Source of the DNA: Dokdonia sp. Dokd-P16
GTDB lineage: Bacteria; Bacteroidota; Bacteroidia; Flavobacteriales; Flavobacteriaceae
Reading direction: 5' to 3'
DNA: 64,000 nucleotides
Assembly (NCBI RefSeq): GCF_003095655.1
Contig: NZ_CP029151.1
Span: 1,673,001 to 1,737,000 of the forward strand
Shown here: positions 1-64,000 of the stretch, one piece after another
How positions within the stretch are numbered: the first letter of the stretch is position 1
Layout of the letters: each line of letters opens with the position of its first letter
Program-made: the position numbers and the translations under genes
The notes under the pieces: model-generated
Seen by the model: the letters and a program-made list of their open reading frames with translations, nothing else
Databases searched by the model: none
Told to the model about the DNA's origin: nothing

Positions 1-1
1 A

Positions 2-358
2 CACCAGACATTTGAGACAGATGCCTTTGTAATCTGTAGTTTTGTGCCTAGAAAGTACGACTATCATCCGCTCAGTATTCCAGCGCCATACAATCATAGT
101 AATATAGATAGTGATGAGGTATTGTATTATGTAGATGGTGATTTTATGAGCCGTACAGATGTAGAGGCGGGACATATTTCTTTACACCCAGCAGGGATTC
201 CACACGGTCCGCACCCAGGAACTGCTGAGAAAAGTATAGGGAAAGAGGGAACAGAAGAGCTTGCAGTGATGGTAGATACTTTTAAACCACTTATGGTTTG
301 CAAAGATGCTATGGCAATTGCAGATGAAAGCTATTATCAAAGCTGGCTAGACCACTAA
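2..358 (+). CDS. hmgA: Homogentisate 1,2-dioxygenase, C-terminal part (5' end outside window)
   Basis: The reading frame is open from the window edge to TAA, giving about 118 C-terminal residues; the GTG at 44 is internal. The stretch HQTFETDAFVICSFVPRK and the later SLHPAGIPHGPHPG are typical of homogentisate dioxygenase, the iron enzyme that opens the aromatic ring of homogentisate to maleylacetoacetate in the cytosol. The HPAGIPHGPHP segment holds one of the family's iron-ligand histidines and the SDEVLYY segment the ligand glutamate. The gene lies upstream of hppD, which makes homogentisate, so the two form a tyrosine-degradation unit. Identity is firm; the N-terminal two thirds are not visible. 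Confidence 0.93.
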   Translation, partial: HQTFETDAFVICSFVPRKYDYHPLSIPAPYNHSNIDSDEVLYYVDGDFMSRTDVEAGHISLHPAGIPHGPHPGTAEKSIGKEGTEELAVMVDTFKPLMVCKDAMAIADESYYQSWLDH

Positions 359-366
359 ACATCAAT

Positions 367-840
367 ATGCAAAATAAATTACCTGCAGATCCGTCTGCAT
401 TAATATTAGGAATCGTTGGCCTCGTGATAGGTATTGCTGGTTGCTGTTGTTATGGATTTACCGCAATAATACCATTAGGATTGAGTATCGCAGGACTTGT
501 AATGGCAAATAAGAGCATGAAACTCTATCGCTTAAACCCAGAAGAATTTTCTGAGTCTAGCAGGAGTAACGTTTCCATAGCACGAGTTCTTAATATTATT
601 TCTATCATTTTAAATGGGTTGTTCTTACTTATCGTGATAGGAGCGCTTGCATTTTTAGGAGTTGCTGGTATGACAGGAGCATTTGATGATCTTACAAATG
701 ATGCATACAGTACAGATAACAACTGGGAATACGAAGATGACTTTAATGATGATGTTTTTATAGAAGAAGAAGTAGATTCTATAAGTACAGATTCTATTTT
801 CTTAAATGAAGTGTTTCCAGAAAGAGATAGTATTGAGTAA
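367..840 (+). CDS. CCC-motif membrane protein (DUF4190-like)
   Basis: This 157-residue protein starts 8 nt after the hmgA stop, so it is probably co-transcribed. A first hydrophobic segment (residues about 12-45) contains the run GCCCYGF. It is followed by a second membrane segment (about 70-100) and a very acidic C-terminal tail rich in Asp, Glu and Ser. The layout matches small Bacteroidetes proteins named for the CCC motif. Their function is unknown and nothing here links it biochemically to tyrosine breakdown. Three nucleotides after the stop lies a copy of the CGCTTTCGCGAAAGCG palindrome. Confidence 0.75.
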   Translation: MQNKLPADPSALILGIVGLVIGIAGCCCYGFTAIIPLGLSIAGLVMANKSMKLYRLNPEEFSESSRSNVSIARVLNIISIILNGLFLLIVIGALAFLGVAGMTGAFDDLTNDAYSTDNNWEYEDDFNDDVFIEEEVDSISTDSIFLNEVFPERDSIE

Positions 841-843
841 TAC

Positions 844-859
844 CGCTTTCGCGAAAGCG
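844..859. repeat. Iterated palindrome copy 1 (intergenic)
   Basis: A perfect 16-bp CGCTTTCGCGAAAGCG begins 3 nt after the stop of the CCC-motif gene and about 100 nt before hppD. No T-run follows, so it is not a standard terminator. Confidence 0.95.
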
Positions 860-915
860 TAACAAAAACAAATAATAATCTGCTACGGCAGAAGACTTAT
901 AAATTAGTATTAATA

Positions 916-943
916 GTGAAGTAATAGCTTAAACTAACTTCAC
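916..943. promoter_or_regulatory. Inverted repeat upstream of hppD
   Basis: GTGAAGT (916-922) is mirrored by ACTTCAC (937-943), ending 15 nt before the hppD start. It could be a regulator site or a leader hairpin. No family can be named from the sequence alone. Confidence 0.35.
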
Positions 944-958
944 CGAAAAGTAACAACT

Positions 959-2119
959 ATGAGCAAAGACTTAAAATCTGTAGACTACGGATTAGAAAAA
1001 ATATTTGAAGGAGCGCAGGATTTTCTTCCGCTTCTAGGGACAGACTATGTGGAGTTTTATGTGGGTAATGCAAAACAAGCAGCACACTTTTATAAAACGG
1101 CATTTGGTTTTCAATCATATGCTTACAAAGGTCTTGAGACGGGATCTCGTGATGAGGTGAGTTATGTGCTTAAGCAAGATAAAATACGCATCGTACTAAC
1201 GACGCCACTTAACAGTAAGTCGCCAATAAACGATCACATTGTAAAGCATGGTGATGGTGTAAAGGTGGTTGCTTTATGGGTAGAAGATGCAAGAAGTGCT
1301 TATGAAGAAACTACAAAACGTGGAGCAAAGTCATATTGTGAACCATTTGTAGAGACAGATGAGCATGGAGAAACGGTACGCGCTGGTATTTATACGTATG
1401 GAGAAACGGTACACATGTTTGTAGAACGTAAAAATTACAAAGGAGCGTTTTTACCAGGTTTTAGAAAATGGGAATCAGATTATAATCCAGAGCCTACAGG
1501 TTTAAAATATGTAGATCACATGGTGGGTAATGTGGGCTGGAACCAGATGAATACTTGGGTGAAGTTTTATGAAGAGGTGATGGGGTTTGTAAACTTCTTG
1601 TCTTTTGACGATAAGCAAATTCACACAGAATACTCGGCACTTATGAGTAAGGTGATGAGTAATGGAAACGGTCGTATTAAATTCCCTATAAACGAACCTG
1701 CAGAGGCAGCAAAGAAATCTCAAATAGAAGAATATTTAGATTTTTATGAAGGAGCTGGTGTACAGCACCTCGCACTTGCAACAGATGATATTATCAAAAC
1801 CGTAGCGCAGCTTAAGGCTCGTGGTATCGAGTTTTTACCACCACCACCACAAACGTATTATGATGATATCCCACAAAGACTGGGTGAGCACATGAAGGTG
1901 ATGAAGGAAGATATAGAACGTTTACAAGAGCTTTCTATCCTTGTAGATGCGGATGAAGATGGATATTTACTTCAGATATTTACTAAACCTCTAGAAGACA
2001 GGCCAACCCTATTTTTTGAAATCATACAACGTATGGGAGCAAAAGGATTTGGTGCAGGAAACTTTAAGGCACTCTTTGAGTCTATAGAAAGAGAGCAAGC
2101 ACAGAGAGGAACTTTATAA
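959..2119 (+). CDS. hppD: 4-hydroxyphenylpyruvate dioxygenase
   Basis: This 386-residue, full-length enzyme converts 4-hydroxyphenylpyruvate to homogentisate, the step before HmgA. It has two vicinal-oxygen-chelate halves. The expected iron ligands are present: His187 (VDHMVGN), His270 (VQHLALATDD) and Glu354 (FFEIIQR). The C-terminal block LLQIFTKPLEDRPTLFFE is nearly diagnostic, as is the GFGAGNFKALFESIE tail that closes over the active site. ATG at 959 gives the usual family length. The gene is followed by an iterated palindrome and then a terminator hairpin. Confidence 0.97.
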   Translation: MSKDLKSVDYGLEKIFEGAQDFLPLLGTDYVEFYVGNAKQAAHFYKTAFGFQSYAYKGLETGSRDEVSYVLKQDKIRIVLTTPLNSKSPINDHIVKHGDGVKVVALWVEDARSAYEETTKRGAKSYCEPFVETDEHGETVRAGIYTYGETVHMFVERKNYKGAFLPGFRKWESDYNPEPTGLKYVDHMVGNVGWNQMNTWVKFYEEVMGFVNFLSFDDKQIHTEYSALMSKVMSNGNGRIKFPINEPAEAAKKSQIEEYLDFYEGAGVQHLALATDDIIKTVAQLKARGIEFLPPPPQTYYDDIPQRLGEHMKVMKEDIERLQELSILVDADEDGYLLQIFTKPLEDRPTLFFEIIQRMGAKGFGAGNFKALFESIEREQAQRGTL

Positions 2120-2130
2120 CTTCTTAAGTA

Positions 2131-2146
2131 CGCTTTCGCGAAAGCG
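2131..2146. repeat. Iterated palindrome copy 2 (intergenic)
   Basis: A perfect 16-bp copy, extended to 20 bp by flanking TA/TA (2129-2148), starts 11 nt after the hppD stop. It is separate from the terminator hairpin further downstream. Confidence 0.95.
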
Positions 2147-2182
2147 TAACCCTGTTATTTACACAATTACAATTATTTAACT

Positions 2183-2216
2183 AAAACTTCGTCTTAGAAA
2201 TAGGACGGAGTTTTTT
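2183..2216 (+). terminator. Rho-independent terminator after hppD
   Basis: AAAACTTCGTC (2183-2193) pairs with GACGGAGTTTT (2204-2214) with one G-T wobble, and the T-run continues to 2216. Confidence 0.8.
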
Positions 2217-2223
2217 GTTATTC

Positions 2224-2231
2224 TATTTTTG
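2224..2231 (+). promoter_or_regulatory. TAnnTTTG promoter box for the DUF3108 gene
   Basis: TATTTTTG lies about 50 nt upstream of the ATG at 2280 and directly after the hppD terminator. It matches the Bacteroidetes -7 element. No clear TTG -33 box is visible. Confidence 0.45.
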
Positions 2232-2279
2232 GAATAACAATTGTATTATATGCTTTGTACAACCAAATAACGACCTAAA

Positions 2280-3098
2280 ATGAAGTCACATAACAAATAC
2301 ATACCTGCCTTATTAATAGTGATAGTGCTTCTTGTGAGTACTGCCTTTATGCAGGCGCCCGTAGGTAATGGTGTGATGAAACATAAGGATACATATCAAG
2401 CTGGAGAGTGGCTTAAATTTAGAGTACACTACGGACTGCTTACTGGTGGTTATGCTACTATAGACATTAAAGATGCTACTTATAAAGGAAAGCCAGTACA
2501 TCACATTAAAGGTTTTGGTGAGACTACAGGTATTGTGGGATTAGCCTTTGGAGTAGAGGATTACTATGAAAGCTGGGTAGATAAAAAGACAGATTTGCCA
2601 TATAAGTTTTTACGTAAAATAGATGAGGGTGGTCACACTAAAAACAAAGTTATAGAGTTTGATCAAGTGGCACATAAAGCGCATATAAACGATTTAAAGC
2701 GAAATAAGAAAACCACTATTGATACAGAACCGGGCATTCAAGATATGGTCTCTGCAATGTATTACTTGCGTAATAATCTTACCACAGATGGATTAAAGGC
2801 AGGTGATGAAGTCAATCTCACCATGTTTTTTGATGGAGAAAACTATCCATTTAAAATGCGCTTTTTGGAAAGAGAGACGATTCGTACGAAGTTTGGAAAG
2901 GTAAAGACATTAGTATTTAGACCACTCGTACAGTCTGGTCGTGTTTTTCAAGAAAAAGAAAGTCTTACGATATGGGTGAGTGACGATGATAATAAAATAC
3001 CACTACGTATTAAGGCAGAATTATCTGTAGGTTCACTTAAAGCAGATCTAGACGCTTATAAAGGACTTAAGCATCCTTTTGAGATCGTGTTTGATTAA
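2280..3098 (+). CDS. DUF3108 domain-containing protein
   Basis: A 272-residue protein with an N-terminal hydrophobic segment (residues about 8-24), probably a signal peptide or anchor. The rest (YQAGEWLKFRVHYGLL, then an all-beta pattern ending in LDAYKGLKHPFEIVFD) matches DUF3108, a periplasmic beta-rich family of unknown function in Gram-negatives. The gene stands between terminators and its own promoter box, so it looks monocistronic. Family assignment is from recognised sequence pattern; no catalytic residues can be proposed. Confidence 0.8.
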   Translation: MKSHNKYIPALLIVIVLLVSTAFMQAPVGNGVMKHKDTYQAGEWLKFRVHYGLLTGGYATIDIKDATYKGKPVHHIKGFGETTGIVGLAFGVEDYYESWVDKKTDLPYKFLRKIDEGGHTKNKVIEFDQVAHKAHINDLKRNKKTTIDTEPGIQDMVSAMYYLRNNLTTDGLKAGDEVNLTMFFDGENYPFKMRFLERETIRTKFGKVKTLVFRPLVQSGRVFQEKESLTIWVSDDDNKIPLRIKAELSVGSLKADLDAYKGLKHPFEIVFD

Positions 3099-3201
3099 GG
3101 ATTTTGTAAATTGCCACTTAATAAATTAGGCAACACAGCGTTGATGTTTATCATATATGAAGTATTTGATAAGCTCAATATTTACGGTCCAATAACTACA
3201 C

Positions 3202-4140
3202 ATGAAAAAGCCCATTCAGCCAGACATAGAAAAAATTATCAATCAGCTTGATGATAAGTACGAGAAGATAGATCAAGATCTTGATGATCATCTTGAAGGA
3301 TTACTGCAAAGTAAGCCTATCACTTATTGGGACTATATCCATACGGATGCATTATTAAGCCTGCAGTTACCACGAACGAGCATGCCAGATGAAAATGTAT
3401 TTATCATGTATCATCAGGTTAATGAGTTACTTTTCAAGATGGTGCTATGGGAGATTGAGCAAGTAGCTCATCATCCAAAGCTTACTGTAGATTTTTTTAG
3501 CTCTCGCTTAGGACGTATAAGTCGGTATTTTGATATGCTCACAAGTTCTTTCTCGATTATGCAAGAAGGAATGGATGTCGAGCAGTACATGAAATTTAGA
3601 AAAACCCTTACTCCAGCTAGTGGTTTTCAAAGTGCACAGTATAGAAAAATAGAGTTTGCAAGTACAGATTTAATAAATCTTATAGATAATCGCTTTCGCG
3701 AAAGCATAGACCGCAATACTCCGTACGAACATGCGTTAGAACATCTATATTGGCAAGCCGCCGGCAAAGATTATCATACTGGTAAAAAATCTTATTTGCT
3801 CACAGCCTTTGAAGAGAAGTATAAAAACGACTTTGTAGCGTTTACAAAAGAATATAATACTATAAATTTGTATGCCCGCTTTAAAAGTTTACCTCAAGAA
3901 GTACGTGAGAATCAAAAGTTACGTGATGCTATGCGTCACTACGATTACACAGTAAATGTAACTTGGGTAATGTCTCATTATCATGCTGCAAATCATTACT
4001 TAAATAATGGTGAGAAAGTGGTGGAGGCAACAGGCGGAAGCGAATGGACAAAATATATGCACCCTAAATACCAGCGACGTATTTTCTTTCCAGAAGTCTG
4101 GACTGCAGAAGAGCTAGCAAACTGGGGGCATGATGTATAA
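3202..4140 (+). CDS. kynA: Tryptophan 2,3-dioxygenase
   Basis: A 312-residue heme enzyme that opens the indole ring of tryptophan to N-formylkynurenine, the first step of the kynurenine pathway. Recognisable blocks are YWDYIHTDALLSLQ, the substrate-pocket segment MYHQVNELLFKMVLWEIEQ, LTPASGFQSAQYRKIEF and the C-terminal ATGGSEWTKYM. Length is near the bacterial norm. Residues 164-168 (RFRES) are encoded by an iterated palindrome. The stop overlaps the next start by one base (TAATG), so kynA is translationally coupled to the M23 peptidase gene. Confidence 0.95.
   Translation: MKKPIQPDIEKIINQLDDKYEKIDQDLDDHLEGLLQSKPITYWDYIHTDALLSLQLPRTSMPDENVFIMYHQVNELLFKMVLWEIEQVAHHPKLTVDFFSSRLGRISRYFDMLTSSFSIMQEGMDVEQYMKFRKTLTPASGFQSAQYRKIEFASTDLINLIDNRFRESIDRNTPYEHALEHLYWQAAGKDYHTGKKSYLLTAFEEKYKNDFVAFTKEYNTINLYARFKSLPQEVRENQKLRDAMRHYDYTVNVTWVMSHYHAANHYLNNGEKVVEATGGSEWTKYMHPKYQRRIFFPEVWTAEELANWGHDV
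3691..3706. repeat. Iterated palindrome copy 3 (inside kynA)
   Basis: CGCTTTCGCGAAAGCA, one mismatch to the 16-bp consensus, is read as RFRES at residues 164-168 of kynA. Confidence 0.92.
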
Positions 4141-5447
4141 TGAATGACAACTTATTTTTTGTGAAATATTACCACCACTATCTTTTAGTTTTTTTTAGTT
4201 TTTTAGTTTTTGCTTGCGGTGACGCTACCTCAGATACGGTAGAAGATGAAGAAATTTATACTGCGCCACCAGAAGTAGTTAAAGAGTACGGTTACGTGCT
4301 TGATGATTATATTGTAGAGCGAGATACCGTGCAATCTGGAGATAGTTTTGGGAAGATTCTTTTTGATGCAAACGTAGATTATGCAACAATTGAAGAGATT
4401 TCTGATTCTGTAAAATCAGTTTTTGATACGCGCCGCATTAGAAAAGGAAAACCATATGTTTTACTTAAATCAAAAGACTCTTTAGAGGCCGCTCAGGTAT
4501 TTATTTATGAGCAAAATAGGGAAGACTACGTAGTAGTTGATTTTAAGGAGAATGTGAAAGCTGCGGCAAGAAAGCATCCTACAACAACTTATGAGCGTGA
4601 GATTTCTGGAGTAATAAACAGTAATCTATCATCCACTTTTGATGATCTTGGGGTAAGTGTGAATGTCGCTTATAAAATGGCAGATATTTATGCGTGGACT
4701 ATTGATTTCTTTAAGCTTCAAAAAGGTGACCGTTTTAAAGCAATATATGAAGAGCGCTTTGTAAATGATACTATTCCAGCAGGAGTAGGCAAAATTAAAG
4801 CTGTTCTTTTTGAACATGCGGGACGTGAGATTTATGCATTTAGATTTGCAAATGACTCGCTAGCCGGAGGTTTTGACTACTTTGATGAAAATGGAGATAA
4901 TTTACGTCGTGCATTCTTAAAAGGGCCACTTAAATTCAATAGAATCTCATCTAGATATAACCTTAAGCGACGTATAAAATATTATGGCTATAAGTTGCGC
5001 CCACATAAAGGGACTGACTTTGCTGGAGCTATAGGCACTCCTATTCTTGCTACTGCAGATGGGGTGGTGACTAAATCTGAACGACGTGGAGGTAACGGTA
5101 ATTATGTAAAAATACGCCACAACGCTACTTATGATACACAATACCTACACATGCAAAAAAGAGCTGTAAAAGTAGGTCAGTCTGTGCGTCAGGGAGATGT
5201 AATAGGAACTATAGGTATGACTGGAAATTCTGGTGGGCCCCACGTGTGTTATCGCTTTTGGAAAAATGGAAAACAAGTGGATCCTTTTAAAGAAGATCTT
5301 CCAGCATCAAAACCGCTAGATGACCATTTAAAACCTATTTACGATAGTATACGCAAACCTCTCAGACTTCAACTAGATAATATCCCATTTATGAGTGAAG
5401 CAGAAATGGAGTTTGCACAACAGCAAGCAGAAGAAAAACAACAGTAA
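4140..5447 (+). CDS. M23 family peptidoglycan peptidase, putative lipoprotein
   Basis: A 435-residue protein with a hydrophobic N-terminus and a lipobox-like VFAC (Cys26), so probably a lipoprotein. Residues about 60-130 resemble the LysM-like/OapA region preceding many M23 domains. The C-terminal lysostaphin-type domain has the zinc motif H289-K-G-T-D293, the YLHM histidine (His337) and [15 protein letters not shown], where the usual H-x-H is H368-x-C370. Such enzymes cut peptidoglycan cross-links or regulate that cutting. The start overlaps the kynA stop, and pgi follows 17 nt downstream, so the three genes form an operon with no obvious shared pathway. Confidence 0.88.
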
Positions 5448-5464
5448 CCTCAAGAATTTGCCTA

Positions 5465-7078
5465 ATGAAAAATATAAACCCAACTACAACAGCAGCTTGG
5501 AAAGCATTAGAAACGCATTACAAGGAAACAAAAGATACGCTATTAGTAGATCTTTTTAAGGATAGTGCTCGTGCAGAAGAGTTTACTATCATTTGGGATT
5601 CTTTATATGTAGATTATAGTAAAAATAGAATCACAACTAAAACTCGGGCTCTTCTTGTGCAACTTGCAGAAGAGGTAGGCTTAAAAGAGGCAATTGATAG
5701 CTATTTTGGTGGGGATGCAATAAACGCAACCGAGGATCGAGCAGTGATGCATACTGCATTACGTGATGAAAAGAGTGATGCCTTTGCTAAGGAAGAGGTG
5801 GATGAGGTAAAAAAGTCAATCGAACTATTTACTGAAAAAGTGATATCTGGTAAGCATAAAGGAGCTACTGGTAAAGAGATTACAGATGTTGTAAATATAG
5901 GAATAGGCGGTTCTGATCTCGGGCCAGTGATGGTTGTTGAGGCATTGCAGTTTTACAAAAACCACTTGACTACTCATTTTATATCAAATGTAGATGGTGA
6001 TCATGTAATGGAGACTATTAAAGATCTTAATCCAGAAACAACGCTTTTTGTAATTGTATCAAAGACTTTTACAACTCAAGAGACATTGAGTAACGCTACA
6101 ACAGTAAGAAAGTGGTTTGTAGACCAACTTGGAGAAGAAGAGGTAGGTAGCCATTTTGTTGCAGTGTCAACAAATGAGGAGGCTATTGCTAGCTTTGGTA
6201 TTTCTTCAGATAACGTATTCCCTATGTGGAACTGGGTGGGAGGACGCTTTTCTCTTTGGAGCTCAGTAGGTTTGTCTATAGCGCTTGCTGTGGGTTATAA
6301 AAACTTTGAAGGCTTACTGCATGGCGCATTTAAAATGGATGAGCATTTTAAAAACACGTCATTTGATCAAAACATTCCAGTGATTACGGCACTCTTAAGT
6401 GTGTGGTATAACAATTTTTATGGTGCAGAGACAGAGGCTGTAATTCCTTACTCTCAGTATTTGCATAGGCTTCCAGCATACTTGCAGCAAGCAATTATGG
6501 AAAGTAACGGGAAAAGTGTAGATCGTAATGGTGATCGCGTTACTTATGAAACTGGAAATATTATTTGGGGCGAACCAGGAACCAACTCACAGCATGCTTT
6601 TTTCCAATTAATACATCAAGGAACAAAGTTAATTCCTGCAGATTTTATTGGTTTTAAAAAATCACTTCACGGTAATCAAGATCACCATGATAAGCTTATG
6701 GCAAATTTCTTTGCACAAACAGAAGCGCTCATGAATGGTAAGACGGTATCTCAAGTGGAGCAGGATTTTGAGGGAAGTACGCTTTCGCGAAAGCGTATAG
6801 AAGAACTTACCCCTTTTAAAGTTTTTGAAGGAAATAAGCCTACTACCACTATTTTAGGGGAGAAGCTTACTCCAGAGAGCTTAGGGTCACTGGTAGCAAT
6901 GTATGAGCATAAAATTTTTGTACAAGGAGTGATATGGAATATATACTCTTATGATCAATGGGGAGTTGAGCTAGGAAAACAACTTGCAAAAAAAGTGCTT
7001 AATGAGTTCAGTACTGGAACAAGTGAAAATCATGATAGTTCTACTAAGAATTTAATGAAATACTATAAAGAAGCGTAG
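5465..7078 (+). CDS. pgi: Glucose-6-phosphate isomerase
   Basis: A 537-residue glycolytic isomerase interconverting glucose-6-phosphate and fructose-6-phosphate. Family signatures are clear: [14 protein letters not shown], the sugar-phosphate [24 protein letters not shown] and [19 protein letters not shown]. Length is close to the E. coli type. An iterated palindrome encodes TLSRKR at about residues 438-443, in the variable stretch before the conserved PFKVFEGN. The gene is last in the kynA-M23-pgi run and is followed by a strong terminator. Confidence 0.97.
6780..6795. repeat. Iterated palindrome copy 4 (inside pgi)
   Basis: A perfect 16-bp copy with TA/TA flanks (20-bp palindrome 6778-6797), read as LSRKR in a variable loop of pgi. 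Confidence 0.95.
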
Positions 7079-7108
7079 TAAATAATTGACTACTAGTATC
7101 TTATTGAT

Positions 7109-7141
7109 AAACCCTTCAGGCTAATGTTTGAAGGGTTTTTT
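7109..7141 (+). terminator. Rho-independent terminator after pgi
   Basis: AAACCCTTCA (7109-7118) pairs perfectly with TGAAGGGTTT (7129-7138), followed by a run of T. Confidence 0.88.
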
Positions 7142-7193
7142 TGGTTTTACAAAATGAAAAAACCTTCTCATATAAGTTAACGTTAAGTTAATA

Positions 7194-7223
7194 TTGGCAC
7201 TCCACAAATTTAGAGTAATTTTG
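7194..7223 (+). promoter_or_regulatory. Bacteroidetes-type promoter of the Oar-like receptor
   Basis: TTG at 7194-7196, a 19-bp spacer and TAATTTTG at 7216-7223 match the Bacteroidetes -33/-7 consensus. The ATG follows 24 nt downstream. This is the best-formed promoter in the window. Confidence 0.75.
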
Positions 7224-7247
7224 CAGCGCTAATTATTAACAAATATC

Positions 7248-10200
7248 ATGAAGAAAATTACATTTTTATCATTGATCGCCATGTTTCTAGTGACGGTATC
7301 GTCATTAGCACAAGGGGTAACGACAAGTTCTATCTCTGGACGTGTGTTAGACAACACAGAAGGTCCATTGCCTGGAGCAAACATTATTGCAACGCACGTG
7401 CCTACAGGTTCTGTGTATGGAGCAGTAACAGATTTTGATGGTTTTTACCGTCTACCTAACCTTAAGTCAGGAGGTCCTTACAACGTTACAATTACTTACG
7501 TAGGATTTGAGGATTATGCACTTAATGGATTTAGTTTATCTCTTGGTGAGACTAAGAGAATTAGTGTAACAATGCAAGAAAATGCAAATGCTCTTGATGA
7601 GATTGTAATTACTGGCTCAAACAACAGTATTTTTAACACTAATAAAACGGGATCAGAAACTTCTATTTCTGAACGTGACATTGCTACTATTCCTTCTGTT
7701 TCTAGAGGAATTGCAGATTTTGCTCGTGTTACTCCTCAAGCTCAACTTTCTGAAGGAGATGATGGTTTTTCTATCTCTTTAGGTGGTCAAAACAACCGTT
7801 ACAACGCAATCTATATTGATGGTGCTGTTAACAATGATGTTTTTGGACTTGCGGGATCAGGTACAAACGGAGGTCAAACGGGTGTAAGTCCTTTCTCTGT
7901 AGATGCTATTGAGTCTTTCCAAATTAACCTAGCTCCTTTTGATGTACGTCAGTCAGGATTCTCTGGTGGTTCTGTAAACGCTGTAACACGTTCTGGTTCT
8001 AATAACTGGGAAGGTAGTGTATACGGTTTCTTAAGAAACGAAAGTCTTGCTGGAAAAACTCCAGTAGATTTAACAAACGAAGGTGACGAGCGTGAGAAGC
8101 TTGCAGAATTTTCTGCTAAGACTTACGGTATCCGTATAGGTGGACCAATTGTAAAGGATAAATTATTCTTCTTTGCAAATTATGAGCGTCAAGATGACGA
8201 GACTCCACAACCATTTAACTTCTCAAACTATCAAGGAAGATCTTCTGAAGCAGAAATTGCAAACCTTTCTAGCTTCTTGCAATCTGAGTATGGTTATAAC
8301 CCTGGTACATTTGATAACAATACTAGAACTTTAGAAAGCGACAAGATAAACTTACGTTTAGATTGGAATATCAACGATAATCACAAAGTTTCTATCCGTC
8401 AAGGTGTAGTTGAGGCAACAAACTTAGAAGCTCGTAATTCAGGAGAAAGAGGAATTGGATTCATCAATGGATCTGAGTTTTTTGAAACTAAAACATATTC
8501 TACTGCATTTGAATTAAACTCTACGTTTGGTTCTAAATTTGCAAACAACTTGAAGATTGGATATACTTCAGTAAAGGATGATAGAGATCCTTCTGGAAAT
8601 CCATTCCCTACAGTAGACATTCAAGATGGTGGAGGTACAATCTCTTTTGGATCAGAACCATTCTCAACTGCAAATTTACTTGAGCAGGATATCTTTACTA
8701 TTAATAACAACTTCCAGATTTTTTCTGGACGTCACGCTGTAACTCTTGGTGCGAATCTTGAGATAGCATCTGCTAAGAACTTATTCTTTGCTTATAACTA
8801 TGGAGATTATACTTTTGAAGATCAGTTTGATGCTGATGATAACTTAGTTTCTTCTGGACTTGATCAGTTCTTAGCTGGGCAAGATGCAGATGTATTCCAA
8901 CATGGTTATTCTTTAGTAGGTAATGGTGCTGTAGGTGATGAGTCTGCTGGATCTGCAGATTTTGGAACTTCACAATTAGGTTTCTACGTTCAAGATGAAG
9001 TTCAAGTAACTGAAAACTTCAAAATAACAGGAGGTATCCGTGTGGATGTTCCTTATTGGGAAGATGGTACTGTAAATGATGACTTCAATACAAGAACTGT
9101 TGGCCTATTAACTGCTGCGGGTAAAGATTTACAAGGAGCACGCGTAGGACAAGGAGTAGATGCTTCTGCTCACATTGCACCACGTTTAGGATTTAACTGG
9201 GATGTATTTGGAAACAACACTACACAAGTACGTGGAGGATTAGGAGTATTTACTTCAAGACTTCCATTAGTATGGCCAGGAGGAACTTACAACAACAATG
9301 GTGTTACTGGAGGCTTTAGCTTTATCTTCGGAGAGGAATTCCAACCTGATGTAAACCAACAAACACAAGTTGTAGCAGCTGGTTCTGGAGGAGTAGGTGG
9401 AAACATCGATCTTTTTGCTAAGAACTTTAAGCTTCCACAAGTAGGAAAGTATAACATTGCTATAGATCAAAAATTACCAATTTGGGGATTAATTGCATCT
9501 GCAGATTTCTTATATAATGATGTACTTACAGATGTTTATTATGAGAACTTAAACTTAGGTGAGCCAGTAGGAACTTATGAAGGAGCAGATAACCGTCCAT
9601 TCTATAATCGTAGTGATGAAATCGATGATACTTACGGAAGAATCATTTTAGCATCAAATACAAACGAAGGATCTTCTTATAATGCAACTTTTACACTTAG
9701 AAAACCATTCCAAAATGGTTTCCAAGGGCAAGTTTCTTATTCTTACGGAGAGTCTGAAAAAATATTTGATGGAACTTCTTCTCAAAACAGCTCACAGTGG
9801 AGAGGGATTCAAACTGTAAACGGTAAGAATTCAGATATTCCTTTATCTAGATCTGACTTTTCATTAGGTAGCCGTATCTCAGGAAACGCATCTTATGAGA
9901 TTGAATATGGAGGAGATTTCGGAGGAAAAACTACAATAGGTCTTTTCTATGAAGGATCACAATCTTCGCCTTATAGCTTTACATATAGAGAAGGACGTGA
10001 TTTATTAAATGACGATTCTAGAGATAATGCTCTTATCTATGTACCTACAAATGCTTTAGATGCAAATCAGATTAATATTGCAGATATTGTAGATAGAGAA
10101 ACTGGTGTAGTTCTTGTTCCAGAACAAGCACAACGTGAGATTCTTGAAGCATTTATCGAGAATGATGATTATCTAAGCACTCGAAGAGGAAAGTATGCAG

Positions 10201-10556
10201 AGCGTAACGGTTCAAGAGGACCTTGGAATCACATTGTTGACTTTAAGTTATTACAAGATATATATGTAAAAACTGGAGATAAGAAGAGTACATTCCAAAT
10301 CTCTTTAGACATCTTCAACTTCACAAACTTTATCAATAAAGATTGGGGAGTACGTAAATTTGTAGGATCTAATGTATCTCCACTTCAAACCGTATCTACT
10401 TCTAATAGTGAGCCAGTTTTCAGTATAGTTGAAAGCTTATTCAATGTTGATGAAAATGGTAATCTATTGAGTGACAATATTGATCGAGTTGATGATCAAG
10501 GACTTCAATCTTCAAGATGGCAAATGCAGGTAGGTCTTCGTTATATCTTTAACTAA
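7248..10556 (+). CDS. TonB-dependent receptor, Oar-like, with carboxypeptidase regulatory-like N-domain
   Basis: A 1102-residue outer-membrane protein. A signal peptide (residues 1-21, ending SSLAQG) is followed by a carboxypeptidase-regulatory-like beta-sandwich (about 27-112, SISGRVLDNTEGPLPGANI to SVTMQENA), a plug domain (about 115-250, ALDEIVITGSNN to GGSVNAVTRSGSN) and a long beta-barrel ending in the aromatic strand QVGLRYIFN. The plug and barrel pattern resembles Oar/OmpA-like receptors rather than SusC. It imports an unknown ligand using the TonB energy system. No SusD partner is adjacent. The near-consensus promoter and downstream terminator indicate a single-gene unit, probably well expressed. 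Confidence 0.9.
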   Translation: MKKITFLSLIAMFLVTVSSLAQGVTTSSISGRVLDNTEGPLPGANIIATHVPTGSVYGAVTDFDGFYRLPNLKSGGPYNVTITYVGFEDYALNGFSLSLGETKRISVTMQENANALDEIVITGSNNSIFNTNKTGSETSISERDIATIPSVSRGIADFARVTPQAQLSEGDDGFSISLGGQNNRYNAIYIDGAVNNDVFGLAGSGTNGGQTGVSPFSVDAIESFQINLAPFDVRQSGFSGGSVNAVTRSGSNNWEGSVYGFLRNESLAGKTPVDLTNEGDEREKLAEFSAKTYGIRIGGPIVKDKLFFFANYERQDDETPQPFNFSNYQGRSSEAEIANLSSFLQSEYGYNPGTFDNNTRTLESDKINLRLDWNINDNHKVSIRQGVVEATNLEARNSGERGIGFINGSEFFETKTYSTAFELNSTFGSKFANNLKIGYTSVKDDRDPSGNPFPTVDIQDGGGTISFGSEPFSTANLLEQDIFTINNNFQIFSGRHAVTLGANLEIASAKNLFFAYNYGDYTFEDQFDADDNLVSSGLDQFLAGQDADVFQHGYSLVGNGAVGDESAGSADFGTSQLGFYVQDEVQVTENFKITGGIRVDVPYWEDGTVNDDFNTRTVGLLTAAGKDLQGARVGQGVDASAHIAPRLGFNWDVFGNNTTQVRGGLGVFTSRLPLVWPGGTYNNNGVTGGFSFIFGEEFQPDVNQQTQVVAAGSGGVGGNIDLFAKNFKLPQVGKYNIAIDQKLPIWGLIASADFLYNDVLTDVYYENLNLGEPVGTYEGADNRPFYNRSDEIDDTYGRIILASNTNEGSSYNATFTLRKPFQNGFQGQVSYSYGESEKIFDGTSSQNSSQWRGIQTVNGKNSDIPLSRSDFSLGSRISGNASYEIEYGGDFGGKTTIGLFYEGSQSSPYSFTYREGRDLLNDDSRDNALIYVPTNALDANQINIADIVDRETGVVLVPEQAQREILEAFIENDDYLSTRRGKYAERNGSRGPWNHIVDFKLLQDIYVKTGDKKSTFQISLDIFNFTNFINKDWGVRKFVGSNVSPLQTVSTSNSEPVFSIVESLFNVDENGNLLSDNIDRVDDQGLQSSRWQMQVGLRYIFN

Positions 10557-10590
10557 GAACTATTATTACATAATTGCAATCGCAATAATA

Positions 10591-10622
10591 AAGCCGCTAC
10601 TGGAAACAGTAGCGGCTTTTGT
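10591..10622 (+). terminator. Strong terminator after the Oar-like receptor
   Basis: AAGCCGCTACTG (10591-10602) with a GAAA tetraloop and CAGTAGCGGCTT (10607-10618), then T-rich sequence. Confidence 0.92.
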
Positions 10623-10632
10623 TTTTATGGAT

Positions 10633-10640
10633 TATCTTTG
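10633..10640 (+). promoter_or_regulatory. TAnnTTTG promoter box
   Basis: TATCTTTG lies 28 nt upstream of the ATG at 10669, just after the preceding terminator. No TTG box is seen at the right spacing. Confidence 0.45.
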
Positions 10641-10668
10641 AGCTTTAAACTTATTAAACCATTTATTT

Positions 10669-11103
10669 ATGTACTCAGTTGTTCAATTTGTCCATTCGTA
10701 CTGGGCGTACCTTGTAGTTATCGTGCTTGTGGTTGCCACATTTAATGCACTCACAAAATTCTTTGGAAAAAAGGAGTACGGCGGTAAGGACATGAGCTTA
10801 GCTTTATTTACCCTTATTACAATGCACATACAACTGCTTATAGGCCTTGTGCTGTGGTTTATATCTCCTAATGGATTGCAAGCTATAAAAGCAAATGGTA
10901 TGGGAGGACTTTCTAGCCAAGCAAGACAACTTGCGGTAGAGCATCCATTTTTAATGATTATTGCAGTGGTGCTTGTAACCATTGGTTACTCTAAGCATAA
11001 AAAACAACGCCTATCTACACCTAAATTTAAGAAGATAGCAATCTTTTATACACTTGCACTTATCGCAGTGCTAGCAATTATACCATGGAATCAGTGGTTT
11101 TAA
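10669..11103 (+). CDS. Small four-helix membrane protein, cytochrome-b-like
   Basis: A 144-residue protein with four hydrophobic segments (about 8-28, 45-65, 88-105 and 121-140) and several helix-associated histidines (His9, HIQLLIGLVLW, HPFLMI). Flavobacterial homologues are often labelled 'cytochrome B', but no classical cytochrome b heme pair can be proven here. It is monocistronic between two terminators. Function is uncertain; it is a probable inner-membrane protein. Confidence 0.65.
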   Translation: MYSVVQFVHSYWAYLVVIVLVVATFNALTKFFGKKEYGGKDMSLALFTLITMHIQLLIGLVLWFISPNGLQAIKANGMGGLSSQARQLAVEHPFLMIIAVVLVTIGYSKHKKQRLSTPKFKKIAIFYTLALIAVLAIIPWNQWF

Positions 11104-11139
11104 TAGTCATTGATTAAATATATACAAAGGTTATTATTA

Positions 11140-11155
11140 CGCTTTCGCGAAAGTG
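11140..11155. repeat. Iterated palindrome copy 5 (intergenic, one mismatch)
   Basis: CGCTTTCGCGAAAGTG lies 36 nt after the small membrane protein stop and just before a separate 32-bp terminator palindrome. Confidence 0.9.
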
Positions 11156-11168
11156 TGCTAATTCATAA

Positions 11169-11200
11169 AAAGCCCAAAATCAATATTGATTTTGGGCTTT
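11169..11200. terminator. Perfect 32-bp palindrome, bidirectional terminator
   Basis: AAAGCCCAAAATCAAT is followed at once by its exact reverse complement. It lies between convergent genes and can terminate both. Confidence 0.85.
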
Positions 11201-11218
11201 CTTATGTATGCTGTATTA

Positions 11219-12295
11219 TTAGTCTACGTATTCTTTCTTGATTACGTAAATATAAACCGGAAAGTGGTCGCTGTAGCCACCCGTATATCCACCATTTGCA
11301 AAGCTTCTGTAAGGATATCCATTATAACGACCCTTAGGGTTGCTCAAGTAGCTTTTGTTGTAAATACCAGCCTTATAATACCTAAAAGAGGTGTAATCCT
11401 CATTAAGTAACGGAGCACTTATAATTATCTGGTCAAAGAGGTTCCACCCATCACGATACGCTAGCGTGCCTATGCCCTTTTTAAACATAGATTCCATTGG
11501 GTTGTAGAGTGCTTTATCTCTTACTTTTTTAATCTTGCGATGTGTTTGTAATACCTTTTTTACACTAGCATTTGTTGGGTCGTCATTAAGATCTCCCATG
11601 ATAATAATCTTTGCATAAGGATCATTGCTTTGTAAGCTATCTGTAATTTTCTTCGTAAGTGAAGCTGCGTCCATACGTTTTTTTCTACTCTTTGCTTCTC
11701 CACCAGACCGAGACGGCCAGTGGTTTACGATGATATGTATCATGTCACCATCGAGTAGGCCAGATACCAGAAGCTGATCCCTTGTATACTTACGTTTTGA
11801 TGGATTATCAATCTCGTAAATGAGTAATTCATGTTTACTAGTAAATAATGGCTTAAATAGCCTCTTTTGATACAACAGTGCTACGTCTATCCCTCTTCTG
11901 TCTGGAGAATCATAATGCACAATACCGTAATCTCTCGGCAGTAATTGTGGGTCATTAGCTAGCGCTTCTACGGTTTTTCTGTTTTCAATTTCTGCGAGTC
12001 CTATAATCGCTGGGCTGTTTTTTGTGAAGTCCTTTCCTATATCGGCAATTACTCGTGCGATATTTTTCACCTTGTCTTGATATATCGTTTCGGTCCAATG
12101 ATCCTTACCTTCAGGAGTGCGATCATCATCATAAGTGATAGGGTCATTGATGGTGTCAAACAGATTTTCTACGTTGTAAAATGCGATAGTGTGGGCTCTG
12201 TATTTATTGGTTTGTTGCGCTTTCGCGAAAGCGTAAAGACAAAACAATATCACAAGTATTGAGCATCTCTTAGTTTTTAATTTTATTGAAAGCAT
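11219..12295 (-). CDS. Secreted endonuclease/exonuclease/phosphatase (EEP) family protein, first paralogue
   Basis: About 358 residues from the ATG at 12295. This start gives a proper signal peptide (MLSIKLKTKRCSILVILFCLYAFAKAQQ); the longer frame to 12334 adds an unlikely leader. EEP-fold motifs follow: FYNVENLFDT, GLAEIENR, HYDSPDRRGIDVALLY, VNHWPSRSGGEAKS, IIMGDLNDDP and a C-terminal YSDHFPVYIYV. These are the metal and catalytic segments of Mg-dependent phosphodiesterases or phosphatases. Substrate is unknown; export points to extracellular phosphoesters or nucleic acids. The palindrome encodes AFAKA at the signal peptide end. A second paralogue lies at 16716-17699, on the far side of a TonB receptor/DUF5689 pair. 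Confidence 0.88.
   Translation of the reverse strand: MLSIKLKTKRCSILVILFCLYAFAKAQQTNKYRAHTIAFYNVENLFDTINDPITYDDDRTPEGKDHWTETIYQDKVKNIARVIADIGKDFTKNSPAIIGLAEIENRKTVEALANDPQLLPRDYGIVHYDSPDRRGIDVALLYQKRLFKPLFTSKHELLIYEIDNPSKRKYTRDQLLVSGLLDGDMIHIIVNHWPSRSGGEAKSRKKRMDAASLTKKITDSLQSNDPYAKIIIMGDLNDDPTNASVKKVLQTHRKIKKVRDKALYNPMESMFKKGIGTLAYRDGWNLFDQIIISAPLLNEDYTSFRYYKAGIYNKSYLSNPKGRYNGYPYRSFANGGYTGGYSDHFPVYIYVIKKEYVD
12218..12233. repeat. Iterated palindrome copy 6 (inside first EEP gene)
   Basis: A perfect 16-bp copy, read as AFAKA across the end of the predicted signal peptide. Confidence 0.95.
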
Positions 12296-12417
12296 TGGTG
12301 TTTTATGTAAGATTTTTCGTAATATGTAGTCCAAATGTAATGAAATTCAGTGCCTTACGAATTTATAATTTTTCTTATAAAATATTTAAAACTGAAATGT
12401 TACGTCAATTAGAGGCT

Positions 12418-15192
12418 ATGAATAACAATTTATTACGGTATGTTTTCTTGTTGTTTAGTGGCGTTATGTGGTCTCAAACACAACTCAAAGGAACGATAAT
12501 AGACGCCATCACTTCACAGCCGATTCCCGATGTGAGTATAAAAATTCAAGGAGAAAATAGCAATATAAAAACTGATGCTCTTGGTGTATTTGTGTTGACT
12601 AATATCGAGTTGTACGGAAATCAGATTTTAATTGTAGAAAAAAATGGTTTCGTTACGAAGCGACTGCCTGTCATTATAAAAGCTAAAGAAATATTAGAAC
12701 TTTCATTAATAACGCTTGACGTCGATATTACTGTGGAACAGCGGCAGATAGGGTTAATCTCGTTATCAGATAATGATTTAAATAGTGATGATACTCAAGA
12801 GAGTTTTAATACCTCAGGCTTATTAACTGCTGGACGAGACGCTTTTTTGAGCGCTGCAGCATTTGATTGGAGCGCTACCTTTTTCCGGCCAAGAGGATTG
12901 GATAATGCTAATGGCAAACTCCTCATCAACGGGATAGAAATGAATAAACAGTTTAACGGGCGCCCGCAGTGGGGAAGTTGGGGCGGACTTAATGATGCAC
13001 AGCGCAACCGTGAGTTTACGCAAGGTTTAAAAGCTAATGAGTATAGCTTTGGAGGACTGGCTGGAGTAACAAATATCATCATGCGAGCATCACAGGAGCG
13101 AAAAGGAGGTAGGGTTTCATATGCCGCAGCTAGTGCTTCTTATCAAGGGCGGTTAATGGGAAGTTACAACTCTGGGTTATCTCAGAAAGGATGGGCTTAT
13201 AGTGTGTTGTTGTCTCGTCGTTTTGGCAAAGAAGGTTTTCAAGATGGTACTTTATATGATGCAAACTCAATATATTTATCTGTAGAGAAGAAAATTAATG
13301 ATAATCACAGTCTTAATTTTTCTTCTTTTTACACACCTAATCGGCGTGGTCGTGCTTCTTCACTTACACAAGAACAAGTGGATCTTAAAGGGCGCACTTA
13401 TAATCCATATTGGGGTTTTCAAAATGATGAACAGCGTAATGCTAGAATGCGCAAGATTGAAGAGCCAGTATTTATGATTAATCATTACTGGGATGTAAGT
13501 GATAAGACAAGTATCAATACAAACTTAGGGTATCAAGTAGGCACCATAAAAAGTGGCAGAATAGATAACGGAAGCCTTAGGAATCCAGCGCCAAATTATT
13601 ATCAGCTCTTGCCCAGTTTTGCACTTCAAGATCCAAGCCCTACTGCGGGAGATTTTCAAACAGCATATGTACTGCAACAAGACTTCATAAATGATGGTCA
13701 GCTAGACTGGGAATCCATATACCAATCTAATGTAGGCGGAGGTAATTCAAAAATTATACTTCAAGATGACGTGGTGGGAGATAAACAACTGTCTGCAACT
13801 ATGATTTTGAACTCTCAGCTTACGGATGCAATTACCATAAATGGAAATGTTTCTTATAGAGATTTGAAGAGTGAAAACTATGCACAGGTAAGTGATTTAC
13901 TAGGAGGTGAGGGGTTTCTTGATATAGACAACTTTTCTGTAAGTGAGAGTCAGGATGGTCAAGAAGGCGATCTCGCACAGAGTGATGTGCGTAACCCTAA
14001 CCGAATTGTTCAAGTAGGAGATCGGTATAAGTATAACTATAATATCAATTCAAGTACAATAAGCGGATTTGCTCAAGCACAGTTTACTTTTAAAAATACA
14101 GACTTTTTTATTTCTGGTGCAGCAAGTACTACAAGTTATCAGCGAGAGGGATTATTTGAGAACGGAAATTTTGTGGGTGAGAATTCCTTTGGACTAAGTG
14201 AGAAACTTTCATTTACAGATGGAGGATTGAAAGCTGGTGCGACATATAAATTTACAGGGAGACACATCATGACAGTTAACGGAGCTTACTACACTACTGC
14301 TCCTTCCATTAGAAATAGTTTTAGTAATGCGCGACAAAATAATGATGTAGTAAATAACCTAACATCAGAACAAATACAAAGTGTGGATGCTAGCTATATT
14401 TATAGATCGCCTATTGTAAAAGCACGTCTCACAGGATTTTATACAGGCTTTCAAAATGGAACTGATTTAGGATTCTTTTTTACTCAAAATTCGATAGCGC
14501 AAACGGAGGCGTCTTTTGTACAAGAAGTGCTTACCAATGTTGGTCGGCAAAACATAGGTATTGAGATAGGCATAGAGGCGCAGGTATTACCTACACTTAA
14601 GTTAAAAGCAGCTGCATCTGTAGGTCAATATACCTACACAAATAACCCAGATATTTACTATACCTCTGATGATTTTGATGGACCTCAGACATTTGGAGAT
14701 GGTAAAGTTGCAATTAAAAATCTACATGTTGCCGGTGGGCCAGAAAGAGCTTATCAATTAGGTCTTGAGTATCGAGATCCAGATTTCTGGAATTTTGGTA
14801 TTACGGTAAACCGCTTTTCTAATGCTTACATAGACATTAGTAATCTAGCACGTACAGCAAATTTTAACCAAGACATAGACGGTCAACCATTTAACGATTT
14901 TGATGCGGACGTTGCTAAGGGCTTGCTTAGGCAATCACAAATAGATAGTTATAATCTCGTAAATATTATAGGAGGCAAGTCATGGAGGATAGGAAGTTAC
15001 TTTGTGGGCTTTTTTGCTACGGTAAATAACGTACTCAACGAAAATTATATTACGGGAGGCTTTGAGGATTCTCGTAGGGTAAATTATAGGTCAAAACTTG
15101 AAGAGTCGCAACGTGCCACACCCATTTTTGGAGATCGTTTATTCTTTGGAAGAGGAACCACATACTACGTAAATGCTTACGTTAGATTTTAA
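12418..15192 (+). CDS. TonB-dependent receptor paired with a DUF5689 lipoprotein
   Basis: About 924 residues from the ATG at 12418, which gives the signal peptide MNNNLLRYVFLLFSGVMWSQ. The open frame runs back to 12286 but crosses the divergent EEP start, so that extension is unlikely; ATG 12397 is an alternative. A carboxypeptidase-regulatory-like domain (about 22-105) and a plug segment (RPRGLDNANGKLLINGIEM to GVTNIIMRASQ) precede a large beta-barrel ending in TTYYVNAYVRF. The DUF5689 gene begins 14 nt after its stop, recalling SusC/SusD pairing. Neighbouring secreted phosphoesterases suggest uptake of nucleic-acid or phosphate-containing products; this is inference from context. Confidence 0.88.
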   Translation: MNNNLLRYVFLLFSGVMWSQTQLKGTIIDAITSQPIPDVSIKIQGENSNIKTDALGVFVLTNIELYGNQILIVEKNGFVTKRLPVIIKAKEILELSLITLDVDITVEQRQIGLISLSDNDLNSDDTQESFNTSGLLTAGRDAFLSAAAFDWSATFFRPRGLDNANGKLLINGIEMNKQFNGRPQWGSWGGLNDAQRNREFTQGLKANEYSFGGLAGVTNIIMRASQERKGGRVSYAAASASYQGRLMGSYNSGLSQKGWAYSVLLSRRFGKEGFQDGTLYDANSIYLSVEKKINDNHSLNFSSFYTPNRRGRASSLTQEQVDLKGRTYNPYWGFQNDEQRNARMRKIEEPVFMINHYWDVSDKTSINTNLGYQVGTIKSGRIDNGSLRNPAPNYYQLLPSFALQDPSPTAGDFQTAYVLQQDFINDGQLDWESIYQSNVGGGNSKIILQDDVVGDKQLSATMILNSQLTDAITINGNVSYRDLKSENYAQVSDLLGGEGFLDIDNFSVSESQDGQEGDLAQSDVRNPNRIVQVGDRYKYNYNINSSTISGFAQAQFTFKNTDFFISGAASTTSYQREGLFENGNFVGENSFGLSEKLSFTDGGLKAGATYKFTGRHIMTVNGAYYTTAPSIRNSFSNARQNNDVVNNLTSEQIQSVDASYIYRSPIVKARLTGFYTGFQNGTDLGFFFTQNSIAQTEASFVQEVLTNVGRQNIGIEIGIEAQVLPTLKLKAAASVGQYTYTNNPDIYYTSDDFDGPQTFGDGKVAIKNLHVAGGPERAYQLGLEYRDPDFWNFGITVNRFSNAYIDISNLARTANFNQDIDGQPFNDFDADVAKGLLRQSQIDSYNLVNIIGGKSWRIGSYFVGFFATVNNVLNENYITGGFEDSRRVNYRSKLEESQRATPIFGDRLFFGRGTTYYVNAYVRF

Positions 15193-15206
15193 ACTTTAAA
15201 ATTAAG

Positions 15207-16706
15207 ATGATGAAATTATTCCAGAAACTGTCAGTTGTTGCAATACTCTTCTTAATTATAAGTTGCGTAAATGATGATGAGTTCTCAACCCCAGTGCTTG
15301 AAATCACGGATCCAGATCTAGATGGAGAAATCATCACCATCGCACAACTAGCCAATCTCTATGAACAGGCAGTTCTAAGTGAGGCAGATAATCTAGGTAT
15401 TAACCCTACTAGCGTGACAGATATTACAGCCTTGCGCAGTACATTTAGACTTGATCTTTCTGAAACCAATCGTTATGTAGAAGGTTTTGTGATAAGTAGT
15501 GATGCCTCTGGAAACTGGTTTGAGGAGCTCATCATACAAGATGCAGCAAGTAATCCTACAGCAGGTGTGCGCGTACTTATAGATGAGAGTCCGCTGTTTA
15601 CCTATTATGAAGTGGGTCGCAAGGTATTTGTAAAGCTAGGTAATGCAACACTAGACAATCAAGCTATAGGAGGTTTATGGATAGGAGATAGCAACGGAGT
15701 ATTAACGCTAGGCATTACAGATAATCTAGATAAAATCCCAGCGCCAGCACAGTTTAGCTTTATGCAGAGATCATCCATTATTGAAGAGATAATTCCGCTT
15801 GAGGTTACTATAGAAGACTTTAGGAATGAGTTAGAAAATATATTCGTCAAGCTCACAGATGTTCAGTTTATAAAGGAGGATGTCATTGATGGGAGTGTTA
15901 CCTATGCGGGAGAACCTCTTGATGAGTTTGATGGAGAGCGAGAACTGGTGCATTGCGCCACTGGGCAATCTACTATTGTAAGTACAAGTACCTTTGCAAA
16001 TTTTAAATCCATATTGCTACCCGATGGACGTGGGAGTATATCGGGAGTGCTCACACGTAACTTTTTTGGAGACACCTATAATCTTGCAATCAATGATCCA
16101 GAAGCCGTCATTTTTGATGGGACAGACCGCTGTGATCCCGTAGAAATAGATTGCGGCCCAGCTAGTGGAATGGGGGAAAATATACTATTTGAAGAGTTTT
16201 TTGAGTCGCAAACTAATAATAACCCTATAATGGGTAGTGGCTGGACTAATTATCAAGAAGAAGGAACCCAAGCATGGGAAGCTTATACGAGTACTGGTCA
16301 GAATGCCTCATTAGGTAGGTCTGCGAGAATTGCATCTGCGTTTTCTGGAGATGCAAGAACGGTGTCTTGGTTAATCACTCCTCCCATAGATTTTATTTCA
16401 AATACGGGAGAAACTTTACGTTTTAGAACATCCAATAGCTTTGCAGACGGCAGTAGGTTGACCATACTTTTTTCTAACGACTGGGATGGTGATGTCACAA
16501 CAATTGCTGCTTCTACTTGGGATGTCCTAGCCGCAGCAGATATTGTAGCAGATAATGATTTCTTTGGAAACTGGATTGACTCCGGTATTGTTGATCTCTC
16601 CTGTGTCACAGGTACTGGCTATGTTGCATTTAGATATAACGGATCTGGAAATGCAAGTTTTGACGGTACTTATGAACTTGACGAGATTCAAATTAAAGCA
16701 AATTAA
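15207..16706 (+). CDS. DUF5689 lipoprotein with choice-of-anchor J-type C-terminus
   Basis: A 499-residue lipoprotein with lipobox ISC (Cys21 of MMKLF...IISCVNDDE). Residues about 40-310 match DUF5689, an OB-fold-like module seen in secreted Bacteroidetes proteins and next to extracellular nucleases. The C-terminal part (about 320-499, NILFEEFFESQTNN, SWLITPPIDF, YELDEIQIKAN) looks like a jelly-roll choice-of-anchor J domain. It is probably the surface partner of the upstream TonB receptor, in the role SusD plays for SusC. It converges with the second EEP gene with only 9 nt between stops. ATG at 15207 or 15210 are equally possible. Confidence 0.82.
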   Translation: MMKLFQKLSVVAILFLIISCVNDDEFSTPVLEITDPDLDGEIITIAQLANLYEQAVLSEADNLGINPTSVTDITALRSTFRLDLSETNRYVEGFVISSDASGNWFEELIIQDAASNPTAGVRVLIDESPLFTYYEVGRKVFVKLGNATLDNQAIGGLWIGDSNGVLTLGITDNLDKIPAPAQFSFMQRSSIIEEIIPLEVTIEDFRNELENIFVKLTDVQFIKEDVIDGSVTYAGEPLDEFDGERELVHCATGQSTIVSTSTFANFKSILLPDGRGSISGVLTRNFFGDTYNLAINDPEAVIFDGTDRCDPVEIDCGPASGMGENILFEEFFESQTNNNPIMGSGWTNYQEEGTQAWEAYTSTGQNASLGRSARIASAFSGDARTVSWLITPPIDFISNTGETLRFRTSNSFADGSRLTILFSNDWDGDVTTIAASTWDVLAAADIVADNDFFGNWIDSGIVDLSCVTGTGYVAFRYNGSGNASFDGTYELDEIQIKAN

Positions 16707-16715
16707 AATATCCTC

Positions 16716-17699
16716 TTAGTCAGATCTTGTAGATAGAATGCTATACACAGGAAAATGATCACTATAACCACCTAGATATCTTTTTCCAGCATAAGTGCGA
16801 AAGGGTGTTCCTTTAAATTTACCATCATATTCAGTGAGGAAAAAGTCATTGTAAATATCTGACTTCTCGTAAAGAAGTGTGTTTTCGTGTAGCTGTACAA
16901 AATTGTTCGAAAAGATAATCTGATCAAAAATGAACCACTCAAATCTATAATTTAAGCTTCCTTCATATCTTGTTCCTAAGTACAGCATCGGGTTGTAAAA
17001 CTCCGTTTTAACGAGGTTGTTTTTTACGCTTTCACTGTGTGGCCCGTCATTAAAATCGCCCATAATGATAATCTTCACTTTAGGGTCTTCATTCATGAGT
17101 TTGTCAATAACTTCCCTATTGCGCTGTGCTGCTGTAATGCGCTTTTGTGAGGTTTCATTCTCACCAGATCTTCGGGAAGGCCAGTGATTTACTAGTATGT
17201 GCACAGGATTTCCTAAAAGTTCTCCTTGAACATAAAGAATGTCACGTGTATAGTCTCTGCCACCTTCATCGGCTTCTAGGTAGAGTGTGATGGGTTCACT
17301 TGCCGTGACTTTAAAGTCTGCTTTTTTGTATAATAGAGCAACGTCAATACCGCGCTCATCTGGGGAGTCATAATGAACAATATCATAGCCTTCATCTTTA
17401 AGATTATCTGTCGCAATAAGAGACTCTAGTACGGATCTATTTTCCACTTCGGCAACGCCAAGGAGAGAAGGTGAGGTCTTAGTGTCATCCTTCCCTATGT
17501 TTGAGATAACTTTTGATAGTTTGGCTATTTTCTTATTAAACTTATAGCTATTCCACTCCTTAAAACCGTTCGGTGTGAAGTCGTCGTCTAGCGTTTCAGG
17601 GTTGTTTGTCGTGTCAAAAAGATTTTCTAGGTTGTAAAAGCCTACTGCACATTGTATTTTTTCTTGTTGCGCTTTCGCGAAAGCGGAATCATCCTCCAT
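16716..17699 (-). CDS. EEP family protein, second paralogue, without a visible signal peptide
   Basis: A 327-residue paralogue of the 11219-12295 protein, with the same order of motifs: FYNLENLFDT, GVAEVENR, HYDSPDERGIDVALLY, VNHWPSRRSGENETS, IIMGDFNDGP and YSDHFPVYSI. It begins MEDDSAFAKAQQEKIQC, and an in-frame TAG at 17712-17714 blocks upstream extension, so no signal peptide can be encoded. The protein may be cytoplasmic, or a secretion signal has been lost. The palindrome encodes AFAKAQQ exactly where the first paralogue has it. Substrate is unknown. It converges with the DUF5689 gene and diverges from hflX. Confidence 0.85.
   Translation of the reverse strand: MEDDSAFAKAQQEKIQCAVGFYNLENLFDTTNNPETLDDDFTPNGFKEWNSYKFNKKIAKLSKVISNIGKDDTKTSPSLLGVAEVENRSVLESLIATDNLKDEGYDIVHYDSPDERGIDVALLYKKADFKVTASEPITLYLEADEGGRDYTRDILYVQGELLGNPVHILVNHWPSRRSGENETSQKRITAAQRNREVIDKLMNEDPKVKIIIMGDFNDGPHSESVKNNLVKTEFYNPMLYLGTRYEGSLNYRFEWFIFDQIIFSNNFVQLHENTLLYEKSDIYNDFFLTEYDGKFKGTPFRTYAGKRYLGGYSDHFPVYSILSTRSD
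17670..17685. repeat. Iterated palindrome copy 7 (inside second EEP gene)
   Basis: A perfect 16-bp copy encoding residues 6-10 (AFAKA) of the second EEP protein, at the position equivalent to copy 6. Confidence 0.95.
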
Positions 17700-17755
17700 A
17701 ATGAATAGTGTCTATGAGTGTTACAATTTAGTCAAAAAGACTGCAATCCATTTGC

Positions 17756-17763
17756 TACCTTTG
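17756..17763 (+). promoter_or_regulatory. TAnnTTTG promoter box of hflX
   Basis: TACCTTTG ends only 5 nt before the ATG at 17769. If used, the message would be nearly leaderless. The box also argues against the longer reading frame from 17718. Confidence 0.5.
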
Positions 17764-17768
17764 TTAAT

Positions 17769-18998
17769 ATGATCGAAACAGAAAAAATAGATTATGAAAA
17801 GTGTGTGCTAGTGGGGCTAGTTACCCAAAAGCAAACACACGATAAAATGACGGAATACCTTGACGAACTTGAGTTTCTAGCATACACAGCTGGAGGTGAA
17901 GTTTTAAAGCGTTTCTCTCAAAAATTAGAAAAACCTAATCCCAAAACTTTTATAGGGACAGGAAAGATGGAAGACGTTGCTGCATATGTAGAGCAGCACG
18001 ATGTGGGTACTGTGATCTTTGATGACGAACTTACGCCTGGGCAACAACGTAACATAGAAGCAATCTTAAAATGTAAGATTGTAGATCGTACTTATTTAAT
18101 ACTTGACATTTTTGCTCAGAGAGCTCAAACGAGTTATGCACGCACACAAGTGGAGCTTGCTCAGTACGAGTATTTACTGCCTAGACTTACGGGTTTATGG
18201 ACACACCTTGAACGCCAGCGTGGAGGTATAGGTATGCGTGGGCCTGGAGAAACAGAAATTGAAACGGATAGACGTATTGTGCGTGACCGTATTACCTTGC
18301 TTAAAAAGAAGATGCTTACTATAGATAAGCAAATGGCTACGCAGCGTGGTAATCGTGGTGCACTTGTGAGAGTCGCTCTCGTAGGTTATACAAATGTGGG
18401 TAAAAGTACCCTCATGAATGTGATAAGTAAGAGTAAGGTATTTGCCGAAAATAAACTTTTTGCAACCTTAGATACTACCGTACGTAAAGTGGTGGTAGGG
18501 AATCTTCCCTTCCTACTTTCAGACACGGTAGGATTTATACGTAAGTTACCTACACAGCTGGTAGATTCTTTTAAAAGTACCCTTGATGAAGTGCGTGAGG
18601 CAGACTTACTACTGCATGTGGTAGATATTTCTCATCCACAATTTGAAGATCACATCAATGCTGTAAACCAGATTCTTGATGAGATTGAGAGTATGGATAA
18701 GCCTACGCTTATGGTATTTAATAAGATTGATGCGTATACGGCAGAGGCTTATGATGACGAAGATCTTATGGTAGAGCGCACTGGTGTACACTACACGCTT
18801 GACGAGTGGAAAGAAACATGGATGTCGCGTACTAACGGTGATGCCATTTTTATATCTGCACTTAACAAAAACAACTTTGAAGAGTTCAGAAAGAAAATTT
18901 ATGAGCGCGTAAGAGAGATTCACGTAACAAGATTTCCTTACAATGCATTTTTGTATCCAGAATATGAAGAGCAAGTAGGGAATAGCGAGGAAGAATAA
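17769..18998 (+). CDS. hflX: GTPase HflX
   Basis: A 409-residue GTPase that binds the 50S subunit and splits or rescues stalled ribosomes. The N-terminal domain (VLVGL to about residue 170) contains GTGKMEDVAAYVE and the ATP/nucleotide segment RGGIGMRGPGETEIETDRR. The G domain has P-loop GYTNVGKST, the DTVGFIRKLP switch II region and NKID. Start at 17769 (MIETEKIDYEKC) fits the family; the 17 extra upstream codons cross the promoter box. It is divergent from the second EEP gene and ends in a terminator. Confidence 0.95.
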   Translation: MIETEKIDYEKCVLVGLVTQKQTHDKMTEYLDELEFLAYTAGGEVLKRFSQKLEKPNPKTFIGTGKMEDVAAYVEQHDVGTVIFDDELTPGQQRNIEAILKCKIVDRTYLILDIFAQRAQTSYARTQVELAQYEYLLPRLTGLWTHLERQRGGIGMRGPGETEIETDRRIVRDRITLLKKKMLTIDKQMATQRGNRGALVRVALVGYTNVGKSTLMNVISKSKVFAENKLFATLDTTVRKVVVGNLPFLLSDTVGFIRKLPTQLVDSFKSTLDEVREADLLLHVVDISHPQFEDHINAVNQILDEIESMDKPTLMVFNKIDAYTAEAYDDEDLMVERTGVHYTLDEWKETWMSRTNGDAIFISALNKNNFEEFRKKIYERVREIHVTRFPYNAFLYPEYEEQVGNSEEE

Positions 18999-19031
18999 GA
19001 TTATTTTTTACAAATAATTTAATATTGAAAA

Positions 19032-19062
19032 CGGTCAACTTTAAAAGTTGGCCGATTTTTTT
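19032..19062 (+). terminator. Terminator after hflX
   Basis: CGGTCAACTT (19032-19041) pairs with AAGTTGGCCG (19045-19054, one wobble), followed by eight T. It lies inside the over-long frame of the next gene, showing that the later start is right. Confidence 0.85.
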
Positions 19063-19123
19063 TGCGCAAAAAAACTTTCTTGTTATTAACTATTATTCAG
19101 TAATTTCCCACAAAATTATAAAT

Positions 19124-21022
19124 ATGAATAAACTTACTCTTGTTGTCTTATTATTTTTATCATGCTCAGTCTTTTCACAAAGAGCTGCAGATGAAACACT
19201 TGATTTTGATGGAAAAGTCACGGACTTAATTATTGTGCCTTTTAATGGTATTGTAGTTATTTCTGACGGTACAAATTTAAATGCGTATAATCCAGATACA
19301 GATGAGAGTCTGTGGGTAACTCCTATACCAAAAGCGAGTAGTGCGTCTGCCCTATTAAATGCAGACTTATCTGTTGAAAGTATTTTTAGCACAAACAGAA
19401 AAGGATCAGGTTTTGACGTAATACCAGACACGCCTTTTCTTCAGAAGTTTTTTGATAACAGACTTTATATTATAAACAGCTTTGATGGAAGTGTGATTTT
19501 TGCATCAGATGATAGTGATGTTTTCTTCTTCCAGTCAGAATATCTTTTTGACGAAAATGCACTATTATTAAGGGGAATGAAAGATAAAAGCTTAGTGATT
19601 GCTAAGTATGATCTTAAGAATGAAACGTACCAATGGGAAACTGAAGTTTCAGAAAATTTTGGAACTGTTTTTTCTAAACTTGCAGCAGCAGCAGGAAAGG
19701 ATCAAACGGGAGCTACAGATAAGTTAGAGCTTATAGAAGATAAAATTTTCTTACTCGCAAAATCTAAATTTTATGTGTTAGATAATGAGTCTGGTAGTTT
19801 ATTATGGAGTGCAGAAGAGAATGATTATGCTGGTTTTAATGCAAACCAAGATGCAACTTATGTTCTTTTAAATGAGTCTAAAGGTTTCTTTGCAGGGAAG
19901 TCATTGTTATATCTCAAAAATGCACAAGACGGAAGTCCAGTATGGGAAGATCCTATTAAAACAAAGAGACTAGTTCTTTTTGAAGATTGGAAAAATAAAA
20001 TGCTCTTAGCACACTATAAGGGCTTCAATTTTTATGATTTTGAGACTGGAGAAAAAGTGTGGGAAAAAGATCCTAAAGGAAAGAATATCAAATCTGTAAT
20101 TCCAGAGGGAACAGATTTTCTTTACGTGTATGACAACGAGATGATGTTGATCGATAAGGACGGACAGAAAAAGTGGAAGAAGGATGTAAAAATCTGTGAT
20201 GATGATGAAGATCCAGTTTTTTTCTTAGAAAAAACAAAAAACGGAAAAGTACTCTATGTGACAGCTACCTATGCAAATATGGTAGATTACAATACGGGAA
20301 AGAAAATATGGAGTGGAAACTTAAAACTAAATGAAAAGCGACCTACGGTAGCAAAGTTTGACGAGAACACAGGTGATTTTGTAATCTACAATGATGAAAA
20401 ATTATATAGATTTAATGAAAACTCGACTGAAAGACCAAAGCCTTATGCAAAGCTTAAACTCAAAAATGAGAAGTTAATTACTAGCATGGAGATTTTTCCT
20501 AATAACGTGTCTATTTCTGGACAGAGTGAGGTGATCGGTGTAAAAGAAGATGGAGAAGTTCTTTTTCACAATAAGTATAAGCAGCCAGGAGAGTTTGGTA
20601 GAAAGTTATTAAAAGGTACTATGTCTGTGGTAAAAACAGCTGGTGCCGTTGCCACTACAAATGTTGAGATTAGTCAAGTAACTCGAGATGAAAATGGAAA
20701 TGAGCAGGTTACTAAAGTTGGCGAAATAGGTTTTAACGAAAAAACAAGGCAGATAGGTAATGCAGGTTACATAGCAGGAAACATTGGTAGTCAGTTTGTA
20801 AAAGACAGATACAACGCACTGCAAGAGACAGATGTGTATGCCATCATTTTTGCAAAAGGTGAAAATGGGGAGAAGCTTCTTATTCGTGTAGATAAAGAAA
20901 CAGGTGAGGAGTTAGATAAAATCACCGTAGATACTAATAAACCAGTCTACGATTATGATCCTGTTACCAAAGACCTATTTTACAGTAGTGGTAAAGAGGT
21001 GAAAATATTTAAGGGTAAATAA
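19124..21022 (+). CDS. Exported PQQ-like beta-propeller repeat protein
   Basis: About 632 residues from the ATG at 19124, which opens with a signal peptide (MNKLTLVVLLFLSCSVFSQ). Repeated motifs of the type GS(L/P)xW (ESLWVTPI, ETYQWETEVS, GSLLWSAEE, GSPVWEDPI, GEKVWEKDP, GKKIWSGN) are blades of a PQQ/BamB-like beta-propeller. There are no enzyme residues to argue for a quinoprotein. It is probably a periplasmic or surface scaffold of unknown role. It is monocistronic between two terminators. Confidence 0.75.
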   Translation: MNKLTLVVLLFLSCSVFSQRAADETLDFDGKVTDLIIVPFNGIVVISDGTNLNAYNPDTDESLWVTPIPKASSASALLNADLSVESIFSTNRKGSGFDVIPDTPFLQKFFDNRLYIINSFDGSVIFASDDSDVFFFQSEYLFDENALLLRGMKDKSLVIAKYDLKNETYQWETEVSENFGTVFSKLAAAAGKDQTGATDKLELIEDKIFLLAKSKFYVLDNESGSLLWSAEENDYAGFNANQDATYVLLNESKGFFAGKSLLYLKNAQDGSPVWEDPIKTKRLVLFEDWKNKMLLAHYKGFNFYDFETGEKVWEKDPKGKNIKSVIPEGTDFLYVYDNEMMLIDKDGQKKWKKDVKICDDDEDPVFFLEKTKNGKVLYVTATYANMVDYNTGKKIWSGNLKLNEKRPTVAKFDENTGDFVIYNDEKLYRFNENSTERPKPYAKLKLKNEKLITSMEIFPNNVSISGQSEVIGVKEDGEVLFHNKYKQPGEFGRKLLKGTMSVVKTAGAVATTNVEISQVTRDENGNEQVTKVGEIGFNEKTRQIGNAGYIAGNIGSQFVKDRYNALQETDVYAIIFAKGENGEKLLIRVDKETGEELDKITVDTNKPVYDYDPVTKDLFYSSGKEVKIFKGK

Positions 21023-21041
21023 TACAATACTTTATAATTAT

Positions 21042-21079
21042 AAAAATCGAAGGCTTTGTTAAAGCCTTCGATTTTTTTT
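21042..21079 (+). terminator. Strong terminator after the beta-propeller gene
   Basis: AAAAATCGAAGGCTTT, loop GTT and AAAGCCTTCGATTTTT form a perfect 16-bp stem followed by more T. Confidence 0.93.
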
Positions 21080-21182
21080 GTGCAAAAAGGATGGTTGAGC
21101 TTTTACTATTATTCTTGATTTTTTGAAACCACTCATAAAAGACTAATCCGTAAATAGTACCTTTACCTCAAAATAATATTAT

Positions 21183-21791
21183 ATGCTTATTATAGGAATA
21201 GGCGGTGGTACCGGAAGTGGTAAGACTACCGTTGTAGATCAGATTGTGTCAGATCTACCAGAAGGACAAGTAACAGTAATTTCTCAAGACTCATATTATA
21301 AAGATCTCTCTGCATTATCGATGGAAGATCGTAAGAAGGTGAACTTTGATCACCCTAATGCAATAGATTTTCCTTTGCTATGTCAACACCTTGTTGAGCT
21401 CAAAGAGGGAAGAAATATTTTACAACCTATGTATTCATTTGTTGCGCATAATCGCATTGATGAGACTGTGCTTACAAGCCCTACGAATGTGCTTGTGGTA
21501 GAAGGAATTCTTATTTTGACAGATCCTAATATTCGTAATCTTTTTGATATTAAGGTATTTGTGCATGCAGATAGTGATGAGCGTTTAATACGTCGTCTCA
21601 AGAGAGATATAGCAGAGCGCGGTCGTGATCTAGATGAGGTGTTAAATAGATATCAAACTACATTAAAGCCCATGCACCAGCAGTTTATAGAGCCTACAAA
21701 GGAATTTGCAGATATCATTATACCTAATAACAGGTACAATACAGTGGCTGTAGATATCGTTCGTAGTATCATAAACGAACGATTACATTAA
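21183..21791 (+). CDS. udk: Uridine kinase
   Basis: A 202-residue nucleoside kinase that phosphorylates uridine and cytidine in pyrimidine salvage. The P-loop GGTGSGKTT (Lys14), SQDSYYKDLS, the NFDHPNAIDFPLL substrate segment and RLIRRLKRDIAERGRD lid region are all present. Length is normal. It is followed after 21 nt by divIC, and the two are probably co-transcribed. Confidence 0.96.
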   Translation: MLIIGIGGGTGSGKTTVVDQIVSDLPEGQVTVISQDSYYKDLSALSMEDRKKVNFDHPNAIDFPLLCQHLVELKEGRNILQPMYSFVAHNRIDETVLTSPTNVLVVEGILILTDPNIRNLFDIKVFVHADSDERLIRRLKRDIAERGRDLDEVLNRYQTTLKPMHQQFIEPTKEFADIIIPNNRYNTVAVDIVRSIINERLH

Positions 21792-21812
21792 GGTTTTGTT
21801 ATATTTACAACA

Positions 21813-22145
21813 ATGAACATCAAGGAACTAAAACAGAAAAAATGGTTTAGAATAATGAGCAATAAATACTTGCTCATTTTTTTCATTTTTATCGTGTGGA
21901 TGCTGTTTTTTGATGGAAGTTCTTATTTGTTACACAGAGAGCTCAATCAAGAATATGATAAGCTGGAAGGCAATAGAGCATACTTTAAAAAAGAAATAGC
22001 AGAGGATAATGCACAAATCTTACAACTTAAAGATAGTGCAGGTTTAGAAAGATTTGCTCGTGAAGAATACCTTATGAAAAAGGACAACGAGGAGATTTAT
22101 ATAATTGAATATCAAGATAGTTTATCTACAGAGAATGAAGACTAA
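21813..22145 (+). CDS. Septum formation initiator family protein (DivIC/FtsB-like)
   Basis: A 110-residue single-pass membrane protein. A short cytoplasmic start is followed by a membrane helix (about 20-37, YLLIFFIFIVWMLFFDG), a coiled coil (about 45-75, RELNQEYDKLEGNRAYFKKEI) and a conserved FAREEYLMKKDNEEIYIIEY end. This is the FtsB/DivIC pattern of the divisome. The last 11 bases overlap the mutA start, so translation of the two genes is probably coupled. Confidence 0.88.
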   Translation: MNIKELKQKKWFRIMSNKYLLIFFIFIVWMLFFDGSSYLLHRELNQEYDKLEGNRAYFKKEIAEDNAQILQLKDSAGLERFAREEYLMKKDNEEIYIIEYQDSLSTENED

Positions 22146-23493
22146 TTTATTTTCAGAGTTTGACGCAGTTTCGGCAAAGGCTTTCAAGCAAAAAATACAG
22201 TTTGACCTCAAGGGTGCAGACTACAATGAGACGCTTGTCTGGCAAAGTCTAGAAGGAATACATGTAAAGCCTTTTTATCACAGTGATGAAATAAAAGAGA
22301 CAGTAGCTGTTCAATCTCCACAAAAATGGTTTATAGGAGAGAAAATATTTATAGTAGACGCGGCTAAGTCTGCACAAACGGCAAATAAAGCTATTGACAA
22401 CGGAGCAGAGGCTATCTACTTTCAGGCAGAAACTTTGTTTGATCTTGAGCTGTTATTTGAAGGTTTAAAGCACAAAGAAGTCCCTCTTTATTTTGAGCTC
22501 AGTTTTCTTGATGAAGATTTTTATAAACGTTTTCACGCTTTCGCGAAAGCGTATCATATCACCACAAAGCTTGATATCATTAATCATCTTGCACTTGATG
22601 GTAACTGGTATCACAACTTGCAAAAGGATCACGATATAGTGAGTAGTTTGCTACAGGGAGAAGAAAGTAAACTTACTGTAGACACCACCTTATATCAAAA
22701 TGCTGGTGCCACGATGGTGCAGCAATTGGCTTACGGTATCGCTCATCTTACCGAATATTTAAATCATTGTGAGAAAGAGAAGCTTAGTATAAATATTGTC
22801 ACTTTTGAAGTCGCGGTAGGAACTAACTACTTTTTTGAAATTGCAAAGCTAAGGGCGCTCAGAAAGCTTGCCGGTGTAGTATTATCTGCATTTAATTATA
22901 CGGATGCAACTATTAACATTATAGCGCACCCATCAAGACGCAATAAAACAATTTACGATTATAATATAAACATGCTGCGCACCACGACAGAGTGTATGAG
23001 TGCTGTGCTAGGTGGCGCAGACTGGGTGGTAAATATGCCGTATGATGCATTGTATCACAAGACTAATAACTTTGGACAGCGCATTTCTCGTAACCAGCTC
23101 ATTGTTCTCAAAGAGGAAAGCTATTTTGACGTGGTTCAAAACCCAGCAGATGGTTCTTATTATGTTGAAGAACTTACCACACAACTTGCAGAAAAGGCAC
23201 TAGCGCTTTATAAAGATATAGAGACGCAAGGAGGGTTTTTGAGACAGCTTAAAGAAGGAACCATACAACGAAAGATAAAAGAAAGTGCTGCAAAGGAGCA
23301 GGCTAAGTTTGATGAAGGAGAGTTGATTCTTTTGGGGACAAATAAGCATCCTAATCCAAAAGATGTAATGAAAGATGAGCTAGAGATTTACCCATTTGTA
23401 AAAATCAACCCGCGTAAAACATTGCTGGAGCCTATAATTGCAAAACGCCTAGCTGAGTCATTAGAACAAGAACGTATTAAAGCAGAAAAGTAG
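22135..23493 (+). CDS. mutA: Methylmalonyl-CoA mutase small subunit
   Basis: About 452 residues from the ATG at 22135 (MKTNLFSEFDAVSAKAFKQ). The open frame back to 22105 is a by-product of the divIC overlap. It is a TIM-barrel subunit without the C-terminal cobalamin domain, as expected for the beta subunit of the heterodimer. Segments such as TTECMSAVLGGADWVVNMPYD and NPADGSYYVEELT parallel the large subunit. With ScpA it interconverts methylmalonyl-CoA and succinyl-CoA. The palindrome encodes AFAKA near residue 135. Confidence 0.92.
   Translation: MKTNLFSEFDAVSAKAFKQKIQFDLKGADYNETLVWQSLEGIHVKPFYHSDEIKETVAVQSPQKWFIGEKIFIVDAAKSAQTANKAIDNGAEAIYFQAETLFDLELLFEGLKHKEVPLYFELSFLDEDFYKRFHAFAKAYHITTKLDIINHLALDGNWYHNLQKDHDIVSSLLQGEESKLTVDTTLYQNAGATMVQQLAYGIAHLTEYLNHCEKEKLSINIVTFEVAVGTNYFFEIAKLRALRKLAGVVLSAFNYTDATINIIAHPSRRNKTIYDYNINMLRTTTECMSAVLGGADWVVNMPYDALYHKTNNFGQRISRNQLIVLKEESYFDVVQNPADGSYYVEELTTQLAEKALALYKDIETQGGFLRQLKEGTIQRKIKESAAKEQAKFDEGELILLGTNKHPNPKDVMKDELEIYPFVKINPRKTLLEPIIAKRLAESLEQERIKAEK
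22536..22551. repeat. Iterated palindrome copy 8 (inside mutA)
   Basis: A perfect 16-bp copy read as AFAKA in the context FHAFAKAYHI. Confidence 0.95.
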
Positions 23494-23497
23494 TCTT

Positions 23498-24082
23498 ATG
23501 AAAAAAGTGTATAGCCTTATTGTTGCAATAGTTATAGCATTTGGAGTTGTATCATGTGAAGACCAAGCTTCACTTGAGTATAAACACGCAGATAAGGAAC
23601 AAGTAATTAATTGTGAAAATCAAAACAATGCATTGCTTAATGAAGCATTGTATCAATTTGAGCAGGATATTACAAATGCATATGATCCAGAATCACAATT
23701 GATTAATAAGGCTTATGCAAATTTTTTATATGCTGGTTTTTCAGGAGAAGCAGAATATGAACGAATAGCTATCCCACATACTTTGGCAATAAGAAAGGAA
23801 CTTGTAAATGCAGGATTTATAAAAGACGGCGGATTTAAGAGTAATCTAGCCTATGATAATGTTTCATGTGTTCTTAAAAATATAGAGGATCCGCAGCTTG
23901 CTCTTATGATACAAGCGCTTGTTGATTCAAACACAATGGATCCAAAATTATTTAATTCTCGAATGAGAAATTTTGCATACAAATCTCAAACAGATAGATA
24001 CACTGCCTTGTATGTTGCTTTAGACACCTATTATCAACAGCTTACAATGACTGAGCTTCCTATAAAAGAAAGTAATGAGTAG
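23498..24082 (+). CDS. Unknown lipoprotein inside the methylmalonyl-CoA mutase operon
   Basis: A 194-residue protein with a lipoprotein signal ([20 protein letters not shown], Cys20). The mature part is mostly helical and contains two further cysteines (residues 39 and 125) but no recognised domain. It starts 4 nt after mutA and overlaps the scpA start by 8 nt, so it is part of the operon and probably translationally coupled. The mutase is cytosolic, so the link is not obvious. Function is unknown. Confidence 0.75.
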
Positions 24083-26201
24083 AAGAAATATTCAACATAT
24101 TACGCTTTCTTCCCAAGAAGAAAATTTATCTTCAATAGCAGAAGTTAAGACTACAACTACTGCAGAGAAGATTGATGTAAAGTCTCGTTATACAAAGGAC
24201 GATATAAAAGGATTAAAGCATCTTGATTTTATCGCAGGTGTCGCTCCTAATTTACGAGGTCCTTACAGCACTATGTATGTAAGACGACCTTGGACGATAC
24301 GTCAGTACGCAGGTTTCTCAACAGCCGAAGACAGTAATGCGTTTTATAGAAGAAATCTAGCTGCAGGCCAAAAAGGGCTTTCGGTTGCATTTGATCTTGC
24401 TACGCATCGTGGCTATGATAGTGATCATGAGCGTGTGGTGGGAGATGTAGGTAAGGCTGGTGTTGCTATAGATTCTGTGGAGGATATGAAAATTCTATTT
24501 GATCAGATTCCATTAGATAAGATGTCTGTGTCCATGACTATGAACGGTGCCGTGTTACCTATTATGGCATTTTACATTGTAGCAGCACAAGAGCAAGGAG
24601 TAGATCCAGCATTACTTTCTGGAACCATACAAAACGATATTTTGAAAGAGTTTATGGTGCGTAATACGTACATATATCCACCTACTCCTTCTATGAGGAT
24701 TATCTCAGATATATTTGAATATACGGCTGCAAATATGCCTAAATTTAATAGTATATCTATCTCAGGATATCACATGCAAGAAGCCGGCGCTACTTGTGAT
24801 ATAGAACTTGCTTACACACTTGCAGATGGTCTAGAGTATATTAAAACCGGTCTCGCTGCGGGGATGGATATTGACAGCTTTGCTCCAAGATTATCTTTTT
24901 TCTGGGCAATAGGGATGAATCACTTTATGGAAGTTGCCAAAATGCGTGCAGCACGTATGCTTTGGGCAAAAATTGTAAAGCAATTTAATCCTAAAAACCC
25001 CAAGTCATTAGCGCTCAGAACGCACTGCCAGACAAGTGGGTGGAGCCTTACTGAGCAAGATCCTTTTAATAATGTAGCACGTACTACCATTGAAGCTGCT
25101 GCGGCTGCCTTTGGAGGTACACAGAGTTTGCACACAAATGCTTTAGATGAGGCTATTGCCTTACCTACAGACTTTTCTGCGCGTATTGCTAGAAACACAC
25201 AGATATTCTTACAACAAGAAACTCATATTACAAAAACAGTAGATCCTTGGGCTGGTAGTTATTATGTAGAATCACTTACAGATGATATTGCTCAAAGGGC
25301 TTGGGAGCTTATTGAAGAGGTTGAGGAGCTAGGCGGAATGACTAAAGCGATTGAAGCTGGGATTCCTAAGCTGCGTATTGAAGAGGCTGCTGCTAGGAAA
25401 CAGGCTCGCATAGATAGCGCACAAGATATCATTGTAGGAGTAAATAAATACAGACCTACAGAAGATGAGCACCTAGATATTCTTGACGTAGATAATACAA
25501 AAGTAAGAGAAGGGCAGCTCAAACGTCTAGCCGATATTAGAGCTACACGAAACACAGAAAAGGTAAAAAATGCCCTAGAAGCACTTTCGGAAGCGGCTCG
25601 TACGGGTAATGATAATTTACTCGCGCTGGCGGTTACTGCTGCACAAGAGCGAGCAACTTTAGGTGAGATTTCAGATGCGCTAGAAGATGTTTATGGAAGG
25701 CACAAAGCACAAATCCAATCCTTTAGTGGAGTTTATAGTAAAGAGATGAAACAAGATCCCGCTTTCGCGAAAGCGCAACAACTCGCAAACCAGTTTGCCG
25801 AACAAGATGGCCGCCGTCCAAGAATTATGGTTGCCAAAATGGGGCAAGACGGTCACGACCGGGGCGCGAAAGTAGTAGCAACTGGATATGCAGATATAGG
25901 GTTTGATGTGGATATAGGTCCGTTATTTCAAACACCTAAAGAAGCAGCAAAACAAGCGGTAGAAAATGATGTTCATATTCTGGGAGTGTCATCCCTTGCT
26001 GCAGGTCACAAAACATTAGTACCTCAAGTAATTGAAGAATTAAAGTCGTTAGGTAGGCCTGATATTATGGTGATTGTGGGTGGGGTGATTCCTCAACAAG
26101 ATTACCAATTCCTGTTTGATGCTGGTGCTGCAGCAGTTTTTGGACCTGGAACAAAAATTAGCGAGGCTGCAATAGGCCTTCTAGAAATCATGATGAACTA
26201 A
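24075..26201 (+). CDS. scpA: Methylmalonyl-CoA mutase large subunit
   Basis: A 708-residue adenosylcobalamin enzyme. The N-terminal TIM barrel ([39 protein letters not shown]) is followed by a linker and the C-terminal B12-binding domain with [11 protein letters not shown], in which His594 is the cobalt ligand. It converts methylmalonyl-CoA to succinyl-CoA in propionate and branched-chain degradation. The palindrome encodes DPAFAKAQQ at about residues 561-569, inside the inter-domain linker. The final TAATG overlaps the next start by one base. Confidence 0.97.
25760..25775. repeat. Iterated palindrome copy 9 (inside scpA)
   Basis: A perfect 16-bp copy read as AFAKA in the linker between the catalytic barrel and the cobalamin domain. 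Confidence 0.95.
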
Positions 26202-26491
26202 TGAAGCATTACCTTCTCATATATCAATACGTTGAGGACTATTTGGAGAAAAGAACGCCTTATCGTTCAGACCATTTTACACTAGCAAAAGAAGCAGTTG
26301 CTGCTGGCTATTTATTACTAGGTGGCGCTACAGAAAACCCAGCAGACCAAGGAATCTTAATTTTTAAAGTGTCTGATAAAAGTATCATAGAAGACTTTGT
26401 ATCTCGAGACTCATATGTGCAAAACGGCATCGTTTCTTCTTGGGAAATTAAAGAATGGAATGTGGTCGTGGGAAGTATGTTAGAGGTATAA
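26201..26491 (+). CDS. YciI family protein
   Basis: A 96-residue small alpha-beta protein with the YciI/YCII pattern ([63 protein letters not shown]). The conserved His near residue 25 corresponds to the proposed active-site histidine of the family. It overlaps the scpA stop by one base and is the last gene of the mutase operon. The enzymatic role of these proteins is generally unresolved. Confidence 0.82.
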   Translation: MKHYLLIYQYVEDYLEKRTPYRSDHFTLAKEAVAAGYLLLGGATENPADQGILIFKVSDKSIIEDFVSRDSYVQNGIVSSWEIKEWNVVVGSMLEV

Positions 26492-26498
26492 TCTTGCG

Positions 26499-27350
26499 TT
26501 AATCATCTCCCCAAGAGCTTCCACCACTATAAGTTTGGAAAAAATATTCTGGACGTGTTTTAATGAAATCTGTATCCTCAAACTTAAATAACGAAGGATT
26601 TACCTCACCGCGTTGGATGCTTTTTACCTTGTTTTCTTTGGTGCTTAATTCATTAAAAACTTGATTTATCTTGTTTTTCCAGCCCTTTTCTGAAAGATTT
26701 GTTTCATCGTTAATACTTGCATCTCCAGTATTTTTTGAGATTTTAAAAAGTAATGGGAAGTGTACATTTTCTGGCATGTTAGGAAAAACAAGCGCTATCA
26801 TTTCTCGTCTTACTTTAATCTCATCGGTATCAAAATTTTCTTGACGGATATCAAGGTCGCCATATAATTTATAGTCAAGTTGGAGAGATTCAATCGCTAG
26901 TGCATTTTCTTTGTCTGCGATGGTGGTGTAATCATCAAGGAAGCTATAGGTGTAATCGTAAGATGTTACAATAGATGCGTATGGAAAGGTGTCATTGGCG
27001 AGTGCATTTTTATACTCTTCAATGGTGTAAGCTGTCCATTTTGCTCCTCCGTAAGTGTTATATAAAATAACTTCATCCTTATCATAATTTACGATGATAC
27101 CAGCTTTATCACCTAGCAGACCTTCGCCGCCTTGATGAGTTTGCTCTCTTCTTATACTATTCTCATCTACGTGAAAGGTAACTTCGGTTTTTGTGTTGTT
27201 TTCAATATTTTCAAGAACAATTTTGCCCACAAAAGGCTCGTTTGCGTCACTTAGTTCTATAATTGGAGTTTCAGTTTCTGATGAAAAACCACAAGAATTG
27301 AGCACACTGAGTGCTACTACTAATAAGAGAAAGCGAAGTTTTTGTATCAT
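26499..27350 (-). CDS. Hypothetical lipoprotein
   Basis: A 283-residue protein with a lipoprotein signal (MIQKLRFLLLVVALSVLNSC, Cys20). The mature part has a beta-rich beginning (PFVGKIVLENIENNTKTEVTFHVDENSIRREQT) similar in style to DUF4412-type proteins, but I cannot assign a family with confidence. It ends in QTYSGGSSWGDD. It is convergent with the YciI gene (7 nt between stops), so it is a separate unit. Function is unknown. Confidence 0.65.
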   Translation of the reverse strand: MIQKLRFLLLVVALSVLNSCGFSSETETPIIELSDANEPFVGKIVLENIENNTKTEVTFHVDENSIRREQTHQGGEGLLGDKAGIIVNYDKDEVILYNTYGGAKWTAYTIEEYKNALANDTFPYASIVTSYDYTYSFLDDYTTIADKENALAIESLQLDYKLYGDLDIRQENFDTDEIKVRREMIALVFPNMPENVHFPLLFKISKNTGDASINDETNLSEKGWKNKINQVFNELSTKENKVKSIQRGEVNPSLFKFEDTDFIKTRPEYFFQTYSGGSSWGDD

Positions 27351-27411
27351 AATAAAGCTTGCATATAATGTCTAGCAAACTTAGCAAAAACGGCTTGTTA
27401 TAAATGTTTCT

Positions 27412-27966
27412 TTAAAAATAAACCCTCACAAAAGGTTGCCATGCATCTGCATATACAGAATCGTCATTATCAAAAAGCACGTTGTAACGTACTCCGATAG
27501 CGCCTAGGCTATTTCCTCCCACGTTAAGCCGGTATCCCGCACCTAGAAAAAGGGCAGTGTTCCAGGAATTTGGAATATCTGGTTGTCCAGAAACAGATTG
27601 AAAAACACGAAGTTGCTCAAACTCTCCAGAAAGCTGTAAGAAATCAAGGGGATTTGAAATTACAATAGCACTTGCTCCCACAAGCGTTGTTTTAAAATCT
27701 CCAAATTTTTGATAGGTATAGTTAAGCCCTGGTCCAAAGGCAACATATTGATTGGGTTGGTATAACGCACTAGGCGCAACCGTGATATTTGTATTGTTTC
27801 GTCCAAAATTTAATCCTAATCCACCACCAAAACGCACCTTACTCCAAAAATCACTTTTTGGCGTAGTAGTGGTTTGTTGGGCAAAAAGGGTGTTGTTTCC
27901 TAAAAACAGGAAACTCAAAACTAATATTGCGTAGGAAATTCTCTCTCTCATTGTTAATCGTATCAT
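27412..27966 (-). CDS. Hypothetical outer-membrane beta-barrel protein
   Basis: A 184-residue protein with a signal peptide ending NTLFAQQ; start could be ATG 27966 or 27951 (MRERISYAILVLSFLF). The mature part alternates glycine and aromatic residues (VRFGGGLGLNFGRNNTNITV, AFGPGLNYTYQ, NTALFLGAGYRLNVGG) and ends in the aromatic strand QPFVRVYF, typical of a small porin-like barrel. Family is unrecognised and no ligand can be proposed. It is divergent from sucA. Confidence 0.68.
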   Translation of the reverse strand: MIRLTMRERISYAILVLSFLFLGNNTLFAQQTTTTPKSDFWSKVRFGGGLGLNFGRNNTNITVAPSALYQPNQYVAFGPGLNYTYQKFGDFKTTLVGASAIVISNPLDFLQLSGEFEQLRVFQSVSGQPDIPNSWNTALFLGAGYRLNVGGNSLGAIGVRYNVLFDNDDSVYADAWQPFVRVYF

Positions 27967-28017
27967 AATTAAGTGTTATAAATATAAGGATTATATGGAC
28001 GAAAATGTTAATTATTG

Positions 28018-28025
28018 TATTTTTG
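28018..28025 (+). promoter_or_regulatory. TAnnTTTG promoter box of sucA
   Basis: TATTTTTG lies 38 nt upstream of the ATG at 28064 and inside the over-long frame starting at 27995, supporting the later start. Confidence 0.5.
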
Positions 28026-28063
28026 CACCTCTATTGTCTCATGACGCAGAACAAAAATATCAA

Positions 28064-30811
28064 ATGGATAGATTTTCATTTCTGAATGCCGCACATACCG
28101 CTCACTTTGCTGAGCTTTACGATCAATATTTATTAAATCCGGATAGTGTAGAAGCTAGCTGGCGCGCTTTTTTCCAAGGTTTTGACTTTGGAATGGAGAA
28201 TGCTGAGCCAGTTTCTGACGATTCAGGAATATCACCAGCTGCTATTCCAGAAGCAATACAGAAGGAATTTCAAATTGTAAAATTGATCGATGCTTACCGT
28301 AACAGAGGTCACCTCTTTACGAAAACGAATCCTGTGCGTGAACGTCGTAAATATGCACCTACTCTTGAAATAGAAAACTTTGGATTGTCACAATCTGATA
28401 TGAGTTTGCAGTTTGAAGCTGGCTCTATTCTAGGTTTAGGTAAATCTAGCTTACGCGAAATAGTTGATCACCTTGAAGCTATCTATTGTGATCATATTGG
28501 GATAGAATATATGTACATACGTAATCCAGAAGAGATTGCGTGGATACAAAACTGGCTTAACAAAAACGATAACCACCCAGAATTTTCTGCTGAAGAGAAA
28601 AAACATATTCTTAAGAAACTAAACCAAACGGCTTCTTTTGAAGGGTTTTTGCACTCTAAATATGTAGGTCAAAAACGTTTTTCTGTAGAAGGACTTGACG
28701 CTATGATTCCTGGATTAGACACGCTTATTGAGCGTGGCTCAGATAAAGGAATTGAGCAATTTGTAGTGGGAATGGCTCACCGTGGACGTCTTAACGTACT
28801 TGCAAATATCTTCGGAAAATCGCCAGAGGCCATTTTTTCAGAATTTGATGGTAAGGAATATGCAGAAGATGAACTCTTTGATGGTGATGTAAAGTATCAC
28901 ATGGGTTGGACGAGCTTTCGCGAAAGCAGTAAAGGAGAAAAAATCCGTATGGATCTAGCGCCTAATCCGTCTCACCTCGAGACTGTAGGAGCAGTAATAG
29001 AAGGAATGTCTCGTGCTAAGATTGATAATCAATTAGGTGGGGACGAAAAGAAAATATTACCTATAGCAATACACGGTGATGCCGCAGTAGCTGGGCAAGG
29101 GATTGTATATGAGATTGTGCAAATGGCACAGTTAGAAGGTTACCGTACTGGAGGAACTATCCATATTGTAGCAAATAACCAAGTAGGTTTTACAACAAAC
29201 TATCTTGACGCAAGATCATCTACGTATAGTACAGATGTAGGTAAAGTTACACTGTCACCAGTACTACACGTAAATGGAGATGATGTAGAGTCTGTATGTC
29301 ATGCATTTGCATTTGCATTAGATTTTAGAATGAAATTTGGTCGTGATGTGTTTGTAGATATTTTAGGATATCGTAAGTATGGACACAATGAAGGTGATGA
29401 GCCACGTTTTACTCAGCCATTGTTATATAAAGCAATTGCAAAACATGCAAGCCCAAGAGATATCTATGCTGAGCGCCTTATCAAAGAAGGTGTTATACAA
29501 GATGGTCATGTAAAGCAACTAGAAAAAGAATATAAAGACGATCTAGAAGAAGATCTAGAGGAGTCTCGTAAAAAAGATAAAACAGTCATTACTGAGATTC
29601 TTGCAGATGACTGGGAAGGGTATGAGCTAGGTAGTAGAGAAGATATTCTTGCTCCTATCGATACTACTTATGATCAGAAAAAGCTTGATACCATTGCAGA
29701 TGGTATTACAAAGCTTCCTAAGGATAAAAAGTTTATACGTAAGATACAGCGTATTGTAGCAGACCGTAATAAACAATATACAGAGACTAATAAGTTAGAC
29801 TGGGGTATGGGCGAGTTACTTGCTTACGGCTCACTAATGGAAGAAGGTTTCAACGTGCGTATATCTGGTCAAGATGTAGAGCGTGGGACGTTCTCTCATC
29901 GTCATGCTATTATTAAGACAGAAGATGATGTGGAGGAGATTAATCTTCACAATCGCTTAGGTGTTGAGGGTAGAATGGATATTTACAACTCACTACTTTC
30001 TGAGTATGGTGTTGTAGGTTTTGATTATGGTTATGCAATGGCATCTCCAAAAACACTTACAATCTGGGAAGCTCAGTTTGGAGATTTTTCAAACGGTGCC
30101 CAGATCATGTTAGATCAATACATAAGTGCTGCAGAGTCTAAGTGGAAGACACAAAACGGTCTTGTAATGTTATTGCCTCATGGATATGAAGGGCAGGGTT
30201 CTGAGCATTCAAGTGCTCGTATGGAACGTTACCTTCAGTTATGTGCTACAGATAACTTAATCATGGCAGATGTAACGACGCCAGCAAACTTTTTTCACCT
30301 GCTACGTCGCCAGATGAAGTGGAATTTTAGAAAGCCACTTGTTGTCTTTACACCTAAATCATTATTGAGACATCCTCTAGTAGTAAGTAGTAAAGAAGAA
30401 CTTGCGACTGGAAGCTTCCAAGAAGTTTTTGATGATGTAACTGTAGATAAGAAGAAGGTTACTTCTCTCGTATTTTGTACAGGTAAGTTCTATTACGATT
30501 TATTAGAGCGACGTACAGAAAATGAGCGTGAAGATGTCGCGTTAGTGCGTATCGAGCAACTATTCCCATTACCACAAAAACAACTAGAAGAGATTATTGC
30601 TAGCTACCCGAATGTAACAGATTACGTATGGGCACAAGAAGAGCCTAAGAATATGGGAGCTTGGGGTTACATGCTTATGAATTTTGAGCAAGTAAAACTT
30701 AGGGTAGCCTCACGTCGCGTGTATGCTTCACCAGCTGCAGGTAGTAGTACAAGATCAAAAGCACGTCATAAAAAAGTAATAGATAGCGTTTTTGACGCAA
30801 CATTAAAATAA
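28064..30811 (+). CDS. sucA: 2-oxoglutarate dehydrogenase E1 component
   Basis: About 915 residues from the ATG at 28064 (MDRFSFLNAAHTAHFAELYDQYLLNPDSVE), matching the family's conserved N-terminus. It is a thiamine-diphosphate enzyme that decarboxylates 2-oxoglutarate in the TCA cycle. Signatures include EGLDAMIPGLD, VVGMAHRGRLNVLANI, NPSHLE, HGDAAVAGQGIVYE, NNQVGFTT, GYRKYGHNEGDEPRFTQPL and LLPHGYEGQGSEHSSARMER. The palindrome encodes SFRES near residue 284, in the loop before NPSHLE. odhB follows after a 110-nt spacer that carries another palindrome. Confidence 0.97.
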   Translation: MDRFSFLNAAHTAHFAELYDQYLLNPDSVEASWRAFFQGFDFGMENAEPVSDDSGISPAAIPEAIQKEFQIVKLIDAYRNRGHLFTKTNPVRERRKYAPTLEIENFGLSQSDMSLQFEAGSILGLGKSSLREIVDHLEAIYCDHIGIEYMYIRNPEEIAWIQNWLNKNDNHPEFSAEEKKHILKKLNQTASFEGFLHSKYVGQKRFSVEGLDAMIPGLDTLIERGSDKGIEQFVVGMAHRGRLNVLANIFGKSPEAIFSEFDGKEYAEDELFDGDVKYHMGWTSFRESSKGEKIRMDLAPNPSHLETVGAVIEGMSRAKIDNQLGGDEKKILPIAIHGDAAVAGQGIVYEIVQMAQLEGYRTGGTIHIVANNQVGFTTNYLDARSSTYSTDVGKVTLSPVLHVNGDDVESVCHAFAFALDFRMKFGRDVFVDILGYRKYGHNEGDEPRFTQPLLYKAIAKHASPRDIYAERLIKEGVIQDGHVKQLEKEYKDDLEEDLEESRKKDKTVITEILADDWEGYELGSREDILAPIDTTYDQKKLDTIADGITKLPKDKKFIRKIQRIVADRNKQYTETNKLDWGMGELLAYGSLMEEGFNVRISGQDVERGTFSHRHAIIKTEDDVEEINLHNRLGVEGRMDIYNSLLSEYGVVGFDYGYAMASPKTLTIWEAQFGDFSNGAQIMLDQYISAAESKWKTQNGLVMLLPHGYEGQGSEHSSARMERYLQLCATDNLIMADVTTPANFFHLLRRQMKWNFRKPLVVFTPKSLLRHPLVVSSKEELATGSFQEVFDDVTVDKKKVTSLVFCTGKFYYDLLERRTENEREDVALVRIEQLFPLPQKQLEEIIASYPNVTDYVWAQEEPKNMGAWGYMLMNFEQVKLRVASRRVYASPAAGSSTRSKARHKKVIDSVFDATLK
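28914..28927. repeat. Iterated palindrome copy 10 (inside sucA)
   Basis: The 14-bp core GCTTTCGCGAAAGC is exact while the outer bases differ; read as SFRES. Confidence 0.92.
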
Positions 30812-30891
30812 AAGTTCTTTTTAAGGAACAAGTAGTAAAAGCCTACAGAGATAATTGAAATGATTTTTGTAGAAAATAATGAATTAAACTC

Positions 30892-30907
30892 CGCTTTCGC
30901 GAAAGCG
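30892..30907. repeat. Iterated palindrome copy 11 (between sucA and odhB)
   Basis: A perfect 16-bp copy ending 14 nt before the odhB ATG. As a hairpin it would sit next to the odhB ribosome-binding region, so it could affect odhB translation. Confidence 0.95.
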
Positions 30908-30921
30908 TAATTATAACAACT

Positions 30922-32172
30922 ATGGTTTTAGAAATGAAAGTCCCTTCACCGGGAGAATCCATCACAGAAGTTGAAATCGCACAATGGCTCGTTGCAGACG
31001 GCGATTATGTAGAAAAAGATCAGGCTATTGCCGAAGTAGACAGTGATAAAGCAACTTTAGAACTACCTGCAGAAGCAAGTGGAGTAATTACCCTCAAAGC
31101 CGAAGAAGGTGATGCTGTTGAGGTGGGCGCTGTTGTGTGTCTTATTGACACATCTGCAGAGGCTCCAGCAACTACTACCTATGAAGGTGGCGATGAAGGT
31201 GGCGGTGATGCAAATGTTGAAAAGAACCTTAAGAAGGAACAAGCAAAAACTCCAGACTCTGGAGCAAAAGCTCCTGCAGAAACTCAAAAAACTTATGCAT
31301 CTGGATCTGCTAGCCCTGCGGCAAAGAAAGTGCTTGCAGAAAAAGATATCGACCCTAAAACTGTTACAGGTACAGGTCGTGATGGACGTATTACTAAGGA
31401 TGACGCAGTAAATGCTAGACCATCTATGGGAACTCCTGGACCAGGAGCCCGTGGAGAATCTCGTACTAAGCTATCAATGTTACGTCGTAAAGTAGCAGAG
31501 CGTCTTGTGGAGGCAAAGAATACCACTGCAATGCTTACTACCTTTAATGAGGTAAATATGCAAGCTATTTTTGATCTTCGTAAGGAGTACAAAGAAGACT
31601 TTAAAGCGAAGCATGGTGTAGGACTTGGATTTATGTCTTTCTTTACACTAGCTGTAGTAAGAGCATTAGAAATGTATCCTTCTGTTAACAGTATGATAGA
31701 TGGCAAGGAGATGATTACTTTTGATTATAAAGACATCTCTATCGCTGTATCTGGACCTAAAGGTTTGATGGTGCCTGTTATGCGTAATGTGGAGAACCTC
31801 TCTTTTAGAGGTGTAGAAAGCGAAGTAAAGAGACTTGCAATAAGAGCTCGTGATGGACAGATAACAGTAGATGAAATGACAGGAGGAACGTTTACAATCT
31901 CTAATGGAGGTGTATTTGGTTCTATGTTATCTACTCCTATAATCAATCCACCACAATCTGGAATATTAGGAATGCACAACATTGTTGAGCGTCCTGTTGT
32001 AATAGACGGTGGTATCGTTGTAGCGCCTATTATGTATGTAGCATTATCTTACGATCACCGTATAATCGATGGTAAAGAATCTGTAGGATTCTTAGTAGCA
32101 GTAAAAGAGGCGTTAGAAGATCCTATCAATATATTAATGAATGGAGATATCAAGAAGGCATTAGAAATGTAA
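30922..32172 (+). CDS. odhB: Dihydrolipoyllysine succinyltransferase (E2 of 2-oxoglutarate dehydrogenase)
   Basis: A 416-residue E2 component. An N-terminal lipoyl domain (Lys43 in VDSDKATLEL) is followed by a flexible Ala/Pro/Gly linker, a peripheral-subunit-binding domain (about 130-165, ASPAAKKVLAEKDIDPKTVTG) and the catalytic acyltransferase domain with the SYDHRIIDGKE motif (His379). It passes the succinyl group from E1 to CoA. Position after sucA fits the usual TCA pairing; the E3 gene is not in the window. Two hairpins follow the stop. Confidence 0.96.
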   Translation: MVLEMKVPSPGESITEVEIAQWLVADGDYVEKDQAIAEVDSDKATLELPAEASGVITLKAEEGDAVEVGAVVCLIDTSAEAPATTTYEGGDEGGGDANVEKNLKKEQAKTPDSGAKAPAETQKTYASGSASPAAKKVLAEKDIDPKTVTGTGRDGRITKDDAVNARPSMGTPGPGARGESRTKLSMLRRKVAERLVEAKNTTAMLTTFNEVNMQAIFDLRKEYKEDFKAKHGVGLGFMSFFTLAVVRALEMYPSVNSMIDGKEMITFDYKDISIAVSGPKGLMVPVMRNVENLSFRGVESEVKRLAIRARDGQITVDEMTGGTFTISNGGVFGSMLSTPIINPPQSGILGMHNIVERPVVIDGGIVVAPIMYVALSYDHRIIDGKESVGFLVAVKEALEDPINILMNGDIKKALEM

Positions 32173-32198
32173 TCTGATATCATCTAAATTTTCAAAAA

Positions 32199-32225
32199 AG
32201 TCTGCTTTCGAGCAGACTTTTTTGT
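32199..32225 (+). terminator. Terminator after odhB
   Basis: AAGTCTGCT (32199-32207), loop TTCG region and AGCAGACTT (32211-32219) followed by T-rich DNA. Confidence 0.9.
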
Positions 32226-32232
32226 TTGCAAA

Positions 32233-32269
32233 AAAAAACACCTGTCGGTACATCGACAAGGTGTTTTTT
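32233..32269. terminator. Second, bidirectional terminator-like hairpin
   Basis: An A-tract and CACCTGTCG (32239-32247) pair with CGAC-A-AGGTG (32254-32263, one bulged A) followed by T6. A on one side and T on the other allow use in both directions. Confidence 0.75.
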
Positions 32270-32298
32270 GGTTGGGGGACCGTAGAATAATCACACTA

Positions 32299-32390
32299 GC
32301 ATAATCTAATTATGCCACGCAGTTTCTTCCAAAGAAATCAATTACATGTACTTAATAAAATTATTCTCTTGGAAGAGAAACTGTAGGGTG
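32299..32390. other. Structured intergenic stretch of unknown role
   Basis: GCATAAT-CTA-ATTATGC (32299-32315) is a perfect short hairpin. CAGTTTC-TTCCAA (32320-32332) can pair with TTGGAA-GA-GAAACTG (32369-32383). No coding frame is visible. It may be a small RNA or a compound terminator region between convergent genes. Confidence 0.35.
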
Positions 32391-32420
32391 TTATAAAGAT
32401 AGTAGTAGATGGAGATAAAA

Positions 32421-32441
32421 TTTTACGTATTTCCTTTATTT
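32421..32441 (+). repeat. 21-bp direct repeat, left copy
   Basis: A T followed by TTTACGTATTTCCTTTATTT, identical to 35370-35390 in the same orientation. It lies 24 nt beyond the stop of the response regulator gene. Confidence 0.9.
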
Positions 32442-32464
32442 GGGCTATATTTTTTCAAAAAAAA

Positions 32465-33130
32465 TCACAAAAGATGTAAATCTGCAAGTATTCTTATGAG
32501 ATGAATGGTGGTTTTTGCTCCAAATTCATTGCGCAGTTCCCTTAATCTTTTTTCTATGGAACTTCTGCTATTAGGCTTCATGTTCTTAGATTTAAAATGA
32601 AATTGTATCTCATCTTGTGTTGCTCCTTTTGCTAGAAGATTGAGGAGTTCCATGTCATAGTTATCGAGTTCGACAAGATTTTTTTGTTTTACTGTGTCTG
32701 CTAGTGATTGAGTAATGTAAGTTTCATTTTTAAAAACTAGTTCCATGGCCTCTCTTAGGTTTTCTAGTCCATGACGATCTTTGCATACGTAAGCGTCTAT
32801 AAGTCTAGTATTCCAAAGGTTTACGAATCTTTGAGGGTGATCTTCCATGGTGTATACAATGACTTTAAGAGAGGGGTGTTCTGCTTTAAGTGCTTTTAAA
32901 AGATCTGCTCCTGAAGTTAATCGCTCTTTGCGATGAGATTCCTTAAATGATAGATCTGTAATGAGTAAATCGTAGGGTTCATTTGCTGCTAGACTATTTT
33001 TAAAATATAAGAACGCATCATCGCAGTATTGCGCATGCGTGATGGTAGGAATTTTAAATTGATTTACTATAGATGATACGCCTAGCTGTATGCTATCTAT
33101 GTCTTCGGCTATTAATATTTTTTTAAACAT
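32465..33130 (-). CDS. Two-component response regulator, NarL/LuxR-like
   Basis: A 221-residue protein. The receiver domain (about 1-125) has the acidic pair ED at 9-10 and phospho-acceptor Asp59 in LLITDLSF. The C-terminal region (about 150-221, LLNLLAKGATQDEIQFHFKSKNMKPNSRSSIEKRLRELRNEF) is a helix-turn-helix of the LuxR type, somewhat divergent. It lies 9 nt downstream of the kinase fragments and is the probable partner of that kinase. Target genes are unknown. Confidence 0.85.
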   Translation of the reverse strand: MFKKILIAEDIDSIQLGVSSIVNQFKIPTITHAQYCDDAFLYFKNSLAANEPYDLLITDLSFKESHRKERLTSGADLLKALKAEHPSLKVIVYTMEDHPQRFVNLWNTRLIDAYVCKDRHGLENLREAMELVFKNETYITQSLADTVKQKNLVELDNYDMELLNLLAKGATQDEIQFHFKSKNMKPNSRSSIEKRLRELRNEFGAKTTIHLIRILADLHLL

Positions 33131-33139
33131 AAATATTAG

Positions 33140-33406
33140 TTATGTAGTAACAGTAAGTGCTGCTCTAAATCCTTCATTCAACTTAGATTCAAAAGTGATT
33201 TGACCGTTTATAGCATCTATTCGAGATTCAATATTATTAAGTCCGGCATTTCGCTTTTCTGGTGATAATGTTGTTCCAACTCCATTGTCACTGTAATTTA
33301 TAGTAAGAATATTGTCTTCGTGTTTAAAAACTAATGCTATAAAGGAGGCTTTGCTATGCTTCCTCATATTAGTCATAAGCTCTTGTAAAACACGATAAAT
33401 TTCCAC
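33140..33406 (-). pseudogene. Histidine kinase ATPase domain, out of frame with its N-terminal part
   Basis: An 88-codon frame holding an intact HATPase_c domain: N-box ELMTNMRKHSKAS, DNGVG and GLNNIESRIDAINGQ. It cannot stand alone as a kinase. It is the continuation of the frame at 33369-35051, joined at an A8 tract (33407-33414, read on the minus strand). Deleting one A from that tract gives one continuous protein (APAKKVEIYRVLQ). It could be a real disruption, a sequencing error, or a site of transcriptional or translational slippage. Confidence 0.85.
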
Positions 33407-33414
33407 TTTTTTTT
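33407..33414 (-). other. A8 homopolymer at the kinase frameshift
   Basis: Eight A on the minus strand between the GC of Ala(GCA) and GTGGAA. Seven A would give a continuous kinase. Runs of this length are prone to polymerase slippage. Confidence 0.85.
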
Positions 33415-34225
33415 GCAGGAGCTATTAAGTCCCATTGCACAGATTCTAGGCCTTTCAAAATTAATTTTCTATGCGCTGTGATATATGTTTGCAAACTCAT
33501 GGATAGTGCCTTGGGGAATGTGCTATCTGTCTGTATGGGTTGCGTCTCTCTAGATAAATCCCGACTCATCTTATAAATATGATCTAATTTTTCGGATACT
33601 TGAGGTGTGGTGGTGTCACTTTCCAGTTGTGACATTACTAAATAAATTTCATTAGCTAACTCATCGTGGAGTTTTTTGGCCAAACGTTTCTCAGTATTGT
33701 ATTGATCTTGTAGGCGTTGTTTCTTTGAGCGCTCTTTTTGATATAATATCCAGAAAAAGGCTAGCAGACCGAGTCCAAGAAGTGCTGTTAAGGCCCAGTT
33801 ACGTTTTCTGACAGCCGTTTCTTCTCTTAGTTTACTAGCAGATTGTGACTGTATCGCAATAGATTCTCTCTCCTCTGCTTTTTCTACATCATAACGAAGC
33901 TTAGCAAATTCAAACTTGGCTTTGTTTTGAGCATTCTTTAGGGAGTCTGATAAAACTACATATTCTTCAAATAATGTGGAAGATTTCCTTGTGACGGGAA
34001 TTAAAAGATCGAGCGCTTTAATAACAGCTTGTGGGTTGTTTAATTTTAATGCAAGGTCATATGCTTCTTGTGCATGAAACCGTGATTTTTCATTATTACC
34101 TCTGCTTTTATAAATTTCTGAAAGATGCATATTACTTGCATATTCTCCATCTGTGTCATTTATTTTTCTTCTTGATAATAACACTTCTTCAAGAAGGCTA
34201 ATAGCTGCTGGGTCGTCGAGTTTCC

Positions 34226-34237
34226 CTTTCGCGAAAG
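34226..34237. repeat. Iterated palindrome copy 12 (inside kinase, 12-bp core)
   Basis: CTTTCGCGAAAG is exact; one outer base is changed (CCTTTCGCGAAAGC). Read as AFAKG between TPR helices. Confidence 0.85.
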
Positions 34238-35063
34238 CAAAGTTATCTAAAAGTCTTAGTCTTGTATTTTTGCTTATTACTTCTCCATATCCAAGAGCAA
34301 TCTCAAGTTGTACAATCGCTTCTTCAAAATTACCTGCAAGTATTAAGGTCAATCCATAATTATTCAACAATGAAGCTCTCGATACGGGACTATCTTCAAA
34401 CTGTAGTGCTTTTTTATGATAGTTTACAGCCTCTTCCCAAAGTGCGCGCTGACGATATACTCTGCCTAAAATATCATAGAGCCATGCTAATTCTGATATA
34501 TTTTTTACAGCATCGCCATATTTCAAAGCATTAACTATTGTATACTCTGCTCCGTCGTAATCTCCTTGATCTGCTTGAATAAAGCTTGCTCTTTTGGAAA
34601 CCTTGATAACACTTAAGCTATCTCCTACCTCTGCAAAGAGATCAATGGCCTTTACATATGATGTAAAAGCTGGTATAGGTTCTTGCTTTACATTGAGATA
34701 CCAGCCTAGTTTATTGTATGCTATAGCTTGATAATATGCATTGTTTAATGTTTTGGACTTATCTAGTAGTAATCTAGTTTGTGTAATGGCACTGTCGTAA
34801 TCTTTTCCATTACTATAGATTCTAGTTTTATAGGCAAGTTGAGATAGTAATGTTGAGTCTGTTGCGTTTTGTGCTAGGTATATCGCGCTATCTATAGCTT
34901 TAATCCTTTCATCTATCGATAACTTCTTGTCTTCACTTATTTTTCTATACTTATTTATGCTATCTAATTGCAATAAGTTTGACGCAAAACTTAAGCTTGA
35001 AATTGAGCAAAATAATATGATAGTAAAGAGGAATGATACGTTGCGTTTCATTCCTCTAAAGTA

Positions 35064-35071
35064 CAAAATTA
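35064..35071 (-). promoter_or_regulatory. TAnnTTTG promoter box of the kinase gene
   Basis: TAATTTTG on the minus strand, 12 nt upstream of the ATG at 35051. It supports that start over 35066, which would lie inside the box. Confidence 0.5.
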
Positions 35072-35100
35072 GTAAAATAGTATATTGTATAATTTAGCTC

Positions 35101-35253
35101 TTATTCGCCGCTATCATCTGGATCTTCCTCATTTCCGCCTACATCTGTACCTTGCTCGATATGATTGCTCTTATCGCTTATTGCATCTGGAGTACATGAC
35201 GAAAAATTAATGGTAAAAATAACTAGTAGTACAAAGTAAAGTGTAGTTTTCAT
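35101..35253 (-). CDS. Small acidic lipoprotein next to the kinase
   Basis: A 50-codon frame from ATG 35253 to TAA 35101. It begins MKTTLYFVLLVIFTINFSSC, a textbook lipoprotein signal with Cys20, and the 30-residue mature part is highly acidic (GNEEDPDDSGE end). It lies just upstream of the TPR histidine kinase on the same strand, 49 nt away. Small acidic lipoproteins beside TPR kinases occur in flavobacteria and might be accessory or sensed components; that role is inference. Function is unknown. Confidence 0.72.
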   Translation of the reverse strand: MKTTLYFVLLVIFTINFSSCTPDAISDKSNHIEQGTDVGGNEEDPDDSGE

Positions 35254-35369
35254 AACGTTGATAATTTTTGATTTTTAAATAATTTTAGGGTGAAAGGCAA
35301 TCGTGATTTGGGTGGTTTTCACAACTTTAATGATAGTGTCAAGTAATTAATTTCAAGAAAAACGTAGTC

Positions 35370-35390
35370 TTTTACGTATTTCCTTTATTT
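35370..35390 (+). repeat. 21-bp direct repeat, right copy
   Basis: Identical to 32421-32441. It lies 117 nt upstream of the small lipoprotein gene, so the pair brackets the two-component block. Confidence 0.9.
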
Positions 35391-35427
35391 ACATTTATCG
35401 ACTTAACGTACCTTAAGGGCTGTTAAC

Positions 35428-35455
35428 TAATTGTTTATACAAATAAACAATTAGG
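35428..35455. promoter_or_regulatory. Perfect 12-bp inverted repeat in a divergent promoter region
   Basis: CTAATTGTTTAT (35428-35439), loop ACAA, ATAAACAATTAG (35444-35455). There is no T-run, so an operator is more likely than a terminator. A weaker inverted repeat ATGGAA/TTCCAT follows at about 35478-35495. Confidence 0.55.
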
Positions 35456-35525
35456 GAACTTATGAGTGTGGAAATTCTATGGAAAAGAAATTCCATGAAA
35501 AATGTTTACCAAAAAATAAGGCGTT

Positions 35526-35933
35526 ATGATGTACAGAGAAATTGTGTTATCTGCCTTTGCAAAAGCAAATGCAGAAACACCAGCAGCCACAAAAACCCAA
35601 TGGGCAAATTATTTAGTAGATGTATTGTGGGAAGATTACAAAATTCAAGTGTCAAGACGAACACTTTTAAATTACTACAATCATTATAAAGAAAATGATG
35701 ATGGAGAGCTAACCCCAAAATCAAGAATAATCGAGTCGTTGTGCAAATTTATGCGTTACCCCAACTATGCTGCATTTTTAATTCACCATAGTTCATTAAA
35801 TAGAAAACATAGCTCTGCTGTGCACACTGCCACCTATGTGGTATATGGAGATTGCCACAGAGATGTGGTTACCATTATGATAAGAAGGGAGTCTATATCG
35901 CGCCCATCTAAAGAAATTTTACAAAGTGCTTAG
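35526..35933 (+). CDS. Small protein of unknown function with a possible DNA-binding N-terminal region
   Basis: A 135-residue protein from ATG 35526 (or 35529). The stretch WANYLVDVLWEDYKIQVSRRTLLNYYNHYK followed by SRIIESLCKFMRYPNYAAFLIHH resembles an N-terminal module seen on many Bacteroidetes proteins, in which a 'structure like HTH, then clubbed helix with W/Y-x-x-F' precedes other domains. A regulatory role is therefore possible but unproven. Residues 10-14 read AFAKA, the peptide of the iterated palindrome, but with four synonymous base changes. It is downstream of a perfect inverted repeat and convergent with dnaE (4 nt between stops). Confidence 0.6.
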   Translation: MMYREIVLSAFAKANAETPAATKTQWANYLVDVLWEDYKIQVSRRTLLNYYNHYKENDDGELTPKSRIIESLCKFMRYPNYAAFLIHHSSLNRKHSSAVHTATYVVYGDCHRDVVTIMIRRESISRPSKEILQSA

Positions 35934-35937
35934 TGTA

Positions 35938-38900
35938 TTAGTTTAGCTTATAATGAACGCTATTTTCTTCTAAAGAGTCAAGAAGCTCTTGGCAAATTTT
36001 TACTTTCATGCGTTTACTAGGCATTTTTACAAAAAGTTTTTCAAGCGGTTCAAAGACTTGAAAGTGAAGTTTAGCCTCGCCTACATGTAGGTCAAGAATA
36101 TTCTTTATTTCTTCAATACGAGCCTCTGCAACCTCATTAATATCGATATTAATGGTTAGTTTTTTTGCATTTGTTTCCATCACATCCTGCAATTGCTGGA
36201 TGCTATTAAACTGCGTTCTTGGATCACTTTTTCTACCAGTTTCTCTATTGGTAAAGCCATCCTTTATAAACACTTTTGCGTGTATGAAACTATTAGGAAT
36301 CAAAAAGTGACGCATCTTGAGGTACTCTTCTCCAAACATTCTAAACTCGAAGGTATCTGTAAAGTCTTCTACTATGAATGAAGCCCATCCTTTTCCATTT
36401 TTGGAAACGCGATGTTGTACATCAGAGATTACGCCTCCAAAGGTGAGCTCTCGATTTATAAAAGATTCCATCTGACTAAAATGCGCAACAGTCGCATTAC
36501 AAAATGTCTCCATTTCTGTTTTAAAGTCATCAAGTGGGTGGCCAGAGATATAAACTCCTACTACCTCCTTCTCGCGCTTTAGTTTTTCCATTGTTCCCCA
36601 TTCTTCACATGGAGGAACTTCGGGTTCTGGTATTTGGACTTCGCTTGATTCTCCAAAAAGGCTTACTTGTGAGCTATTTTCATTTTCTTGGTAACGCGCA
36701 CCATATTTAACTGCTTTTTCTAAGAAAGTAATACCATCTCCATCGTGATTAAAGAATTGAGCTCGGTGTGTATCTCCGTCCATTTCATCAAAACCACCTG
36801 CTAGCGCTAGACTTTCAAAAGCTTTTTTATTTGCAGCCCGTAAATCTACACGTCGTGCAAAGTCAAAGACAGATTTATAAGGTCCATCCTTTCTATTTTC
36901 TACAATAGTCGCAACGGCTCCCGTACCTACACCCTTTACGGCACCCATACCGAAACGTACAGCACCATTGTCATTTACCGTAAATTTTCTGAAAGATTCA
37001 TTTACATCTGGACCCAATACTTCGAGACCCATACGTTTTGCCTCCTCCATAAAGAAGGTAACCTGCTTGATGTCGTTCATGTTGTTAGACAGTACAGCAG
37101 CTAGATACTCGGCAGGGTAGTGGGCTTTTAAGTATGCAGTTTGGTATGCAATCCACGCATAACATGTAGAGTGTGACTTATTAAATGCATAAGCGGCAAA
37201 TGCTTCCCAGTCTTTCCAGATTTTTTCTAGTTTTTCTGGATCATGACCTTTGGCAGAAGCTTGCTCTATAAACTTAGGCTTCATTTTATCAAGAACGGCA
37301 ATTTGCTTCTTACCCATTGCCTTACGAAGTACATCGGCCTCACCCTTTGTAAAGTCGGCTAACTTTTGAGAAAGTAGCATCACTTGCTCTTGGTAGACAG
37401 TAATACCGTACGTTTCCTTAAGGTACTCTTCCATGGCAGGAAGGTCATACTCTATCTCTTCTTCCCCGTGCTTTCTTCTTACGAAAGATGGGATATATTC
37501 CATAGGTCCAGGACGATATAATGCATTCATTGCAATAAGATCTTCAAACACGGTAGGTTTGAGCGATTGCATGTGCTTTTGCATCCCAGGTGATTCATAT
37601 TGAAATATACCTACAGTATCACCACGCTGGAAAAGTTCATATGTTTTCTCATCATCCAGCGGAAAATTCTCTGGATCGAGATCTACGTCGTGACGATACT
37701 TTACTAGCTTTACAGTATCTTTTATTAAAGTAAGGGTCTTCAGGCCCAAGAAATCCATTTTAAGTAGCCCAGCTTCCTCTACGACGGAGTTATCAAATTG
37801 TGTTACGTAGAGATCAGAATCTTTTGCAAGTGCTACAGGGACAAAGTTTGTAATATCACTAGGTGTGATAATTACACCACATGCATGAATTCCCGTGTTA
37901 CGCACAGATCCTTCAAGCTGTCTTGCTTGACGTAGCATCTGCCCTTCAAGATTGTCTGCTTGTTCTAGTGTAATTAGTTCTTGTACTTTAGGTAAATCGT
38001 CAGACCTAAAAGCACTACGTAGCTCTGCATCTGTTTTGCCAAAAATCTTCCTTAGCTTACTCATCGTTGGGATGAGTTTAGCTATTCTATCTGCATCACC
38101 TAGGGATAAATCTAGTGCTCTAGAGGTGTCACGTATAGATGACTTTGCAGCCATAGTACCGTAAGTGATAATCTGTGCTACTTGATTTGCGCCGTATTTG
38201 TCAATTACATATTGCATTACTCGCCCGCGACCTTCATCATCAAAGTCAATATCAATATCGGGCATACTTACACGATCCGGATTTAAGAAACGCTCAAAAA
38301 GCAAATCATACTTCATCGGGTCTATGTTTGTAATCCATAAACAGTATGCTGCCACAGATCCCGCTGCAGATCCACGTCCTGGACCTACCGAAACGTCCAT
38401 ATTACGAGCTTCTCGTATAAAATCCTCTACAATCAGAAAGTATCCAGGGTAACCCGTCTTTTCAATTACATCTAGTTCAAAGTCTAGGCGCTCTATAACT
38501 TCTTCAGAGAGTTCTTCTCCGTAACGCTTTTTTGCTCCTTCATAAACAAGATGTTTCAGAAATGCATTTTCACCTCGTTTTCCTCCATCAATAGCATCTT
38601 CTGGAGAAACAAATTCTTCTGGAATGTCAAATGCAGGAAGAAGTACGTCACGAGCAAGCTCGTAAGATTCGATTTTATTTACTACTTCTTGAACATTAAG
38701 AATGGCTTCAGGTACATCTGCAAAGAGCGTTTTCATCTCATCTGCACTCTTAAAGTAGTATTCGTCATTAGGTAATCCAAAACGATATCCTCTACCGCGG
38801 CCTTTTGGGGTGGCTACTTTTTCACCATCTTTTACACATAATAAAACATCATGCGCATCTGCATCAGACTTATCAATGTAGAATGTATTGTTAGAAGCAA

Positions 38901-40329
38901 TAAGTTTTACATCATGCTTTCGCGAAAGCGTAATTAAAACAGGCATCACACGATCTTCATCTTCTTGCCCGTGACGCATGATCTCAACATAAAGGTCGTC
39001 ACCAAATTGTTCTTTCCACCAAATAAGGGCCTCTTCGGCTTGTTTTTCTCCTACGTTAAGAATCTTACTTGGCACTTCACCATATAGATTTCCGGTAAGT
39101 ACAATAAGATCTTCTTTGTACTGTTCAATAACTTGCTTGTCTATACGAGGAACATAATAAAAACCATCTGTATAAGCTATAGAAGCCATTTTACAGAGGT
39201 TTTGGTATCCATTTTTATTTTTGGCTAAAATGACAATCTGGTATCCATTGTCTTTTTGGCTCTTGTTTTTGTGATCAACACATACATTAAACTCACAACC
39301 TATGATGGCTTTAAGTGGTACATGCTCTTCTGCTTCTCCTGCTTCTGTGAGTTTTGCATTTTCCGCTTTCGCGAAAGCGTTATGACTTTTTACCGCTTTT
39401 GTAAAGTGAAAAGCCCCCATCATGTTACCCATGTCTGTCATAGCGACAGCAGGCATTTTATGTAGTGCAGCGGCTTTTACAATATCTTGAACGCTCGCAG
39501 TAGATTGTAATATAGAGAACTGAGAGTGGTTATGAAGGTGAGCAAACTTTACATCAGAAAGTTGTTCTTTATTTTCTTCTATCTCTGCCTTAGAAATTTC
39601 TGGAGTGTCATCTTGAGCAGCGAGCGCTTGAGCAATTTTTGCAGAAGCTTTTTTAAGATTTATATGCTTAAGCCCTATAAACTCAATAGGCTGCGGATTA
39701 GATTGAGAGAATCTTTCAAAATAATCTGGCGCAACGTCTAGCTCTTCTTTTGTGTAAACTCGCTGGCGTATAAGCTCTAGAAAGCAACGAGTAGTTGCCT
39801 CCACATCTGCAGTAGCATTGTGTGCTTCTCCAAATCCTTCTCCAAATAGGTGTTTGTGTAATTCTGTAAGCGTAGGTAATTTAAATTTACCACCACGTCC
39901 TCCAGGTAGCTGGCACAATGTCGCTGTTTTTTCTGTACAAGTGTCTAGCACTGGTAACTCTTGAAGATCATTACCTATGTTAAGTCTGTGAAACTCGGCT
40001 CCCATGATATTTGTATCAAAACCAACATTCTGACCTACAACGTACTTTGATTTTGAAAGTGCAATATTAAATTTTGAGAGTACTTCAGAAAGTTCAATTC
40101 CGTCTCTTTCGGCAAGTGCTGTGGAGATGCCGTGTATGCGCTCTGCATCATAAGGAATATCAAATCCATCTGGCTTGATAAGATAATCTTGATGCTCTAT
40201 GACGTTACCCATCTCATCATGTAACTGCCAAGCGATCTGAATCGCTCTAGGCCAGTTATCTGAGTCTGTAAGTGGAGCATTCCAGTTTTTGGGAAGTCCG
40301 GTGGTTTCGGTGTCAAAAATAAGGTACAT
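35938..40329 (-). CDS. dnaE: DNA polymerase III alpha subunit with N-terminal exonuclease domain
   Basis: A 1463-residue replicative polymerase. Residues 1-190 form a DnaQ/epsilon-like 3'-5' exonuclease (FDTETTGLP; GFDTNIMGAEFHR; HNATADVEATTRC). A PHP domain follows (FAHLHNHSQFSILQS near residue 265), then the polymerase core (GPGRGSAAGSVAAYC; MPDIDIDFDDEGRGRV; GIFQYESPGMQ) and a C-terminal OB-fold (LTFGGVISDVQHRV). Fusing proofreading and polymerase activities is known for Bacteroidetes DnaE. Two palindromes fall inside: AFAKA in the PHP domain (near 317) and LSRK (near 466). Confidence 0.96.
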   Translation of the reverse strand: MYLIFDTETTGLPKNWNAPLTDSDNWPRAIQIAWQLHDEMGNVIEHQDYLIKPDGFDIPYDAERIHGISTALAERDGIELSEVLSKFNIALSKSKYVVGQNVGFDTNIMGAEFHRLNIGNDLQELPVLDTCTEKTATLCQLPGGRGGKFKLPTLTELHKHLFGEGFGEAHNATADVEATTRCFLELIRQRVYTKEELDVAPDYFERFSQSNPQPIEFIGLKHINLKKASAKIAQALAAQDDTPEISKAEIEENKEQLSDVKFAHLHNHSQFSILQSTASVQDIVKAAALHKMPAVAMTDMGNMMGAFHFTKAVKSHNAFAKAENAKLTEAGEAEEHVPLKAIIGCEFNVCVDHKNKSQKDNGYQIVILAKNKNGYQNLCKMASIAYTDGFYYVPRIDKQVIEQYKEDLIVLTGNLYGEVPSKILNVGEKQAEEALIWWKEQFGDDLYVEIMRHGQEDEDRVMPVLITLSRKHDVKLIASNNTFYIDKSDADAHDVLLCVKDGEKVATPKGRGRGYRFGLPNDEYYFKSADEMKTLFADVPEAILNVQEVVNKIESYELARDVLLPAFDIPEEFVSPEDAIDGGKRGENAFLKHLVYEGAKKRYGEELSEEVIERLDFELDVIEKTGYPGYFLIVEDFIREARNMDVSVGPGRGSAAGSVAAYCLWITNIDPMKYDLLFERFLNPDRVSMPDIDIDFDDEGRGRVMQYVIDKYGANQVAQIITYGTMAAKSSIRDTSRALDLSLGDADRIAKLIPTMSKLRKIFGKTDAELRSAFRSDDLPKVQELITLEQADNLEGQMLRQARQLEGSVRNTGIHACGVIITPSDITNFVPVALAKDSDLYVTQFDNSVVEEAGLLKMDFLGLKTLTLIKDTVKLVKYRHDVDLDPENFPLDDEKTYELFQRGDTVGIFQYESPGMQKHMQSLKPTVFEDLIAMNALYRPGPMEYIPSFVRRKHGEEEIEYDLPAMEEYLKETYGITVYQEQVMLLSQKLADFTKGEADVLRKAMGKKQIAVLDKMKPKFIEQASAKGHDPEKLEKIWKDWEAFAAYAFNKSHSTCYAWIAYQTAYLKAHYPAEYLAAVLSNNMNDIKQVTFFMEEAKRMGLEVLGPDVNESFRKFTVNDNGAVRFGMGAVKGVGTGAVATIVENRKDGPYKSVFDFARRVDLRAANKKAFESLALAGGFDEMDGDTHRAQFFNHDGDGITFLEKAVKYGARYQENENSSQVSLFGESSEVQIPEPEVPPCEEWGTMEKLKREKEVVGVYISGHPLDDFKTEMETFCNATVAHFSQMESFINRELTFGGVISDVQHRVSKNGKGWASFIVEDFTDTFEFRMFGEEYLKMRHFLIPNSFIHAKVFIKDGFTNRETGRKSDPRTQFNSIQQLQDVMETNAKKLTINIDINEVAEARIEEIKNILDLHVGEAKLHFQVFEPLEKLFVKMPSKRMKVKICQELLDSLEENSVHYKLN
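38915..38930. repeat. Iterated palindrome copy 13 (inside dnaE)
   Basis: TGCTTTCGCGAAAGCG, one mismatch at the outer base, read as LSRK in ITLSRKHDVKL. Confidence 0.92.
39364..39379. repeat. Iterated palindrome copy 14 (inside dnaE)
   Basis: A perfect 16-bp copy read as AFAKA in HNAFAKAENAKL, in a probable loop of the PHP domain. It is 449 bp from copy 13, the closest pair in the window. Confidence 0.95.
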
Positions 40330-40420
40330 AGGCGTAGAAAAAGTGGATATGAAAAGTACTACATTTTAGTGCTTTTTACATGAGATTACGGCTATGAGTT
40401 ATCAACTTTTATGCACAAAA

Positions 40421-40447
40421 AAAATCCAGCCATTATGGCTGGATTTT
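40421..40447 (-). terminator. Terminator of the four-helix-bundle gene
   Basis: AAAATCCAGCC, loop ATTAT, GGCTGGATTTT. The A-run on its left becomes the U-run for minus-strand transcription. Confidence 0.88.
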
Positions 40448-40474
40448 CAATTTTATATAAGCTACATAAATTGC

Positions 40475-40921
40475 TTATGCCCACTCTTCTAAAGTTTTTA
40501 CTTCATTTAATGCACTCTGAATGCTATTGCGTTGCTTCTCTAGTACACTTCTTGTTGAACTAGGTAATGACGTCTCTGCTAGCACTTCATTATATGCTTC
40601 TACTGAAGCTTTTTCTCCACGAATCGCTTCTTCTAGTGTTGACTCGTCATCATCTGTAGAAAAGGCAGTTTTTACGTCCATCCATGCTCTGTGCATATCT
40701 GCTTGGAAGCTTGTTCCCTTATCTACTTCTTGTCCAAAACTTCTTACTTCTTCTTTAATTTCATGTCCAAAGTTATATCTGTCTTGTGCACGGTTTTGAA
40801 AAAAGTTCTTAAGTCCGCGATTTTTTACATTTTCTGCTGCTTTTTTGTATCCAGCTTCTGCATCGTATGACTTAGTTAATAGACTATTTAATTTATTTGC
40901 AACTTCTTCTGTATAGTTCAT
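40475..40921 (-). CDS. PA2169-type four-helix-bundle protein (DUF2383)
   Basis: About 148 residues from ATG 40921 (MNYTEEVANKLNSLLTKSYDAEAGYKKAAENVKN); the 17 extra codons upstream are an unlikely leader. The sequence is almost entirely helical, with the ferritin-like pattern of DUF2383 (SYDAEAGYKKAAE; RAQDRYNFGHEIKEEVRSFG; AIRGEKASVEAYNEVL). Related proteins appear in stress-linked settings. The function is not established and metal binding is not certain. Monocistronic. Confidence 0.82.
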   Translation of the reverse strand: MNYTEEVANKLNSLLTKSYDAEAGYKKAAENVKNRGLKNFFQNRAQDRYNFGHEIKEEVRSFGQEVDKGTSFQADMHRAWMDVKTAFSTDDDESTLEEAIRGEKASVEAYNEVLAETSLPSSTRSVLEKQRNSIQSALNEVKTLEEWA

Positions 40922-41243
40922 AATATGTGTTTTTGTTGTTAGTATTGGTGTAAAGATATGAGTATAAAACACTACACATAAGTAGTTTAACTTCCTTTAA
41001 CCAGAACGGTTTATAATTGGCTTCTTTTAACGTAAATCGATGTTAATTGTCTTAATAGTATGATAAGAGAGGAAGAAAGGAAGAGAGGTAGGTGATGCAG
41101 TAATTTGTGAATTTAAACATCAAAACCCAAGCAATAAGAATTTGTAGATACTTGAAAAAGTTGTCTATCCTACCATGTTATTTATGGTAAGCCGTCGTTG
41201 CCTACCGTATTCAACTAGGCCATCTAGAAAGATACTAGATCTA
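40922..41243. other. 322-bp gap between two minus-strand genes
   Basis: It holds the upstream region of the four-helix-bundle gene and the downstream region of the DUF6252-like gene. Visible are a purine-rich stretch (about 41063-41095) and a TACCAT/ATGGTA inverted repeat (41171-41189). No coding frame is convincing. Confidence 0.5.
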
Positions 41244-42056
41244 CTAATAATTGATGGTGAATGCACCGTCAGTAATCGAAAAACCTTCAGCAGTCATAAA
41301 GCTAAATGTTCCTACGGCAATATTGTTCTCCTGATCATTAGCAATAATTGTAATCTCACCAGATATGGCATTTGAGATTCCAGAAGGAGTTGTGTAAGCG
41401 GCAGAGAAGTCAGGATTAGATCCTATGGTGTAAGTTCCAGGATTGCTATTAAGAGGAAAACTTACCGCTATATTTGTTGAAGATGTGCGGCCTAAAACCG
41501 TAAGAACATTACCAGAGACAACATGATTGATAACTATTGAGTTAAAAACCGTTGTATTGATAAGAGCTTCAAAATTATCATCTACATCTTCAATTTCTGG
41601 TTGAATTACTACTGGAGTAAGGATAGGTACTCTATAAACAACACCTCTGCTAAATACTACAGTATCTGCAAAAGATGGAGTAAATGCAGTAAATTTAAAA
41701 TTACCGGTCACCGCACTGCTTCCATTAAATGAAAAGTCTAATAAACCACTGGCTTGTGATGACTCAGTAGTGAATACTTTGCCATTTTCATCTATATACG
41801 TTGCAATACTAGGATTGTTCTGACCGCCAAATGTAATTTGAGTCTGTGCTTGATTTTTTATTTGAAAGCTTATAACCTCTGCACCGCGTTCTCCACGGAT
41901 TAATAAATCACCATCCTCATTAAAAATTGCTCGACTGTCTTGAGTGCGCAGTAACACAGTATCACGCACCCCTTGAAGTGCAGGTGTATTATCTTCTATG
42001 GTACTACAAGAAATAAATGTAACAATAGAGATGAGAGCAAAAAGAAAATGACGCAT
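41244..42056 (-). CDS. Hypothetical lipoprotein, DUF6252-like
   Basis: A 270-residue protein with a lipoprotein signal (MRHFLFALISIVTFISC, Cys17). The mature part contains two beta-rich halves (about 40-130 and 165-270) with similar closings (ITIIANDQENNIAVGTFSF; DGAFTINY), consistent with DUF6252-type flavobacterial lipoproteins. The family call is tentative. It is likely surface or periplasmic and stands alone. Confidence 0.62.
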   Translation of the reverse strand: MRHFLFALISIVTFISCSTIEDNTPALQGVRDTVLLRTQDSRAIFNEDGDLLIRGERGAEVISFQIKNQAQTQITFGGQNNPSIATYIDENGKVFTTESSQASGLLDFSFNGSSAVTGNFKFTAFTPSFADTVVFSRGVVYRVPILTPVVIQPEIEDVDDNFEALINTTVFNSIVINHVVSGNVLTVLGRTSSTNIAVSFPLNSNPGTYTIGSNPDFSAAYTTPSGISNAISGEITIIANDQENNIAVGTFSFMTAEGFSITDGAFTINY

Positions 42057-42132
42057 AATAAAAATTCAAAAATAGAGGGCAAAAGTACTTTATATTAAAG
42101 ATATAACGTGATGAGTGCCAGGAAAATTATAG

Positions 42133-42140
42133 TATATTTG
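42133..42140 (+). promoter_or_regulatory. TAnnTTTG promoter box of rpsP
   Basis: TATATTTG lies 46 nt before the rpsP start. The leader contains a short GGGGT/ACCCC hairpin (42158-42172), which might serve regulation of this ribosomal protein. Confidence 0.5.
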
Positions 42141-42186
42141 CAGACTTATTTAAAAACGGGGTCGGGTACCCCACAAATTAACTTTT

Positions 42187-42702
42187 ATGTCAGTTAAAAT
42201 TAGATTACAAAGACACGGTAAGAAAGGTAAACCTTTTTACTGGGTTGTAGCAGCAGATGCTCGCGCAAAGAGAGATGGTAAATACTTAGAAAAAATAGGT
42301 ACTTACAATCCTAACAGTAACCCAGCAATCATTGACCTTGATGTTGATCTTGCTGTAACATGGTTACAAAACGGAGCGCAGCCTACTGAAACTGCAAAGC
42401 GTCTTCTTTCTTATAAAGGAGCAATGCTTAAAAATCACCTAGCTGGTGGTGTACGTAAAGGTGCACTTACTGAAGAGCAAGCAGAAGAAAAATTCAATGC
42501 TTGGGTAGAGGAGAAAGCTGGTAAAGTAGAAGCTAAGAAAGGAAATCTTTCTCAAGCAGAAGAAAAAGCAAAAGCAGAAGCTCTTGCAGCTGAAAAAGCT
42601 GTAAACGAGGCTCGTATTGCAGCAGCTCAACCAGAAGTGGTTGCAGAGACTGAAGATGCACCTGCAGAAGGTGAAGCAGCAGCTTCAGATTCTGAAGAGT
42701 AA
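42187..42702 (+). CDS. rpsP: 30S ribosomal protein S16 with long C-terminal extension
   Basis: The first 85 residues are a standard S16 (MSVKIRLQRHGKKGKPFYWVVAADARAKRDGKYLEKIGTYNP). A further 85-residue tail is rich in Ala, Glu and Lys (about 100-171), predicted helical then disordered and acidic. Longer S16 proteins are usual in Bacteroidetes. S16 is an early-assembling small-subunit protein. The gene is followed by a terminator, then rimM and trmN6, a common translation cluster. Confidence 0.96.
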   Translation: MSVKIRLQRHGKKGKPFYWVVAADARAKRDGKYLEKIGTYNPNSNPAIIDLDVDLAVTWLQNGAQPTETAKRLLSYKGAMLKNHLAGGVRKGALTEEQAEEKFNAWVEEKAGKVEAKKGNLSQAEEKAKAEALAAEKAVNEARIAAAQPEVVAETEDAPAEGEAAASDSEE

Positions 42703-42740
42703 AAAAGCTAGTGGAAGCATTATGCTTTCGCAACATTTTG

Positions 42741-42774
42741 AAAATGCCCTAATTTAATTATTGGGGCATTTTTT
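42741..42774 (+). terminator. Terminator after rpsP
   Basis: AAAATGCCCTAAT (42741-42753) pairs with ATTGGGGCATTTT (42760-42772, one wobble), with T beyond. Confidence 0.85.
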
Positions 42775-42898
42775 ATGGTCTAAGTTTAATACCACTAAAT
42801 TGCTTGCAAAGTCTCTTATAAAATAAGCTTGCAGTGTGAGATTGCTTATCGATTAACTTTTACGTCTTTTTATAAGATATCCCGTATTTTTACACCCT

Positions 42899-43423
42899 AT
42901 GAAAAAAGAAGATTGTTTCTACCTCGGAAAAATAGTTAGAAAGTATAGCTTTAAAGGAGAACTCCTAGCTAAACTTGATACTGACGAACCAGAGATATAC
43001 GTAGACATGGACTCTGTGTTTATTGATTTTGGTCCTAGTCTTGTGCCATATTTTATAGAGTCTTCTCAGTTACATAAGTCTAGTTTACTTCGAGTAAAAT
43101 TTGAAGATATAGATACAGAAGAGGATGCAGATGATATGATAGGCGCAGGTTTATACCTGCCATTAGATTTGCTTCCTGAGTTAAAGGGAGATCAATTTTA
43201 CTTCCATGAAGTGGTAGGATTTACTGCGGTAGATAAAGATTTTGGTGAGATAGGTACAATCACATATGTAAACGATAGTAACACGCAGGCCATTTTTGAA
43301 ATTGACAGAGATGGTAATCAAGTGCTTATACCTATGGTAGACGAGTTTATCAAGAAAGTAGACCGCGAGAACAAGCAAATGCACTTCGAACTTCCTGATG
43401 GACTGATTGATCTATACCTGTAA
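42899..43423 (+). CDS. rimM: Ribosome maturation factor RimM
   Basis: A 174-residue protein. The N-terminal RimM beta-barrel (YLGKIVRKYSFKGELLAKLDTD) is followed by a PRC-barrel (about 95-174, FYFHEVVGFTAVDKDFGEIGTI; VLIPMVDEFIKKVDRENKQMHFELPDGLIDLYL). It binds S19 and aids 30S head assembly. It lies after rpsP, the classical order, and its stop directly abuts the trmN6 start. Confidence 0.95.
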   Translation: MKKEDCFYLGKIVRKYSFKGELLAKLDTDEPEIYVDMDSVFIDFGPSLVPYFIESSQLHKSSLLRVKFEDIDTEEDADDMIGAGLYLPLDLLPELKGDQFYFHEVVGFTAVDKDFGEIGTITYVNDSNTQAIFEIDRDGNQVLIPMVDEFIKKVDRENKQMHFELPDGLIDLYL

Positions 43424-44185
43424 ATGTCTTTAAAACCTTTTCAATTTAAAGAATTTACGGTAGCTCAAGATCGCTGCGCTATGAAAATAGGCACAGACGG
43501 CGTATTACTTGGCGCTTGGACCTCCGTTGCTCAGTATCCAGATAGCATTTTAGATATAGGCACAGGTACTGGTGTTATTGCTTTAATGCTAGCGCAACGT
43601 AGTGATGCCATGACGGTAGACGCTATAGAGCTAGATGATAGCGCTTATGAGCAGGCTGCAGATAACTTTGAAAATAGTGTGTGGGGAGACAGACTCTTTT
43701 GTTATCATGCACATTTATACGAATTTGCCGCAGAGATAGATGATGAGTACGACCTCATTGTGTGTAATCCACCTTTTTATATGGAGACGCTCAATGATGA
43801 GTCCACAGCGTTGCAGCGTTCACGTTCAATTAAAGATGGAGCGGCTATGGAAGCTAGAGAACAAGCGCGTTTAGAAGAGTCAATGCCTTTTGAGTTACTT
43901 GTAGGAGCCGTAGCAAAGTTACTTTCAGAAGATGGGGCGTTTAATGTTATTATACCTTTTGAAAGGGAAGAGGACTTTATATTGTTATGCTCTCGTGCAG
44001 GTTTATTTCCATCTAGAATTACACGAGTAAAGGGGAGCCCAACGGCGCCTATTAAAAGGAGTTTAATGGAGTTCCGCTTTCGCGAAAGCGTACCAAAAAC
44101 CACAGAACTTACTATAGAGCATAAACGTCACGATTATACAGATGACTACATTTCTCTAGTTAAAGACTTCTATCTCAAAATGTAG
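43424..44185 (+). CDS. trmN6: tRNA1(Val) (adenine(37)-N6)-methyltransferase (YfiC type)
   Basis: A 253-residue SAM-dependent methyltransferase. The start MSLKPFQFKEFTVAQDRCAMKIGTDGVLLGAW is characteristic, the SAM motif is DIGTGTGVIALMLAQ, and the adenine-N6 catalytic motif is N115-P-P-F118. It methylates A37 of valine tRNA in the family's model case. The start codon directly follows the rimM stop. The palindrome encodes RFRES near residue 218, close to the C-terminus. Confidence 0.92.
   Translation: MSLKPFQFKEFTVAQDRCAMKIGTDGVLLGAWTSVAQYPDSILDIGTGTGVIALMLAQRSDAMTVDAIELDDSAYEQAADNFENSVWGDRLFCYHAHLYEFAAEIDDEYDLIVCNPPFYMETLNDESTALQRSRSIKDGAAMEAREQARLEESMPFELLVGAVAKLLSEDGAFNVIIPFEREEDFILLCSRAGLFPSRITRVKGSPTAPIKRSLMEFRFRESVPKTTELTIEHKRHDYTDDYISLVKDFYLKM
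44075..44090. repeat. Iterated palindrome copy 15 (inside trmN6)
   Basis: A perfect 16-bp copy read as RFRES (EFRFRESVPK), about 32 residues before the C-terminus. Confidence 0.95.
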
Positions 44186-44202
44186 TGGGAATTTTGGGCA
44201 GT

Positions 44203-44214
44203 GAAAACGTTTTC
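44203..44214. promoter_or_regulatory. GAAAACGTTTTC operator-like palindrome
   Basis: A perfect 12-bp palindrome with a central CG, 29 nt upstream of the acyl-CoA dehydrogenase start. The shape resembles LacI-family repressor sites. No such regulator is encoded in the window. Confidence 0.4.
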
Positions 44215-44243
44215 GTTACTTTTACTACGTTAAAATATATGCT

Positions 44244-45422
44244 ATGAAACCAGATCTTTTTGAAGCTCCCGATTATTACAATATAGATGACCTTCTTACC
44301 GAAGAACATAAGTTAATACGAGATGCCGCGCGTGCTTGGGTTAAGCGAGACGTTTCTCCTATAATCGAACAAGCTGCACAAGATGCAAAATTTCCAAAAT
44401 CAATCATTCCTGGACTTGCAGAGATAGGCGCTTTTGGACCTTATATTCCTGAACAATATGGTGGGGCTGGCTTAGATCAAATTTCATATGGTCTTATCAT
44501 GCAAGAGATAGAGCGTGGTGACTCTGGTGTGCGATCTACTGCATCTGTACAGTCTTCACTAGTAATGTATCCTATATGGAAATACGGATCTGAAGAGCAG
44601 CGTAACAAATTCTTGCCAAAACTAGCTTCTGGTGAATTTATGGGCTCCTTTGGGCTTACAGAACCAGATCACGGATCTAATCCTAGTGGAATGGTGACAA
44701 ATTTTAAAGATATGGGAGACCACTATCTTCTAAATGGAGCCAAATTATGGATTTCAAACAGTCCATTTTGTGATGTAGCTGTAGTATGGGCTAAGAATGA
44801 AGAAGGCCGTATACATGGACTTATAGTAGAAAGAGGAATGGAAGGATTTTCTACTCCAGAAACTCATAATAAGTGGTCGCTTAGAGCAAGCGCGACAGGA
44901 GAGTTAATTTTTCAAGATGTAAAAGTTCCTAAAGAAAATTTATTACCTAATAAATCCGGATTAGGGGCGCCATTAGGGTGTCTTGATTCGGCTCGTTACG
45001 GTATTGCTTGGGGAGCTATAGGTGCTGCAATGGATTGTTATGATACTGCATTGCGTTATGCAAAAGAGCGTATCCAGTTTGGGAAACCTATTGCTGCATT
45101 CCAATTGCAACAAAAGAAGCTTGCAGAGATGATTACTGAGATTACAAAAGCACAGTTACTTGCATTAAGACTAGGGCAGCTTAAAAATGAGGATAGAGCA
45201 ACCTCTGCTCAAATCTCAATGGCAAAACGTAACAATGTTGATATGGCAATAAAAATCGCTCGCGAAGCACGACAGATATTAGGTGGTATGGGGATTACTG
45301 GAGAATACAGTATCATGCGCCATATGATGAACCTTGAAAGTGTAATCACTTATGAAGGAACACATGATATTCACCTTCTTATAACAGGCTTAGATATCAC
45401 AGGCGAGAATGCTTTTAAATAA
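44244..45422 (+). CDS. Acyl-CoA dehydrogenase, glutaryl-CoA dehydrogenase type
   Basis: A 392-residue flavoenzyme. GVRSTASVQSSLVM, FGLTEPDHGSNPSGM, ASATGELIFQDVKVP and the catalytic base Glu371 in TYEGTHDIHLL match glutaryl-CoA dehydrogenase more than short-chain acyl-CoA dehydrogenases. It would oxidise and decarboxylate glutaryl-CoA to crotonyl-CoA in lysine and tryptophan degradation, fitting the kynA gene far upstream, though the full pathway is not shown here. It is monocistronic, with an operator-like palindrome in front and a terminator behind. Confidence 0.9.
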   Translation: MKPDLFEAPDYYNIDDLLTEEHKLIRDAARAWVKRDVSPIIEQAAQDAKFPKSIIPGLAEIGAFGPYIPEQYGGAGLDQISYGLIMQEIERGDSGVRSTASVQSSLVMYPIWKYGSEEQRNKFLPKLASGEFMGSFGLTEPDHGSNPSGMVTNFKDMGDHYLLNGAKLWISNSPFCDVAVVWAKNEEGRIHGLIVERGMEGFSTPETHNKWSLRASATGELIFQDVKVPKENLLPNKSGLGAPLGCLDSARYGIAWGAIGAAMDCYDTALRYAKERIQFGKPIAAFQLQQKKLAEMITEITKAQLLALRLGQLKNEDRATSAQISMAKRNNVDMAIKIAREARQILGGMGITGEYSIMRHMMNLESVITYEGTHDIHLLITGLDITGENAFK

Positions 45423-45462
45423 TATTTGTGTTAGAGGTTGTGACCACTAATTGATCAAAAAT

Positions 45463-45498
45463 AAAATGCCCTTTACATATTGAGTAAAGGGCATTTTT
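45463..45498. terminator. Bidirectional terminator between convergent genes
   Basis: AAAATGCCCTTTAC (45463-45476) and GTAAAGGGCATTTT (45484-45497), a perfect 14-bp stem with A and T flanks. Confidence 0.92.
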
Positions 45499-45520
45499 AT
45501 TTAGTAGTAATGGGAGATAA

Positions 45521-46423
45521 TTATCCGTTGATAGCTTCTACCATGTTTATTTTTCCAGGTAACATTTGCTTAAGCATGTTTTCTATACCATTTTTAAGTG
45601 TGAATGTACTAGAAGGACATCCACTACAAGCCCCTTGAAGTATCACAGAGACGTTCTGTGTTTTTGGATCATAGTTTTTGAACATAATATTACCACCATC
45701 ACTTGCAACTGCTGGTTTTACATACTCTTCAATAATATTTACGATTTCCTTAGAAATATCATCTAAAGTCTCAAACTTTTCTTCGGCTATTGCTTCTGCT
45801 TGCTGTGGTGTTTTAAGTTGAGCTGCTGTTACAATTTCTTTACCATCTTGAATATAATCACGTATAAACTCTCTAGTTTCAGTAACAACTTCATCCCACT
45901 CTGCAACATCATACTTTTGAACAGAAATATAATTTTCATCAAAGAAGACTTCCTTTACATAAGGAAGGTGAAACAAAGCTTTTGCCATTGGAGCATTTGC
46001 AGTGTCATCTATACTTTTAAATTCAAAAGCCGTAGTTACAAGCTTCTTGTTTGCAACAAACTTAAGTGTTGATGGATTAGGTGTAGACTCTGCATAAACT
46101 GTTACTGGTATTTTCTTTGCAGCAACATCTTCTATAATAACAAGACCATTATCATTTAAGTAGTCTTCTATTTGATTTGCAACTTCTTGCTGTACATCTA
46201 TCCACTCTACAATGTTGTACTTTTCTATAGCAACAAAGTTTTGAGTAATATATACTGTCTTTACAAATGGAAGATAAAATAACTGTTGAGCAAGCGGCGA
46301 ATTTGCAGCTTCATCTATATTTTTAAATTCGTAGCTGTTATGATTAACTAGAAACTGATCTGCCTGAAATTTTTTAATAGCAGGGTTAGAAGTTCCTTCT
46401 ACAGATATACTATATGTTGACAT
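45521..46423 (-). CDS. Nfu/NifU-type iron-sulfur protein with two N-terminal Nfu domains
   Basis: A 300-residue protein. Two tandem Nfu N-terminal domains occupy about 1-90 and 105-195 (EGTSNPAIKKF...YLPFVKTVYIT; ESTPNPSTLKF...HLPYVKEVFFD). The C-terminal NifU domain (about 220-300) has the cluster motif GACSGCPSS (Cys266, Cys269). It probably assembles or carries Fe-S clusters to targets. The second repeat keeps the canonical TPNPxTLKF; the first has drifted. A TACCTTTG box lies upstream. Confidence 0.9.
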   Translation of the reverse strand: MSTYSISVEGTSNPAIKKFQADQFLVNHNSYEFKNIDEAANSPLAQQLFYLPFVKTVYITQNFVAIEKYNIVEWIDVQQEVANQIEDYLNDNGLVIIEDVAAKKIPVTVYAESTPNPSTLKFVANKKLVTTAFEFKSIDDTANAPMAKALFHLPYVKEVFFDENYISVQKYDVAEWDEVVTETREFIRDYIQDGKEIVTAAQLKTPQQAEAIAEEKFETLDDISKEIVNIIEEYVKPAVASDGGNIMFKNYDPKTQNVSVILQGACSGCPSSTFTLKNGIENMLKQMLPGKINMVEAING

Positions 46424-46437
46424 TGATAATTTTTTTA

Positions 46438-46445
46438 CAAAGGTA
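46438..46445 (-). promoter_or_regulatory. TAnnTTTG promoter box of the Nfu gene
   Basis: TACCTTTG on the minus strand, 14 nt upstream of the ATG at 46423. Confidence 0.5.
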
Positions 46446-46728
46446 TGGAAGATGGAGCGTACTTGGTATATAAAGTATAGGTAATGGCTTTATGAATATT
46501 TATGCTTTGTGTACTTCATGATATAGTTCATTCATTAACAAATAATAGCCATTATTGAGGGTATGTGTATCGTAGTTGGGGAGTTATATGGCGTGAGGTA
46601 TTGTAAAAAGTCCTATATTTGAGAGCTATGGAAGTATTGTCTTTTATAGATTTTACTCAAGTTAAAAGTATACAGTCGTACGAGGCATTATTCCTTCGAT
46701 TTGTAGCCGTATAGAAAAAGAAAAGTCC
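46446..46728. other. Gap between the divergent Nfu and PorP genes
   Basis: No supported coding frame; a 28-codon frame at about 46628-46714 has no family look. The stretch should hold the PorP promoter, but no clear TAnnTTTG box was found near its start. Confidence 0.45.
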
Positions 46729-47730
46729 ATGAGTTTAAAGAAATCCTACTTTCTAATAGCATTGTTTTTTGCACAGTTTGCGATGGCGCAAGAAGGTATT
46801 CCAGTATATCTTGATTATTTACAAGATAATTTATATTTACTTCATCCATCAATGGCTGGAGCTTCTCAAACTACTAAGTTAAGAGGGACCGCTAGATCAC
46901 AATGGGCAGGTGTAGATGACGCTCCAGCACTTCAAACAGTAAGTTTAAATGGTCGAGTAGGAGATAATATAGGGATAGGCGGTGTTCTATTTAATGATAG
47001 TAATGGCTATTTTTCTCAACAAGGGGTGTATGCTACGTTTGCATATCACTTAATGTTAGGACGTAACTATGTAGATTTAAATCAGCTTTCTTTTGGGATA
47101 AGTGCAGGAATTATTCAAGGTAAGCTTGATGAAACTAGCTTTGACCTGACAGATTTTGATCCTATTATAGCGGGGATAGAGCAAAGTGATTCTTACTTGA
47201 ATATAGACTTTGGAATGTCTTACAATTTTTTAAATTTCTCAACGCACTTTACCGTTAAGAATGCAATCCCTGTGAAGCGTGATATCTTCAGTGAGGATTT
47301 TGAGCCAAATAACCAACGTCGTTATCTAATATCTATGGCGTATACAATTTCACCTAGTTATTCTGAATGGAGTTTTGAACCATCAGTAATGTTTCAGGCA
47401 ACAGATAGCACAGGAGAAGCTACTTTAGATGTAAACGGTAAGGCATATTATAAAACAGACTGGGGTAGATTATGGGGAGGACTTTCTTATAGAAGAAGTT
47501 TTGACGGAGCAGAATTTACTACTAATGGTGAATCTGTAGACACTCAAAAACTTCAATATGTAACGCCATTTGTAGGAGGTATGTATGATCGTTTTATGTT
47601 AGGCTATACATATTCATATCAAAGTAACTCAGTAGTACTTACTAATGGTGGTTTTCATCAAATTACGCTCGGTATCAACCTTGGTAAAAATAAAGAACCT
47701 TATGATTGTAATTGTCCAGCTATCAACTAG
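46729..47730 (+). CDS. PorP/SprF family type IX secretion membrane protein
   Basis: A 333-residue outer-membrane protein with a signal peptide (MSLKKSYFLIALFFAQFAMAQ). IPVYLDYLQDNLYLLHPSMAGAS is the classic PorP/SprF opening; the rest is a beta-barrel ending in ITLGINLGKNKEPYDCNCP. Such proteins help attach type IX-secreted surface adhesins to the cell. In many flavobacteria the gene follows a giant adhesin gene; none is adjacent here. The OmpA gene is convergent, separated by a terminator. Confidence 0.9.
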   Translation: MSLKKSYFLIALFFAQFAMAQEGIPVYLDYLQDNLYLLHPSMAGASQTTKLRGTARSQWAGVDDAPALQTVSLNGRVGDNIGIGGVLFNDSNGYFSQQGVYATFAYHLMLGRNYVDLNQLSFGISAGIIQGKLDETSFDLTDFDPIIAGIEQSDSYLNIDFGMSYNFLNFSTHFTVKNAIPVKRDIFSEDFEPNNQRRYLISMAYTISPSYSEWSFEPSVMFQATDSTGEATLDVNGKAYYKTDWGRLWGGLSYRRSFDGAEFTTNGESVDTQKLQYVTPFVGGMYDRFMLGYTYSYQSNSVVLTNGGFHQITLGINLGKNKEPYDCNCPAIN

Positions 47731-47761
47731 CATTCGGTTAAATAATTTGGTTTAAAATATA

Positions 47762-47795
47762 AAAAAATCCCTCGCAGTTATGGCGAGGGATTTTT
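47762..47795. terminator. Bidirectional terminator between porP and ompA
   Basis: AAAAATCCCTCGC (47762-47774) pairs perfectly with GCGAGGGATTTTT (47782-47794). Confidence 0.92.
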
Positions 47796-47825
47796 TAGTT
47801 TGCTAACTGTAAAAGAATATCGCTC

Positions 47826-48707
47826 TTATTCATTTGAAGCCATTAGTGCTAGAAATTTATCAAGGTTAGGAAGAATTAAAATTCTCGTTCTTCTATTTCT
47901 TGACATATTCTCTTTACTATCATTTTCTACTAAAGGCACATAGCTACTACGTCCAGAAGCAATTAGTTTTGATGGATCTACATTGTGCTTAGTTTGCAGC
48001 TCACGTACGATTGCTGTAGCGCGTTGTACACTTAAATCCCAGTTGTCTTTGAGGTATGAGCCTTTCTTTACAGTACGGCTATCTGTGTGACCTTCTACCA
48101 TTACTTCTACAGCTGGTTCAGAATTTACAACGGCAGCAATACGTCTTAAAAGAGCATCTGCTTCCTTGCTTACTCTATAACTCCCAGAGCGGAATAGCAT
48201 TTTATCTGAAATAGAAATCTGTACTACAGTATTATCTATATCAATGTTAATATCATCAAGGGCATTAGCTCCGTAAATATCTTTATCAAGGTTACGTTTA
48301 AGTTTATGAGAAACTGCAAGATTCATAGAGTCCTCTAGTGTTTGTGCTTGCGCTAGTTCGCTAGGATCTACATTTGCGAGTGCTGCTCTTAACTTCTGTT
48401 TCGTGTTTTCTGACATTACAGTACCATTCTTAGTAATCTCAAATTTAGCATCGTTAGAAGCTTGTAAATCAACGTTAGTGTCACGTAAAGAATTGATTTT
48501 AGTATTGTAGTCATCTACACGTTGCTCTATAGCTGCATATTTTGCTTCTATTTCCTCTTTTTCTACTTTAGTTTTAGTCAAAGTGACTTTTGTAGTGTCA
48601 TACTCAGATTGAAGTTGAGTGTATTTCTTTTTTGAAACGCAAGAGGTAAGTGCTCCAGCAGTCATTGCAATAAGTAAGGTATTCTTTGTAACTCTTGAAA
48701 TAATCAT
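47826..48707 (-). CDS. OmpA family lipoprotein
   Basis: A 293-residue protein with a lipoprotein signal (TAGALTSC, Cys23), a coiled coil (about 28-85) and a C-terminal OmpA peptidoglycan-binding domain (about 165-285, DKMLFRSGSYRVSKEADALLRRIA; VEGHTDSRTVKKGSYLKDNWDLSVQRA; NRRTRILILP). It would anchor the outer membrane to peptidoglycan. Monocistronic. Confidence 0.9.
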   Translation of the reverse strand: MIISRVTKNTLLIAMTAGALTSCVSKKKYTQLQSEYDTTKVTLTKTKVEKEEIEAKYAAIEQRVDDYNTKINSLRDTNVDLQASNDAKFEITKNGTVMSENTKQKLRAALANVDPSELAQAQTLEDSMNLAVSHKLKRNLDKDIYGANALDDINIDIDNTVVQISISDKMLFRSGSYRVSKEADALLRRIAAVVNSEPAVEVMVEGHTDSRTVKKGSYLKDNWDLSVQRATAIVRELQTKHNVDPSKLIASGRSSYVPLVENDSKENMSRNRRTRILILPNLDKFLALMASNE

Positions 48708-48841
48708 AAGTGTTTAGTTTAGTGTTTACTTCTTAGTTATACGGTGCGAAGTTTTTATATAGACGTTAAGGATATCATAAAGTAAAACATATTACACATA
48801 ATAAAATATGTAATATGTTTATAACCAGATATTTGGAATAG

Positions 48842-50011
48842 TTATTCCCAACTGTAATTTTTTGCGCGGCCTTGTTTTTTTATAGCATCTATTAGTGCAT
48901 TTCTCAATTCGTTATCTGATGTGTCTGTTTTAGAATCAACAAACTCTTGTCGTTTTTTATTAAGCGATGCAATTTCTTGTTGTATTGTCTTGCGTTGCTT
49001 TTTCTTCTTAGAAACGTACTCTTTTATCTCCTTTTCGGTTTTCCCTTTGAGTTCTTGAGGTAAACTAGTTTCTTTAAGTTCTACTATGATTTCTTCATTT
49101 TCTTCCATAGCATCTACGAGGTCCCAGCTAGTATTTTTATATAGTCTAGAGCTTTTGCTTACTGCTCGCTTTACAGCATTTGCATTTCCATATGACTGTG
49201 CATTGCTGTCTTGACTACTTTGTAAGGCCATTTTAGAAGGGGCTAGGTTGCCATAACCTACATAGGTTTTGTTAAGTTCTTCATTCTTACGTAAGATTTT
49301 ATCATCGTATGGAGATGGGATGTGCACTGTTGCTTTATCACTATTTATAGCAATATAATCTCCTTGTGTAAGGGATGCGCCATCTTTCCAATTTGTGTTG
49401 AGCCCTTCATTATAATCACCACAAAAAATTGTGTTTATAGTAACATCCTTTCCGCAGGCATTGCTGGCAGCATCTTGGTAACGCACTGGACCTTGATCAA
49501 AAGGTTCATTACCAGCTATAAAAATAAGATTGAGATCGTTTTTATTTTTACCCCACTCTAATTGATTGAGCGAACTTTGAATCACATTACCGCAGTACTC
49601 GTTACCTCCATTTGTTGTCAGAGAAAAGAGGTTTTTAGAGATTTCATCAAGATCTGTGCTAAAAGCACTCACCATACGTATATATCCTTCTCTTGCATTG
49701 AGCCTGTCATTTCCATATTCATAAAGTGCGATTTTAAGGTCTGGACGGCTTTCATCTCCGCACTTAGCTTCGGCTAGTTCGTTGACTAGCTCCCACAATT
49801 GTGCTCGTGCTTGATCTATAAGACCATCCATACTATTAGAAGTGTCTAAGAGTAGTGCTACTTTAATGGTATTTTGAACGGGATCTTTTGTAAATGATGG
49901 TATATGATTTTTTTCCGCTTTCGCGAAAGCGTACTCATTCCCATGTAAGTTTGTTGCGAGTAGTCCATTGTGCATAGCTAGTGTAATTGCTAGGATAAAA
50001 AGAGTTTTCAT
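48842..50011 (-). CDS. Exported von Willebrand factor A domain protein
   Basis: About 389 residues from ATG 50011, which opens a signal peptide (MKTLFILAITLAMHNGLLA); the longer frame to 50050 lacks one. A VWA domain follows (about 48-245) with MIDAS motif DTSNS (ALLLDTSNSMDGL) and FIAGNEPF. The C-terminal part is a lysine-rich helical region (KGKTEKEIKEYVSKKKKQRKTIQQEIASLNKKRQEF). The palindrome encodes AFAKA right after the signal peptide. Function is unknown; metal-dependent protein binding in the periplasm is likely. Confidence 0.85.
   Translation of the reverse strand: MKTLFILAITLAMHNGLLATNLHGNEYAFAKAEKNHIPSFTKDPVQNTIKVALLLDTSNSMDGLIDQARAQLWELVNELAEAKCGDESRPDLKIALYEYGNDRLNAREGYIRMVSAFSTDLDEISKNLFSLTTNGGNEYCGNVIQSSLNQLEWGKNKNDLNLIFIAGNEPFDQGPVRYQDAASNACGKDVTINTIFCGDYNEGLNTNWKDGASLTQGDYIAINSDKATVHIPSPYDDKILRKNEELNKTYVGYGNLAPSKMALQSSQDSNAQSYGNANAVKRAVSKSSRLYKNTSWDLVDAMEENEEIIVELKETSLPQELKGKTEKEIKEYVSKKKKQRKTIQQEIASLNKKRQEFVDSKTDTSDNELRNALIDAIKKQGRAKNYSWE
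49916..49931. repeat. Iterated palindrome copy 16 (inside VWA gene)
   Basis: A perfect 16-bp copy read as AFAKA (EYAFAKAEKN), just after the signal peptide. Confidence 0.95.
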
Positions 50012-50219
50012 TTGCTGATTTTTATGATGAATAGAGTTCAAAATTATCATTATGAAAAGTCAAATTTTATGTAGAATGAGGGAATAGGACGTATGAATGA
50101 GTAAACGACCTTAGATGATTAGTAAAAGGAACGTTTTTGTACGTAAAAGCATGAAAATAGGCGTGTTTGCTTCTTTTGTGATTTTAAGAAGCTATTTTTT
50201 TAGAGTAAGTTTGAATATA

Positions 50220-52418
50220 ATGAAAACTAGAAATAACATATTATTTATACTTATTCTTTTATTAGGATCGTACACAGCTTTTGCACAACAAGAACGTGAG
50301 GCGGTTAGTAGAAGTACGAATCGAGTTTTTACTTTAAAAGGAAGTATACTTGATACTGAGTATATGAAGCCTGTTGCCAAGGCAAATGTAGAGGTAACTG
50401 GTGGGGCCTACACCACCTCAGGGAGTGATGGTGAATTTAGAATAGCCGCCAAAGTAGGTGATGAGCTTGTAATACGTAGTGAAGATTTTGAGACGGTCTT
50501 TTACACGATTAAAGATCAACAGCGAATAAAATTAGAAGTGAGACCTATAGAAAAAATGGTTGAGTTTGATGAGGTTTTAGATGTTCAAGCTCCTCCTATT
50601 ACTTTTAACTCACTCATTAATCAAGCAACGTTAGTTTACAAATCAAATGCCGCAGCTGGTGTTGATAAAGTTGCACAAGCACTTTCTGTCTCTACTATTA
50701 CCACAAGTGAAAGAGCCAGAAGTTTCAAATTACTAGGAGATATTTATAGTCACTGGAAACAGTATGATCTTGCGGTCACTAATTATAAGTTAAGTATTAA
50801 AAATGAGCCAAGTATTGCAGTAGAAATTGCGCTTGCTCAGGCATATTATAATAATAAGAACTATCAGGAATGTATAAGATTATACACCAGGCTTGCAGAG
50901 ATGAACCTCACTGCAACACAACAAATAACTGTAAAGGAAGGACTAGGTGATGCTTATGTTGCAACTGGAGACTATGTAACTTCTATTACAAATTATGAAG
51001 AGGTGGAGAAAAAAGTCACCCAGCTGCAAAAGCCATCAGACGCAGCAAGGCTTAATACAAAGATAGGAGATGCTTATGATCAGCAAGGTGCACCGCAAGC
51101 AGCTGCTTTAAATTACTCTAAGGCTGCCGAGTTATCTAATATCGAAAAAACAGAGTCTGCTGTAAGAGCAAAGACAAAAGTAGCAGATTATTATAGTAGG
51201 AATAAATCTTATGATGCAGAGATTGAGCTACGTAAATCTGCAATTGAGGATATAAATCTGGTTGCACCAGATTCTATATCTAATGATGATGTAATAACCG
51301 TCCAGAAGCAAAACTATAAGATAGGATTTGCACTAGCCGCACAAAATAAATATGATGAGTCTATTACTTTTTTAGAGAAGAGTATAGAAGAAGCACGTGA
51401 TAAGGAAGACATTGTAGTCGAGAAAAATGCAAGACGCAGACTCTCTGAAGTATATCGTGATAAGGGCGATATTAATAAAGCAAAGGAAGCTTACGAAGCA
51501 TATAAAAACATTGTAGACCTTAGCTATAGTCGCAAGGAGCAAGAAATCTCTCAAGCCACCCGCTTTGCAAAGGACATTACCGAAAAGCAGAATAGAATTA
51601 TTAGTCTAGAAAAAGACAGACAGCTTAATGAAAGTCGCTACCAGCTCGCTTTTCAAGAACAAGAACTGGTAGAGGCTAGAGATACTAGACAAAAAGTAAT
51701 TATTGGATCACTCATACTTGTTACAGCATTATTGCTACTTACGGCATTCTCTATGTATAGAAGTAGTAAGAAGCAACAATATGCAAATAATCTACTTGCT
51801 CTTAAAAGCTTGCGATCACAAATGAATCCGCATTTTATTTTTAATGCCTTGAATTCGGTTAATAGTTTTATAGCTACTAATGATGAGCGTACGGCAAATA
51901 AATATCTTTCAGATTTCTCTATCCTCATGAGAGCCGTGCTAGAGAATAGTGAGGAAGATTTTATACCGCTGTCTAGCGAGATAGACCTTATCAAGAGGTA
52001 CACAATGCTGGAGCATTTTAGATTTAAAGATCGTTTTGATTATGAGATTGAGGTAGATAAAGCGCTAGATGTAAGCTCTTTTATGATTCCACCTATGTTA
52101 TTGCAGCCTTATGTAGAAAACGCTGTGTGGCATGGAATGCGTTACAAAGAAGAGAAAGGTATGCTGCGCATTAGTTTTGATCAAAAGGATGAGAATACAG
52201 CAATAATAACCGTCTCAGATGATGGGGTAGGGCGTACACGTAGTAAAGCATTGAAAACTGAGAACCAAAAGAAACAAAAATCTAAGGGAATGGGGAATAT
52301 TAAAAAGCGAATTGCCATTCTCAATGAGATGTACGGTGATCGTATCGCTGTTACCGTCTCTGATGTATTTGATTCAGGAGAAGGAACAAAAGTGACGCTA
52401 ACGCTTAAAAAAGTATAA
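50220..52418 (+). CDS. LytS-type sensor histidine kinase with TPR and carboxypeptidase-like domains
   Basis: About 732 residues from ATG 50220, giving the signal peptide MKTRNNILFILILLLGSYTAFAQQ. A carboxypeptidase-regulatory-like beta-sandwich (about 35-110, FTLKGSILDTEYMKPVAKANVEVTGG) is followed by TPR repeats (about 140-430), a coiled coil, a membrane helix (about 515-535) and a His_kinase/HATPase module (SLRSQMNPHFIFNALNSVNSF; LQPYVENAVWHGM; DDGVG). It is the partner of the LytTR regulator 3 nt downstream. Stimulus is unknown. Confidence 0.9.
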   Translation: MKTRNNILFILILLLGSYTAFAQQEREAVSRSTNRVFTLKGSILDTEYMKPVAKANVEVTGGAYTTSGSDGEFRIAAKVGDELVIRSEDFETVFYTIKDQQRIKLEVRPIEKMVEFDEVLDVQAPPITFNSLINQATLVYKSNAAAGVDKVAQALSVSTITTSERARSFKLLGDIYSHWKQYDLAVTNYKLSIKNEPSIAVEIALAQAYYNNKNYQECIRLYTRLAEMNLTATQQITVKEGLGDAYVATGDYVTSITNYEEVEKKVTQLQKPSDAARLNTKIGDAYDQQGAPQAAALNYSKAAELSNIEKTESAVRAKTKVADYYSRNKSYDAEIELRKSAIEDINLVAPDSISNDDVITVQKQNYKIGFALAAQNKYDESITFLEKSIEEARDKEDIVVEKNARRRLSEVYRDKGDINKAKEAYEAYKNIVDLSYSRKEQEISQATRFAKDITEKQNRIISLEKDRQLNESRYQLAFQEQELVEARDTRQKVIIGSLILVTALLLLTAFSMYRSSKKQQYANNLLALKSLRSQMNPHFIFNALNSVNSFIATNDERTANKYLSDFSILMRAVLENSEEDFIPLSSEIDLIKRYTMLEHFRFKDRFDYEIEVDKALDVSSFMIPPMLLQPYVENAVWHGMRYKEEKGMLRISFDQKDENTAIITVSDDGVGRTRSKALKTENQKKQKSKGMGNIKKRIAILNEMYGDRIAVTVSDVFDSGEGTKVTLTLKKV

Positions 52419-52421
52419 TAC

Positions 52422-53156
52422 ATGAAGCTCAAAACTATTATAGTAGAAGACGAAGAGACGAGTAGAGAGATCTTGCGTAACTATCTTACTAAGTACTGTC
52501 CTAAAGTTGACATTGTAGGTGAGGCAGCAAATGTTGATGAAGCGTTAATATTGATAAGAAATCATGAACTTGATTTAGTTTTTCTAGATGTAGAAATGCC
52601 TAAGGGAAATGCTTTTGATTTACTGGAGCAAGTAGGCGACCGTAGTTTTGAGACGGTTTTTGTAACGGCATATAATCAGTATGCCATGGACGCGCTTAAT
52701 ACGCACGCATCTTACTATTTACTAAAGCCAGTTTCAATAGATGAGCTCATAAAGGCGGTAGATTATGTGAGTGAGGTAAAGACAAAAGAAAATGCTTTAG
52801 AGAATAAAGTGCTCACTGCACATACCATTGACAAGCAAGGTAAAATCACTATTCCAGTACAAGATGGTTTTGAAGTGTTATCTGCACAAGATATTTTGTA
52901 TTGCAAGGCAGATGATAATTACACAGAGATATTTTTGAAAGGAGGTGATAAAAAGTTAGTAAGTAAAACACTGAAGTTTTTTCAAGATGCGCTTACAGAT
53001 TTTGGATTTGCACGTGTTCATAAATCATATTTAGTGAATGTTAATGAAATCACTGCCTATAAAAAGGGTAAAGGAGGAAGCGTCATATTAAGTAACGGGA
53101 AAGAAGTGATGGTTTCTGCTAGTCAAAAAGCAAACCTACTCACGTATTTTCAATAA
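52422..53156 (+). CDS. LytTR family response regulator
   Basis: A 244-residue protein. The receiver domain (1-120) has the phospho-acceptor Asp56 (LVFLDVEMP). The C-terminal LytTR DNA-binding domain (about 140-244) shows ILYCKADDNYTEIFLKGGDKKLVSKTLKFF and FARVHKSYLVNVNEI. It starts 3 nt after the kinase stop, so the two are one operon. Target genes are not visible from this window. Confidence 0.93.
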   Translation: MKLKTIIVEDEETSREILRNYLTKYCPKVDIVGEAANVDEALILIRNHELDLVFLDVEMPKGNAFDLLEQVGDRSFETVFVTAYNQYAMDALNTHASYYLLKPVSIDELIKAVDYVSEVKTKENALENKVLTAHTIDKQGKITIPVQDGFEVLSAQDILYCKADDNYTEIFLKGGDKKLVSKTLKFFQDALTDFGFARVHKSYLVNVNEITAYKKGKGGSVILSNGKEVMVSASQKANLLTYFQ

Positions 53157-53165
53157 TTAATCCGA

Positions 53166-53972
53166 CTAAAAATCAAGTTTCTTGATAGTGATAATAGGTG
53201 GAGGTGTTACGCTTTCGCGAAAGCGTACTAACACTTTTTCTAAAATACTGGGATCCCCATTTGTAAATAATTGATGATTTCCAGTCGTTGCAGTATGCAA
53301 GGCTTTTATTTCTGTAAGAACAGACTTAGTCTGGCGAGCAACGGCTAGTCCAGAATCTATGATGGTAACTTCTTTAGGTAATAATTCAGTTAGAAGTGGG
53401 ATGAGATATGGATAGTGACTACATCCTAAAACGAGATAATCTATTTCTTGGGCAATCATTGGGTCTACATATGACTTAAGAAGTTTTTTTAAAACCGTAC
53501 TCTCAAGATCTCCCTTCTCTATAAGTGGTACGAGGCCTTCTCCTATAACTTCTATAACTTTAGTTCCCTGTGTCCACTTTTCTGAAGTATCTTGAAATAG
53601 AGTGCTGTTTAGCGTTCCCTTGGTTGCTAGAATACCAATGGTCTTATTTTTAGAATTGAGTGCCGCAGGCTTAATAGCTGGTTCAATGCCTATAAATGGG
53701 ATGTCATAATTTTTCCTTAGGTAGTCAATGGCGTTTGTGGTTGCGGTATTGCAAGCAACAACAATAATTTTTGCGCCTAGTTGTATAAGCTTTTCTGTGT
53801 TTTTTACGGATAAAGTAATTATTTCCTCTTTTGATTTTGCTCCATAAGGTGCATGCTTACTATCGGCAAGGTATATGGTGTTTTCATACGGTAGGTGTGT
53901 GACTACTTCTTTCCAGATGGAAGTGCCGCCTATACCACTATCAAAAAGTCCAATGTTACCTTTGTATTGCAT
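53166..53972 (-). CDS. murI: Glutamate racemase
   Basis: A 268-residue cofactor-independent racemase making D-glutamate for peptidoglycan. GLFDSGIGGTSIW, the first catalytic Cys74 (VVACNTATTN) and second catalytic Cys184 (VLGCSHYPYL) are present. The palindrome encodes RFRES near residue 250, in the C-terminal tail (VLVRFRESVTPPP). It lies downstream of the ompH genes on the same strand, behind a terminator. Confidence 0.96.
   Translation of the reverse strand: MQYKGNIGLFDSGIGGTSIWKEVVTHLPYENTIYLADSKHAPYGAKSKEEIITLSVKNTEKLIQLGAKIIVVACNTATTNAIDYLRKNYDIPFIGIEPAIKPAALNSKNKTIGILATKGTLNSTLFQDTSEKWTQGTKVIEVIGEGLVPLIEKGDLESTVLKKLLKSYVDPMIAQEIDYLVLGCSHYPYLIPLLTELLPKEVTIIDSGLAVARQTKSVLTEIKALHTATTGNHQLFTNGDPSILEKVLVRFRESVTPPPIITIKKLDF
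53210..53225. repeat. Iterated palindrome copy 17 (inside murI)
   Basis: A perfect 16-bp copy with TA/TA flanks, read as RFRES about 15 residues from the MurI C-terminus. Confidence 0.95.
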
Positions 53973-53983
53973 GTATCTAAAAT

Positions 53984-54014
53984 AAAAAACTGCCCTTTAA
54001 AAAAGGGCAGTTTT
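53984..54014 (-). terminator. Terminator of the bamA-ompH operon
   Basis: AAAACTGCCCTTT (53986-53998) and AAAGGGCAGTTTT (54002-54014); the A-run on the left supplies U for minus-strand transcripts. A second small hairpin TTTTCGC/GGCGAAA follows at 54024-54041. Confidence 0.88.
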
Positions 54015-54053
54015 CAATATTTGTTTTCGCTTAGGCGAAAGAATATTTTAAAA

Positions 54054-54566
54054 TTATATTCCTAAAGAAGCTTTTGCATCTGGCATTAAATCATAACCAT
54101 CTGCCATGATAACTCCTCCAGCTCCTGGCGTAGAATCAAGTACGAATTCAAAACCTTTTGCTCTTGCAACTTTTTGAATAGCTACTCTTGCTTTTTCAAT
54201 AATAGGCTTGATAAGTTCTTGCTGTTTAGTTTCTAGTGTCTGTAATGCAGATTGTTGATACTTTGCAATGTTAGTGCGTGTTTCTTGAACTTCTTGCATA
54301 CGTCTTCCATTCTCCTCATCAGTTTGAGTTTCTGCCTCACGATTATAACGCTCATACGTCTTTTGAAGCTCTGCACCCATAGCAGAAATTTCTGTATCAT
54401 ATGATTTCTGAAGCTTTTCTAGCTCAGACATTGCGTTCTTATATGTAGGCATAGCTTCTACAAGAGACTGTGAGTTAATGTGTGCAACTTTGCTTTGTGC
54501 TTGCATAGCGCTACTCATTCCTACGATAAGTGCAATTGCTGCTAATACTTTTGTAAACTGTTTCAT
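54054..54566 (-). CDS. OmpH/Skp family periplasmic chaperone, short form
   Basis: A 170-residue protein with signal peptide (ending SSAMQAQ). AHINSQSLVEAMPTYKNAMSELEKLQKSYDTEI begins the Skp-like helical arms, and the C-terminal GFEFVLDSTPGAGGVIMADGYDLM closes the core. Skp-type proteins hold unfolded outer-membrane proteins on their way to BamA. It is last of the bamA-ompH-ompH run. Confidence 0.9.
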   Translation of the reverse strand: MKQFTKVLAAIALIVGMSSAMQAQSKVAHINSQSLVEAMPTYKNAMSELEKLQKSYDTEISAMGAELQKTYERYNREAETQTDEENGRRMQEVQETRTNIAKYQQSALQTLETKQQELIKPIIEKARVAIQKVARAKGFEFVLDSTPGAGGVIMADGYDLMPDAKASLGI

Positions 54567-54605
54567 TTTAATCTAATTTGAGTTAAGTGTAATAATTAAT
54601 AAGGG

Positions 54606-55613
54606 TTATCTGCCGTCTCCGTCGTTCCCATTTTGTGCTGGAGGCGTAGTTTTCTTTTTTCTTGCTTCTAAAATTGAATCCCTCTTTGCTTTTCTTACAG
54701 CAATAATAGAATCTTTTTTTCTTTTTCTATCTGCAATTGCAGCTTCTTTGGCTGCTTTAGCATTTGCGGGATCCGTGCCTAATGTTGGCGTGCTTCTTCC
54801 ACTAGATGTTGTGGTTTTTGCTTCACGTACAGCTTGTATAGAATCTTTCTTGCGCTGGCGTTCTTCAAGTAATAACCTTCTTCTTTCTTGAAAGGCCGCT
54901 TGACGTTCTGCTTTTTGCGTTTCTCTATCTTTATTGCGAGCTTCAAGTGCAGCATCACGTTCGGCAGTCTTTGCGTCTATTACTCGTTGTCTTTCTTGAC
55001 TGGCTTTATCTTGCTCTACTGTTTTTGCCTCATCGATGTCAAAATCTCTCTCGTCCTTCTTACTATTGATTTGATTACGTTTTGCAGCTCTAGTAATACT
55101 TCTAAGGACTTGATCACTTATATTAAGTCTGTCTGCCGTATACAGCATCATTAAGTCTGATGATTTATCAAAAACAAGGTCAAACTTTTTTGCTGCAGAT
55201 ATTTCTTGAACAGCGTTAAATACCTGGTCTTGTACAGGCTCAACAAGTTGTCTTCTCTGGATGGCTAAATCTCCACCTGGACCAAAACGTTTTTGCTGGT
55301 ATTCTAATATTTGATCTCTTTCAAAAGTGATTTCCTCATCACGTTCTTCTATAAGCTCTTTTGTGAGTAATGCTCTTTCATTATCCAGTTGCTTTTTCAT
55401 TGCAGCAACCTCTTCAAGTTTAGTTTCGATCTCACCTTTCCATTTCCCAACCTTATTATCGAGTTGTATAGAAGCTTCTTGATATTCAGGAACATTTTCA
55501 AGAATATAATCCATATCAATGTATCCTATACGCACACCACTAGCTCTTTGAGCTTCTAGTGAAGTAGATAACAACATTGTTGCGATTAGTAAGAGAAAAA
55601 CATGTGTCTTCAT
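54606..55613 (-). CDS. OmpH/Skp family protein with long basic C-terminal extension
   Basis: A 335-residue protein with signal peptide (ending STSLEAQ). The first ~175 residues are a normal OmpH domain (RIGYIDMDYILENVPEYQEASIQL; KKFDLVFDKSSDLMMLYTADRLNISDQVLR). The remaining ~160 residues are very Lys/Arg/Glu-rich with repeated KKDSI-x-AVR-x-AK units (three near-copies), predicted helical. Such tails are seen in Bacteroidetes OmpH paralogues, but their role is unknown. It lies between bamA and the short ompH. Confidence 0.88.
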   Translation of the reverse strand: MKTHVFLLLIATMLLSTSLEAQRASGVRIGYIDMDYILENVPEYQEASIQLDNKVGKWKGEIETKLEEVAAMKKQLDNERALLTKELIEERDEEITFERDQILEYQQKRFGPGGDLAIQRRQLVEPVQDQVFNAVQEISAAKKFDLVFDKSSDLMMLYTADRLNISDQVLRSITRAAKRNQINSKKDERDFDIDEAKTVEQDKASQERQRVIDAKTAERDAALEARNKDRETQKAERQAAFQERRRLLLEERQRKKDSIQAVREAKTTTSSGRSTPTLGTDPANAKAAKEAAIADRKRKKDSIIAVRKAKRDSILEARKKKTTPPAQNGNDGDGR

Positions 55614-55650
55614 AAGTTCAGAGTTGCATTAGAAATAATCGTGCCAAAAA

Positions 55651-58236
55651 TTAGAACTGCTGACCAATAATGAAGTGTGTTTCCCATCCATTTGCTCCCA
55701 CAGTACCAGGAATTGGGTCGAATCCATATCCAAAATCCAATCCTAATAAACCAAAGGCTGGCATAAATATACGAATTCCTGCTCCAGCAGATCTACTCAA
55801 TTGAAACGGGTTATAGTCTCTAAAATTGTCATAAGATGATCCAGCTTCTGCAAATGTTAATGCATAAATAGTAGCTTGAGGATTAAATGAAATAGGGTAA
55901 CGTAGTTCTAAGCTGAATTTATTATAGATGGTTGCTCCATCATTAGCTTGATTCGTGCTAGAAAGTGCTGCTCCTCTATCAATAGGAGTTACCGCTTGGT
56001 TAGGGTAACCTCTAAGTCGTACAATCTCTCTACCATCTAGTGAGAAACCACCTAGTCCATCTCCTCCTAAGAAGAAACGCTCAAATGGAGGTACGCCTCT
56101 GTCTTGATTATAGGCTCCAAGCCATCCAAATTCGATTCCTGTTTGTAAGACAAATTTACCAACTATCGGAGTATACCATTTACCATCAAATTTTACTTTA
56201 TAGTACTCTAACCAGTTAAAACGCTCTTGATCAATACGGCCTATCTCATCACTATCTTGATTCTCTACAGCTATTTCACGATCTGCAGCAAGTTGCTTAT
56301 AATCCGTACCGTTCCAAGCAGAGTAAGGAAGTGTAAGCTTTGCTGTAACACTTATGTCTGATCCACCAGTAGGGAATATAAGTCCACCAAATACTTCTCT
56401 TCTACTTAATCCGACTGTATAAGCTAAGTTTTCTGATGATCCATTACCAAAGGTAAATAGTCCCGTGTTGTAATTTTGTAAATCAAAGTGTTGGAAACTA
56501 ATTGCATGTGATAGACTAAAGTTTCCATCTGGCCATGAAAGACGTTTTGAGAGCCCAACCGAGCCACCTGTGATTAAAAATTTTCTATCTCTGTCTACAC
56601 GATCACTAGCATTACCGCTATTAATTCCTGTAAAAAGATATTGTATCGTATGTGAAAAAGAGGTTGAAAACTGCACTGGTTGTTTCCCTCCAAACCATGG
56701 GTCTGTAAGTGAAGCACTGTATGTTTGAAAAAACTGACTTGCTTGGGCTCTTAGAGAGAATTTCTGACCATCTCCCATAGGAAGAGGTTGGTATGCATCC
56801 TTATTAAAAATGTTCTGGATAGAGAAGTTGTTGAAAGAAAGACCTAATGTTCCCACAAAACCACCACCACCAAAACCTCCTTGAAGTTCTATCTGGCTAG
56901 CACCTTGTTCAACAACATTGTATTCTAAATCTACTGTTCCTCCTACAGCATCAAAATTGTCAAAGTTAGGCGTGAGCTGTTGAGCATCAAAAAATCCTAA
57001 CTGGCCAAGCTCTCTAATAGTTGTAACTACGGCAGCTTTACTATAACGTTGTCCGGGTTTAGTACGCAGCTCTCTGTATATAACTTTATCTTTAGTTTTG
57101 TCGTTTCCTTTTACGGTTACTTTATTAAAATAAGCGAGTTTACCTTCTGAAATACGTACCTCAAAATCTATAGTATCGTTTTGAACACTTGTCTCTACTG
57201 CATTAACATTTGAAAATAAGTAACCACTATTTTGGTAAAGGTTTGCGATGTTATCCGCATCAGGGTCCGAGTCATCTTGAATACGTTCTTTTAAGAGTAC
57301 TCCATTATAGACATCTCCTTTAAAAAGCCCTAGTTGACGGCTTAATTGCTCATCTGTATACACAGAATTACCTATAAAATCAATATCACCTATATAGTAC
57401 CTATTACCTTCTTCTACGTTCATTTCTATCGTAATACTCTTCTCGTTATTCTTGATGATAGTATCAGAAATTATTCGTGCGTCGCGGTATCCTTTTTCTT
57501 TGTACTTATTGATAAGTGAAACTTTATCTTCTTCGTAATCTGCTTTGATAAATTTAGATCGCTTCCATACACGCCAGATTTTCTTTTCTTTAGTGCTTTT
57601 CATAGAGCCTAAAAGAGTTCCTTCCTTAAGCTTCTCGCGTCCTATGATATTGATGTCGGCTATTTTTACACGCTCTCCTTTATCAATATTTACAGTCATA
57701 TTGACTTTGTTTGCACCTATACTATCTGCTGTAGGAACAGTATTAATAAAAACTTTTGAGTTAAGATATCCTTTCTTTTTGTAAGTATTCTCAATGTAAT
57801 TCTTAGCAGTTGTCTCTAGGTTTTCTGTAACCTTTGCGCCTTTATTAAGACCATTGTCTTTGATGAAGTTGGATCCTTTTTTCTGTTTGATTCCTTTAAA
57901 TCTTACTTCATTAAGTTCTGGAACTTCTTTGATGTCTAACTGTAAATCTACCTTGTCTCCATTAACAGCAGTAACATATAAGTTAATGTCTGAAAAGAGT
58001 TCTAGTCCCCATAGTTTTTTGATTACATCTGTAATCTTTTGTCCAGGTAGAAAAATGCGTTCTCCTACTCGGAGTCCTGTAAATGCAATTACAGTGTTTT
58101 CATTATAAGTAGAAACCCCACTTACTTTGATGTCTGCAATTTCATATTTAACTTCTGGATCTAACGGTAATTGTCTTTGCGCTTGTGCAAAAGTGAAGCT
58201 CAAAAGGGCTAAAAAAATCATCCATTTGCTTGTCAC
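55651..58236 (-). CDS. bamA: Outer-membrane protein assembly factor BamA
   Basis: About 862 residues. Five POTRA domains (about 30-440; e.g. VSGVSTYNENTVIAFTGLRVGERI, IDFIGNSVYTDEQLSRQLGLFKGDVYNG) precede the Omp85 barrel with RLRGYP (lid-lock motif, EIVRLRGYPNQ) and closing FIIGQQF. It inserts beta-barrel proteins into the outer membrane. The open frame extends to 58380 and overlaps uppS. I favour the GTG at 58236, which gives a good signal peptide (MTSKWMIFLALLSFTFAQAQ) 19 nt after the uppS stop; ATG 58221 and ATG 58323 are alternatives. Confidence 0.93.
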   Translation of the reverse strand: MTSKWMIFLALLSFTFAQAQRQLPLDPEVKYEIADIKVSGVSTYNENTVIAFTGLRVGERIFLPGQKITDVIKKLWGLELFSDINLYVTAVNGDKVDLQLDIKEVPELNEVRFKGIKQKKGSNFIKDNGLNKGAKVTENLETTAKNYIENTYKKKGYLNSKVFINTVPTADSIGANKVNMTVNIDKGERVKIADINIIGREKLKEGTLLGSMKSTKEKKIWRVWKRSKFIKADYEEDKVSLINKYKEKGYRDARIISDTIIKNNEKSITIEMNVEEGNRYYIGDIDFIGNSVYTDEQLSRQLGLFKGDVYNGVLLKERIQDDSDPDADNIANLYQNSGYLFSNVNAVETSVQNDTIDFEVRISEGKLAYFNKVTVKGNDKTKDKVIYRELRTKPGQRYSKAAVVTTIRELGQLGFFDAQQLTPNFDNFDAVGGTVDLEYNVVEQGASQIELQGGFGGGGFVGTLGLSFNNFSIQNIFNKDAYQPLPMGDGQKFSLRAQASQFFQTYSASLTDPWFGGKQPVQFSTSFSHTIQYLFTGINSGNASDRVDRDRKFLITGGSVGLSKRLSWPDGNFSLSHAISFQHFDLQNYNTGLFTFGNGSSENLAYTVGLSRREVFGGLIFPTGGSDISVTAKLTLPYSAWNGTDYKQLAADREIAVENQDSDEIGRIDQERFNWLEYYKVKFDGKWYTPIVGKFVLQTGIEFGWLGAYNQDRGVPPFERFFLGGDGLGGFSLDGREIVRLRGYPNQAVTPIDRGAALSSTNQANDGATIYNKFSLELRYPISFNPQATIYALTFAEAGSSYDNFRDYNPFQLSRSAGAGIRIFMPAFGLLGLDFGYGFDPIPGTVGANGWETHFIIGQQF

Positions 58237-58255
58237 TTTTGAAAAAGTAGATGCA

Positions 58256-58999
58256 CTATTTAATTTGTTCACTTGTCTTTCCAAATCTTCGTTCTCTTTT
58301 CTGATAATTGTAAATAGCGTCATGTAAATGTTCCTTTCTAAAATCTGGCCACAGTATTTCTGTAAAATAAAACTCAGCATAGGCTATCTGCCATAACAAA
58401 AAATTACTAATTCGTTGCTCTCCACTTGTGCGTATTAGCAAATCTACATCCGGCATGTCATGGGTGTAAAGATGCTCATTTATACAAGATTCATCTATTT
58501 CAGCTGGCGAAATTAGGTTATTTTTAACTTTATCGCTTATTTCTTTGACAGTTTTTATTAGTTCTTCTCTACTGCCATAACTCAATGCAAGTGTGAGTTT
58601 AAGCCTTTTGTTGTTCTTTGTTTTTTCTATAACCTCATCAAGTTCTCTTTGCGCTTTTTTAGGCAAAGAGCTAGTATTTCCAATAGTATTAAGGGAAACA
58701 TCATTGTCTTGTAAGGTTGAAATTTCTTTCTTTAAAGAGGACACAAGTAAGTTCATTAGAGTATCTACTTCTGCCTTAGGACGGTTCCAGTTTTCTGTAG
58801 AAAAAGCATAAAGAGTGAGGTAAGGCACGCCAAGTTCGGCTGCGGCCTCTACGGCTTCTCTTACTGCTTTAGACCCTTTCTTATGACCTACAGCTCTAAG
58901 AAGTCCTTGTTTTTTTGCCCATCTACCATTACCATCCATGATAATAGCGATGTGCTGGGGCAATTTTTCTTTATTAATCTGGGCAAGTACGTCCATCAT
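58256..58999 (-). CDS. uppS: Isoprenyl (undecaprenyl) diphosphate synthase
   Basis: About 247 residues from ATG 58999 (MMDVLAQINKEKLPQHIAIIMDGNGRWAKKQG); the frame open to 59035 would overlap the upstream gene. Catalytic Asp22 in MDGNGRW, the YAFSTENWNRP segment and DLLIRTSGEQRISNFLLWQIAYAEFYF are diagnostic cis-prenyltransferase motifs. It makes the C55 carrier lipid for cell-wall synthesis. It starts 4 nt after the DUF6089 stop and precedes bamA, forming an envelope-biogenesis operon. Confidence 0.95.
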   Translation of the reverse strand: MMDVLAQINKEKLPQHIAIIMDGNGRWAKKQGLLRAVGHKKGSKAVREAVEAAAELGVPYLTLYAFSTENWNRPKAEVDTLMNLLVSSLKKEISTLQDNDVSLNTIGNTSSLPKKAQRELDEVIEKTKNNKRLKLTLALSYGSREELIKTVKEISDKVKNNLISPAEIDESCINEHLYTHDMPDVDLLIRTSGEQRISNFLLWQIAYAEFYFTEILWPDFRKEHLHDAIYNYQKRERRFGKTSEQIK

Positions 59000-59003
59000 A
59001 TTC

Positions 59004-59678
59004 TTAAAATCCGCAGTAACAAGGTCTGCGGCCAAAGGTAAAACTCACGGTCATTCCCGTAAATACATACCAATCATTATTATTTTTATTTCCTAAACTT
59101 AAAGCCTCTTCTCCTGCTGGATCGCTGCCATCTATATTATCTGTAAATGTATAACGTGCACCACCTTCTAGGGCTATGACCATTGCACTATTTACTGCTA
59201 CTTTATAACCTAACACAATTGGAATCGCTACATCGAGCGCGTTTCCACTTGCTGTAACACCATCTATGTTTGATATGTTTTCTTGATTAAAAACAGTAAG
59301 ACCAGTATATAAATACGGTGCGTTTGCATTACGATCTTTAAACATATCAAATTCCCAGAAGGTATACTCCAGGCCTAATGAAATTTCTTGAAGACTATTA
59401 GTAAAAGATAATCCTCTACTTTGTCTTCTTGCCTCATGACTATCCTCGTCATTTCCTTCTAGCTCTGTAAATAGGGCTGTAAATCTAAAGGAATGTCTGG
59501 AACTTCTATTCCACTTCAGAATAGCTCCAAAAACAGGCTTGTTTGGAGAAAAGTAACTAGTCGAGCCAATGTCACTTACAACGTTAGACCCGCCTAAAAA
59601 CCCTCCTATTTCATAGGTCTGAGCTTGCGTTTCAGTATTCCAAAAAATGGCGATCAAAATAATCGTCAGGTACTTCAT
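59004..59678 (-). CDS. DUF6089 family outer-membrane beta-barrel protein
   Basis: A 224-residue protein with signal peptide (MKYLTIILIAIFWNTETQAQ). TYEIGGFLGGSNVVSDIGSTSYFSPNKPVFGAILKWNRS is the typical opening of DUF6089, a Bacteroidetes-specific porin-like family found just upstream of uppS and bamA. It ends GRRPCYCGF. Role is unknown but the constant link to bamA suggests outer-membrane assembly. It heads the operon. Confidence 0.85.
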   Translation of the reverse strand: MKYLTIILIAIFWNTETQAQTYEIGGFLGGSNVVSDIGSTSYFSPNKPVFGAILKWNRSSRHSFRFTALFTELEGNDEDSHEARRQSRGLSFTNSLQEISLGLEYTFWEFDMFKDRNANAPYLYTGLTVFNQENISNIDGVTASGNALDVAIPIVLGYKVAVNSAMVIALEGGARYTFTDNIDGSDPAGEEALSLGNKNNNDWYVFTGMTVSFTFGRRPCYCGF

Positions 59679-59760
59679 ATGGTGTTAAAAGTTTGCAAAT
59701 ATAACAATTCTGTGTTGGTACTAGCAATTAGGGATTGCTAAGATGCTGTGGGTTAGTTTA

Positions 59761-59776
59761 CGCTTTCGCGAAAGCG
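59761..59776. repeat. Iterated palindrome copy 18 (intergenic)
   Basis: A perfect 16-bp copy with TA/TA flanks in the 155-bp gap between nadK and the DUF6089 gene, 57 nt beyond the nadK stop. Confidence 0.95.
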
Positions 59777-59833
59777 TACTTAAATACGTACTAGTAACCC
59801 TTACAGAAAACATATTAAATGCATAAATATTGT

Positions 59834-60718
59834 TTAGTTTCTTTTATCCTCTCCCCAAAGGAGCTTGCGACGGAGTGTTTTTAAAAAACTATCTCCTTCC
59901 AAACGTATGAGGCTTATTTGAAAAGGTGCCTTTTGTAAAGTGATAATAGTCTCATTATCTAGGGTTGCTATACGGGAATCAAGCGAAATCAAATGTTGCT
60001 CTTCTCTTCCCGAAACGCTAAGCTCTATTACTGTGTTATCTGGGATAACTAGTGGTCTGGCATTTAAGTTATGCGGAGCGATAGGTGTGAGTATAAGGCT
60101 AGAGGTGTGCGGCGTGATTACTGGGCCTCCACAGCTAAGCGAGTATCCAGTAGAGCCTGTAGGAGTTGCAACAATAAGTCCATCTGCCCAATAGTTTGTT
60201 AAGTCTTCACCATCAAGCTTAGTCTTTACCGAGATCATAGAAGTAGTGTTTTTTCTACTCACCGCAATCTCGTTAAGTGCAAAGTTAAGTTCTCCTATTT
60301 CTTCTGATAGTTTACTTGTCGTAATTTGTAGTAAACTCCTTTTAGAGATGCTGTATTTTCCAGTTAATATTTTATCAATAGAGGCTTCAATTTCATTTTT
60401 CTTGATGGTTGCTAGAAAACCTAGTCGCCCAGTATTTATTCCTACTATAGGGATGTTGAGATCTCTAACGTAGGTTACAGTCTTTAGTATGGTTCCATCA
60501 CCTCCTATACTTACAAAGAGGTCATAACTGTTGTCTAATTCTTTGAAGGTGGAAAAGTGATTATAATCTTTTTCAATAGTGTCATTCTCATGAATGAGTT
60601 TAAGAAAGTTCTTTTCTATAATGACTTCTATCTGTTTTTTGTCAAGAATATCAAGAAGCTGCTGAATGTATTGTCCCGCTTCTTTATGATAAAACTGACC
60701 GTAAATACCAATTTTCAT
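59834..60718 (-). CDS. nadK: NAD kinase
   Basis: A 294-residue kinase making NADP from NAD. The GGDGT motif (SIGGDGTIL, Asp74) and the family block GINTGRLGFLATI, NEIAVSRKNT, GLIVATPTGSTGYSLSCGGPVI are complete. Its start lies 6 nt after the CBS-protein stop, so the two are co-transcribed. Confidence 0.96.
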   Translation of the reverse strand: MKIGIYGQFYHKEAGQYIQQLLDILDKKQIEVIIEKNFLKLIHENDTIEKDYNHFSTFKELDNSYDLFVSIGGDGTILKTVTYVRDLNIPIVGINTGRLGFLATIKKNEIEASIDKILTGKYSISKRSLLQITTSKLSEEIGELNFALNEIAVSRKNTTSMISVKTKLDGEDLTNYWADGLIVATPTGSTGYSLSCGGPVITPHTSSLILTPIAPHNLNARPLVIPDNTVIELSVSGREEQHLISLDSRIATLDNETIITLQKAPFQISLIRLEGDSFLKTLRRKLLWGEDKRN

Positions 60719-60724
60719 AATCTA

Positions 60725-61381
60725 TTAGATATTAAGGTATTTTTCTAGATATTGAGAGCGCTCTCTTAAGTCTGTAAGGAAGGTGTCTTCATGGTGACTA
60801 GATACCACGTTATAGCTATACCTTCTAAAGGCTGCGAGAATATCATTAAAATTTGATCTCCCTATTTTTACTGAAATTTCGGCAACGTCATTCTCTATTC
60901 TAGAGATAAACATTCCCCAGATTTTCCCATCATTAGACTCTACAATCTGACTTATTTCGCTAAAAGAATAATCTTGGATTCCTTTTTCTATAATCACCAC
61001 GCTTCCTGGCTCACTTATAAAAGGAGTGCTATTAAAGAAGCTCATTACATCTTCTAGTTCATAGTAACCTAGATAGGTGTTTTTTTCATCTAGTACTGGC
61101 ATCATGTTGCAGCCGTGTCTTGCAAAAGTCTCGAGTACATCTAGCCAGTTTGTATCATAACGCACAAAAAATTGCTCATAGCCATGGCTGTATTCACTTA
61201 TAGGAATACCTGCGTCTAGGCAATGTGTGTCATTTTCAGGTAGTGATCCTACATAAACACCTTCTCGTTCTATAGGAACATGAGAATAGGTAGTTTGACT
61301 AAAAATAGACTGTACTTCTCCTATGTTCTGCTTTTCAGAAACTGGAGAAATATCATTTATAATGAAATCTGTTAACGTCAT
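60725..61381 (-). CDS. CBS domain protein
   Basis: A 218-residue cytosolic protein with two CBS motifs (about 5-65, VSEKQNIGEVQSIFSQTTYSHVPIEREGVYVGSLPEND; about 75-125, TNWLDVLETFARHGCNMMPVLDEKNTYLGYYELEDVM) and an ACT-like C-terminal part (VVIIEKGIQDYSFSEISQIVESNDGKIWG). Such proteins may sense nucleotides. It is the first gene of a pair with nadK, suggesting a link to NAD or adenylate status, which is inference. It is divergent from pdxJ. Confidence 0.85.
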   Translation of the reverse strand: MTLTDFIINDISPVSEKQNIGEVQSIFSQTTYSHVPIEREGVYVGSLPENDTHCLDAGIPISEYSHGYEQFFVRYDTNWLDVLETFARHGCNMMPVLDEKNTYLGYYELEDVMSFFNSTPFISEPGSVVIIEKGIQDYSFSEISQIVESNDGKIWGMFISRIENDVAEISVKIGRSNFNDILAAFRRYSYNVVSSHHEDTFLTDLRERSQYLEKYLNI

Positions 61382-61426
61382 ACTGCAAAATAATGAAAAA
61401 ATAACCGCCTAGCAGCGGTCTCTTTG

Positions 61427-61434
61427 TATTTTTG
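61427..61434 (+). promoter_or_regulatory. TAnnTTTG promoter box of pdxJ
   Basis: TATTTTTG lies 25 nt before the pdxJ ATG. An ACCGC/GCGGT inverted repeat (61404-61419) sits just upstream in the divergent region. Confidence 0.55.
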
Positions 61435-61459
61435 TGATATCAAATAATACCATATTGCT

Positions 61460-62173
61460 ATGACAAAATTAAGTGTAAACATAAATAAGGTTGCCACATT
61501 GCGTAATGCAAGAGGAGGTAATGTTCCAGATCTATTAAAAGTAGCTAGTGACCTTGAGAAAATGGGTGCTCAAGGAATAACTATTCATCCTCGTCCAGAT
61601 GAGCGTCACATAAGATATCAAGATGCGAGAGACCTTGTAGATGTAGTTACTACAGAGTTTAATATAGAAGGAAATCCTATCCAGAAATTCATAGACCTAG
61701 TTCTCGAGACTAAGCCTACACAAGTTACCCTAGTTCCAGATGCTGTAGATGCTATTACTAGTAATGCTGGCTGGGATACCATTAAACATAAAAGTTTCTT
61801 GCAAGAAGTAATTCAAGAGTTTAAAGAAGTAGGAATACGCACCTCAATTTTTGTAGATCCAGTGCTAGAGATGGTAGAAGGAGCTAAGGAAACAGGCGCA
61901 GACCGCATCGAGCTGTATACGGAGTCCTATGCAGATGGTTACGTGCTTAATAAGGAAGAAGCTATAAAACCATTTATCGCTGCTGCTTTTCATGCAAGTG
62001 ATATAGGAATAGGGATTAATGCAGGGCACGATTTGTCACTAGATAATATTGAATATTTTCATAATAGTATTCCAGATTTGCTAGAGGTTTCTATAGGTCA
62101 TGCATTGATGGCAGAGTCTTTATATCTAGGTTTTGAAACAGTGGTAGCTTCGTATCTCAAAAAACTTCAATAG
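61460..62173 (+). CDS. pdxJ: Pyridoxine 5'-phosphate synthase
   Basis: A 237-residue TIM-barrel enzyme making pyridoxine phosphate in the DXP-dependent vitamin B6 route. LSVNINKVATLRNARGGNVPDLL, GITIHPRPDERHI, NIEGNPIQ, VTLVPDA, GINAGHDLSLDNI and EVSIGHALMAESL are signature stretches. The alpha/beta hydrolase begins 3 nt after its stop. Confidence 0.96.
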   Translation: MTKLSVNINKVATLRNARGGNVPDLLKVASDLEKMGAQGITIHPRPDERHIRYQDARDLVDVVTTEFNIEGNPIQKFIDLVLETKPTQVTLVPDAVDAITSNAGWDTIKHKSFLQEVIQEFKEVGIRTSIFVDPVLEMVEGAKETGADRIELYTESYADGYVLNKEEAIKPFIAAAFHASDIGIGINAGHDLSLDNIEYFHNSIPDLLEVSIGHALMAESLYLGFETVVASYLKKLQ

Positions 62174-62176
62174 ATC

Positions 62177-62941
62177 ATGTTGCATTCTAATATCATAGGA
62201 GAAGGTGAACCGCTCATCATATTGCACGGTTTTCTAGGGATGGGTGATAACTGGAAAACACTAGCAAAGCAATTTGCAGGAGACGGTTTTCAAGTGCATC
62301 TTATAGACCAGCGTAATCATGGGCGTAGTTTCCATAGTGATGCCTTTAGCTATGAATTAATGGTAGAAGATCTCAAGTCTTATTGTGTAGCAAATGGACT
62401 TGAAGAATTCCATTTGCTTGGACACTCAATGGGAGGTAAGGTGGCTATGCTGTATGCTGCCACCCATCCAGATATGGTAAAGAAATTAATCATAGCAGAT
62501 ATAGGTGTAAAAGAATATCCGCAACATCACCAGATTATCCTTGAGGGACTAACTGCCTTGTCAAATGATGTTCAGGCAATGACGAGTCGTTCAGGAGCAG
62601 ATGATTTTCTTTCAAGATATATTACAGATGATGGTACGAGAATGTTTTTGCTCAAAAACCTTTATTGGAAAGAAAAGGGTGTGCTAGGTTTTAGAATGAA
62701 CCTCAAAGCACTTATAGAAAATATAGAACAAATAGGGAAGGCACTTCCCGTAGGAGCTTCATACGAAGGAGAGGTGCTTTTTTTAAGAGGAGATAGGTCT
62801 AATTATATTCTTGATGAGGATGAAAAAGGTCTTTATAACGCTTTCGCGAAAGCGCAATTAATTACCATTTCAAATGCTGGTCACTGGCTTCATGCAGAAA
62901 ATCCTAAAGATTTTTACAAAGAAGTGATAAATTTTTTATAA
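62177..62941 (+). CDS. Alpha/beta hydrolase, YbfF-like esterase
   Basis: A 254-residue hydrolase. HGFLGMGDNWKTLA carries the oxyanion loop, Ser84 the nucleophile (LLGHSMGGKVA) and His236 the catalytic base (NAGHWLHAENP). IDQRNHGRS is typical of YbfF-type acyl-CoA/ester hydrolases. The palindrome encodes NAFAKAQ near residues 221-227, before the His motif. Co-transcribed with pdxJ. Substrate is unknown. Confidence 0.88.
   Translation: MLHSNIIGEGEPLIILHGFLGMGDNWKTLAKQFAGDGFQVHLIDQRNHGRSFHSDAFSYELMVEDLKSYCVANGLEEFHLLGHSMGGKVAMLYAATHPDMVKKLIIADIGVKEYPQHHQIILEGLTALSNDVQAMTSRSGADDFLSRYITDDGTRMFLLKNLYWKEKGVLGFRMNLKALIENIEQIGKALPVGASYEGEVLFLRGDRSNYILDEDEKGLYNAFAKAQLITISNAGHWLHAENPKDFYKEVINFL
62839..62854. 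repeat. Iterated palindrome copy 19 (inside alpha/beta hydrolase)
   Basis: A perfect 16-bp copy read as AFAKA (YNAFAKAQLI), the last copy in the window. Confidence 0.95.
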
Positions 62942-62954
62942 CATTGTTTCAGCA

Positions 62955-62980
62955 AATTTACTATGTATGCATAGTAAATT
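62955..62980. promoter_or_regulatory. Perfect 11-bp inverted repeat before the FadL gene
   Basis: AATTTACTATG, loop TATG, CATAGTAAATT, 14 nt after the hydrolase stop. It lacks a T-run, so it may be an operator or a weak transcription end. Confidence 0.45.
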
Positions 62981-63013
62981 GGTAATAAAACTATCAATCC
63001 CTTATAAATACTG

Positions 63014-63021
63014 TATTTTTG
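63014..63021 (+). promoter_or_regulatory. TAnnTTTG promoter box of the FadL-type gene
   Basis: TATTTTTG, 49 nt upstream of the ATG at 63071. Confidence 0.5.
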
Positions 63022-63070
63022 AGGATAGATTTTTAAGAATAACACATTTCCCTTAACCTTAAATTAAATT

Positions 63071-64000
63071 ATGAAAAAAGTATTAAGTGTCGTTGTGCTA
63101 CTACTCGTTTGTGCTGTAACGTATGCCGGTGGATACCGAGTAAGTTTACAAGGACAACGCGGTCTAGCGATGGGTCACACTGGTGTGGCAATGGTTAATA
63201 ATGCAGAGATTGCATTCTTTAACCCAGGAGGTCTAGTTCATCTAGAAGGAAAATTAAATATAGCCGTAGGAGGTTTTGGTGTATTCTCTGATGTAAAGTT
63301 CCAGAACGCTGAGTTTGGACAAACTTCACAAACAGAGAGTCCTACAGGAACGCCTTTGTATCTATATGCAAGTTATAACGTGAGTGAAAAACTAGCAGTA
63401 GGTCTAGCCGTATATACTCCTTATGGAAGTACTGTAGAGTACCCAACAGACTGGTCTGGATCACATCTTGTTAATAGTATTGATCTATCGGCTGTTTTTG
63501 TACAACCTTTGGTTTCTGTAAAATTACTTGAAGATTTAAGTATTGGAGGAGGACCTATCCTAGCTATTGGTGGGGTTAATTTTAATCGTAACCTATCTCG
63601 TAACCTTACAGATATTGATGGTAATCGTTCTAATGTTGAGCTTGACTCGCAAGGACTAACTGCTTTTGGTTTTTCTGTAGGAGCTTTGATTACTCCTAAT
63701 GATCAGTGGTCTTTTGGAGTTAACTACAGGTCTAGAATCGATATTGATGTAGAGCAAGGAGATGGTGATGCCGTATTCTCAAATGTGCCTAACTCTCCAC
63801 TTGCTCCTATTACTAACGGAACTTTTGACTTCACTGCAACTTTACCATTACCAGCTGAGTGGACAGTAGGAGTTTCTTACAAGCCATCAGATAAGTGGAC
63901 ACTTAACTTTGATTGGAATTATGCAGAGTGGGATGCTTATGAAGCATTAGATATTATGTTCCTTAATACAGATGGTTCTCTTGCACTAGAGTCTATTAAC
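63071..64000 (+). CDS. OmpP1/FadL family outer-membrane transporter (3' end outside window)
   Basis: The frame from ATG 63071 is open to the window edge, giving 310 residues so far. A signal peptide (MKKVLSVVVLLLVCAVTYA) is followed by GGYRVSLQGQRGLAMGHTGVAMVNNAEIAFFNPGGL, the conserved FadL/TodX N-terminal hatch segment, and beta-strand repeats of the barrel. These porins take up hydrophobic molecules such as long-chain fatty acids or aromatics. The substrate cannot be told from this part. Confidence 0.92.
   Translation, partial: MKKVLSVVVLLLVCAVTYAGGYRVSLQGQRGLAMGHTGVAMVNNAEIAFFNPGGLVHLEGKLNIAVGGFGVFSDVKFQNAEFGQTSQTESPTGTPLYLYASYNVSEKLAVGLAVYTPYGSTVEYPTDWSGSHLVNSIDLSAVFVQPLVSVKLLEDLSIGGGPILAIGGVNFNRNLSRNLTDIDGNRSNVELDSQGLTAFGFSVGALITPNDQWSFGVNYRSRIDIDVEQGDGDAVFSNVPNSPLAPITNGTFDFTATLPLPAEWTVGVSYKPSDKWTLNFDWNYAEWDAYEALDIMFLNTDGSLALESIN

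What the first reader, a model, noticed from the sequence alone, without database searches (positions are those of the whole stretch)
844..62854. Highly iterated 16-bp palindrome across a core-genome window
CGCTTTCGCGAAAGCG or a near copy occurs 19 times: 14 perfect over 16 bp, 17 with the exact 14-bp core GCTTTCGCGAAAGC, all 19 with CTTTCGCGAAAG. For equal base use, one given 14-mer is expected far less than once (64000/4^14, about 0.0002), and less in AT-rich DNA. Copies are spread across the whole window, about one per 3.4 kb, without clustering. Four are extended to 20 bp by TA flanks. Known analogues are HIP1 in cyanobacteria, Rickettsia palindromic elements and DNA-uptake words, but this word matches none I recognise. 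It contains TCGCGA, so a methyltransferase, nucleoid protein or repair recognition role is conceivable.
Basis: partly seen in the sequence, partly recalled or inferred. Interest (0 to 1): 0.85.

Follow-up and report, generated by a model that had tools for sequence, protein, structure and literature searches.

The report
Genome-wide palindromic DNA tag in Dokdonia
A few related marine bacteria carry one exact palindromic DNA word hundreds of times, spaced a few thousand letters apart and protected from mutation even inside genes, which suggests that an unidentified cell component reads it as a tag on the DNA.

Summary
Confirmed, and larger than reported. The window lies in a Dokdonia-like genome (Flavobacteriaceae) with 808 exact copies of GCTTTCGCGAAAGC in 3.62 Mb; Markov models expect about 0.003-0.008. 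High counts occur in 5 of 299 family genomes searched (three genera) and, of 395 phylum genomes, only in the own. Places are kept: 36 of 45 aligned sites are identical between two Dokdonia genomes at 78% identity; third codon positions inside the word are 93% identical against 56% background, so selection acts on the DNA. Copies are five-fold enriched between genes, seldom lie within 1 kb of each other, and G is avoided on the 3' side of each strand for about 20 nt. Some temperate phages and a copper-efflux cluster carry copies. Two methyltransferase families, an extra ParB and RecC do not track the word. Best reading: a self-DNA tag read by an unidentified symmetric factor, working like DNA uptake sequences; chromosome-structuring, Chi-like and HIP1-like readings remain open. 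The 12-mer is in no held paper; ten papers with the 10-mer were seen as listings.

The parts
845..858 (.). copy, exact 14-mer; intergenic, just after a stop codon
   Evidence: ORF ends at 840
2132..2145 (.). copy, exact 14-mer; intergenic, after ORF 959-2119 (4-HPPD by eye, name recalled); 20-bp form
3692..3705 (.). copy, exact 14-mer; in ORF 3202-4140; kept in G300
6781..6794 (.). copy, exact 14-mer; in ORF 5465-7078; 20-bp form; absent at the aligned place in G300 (5 differences)
11141..11154 (.). copy with one mismatch (one-armed); intergenic; G300 has the perfect form
12219..12232 (.). copy, exact 14-mer; near the start of a minus-strand ORF
17671..17684 (.). copy, exact 14-mer; near the start of ORF 16716-17699 (-)
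22537..22550 (.). copy, exact 14-mer; in ORF 22105-23493; absent at the aligned place in G300
25761..25774 (.). copy, exact 14-mer; in methylmalonyl-CoA mutase gene
28914..28927 (.). copy, exact 14-mer; in 2-oxoglutarate dehydrogenase E1 gene
30893..30906 (.). copy, exact 14-mer; intergenic; absent at the aligned place in G300 (gapped)
34225..34238 (.). copy with one mismatch (one-armed); in ORF 33369-35066 (-); absent at the aligned place in G300 (5 differences)
38916..38929 (.). copy, exact 14-mer; in DNA polymerase III alpha gene; kept in G300
39365..39378 (.). second copy in DNA polymerase III alpha gene; absent in G300 (7 differences)
44076..44089 (.). copy, exact 14-mer; in ORF 43424-44185
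49917..49930 (.). copy, exact 14-mer; in ORF 48842-50050 (-)
53211..53224 (.). copy, exact 14-mer; in ORF 53166-53972 (-); 20-bp form
59762..59775 (.). copy, exact 14-mer; intergenic; 20-bp form
62840..62853 (.). copy, exact 14-mer; in ORF 62177-62941

Best explanation
SHOWN: a sequence element with core TTTCGCGAAA, nearly always with at least one GC arm (usually two: GCTTTCGCGAAAGC; between genes in Dokdonia about TTACGCTTTCGCGAAAGCGTAA), and flanks in which G is avoided on the 3' side of each strand, strongly for about 20 nt and fading by about 100. It is kept at fixed places by selection on the DNA itself, at one exact 14-mer per 3.6-7.7 kb in the motif-rich genomes, in a few Flavobacteriaceae genera, and it also occurs on some temperate phages and in a copper-efflux cluster. 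INFERRED: the dyad symmetry means that a symmetric (dimeric) sequence-specific factor reads it. The set of habits (intergenic bias, extended flank, arm dialects between genera, few close neighbours, strong conservation, some gains too divergent for single point mutations) fits best a self-DNA tag used in exchange of homologous DNA: fragments that carry it are taken up or recombined preferentially, so it works like a DNA uptake sequence. The reading factor is not identified and uptake is not shown.
For: Number against chance; narrow range; 36 of 45 aligned sites identical at 78% identity against 7% (coding) and 11% (non-coding) of control 14-mers; third codon positions 92 of 99 identical against 27,695 of 49,111; 5 of 6 sites kept at 71% identity (G206) and 3 of 3 alignable of 6 at 72% (G307); 28 of 60 and 27 of 56 sites intergenic in 9-10% of the DNA; few gaps under 1 kb; flank bias also in coding and in phage copies. 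PMC2397512 (passages) reports much the same set for Neisseria DUS: 71% exactly kept, core-genome and intergenic bias, unique sites too divergent for point mutation. PMC7965970 (section 16): Riemerella columbina, placed by its authors in Flavobacteriaceae, prefers its own DNA in transformation; no word was identified. PMC7811141 (passages): the H. influenzae uptake model uses a full-length USS of 31 bp, i.e. more than a short core.
Against: Known DUS and USS are not palindromes (recalled). Density is lower than the ~1 kb USS spacing. Phages have no obvious reason to carry uptake tags; the five examined for it are temperate, so chromosome residence may explain it. Competence genes and DNA uptake in Dokdonia were not tested. 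5 of 10 G300-only sites have a near copy in G000, i.e. ordinary point turnover. Second codon positions in the word are no better kept than background (95 of 105 against 93%), as expected for a DNA-level signal but also showing that not all copies are kept. Core-genome bias was not shown here: 4 sites in 26 kb of unaligned against 51 in 158 kb of aligned DNA is suggestive only.
Confidence: 0.36

Rival explanations
1. Chromosome-organising site: a dimeric nucleoid-associated protein binds every few kb and anchors or bounds loops, so sites are selected for even coverage.
For: Palindrome with two half-sites and an alternative half-site in one-armed copies; close neighbours depleted; copies present in sampled stretches both near and far from the terminus presumed from GC skew.
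Against: No extra ParB-family protein in 7 of 7 motif-rich genomes; no gap at the presumed terminus as for Noc/SlmA (recalled behaviour; sampled stretches only); a bound-protein site does not readily explain a strand-asymmetric G-poor flank of about 20 nt.
Confidence: 0.25
2. Chi-like recombination or repair site: the word stops or retunes a DNA-end resection enzyme in both directions, and the G/T-rich 5' flank of each strand favours RecA loading.
For: Density near that of E. coli Chi (recalled, about 1 per 4.6 kb); 5' side of each strand C-poor in coding and intergenic copies, with A-C exchanges doubled among outward-flank substitutions; some temperate phages carry it. PMC3763553 (passages) says RecA prefers TGG repeats that resemble Chi; its reference list holds titles for and against GT-rich islands around Chi (codon usage as the counter-argument).
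Against: RecC (PF04257) was found in 0 of 18 genomes, motif-rich or poor (of 14 control genomes it rings in E. coli only), so it is not RecBCD-Chi; AddAB was not searched; known Chi words are short and not palindromic (recalled).
Confidence: 0.15
3. HIP1-like by-product of methylation-directed mismatch repair (Elhai model).
For: Same class of observation: a GC-rich palindrome iterated hundreds of times, patchy among relatives (PMC4390886: abstract, section 6, section 18 part 1).
Against: PF00145 absent from 5 of 7 and PF01555 from 5 of 7 motif-rich genomes, both from 4; TCGCGA outside the core is rare (17 of 88 in 264 kb), unlike a 6-bp MTase target; extended flanks. Other MTase families not searched.
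Confidence: 0.1
4. Mobile palindromic repeat (REP/RAYT or MITE).
For: High copy number, intergenic bias; between genes several species-specific sites lie in gapped or poor alignments.
Against: About half of the copies lie inside genes, in all three frames; orthologous places are kept; in genes the species-specific sites align without a gap at the word. RAYT genes were not searched.
Confidence: 0.03
5. Transcription terminator or regulon operator.
For: Slight excess between convergent genes (14 of 55 intergenic sites against about 8 expected by length) and deficit between divergent genes (10 against about 16), counted from the listings; RNA hairpin of 6-8 bp, with z below -2 in 2 of 6 folded examples.
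Against: Half of the copies are in coding DNA; no T tract; arms not complementary beyond the first positions; z between -1.3 and -0.4 in the other 4 of 6.
Confidence: 0.05

Closest known systems
DNA uptake sequences (Neisseria DUS, Pasteurellaceae USS)
   Same: Hundreds of copies, exact core with extended weak flank, lineage dialects (recalled for DUS), intergenic bias, strong conservation, some gains too divergent for point mutation (PMC2397512 and PMC7811141, passages)
   Different: Palindromic; about one per 3.6-7.7 kb rather than about 1 kb; no uptake shown; reader protein unknown
HIP1 and alternate HIPs of cyanobacteria
   Same: Highly iterated GC-rich palindrome, patchy among relatives (PMC4390886)
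   Different: 10-14 bp core plus biased flanks instead of 8 bp; no common PF00145 or PF01555 methyltransferase; lower density
Chi sites
   Same: Density and G/T-rich 5' flank (recalled)
   Different: Palindromic and longer; RecC absent
Noc/ParB/SlmA binding sites
   Same: Palindromic operators spread over a chromosome (recalled)
   Different: Many more copies (808 against tens, recalled), half inside genes, no extra ParB

Membership tests
DNA uptake sequence | over-representation far beyond chance, lineage-specific | tested here: met
DNA uptake sequence | stringent conservation at orthologous places | tested here: met
DNA uptake sequence | preferential uptake or transformation of tagged DNA | not testable with these tools
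   needs experiment
DNA uptake sequence | competence machinery with a cognate receptor | not tested
   no search made for competence genes
HIP | short palindrome iterated hundreds of times | tested here: met
HIP | cognate DNA methyltransferase in the genomes | tested here: inconclusive
   PF00145 and PF01555 are not shared by the motif-rich genomes; other MTase families not searched
Chi of RecBCD | RecC present | tested here: not met
   0 of 18 genomes
Noc/ParB operators | extra ParB-family protein in carriers | tested here: not met
   exactly one ParB_N in 7 of 7 motif-rich genomes
REP/RAYT or MITE | insertion units, mostly outside genes | tested here: not met
   half in genes, ungapped there; intergenic cases less clear
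intrinsic terminator | hairpin followed by T tract | tested here: not met

The most novel reading that the evidence does not exclude
A previously undescribed genome-tagging system: a single factor, perhaps spread horizontally among some Flavobacteriaceae, reads a palindromic word whose flanks are tuned strand by strand, and DNA that lives in these hosts (chromosome, temperate phage, metal-resistance cluster) has been selected to carry it every few kilobases, with different positions in different genera.
Probability: 0.35. Interest if true: 0.87.

Novelty: new variant of a known kind. Interest (0 to 1): 0.74.

Why it matters
Words iterated this often usually mark a DNA-processing system (uptake, recombination, repair, methylation; recalled). 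Here the word is longer, palindromic, under strong DNA-level selection even in genes such as DNA polymerase III alpha, confined to a few genera and carried by some phages, while the usual suspects that were tested do not track it. Dokdonia species are cultured (recalled), so pulldown, methylome and transformation tests are practical.

Tried and rejected
PF00145 and PF01555 methyltransferases as common cause: not shared. Extra ParB: none in motif-rich genomes. RecC: absent from all 18 searched. Hairpin extension by complementary arms: no. Mutational (deamination) origin of the flank bias: weakened, because A-C exchanges are in excess (0.224 against 0.113) and A-G in deficit (0.172 against 0.259), C-T slightly up (0.283 against 0.231), and sites found only in G000 have the same G fraction as shared ones (0.075, n=6, against 0.076, n=36). 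Replichore bias of one-armed copies: forward excess on both sides, no switch (14F/9R and 19F/6R), with an origin only presumed from GC skew. HPPD was dropped as a species-tree marker because two divergent versions occur; ParB was used instead. All-or-none turnover was my first impression (7 of 9 non-identical sites differ by 5-12 bases), but one search shows near copies for 5 of 10 G300-only sites, so it is not a rule.

Literature: the word itself was searched (12-mer, 0 papers; 10-mer, 10 papers seen as listings, titles on other subjects, none opened); 'Dokdonia' with 'palindrom' gave 5 papers, seen as listings. Searches were topic searches. Passages of PMC5217627 (spaced motifs in prokaryotes) hold no mention of Dokdonia or Flavobacteria.
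Full report
OBSERVATION. The 14-mer GCTTTCGCGAAAGC occurs 17 times exactly and twice with one mismatch in the window; 14 of 19 are perfect over 16 bp and 4 over 20 bp, by the listing. The window lies at 1,673,001-1,737,000 of a single-contig genome of 3,623,447 bases that holds 808 exact copies and none of the reversed control. Order 1-4 Markov models trained on 264 kb with the word masked expect 0.003-0.008 copies. ORF 959-2119 (4-hydroxyphenylpyruvate dioxygenase by eye, name recalled) matches three uncultured Dokdonia at 95-99% and a fourth at 88%, so the organism is a Dokdonia or very near it; its own record is not named.

RANGE. Of 299 genomes of the family, 61 have at least one copy, but only five are rich: G000 808, G206 857 (same genus), G010 578 and G242 664 (one other genus), G190 408 (a third); the other 56 have 1-19. 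Of 11 genomes reached through named loci, four Dokdonia have 570-905, Leeuwenhoekiella blandensis 10, Altibacter lentus 6, a 'Cytophagaceae' MAG 89, and four (Ulvibacter antarcticus, Aureitalea, Xanthomarina, Aequorivita sinensis) 0 (the MAG may be a mixed bin, not checked). Of 395 genomes of the phylum 22 have any copy, all but the own 6 or fewer; the reversed control word also has single hits in some genomes. On a ParB tree of 16 genomes the five motif-rich ones need three changes of state (200 bootstrap trees: 3-3), but 54 of 500 label shuffles are as low, inner support is weak, and the well-supported branches do not rule out one origin. Between genera the positions differ where they can be compared: 0 of 2 alignable G190 sites coincide with G000 and none of 8 G242 sites could be aligned.

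ANATOMY. In 662 kb of G000, 172 cores TTTCGCGAAA lie far enough from stretch ends to be scored: 125 have a GC on both sides, 47 on one side, none on neither; single exceptions with neither occur in G190 (1 of 38) and in a phage. One-armed copies have their own preference on the other side (outward A, T, G, T, G, A as commonest bases). In intergenic copies the consensus reaches TTACGCTTTCGCGAAAGCGTAA; G242 leans to CCGC...GCGG arms. Reading outward from CTTTCGCGAAAG on either strand, G is 0.02-0.08 at positions 4-14 except one (0.13), background 0.19, and returns to background by about 100 nt. At positions 5-12 beyond the 14-mer G is 0.07-0.09 in coding and 0.03-0.05 in intergenic copies. The flank bases themselves are not conserved (77% against 79% background identity), only their composition. 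G190 (about 45% GC) shows a weaker flank.

SELECTION. Comparing 264 kb of G000 with 200 kb of Dokdonia G300 (78% identity), 45 of 60 sites are in aligned DNA: 36 identical, 2 where G000 has a one-mismatch form and G300 the perfect one, 7 absent with 5-12 differences; 15 unaligned, partly because the G300 stretch ends. Control 14-mers are identical in 7% (coding) and 11% (non-coding). In the other direction, of 56 G300 sites 34 are shared, 10 unaligned, 2 too far rearranged to judge, 10 only in G300, of which 5 have a near copy in G000. Inside coding copies, first, second and third codon positions are identical in 96 of 104, 95 of 105 and 92 of 99; background 87%, 93% and 56%. In G206, 5 of 6 sites match G000 at 71% identity; in G307, 3 of 6 are alignable and all 3 match at 72%; between G010 and G242, 4 of 4 G010 sites match at 92%. 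All three frames are used, frame 0 (Ala-Phe-Ala-Lys-Ala) most, 36 of 61. The element is therefore kept as DNA.

PLACEMENT. A simple gene caller of my own puts 28 of 60 and 27 of 56 copies between genes, in 9-10% of the DNA. Gaps under 1 kb: 1 observed against 10.9 expected (G000, 264 kb) and 2 against 13.2 (G300); G300 gap CV 0.50 against 0.97, none of 4000 simulations as low; G000 CV 0.76, P 0.016. The null is uniform and does not model the intergenic preference. Over the first 500 kb of G000 the overall CV is not low (1.07), because long empty stretches occur, but gaps under 1 kb are 6% against 19%. One 18.9-kb gap is nearly all one giant ORF; one sampled 20-kb stretch without any core carries efflux and Schlafen-type genes, plausibly accessory.

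MOBILE DNA. I chose 12 records with good flanks or several sites; counts are. Eight of them, 247 kb, hold 38 cores, one per 6.5 kb, with the same flank bias. They were picked because they carry the word, so this does not tell how common it is in phages; and they are not all independent (G312, G313 and G320 share a 4,480-bp gap and gene sizes; G316 and G319 share positions). Of six records whose larger proteins I scanned, four show virion genes: G313 terminase, portal and head, G311 head and tail sheath, G319 terminase and portal, G315 head protease; G318 and G314 matched mostly phage families of unknown function. Five of five examined for it carry an integrase or Mu-like transposase (G313, G318, G315, G311, G319). 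In several motif-poor genomes some copies sit in a copper-efflux gene cluster, probably a mobile island though mobility was not shown. Between versions 74-86% identical two positions (7434 and 8367 of L141) are kept in most, others decay by point changes; L143, L144 and L147 are 92-95% alike and not independent. G190 has a related cluster at 70-75%.

MECHANISM. Shown: DNA-level selection, dyad symmetry, strand-asymmetric flanks, avoidance of close neighbours, narrow range. Inferred: a symmetric reader. The uptake-tag reading is preferred because passages of PMC2397512 list much the same habits for Neisseria DUS, and because Riemerella columbina, placed in Flavobacteriaceae by its authors, prefers its own DNA (PMC7965970, section 16). 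It is not a demonstrated DUS: no uptake, no receptor, and a palindrome would be new for that class as far as I recall. Chromosome-structuring and Chi-like readings fit the placement and the flank respectively. The methylation reading lost ground with two MTase families but is not closed. The 12-mer is in no held paper; papers holding the 10-mer were seen as listings only; most subscription papers are not in the library.

Noticed in passing
G000:C1 about 1,777,600-1,795,900 (L137): Single ORF of about 6,092 codons without any copy of the word in an 18.9-kb gap; the 264-kb sample holds CATCATTATC-type repeats, perhaps here but not localised.
   Followed up: partly
L141 3641-16606 and relatives L143, L144, L147, L150, L160: Copper-efflux cluster (RND pump, OEP, multicopper oxidase, metal ATPase, ArsP-type permease) shared by several Flavobacteriaceae genera and carrying copies of the word in otherwise motif-poor genomes.
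   Followed up: partly
G101, G215, G201, G306: Extra ParB_N proteins of about 600 aa; among the 18 genomes searched only in these motif-poor ones.
   Followed up: no
L384 1124-4009 and L391 12300-15185: Mu-like transposable phages (transposase plus DNA transposition protein) that carry copies of the word.
   Followed up: partly
G305 (record of L070): A 'Cytophagaceae' MAG with 89 copies, between rich and poor genomes; mixed bin or a further carrier.
   Followed up: no
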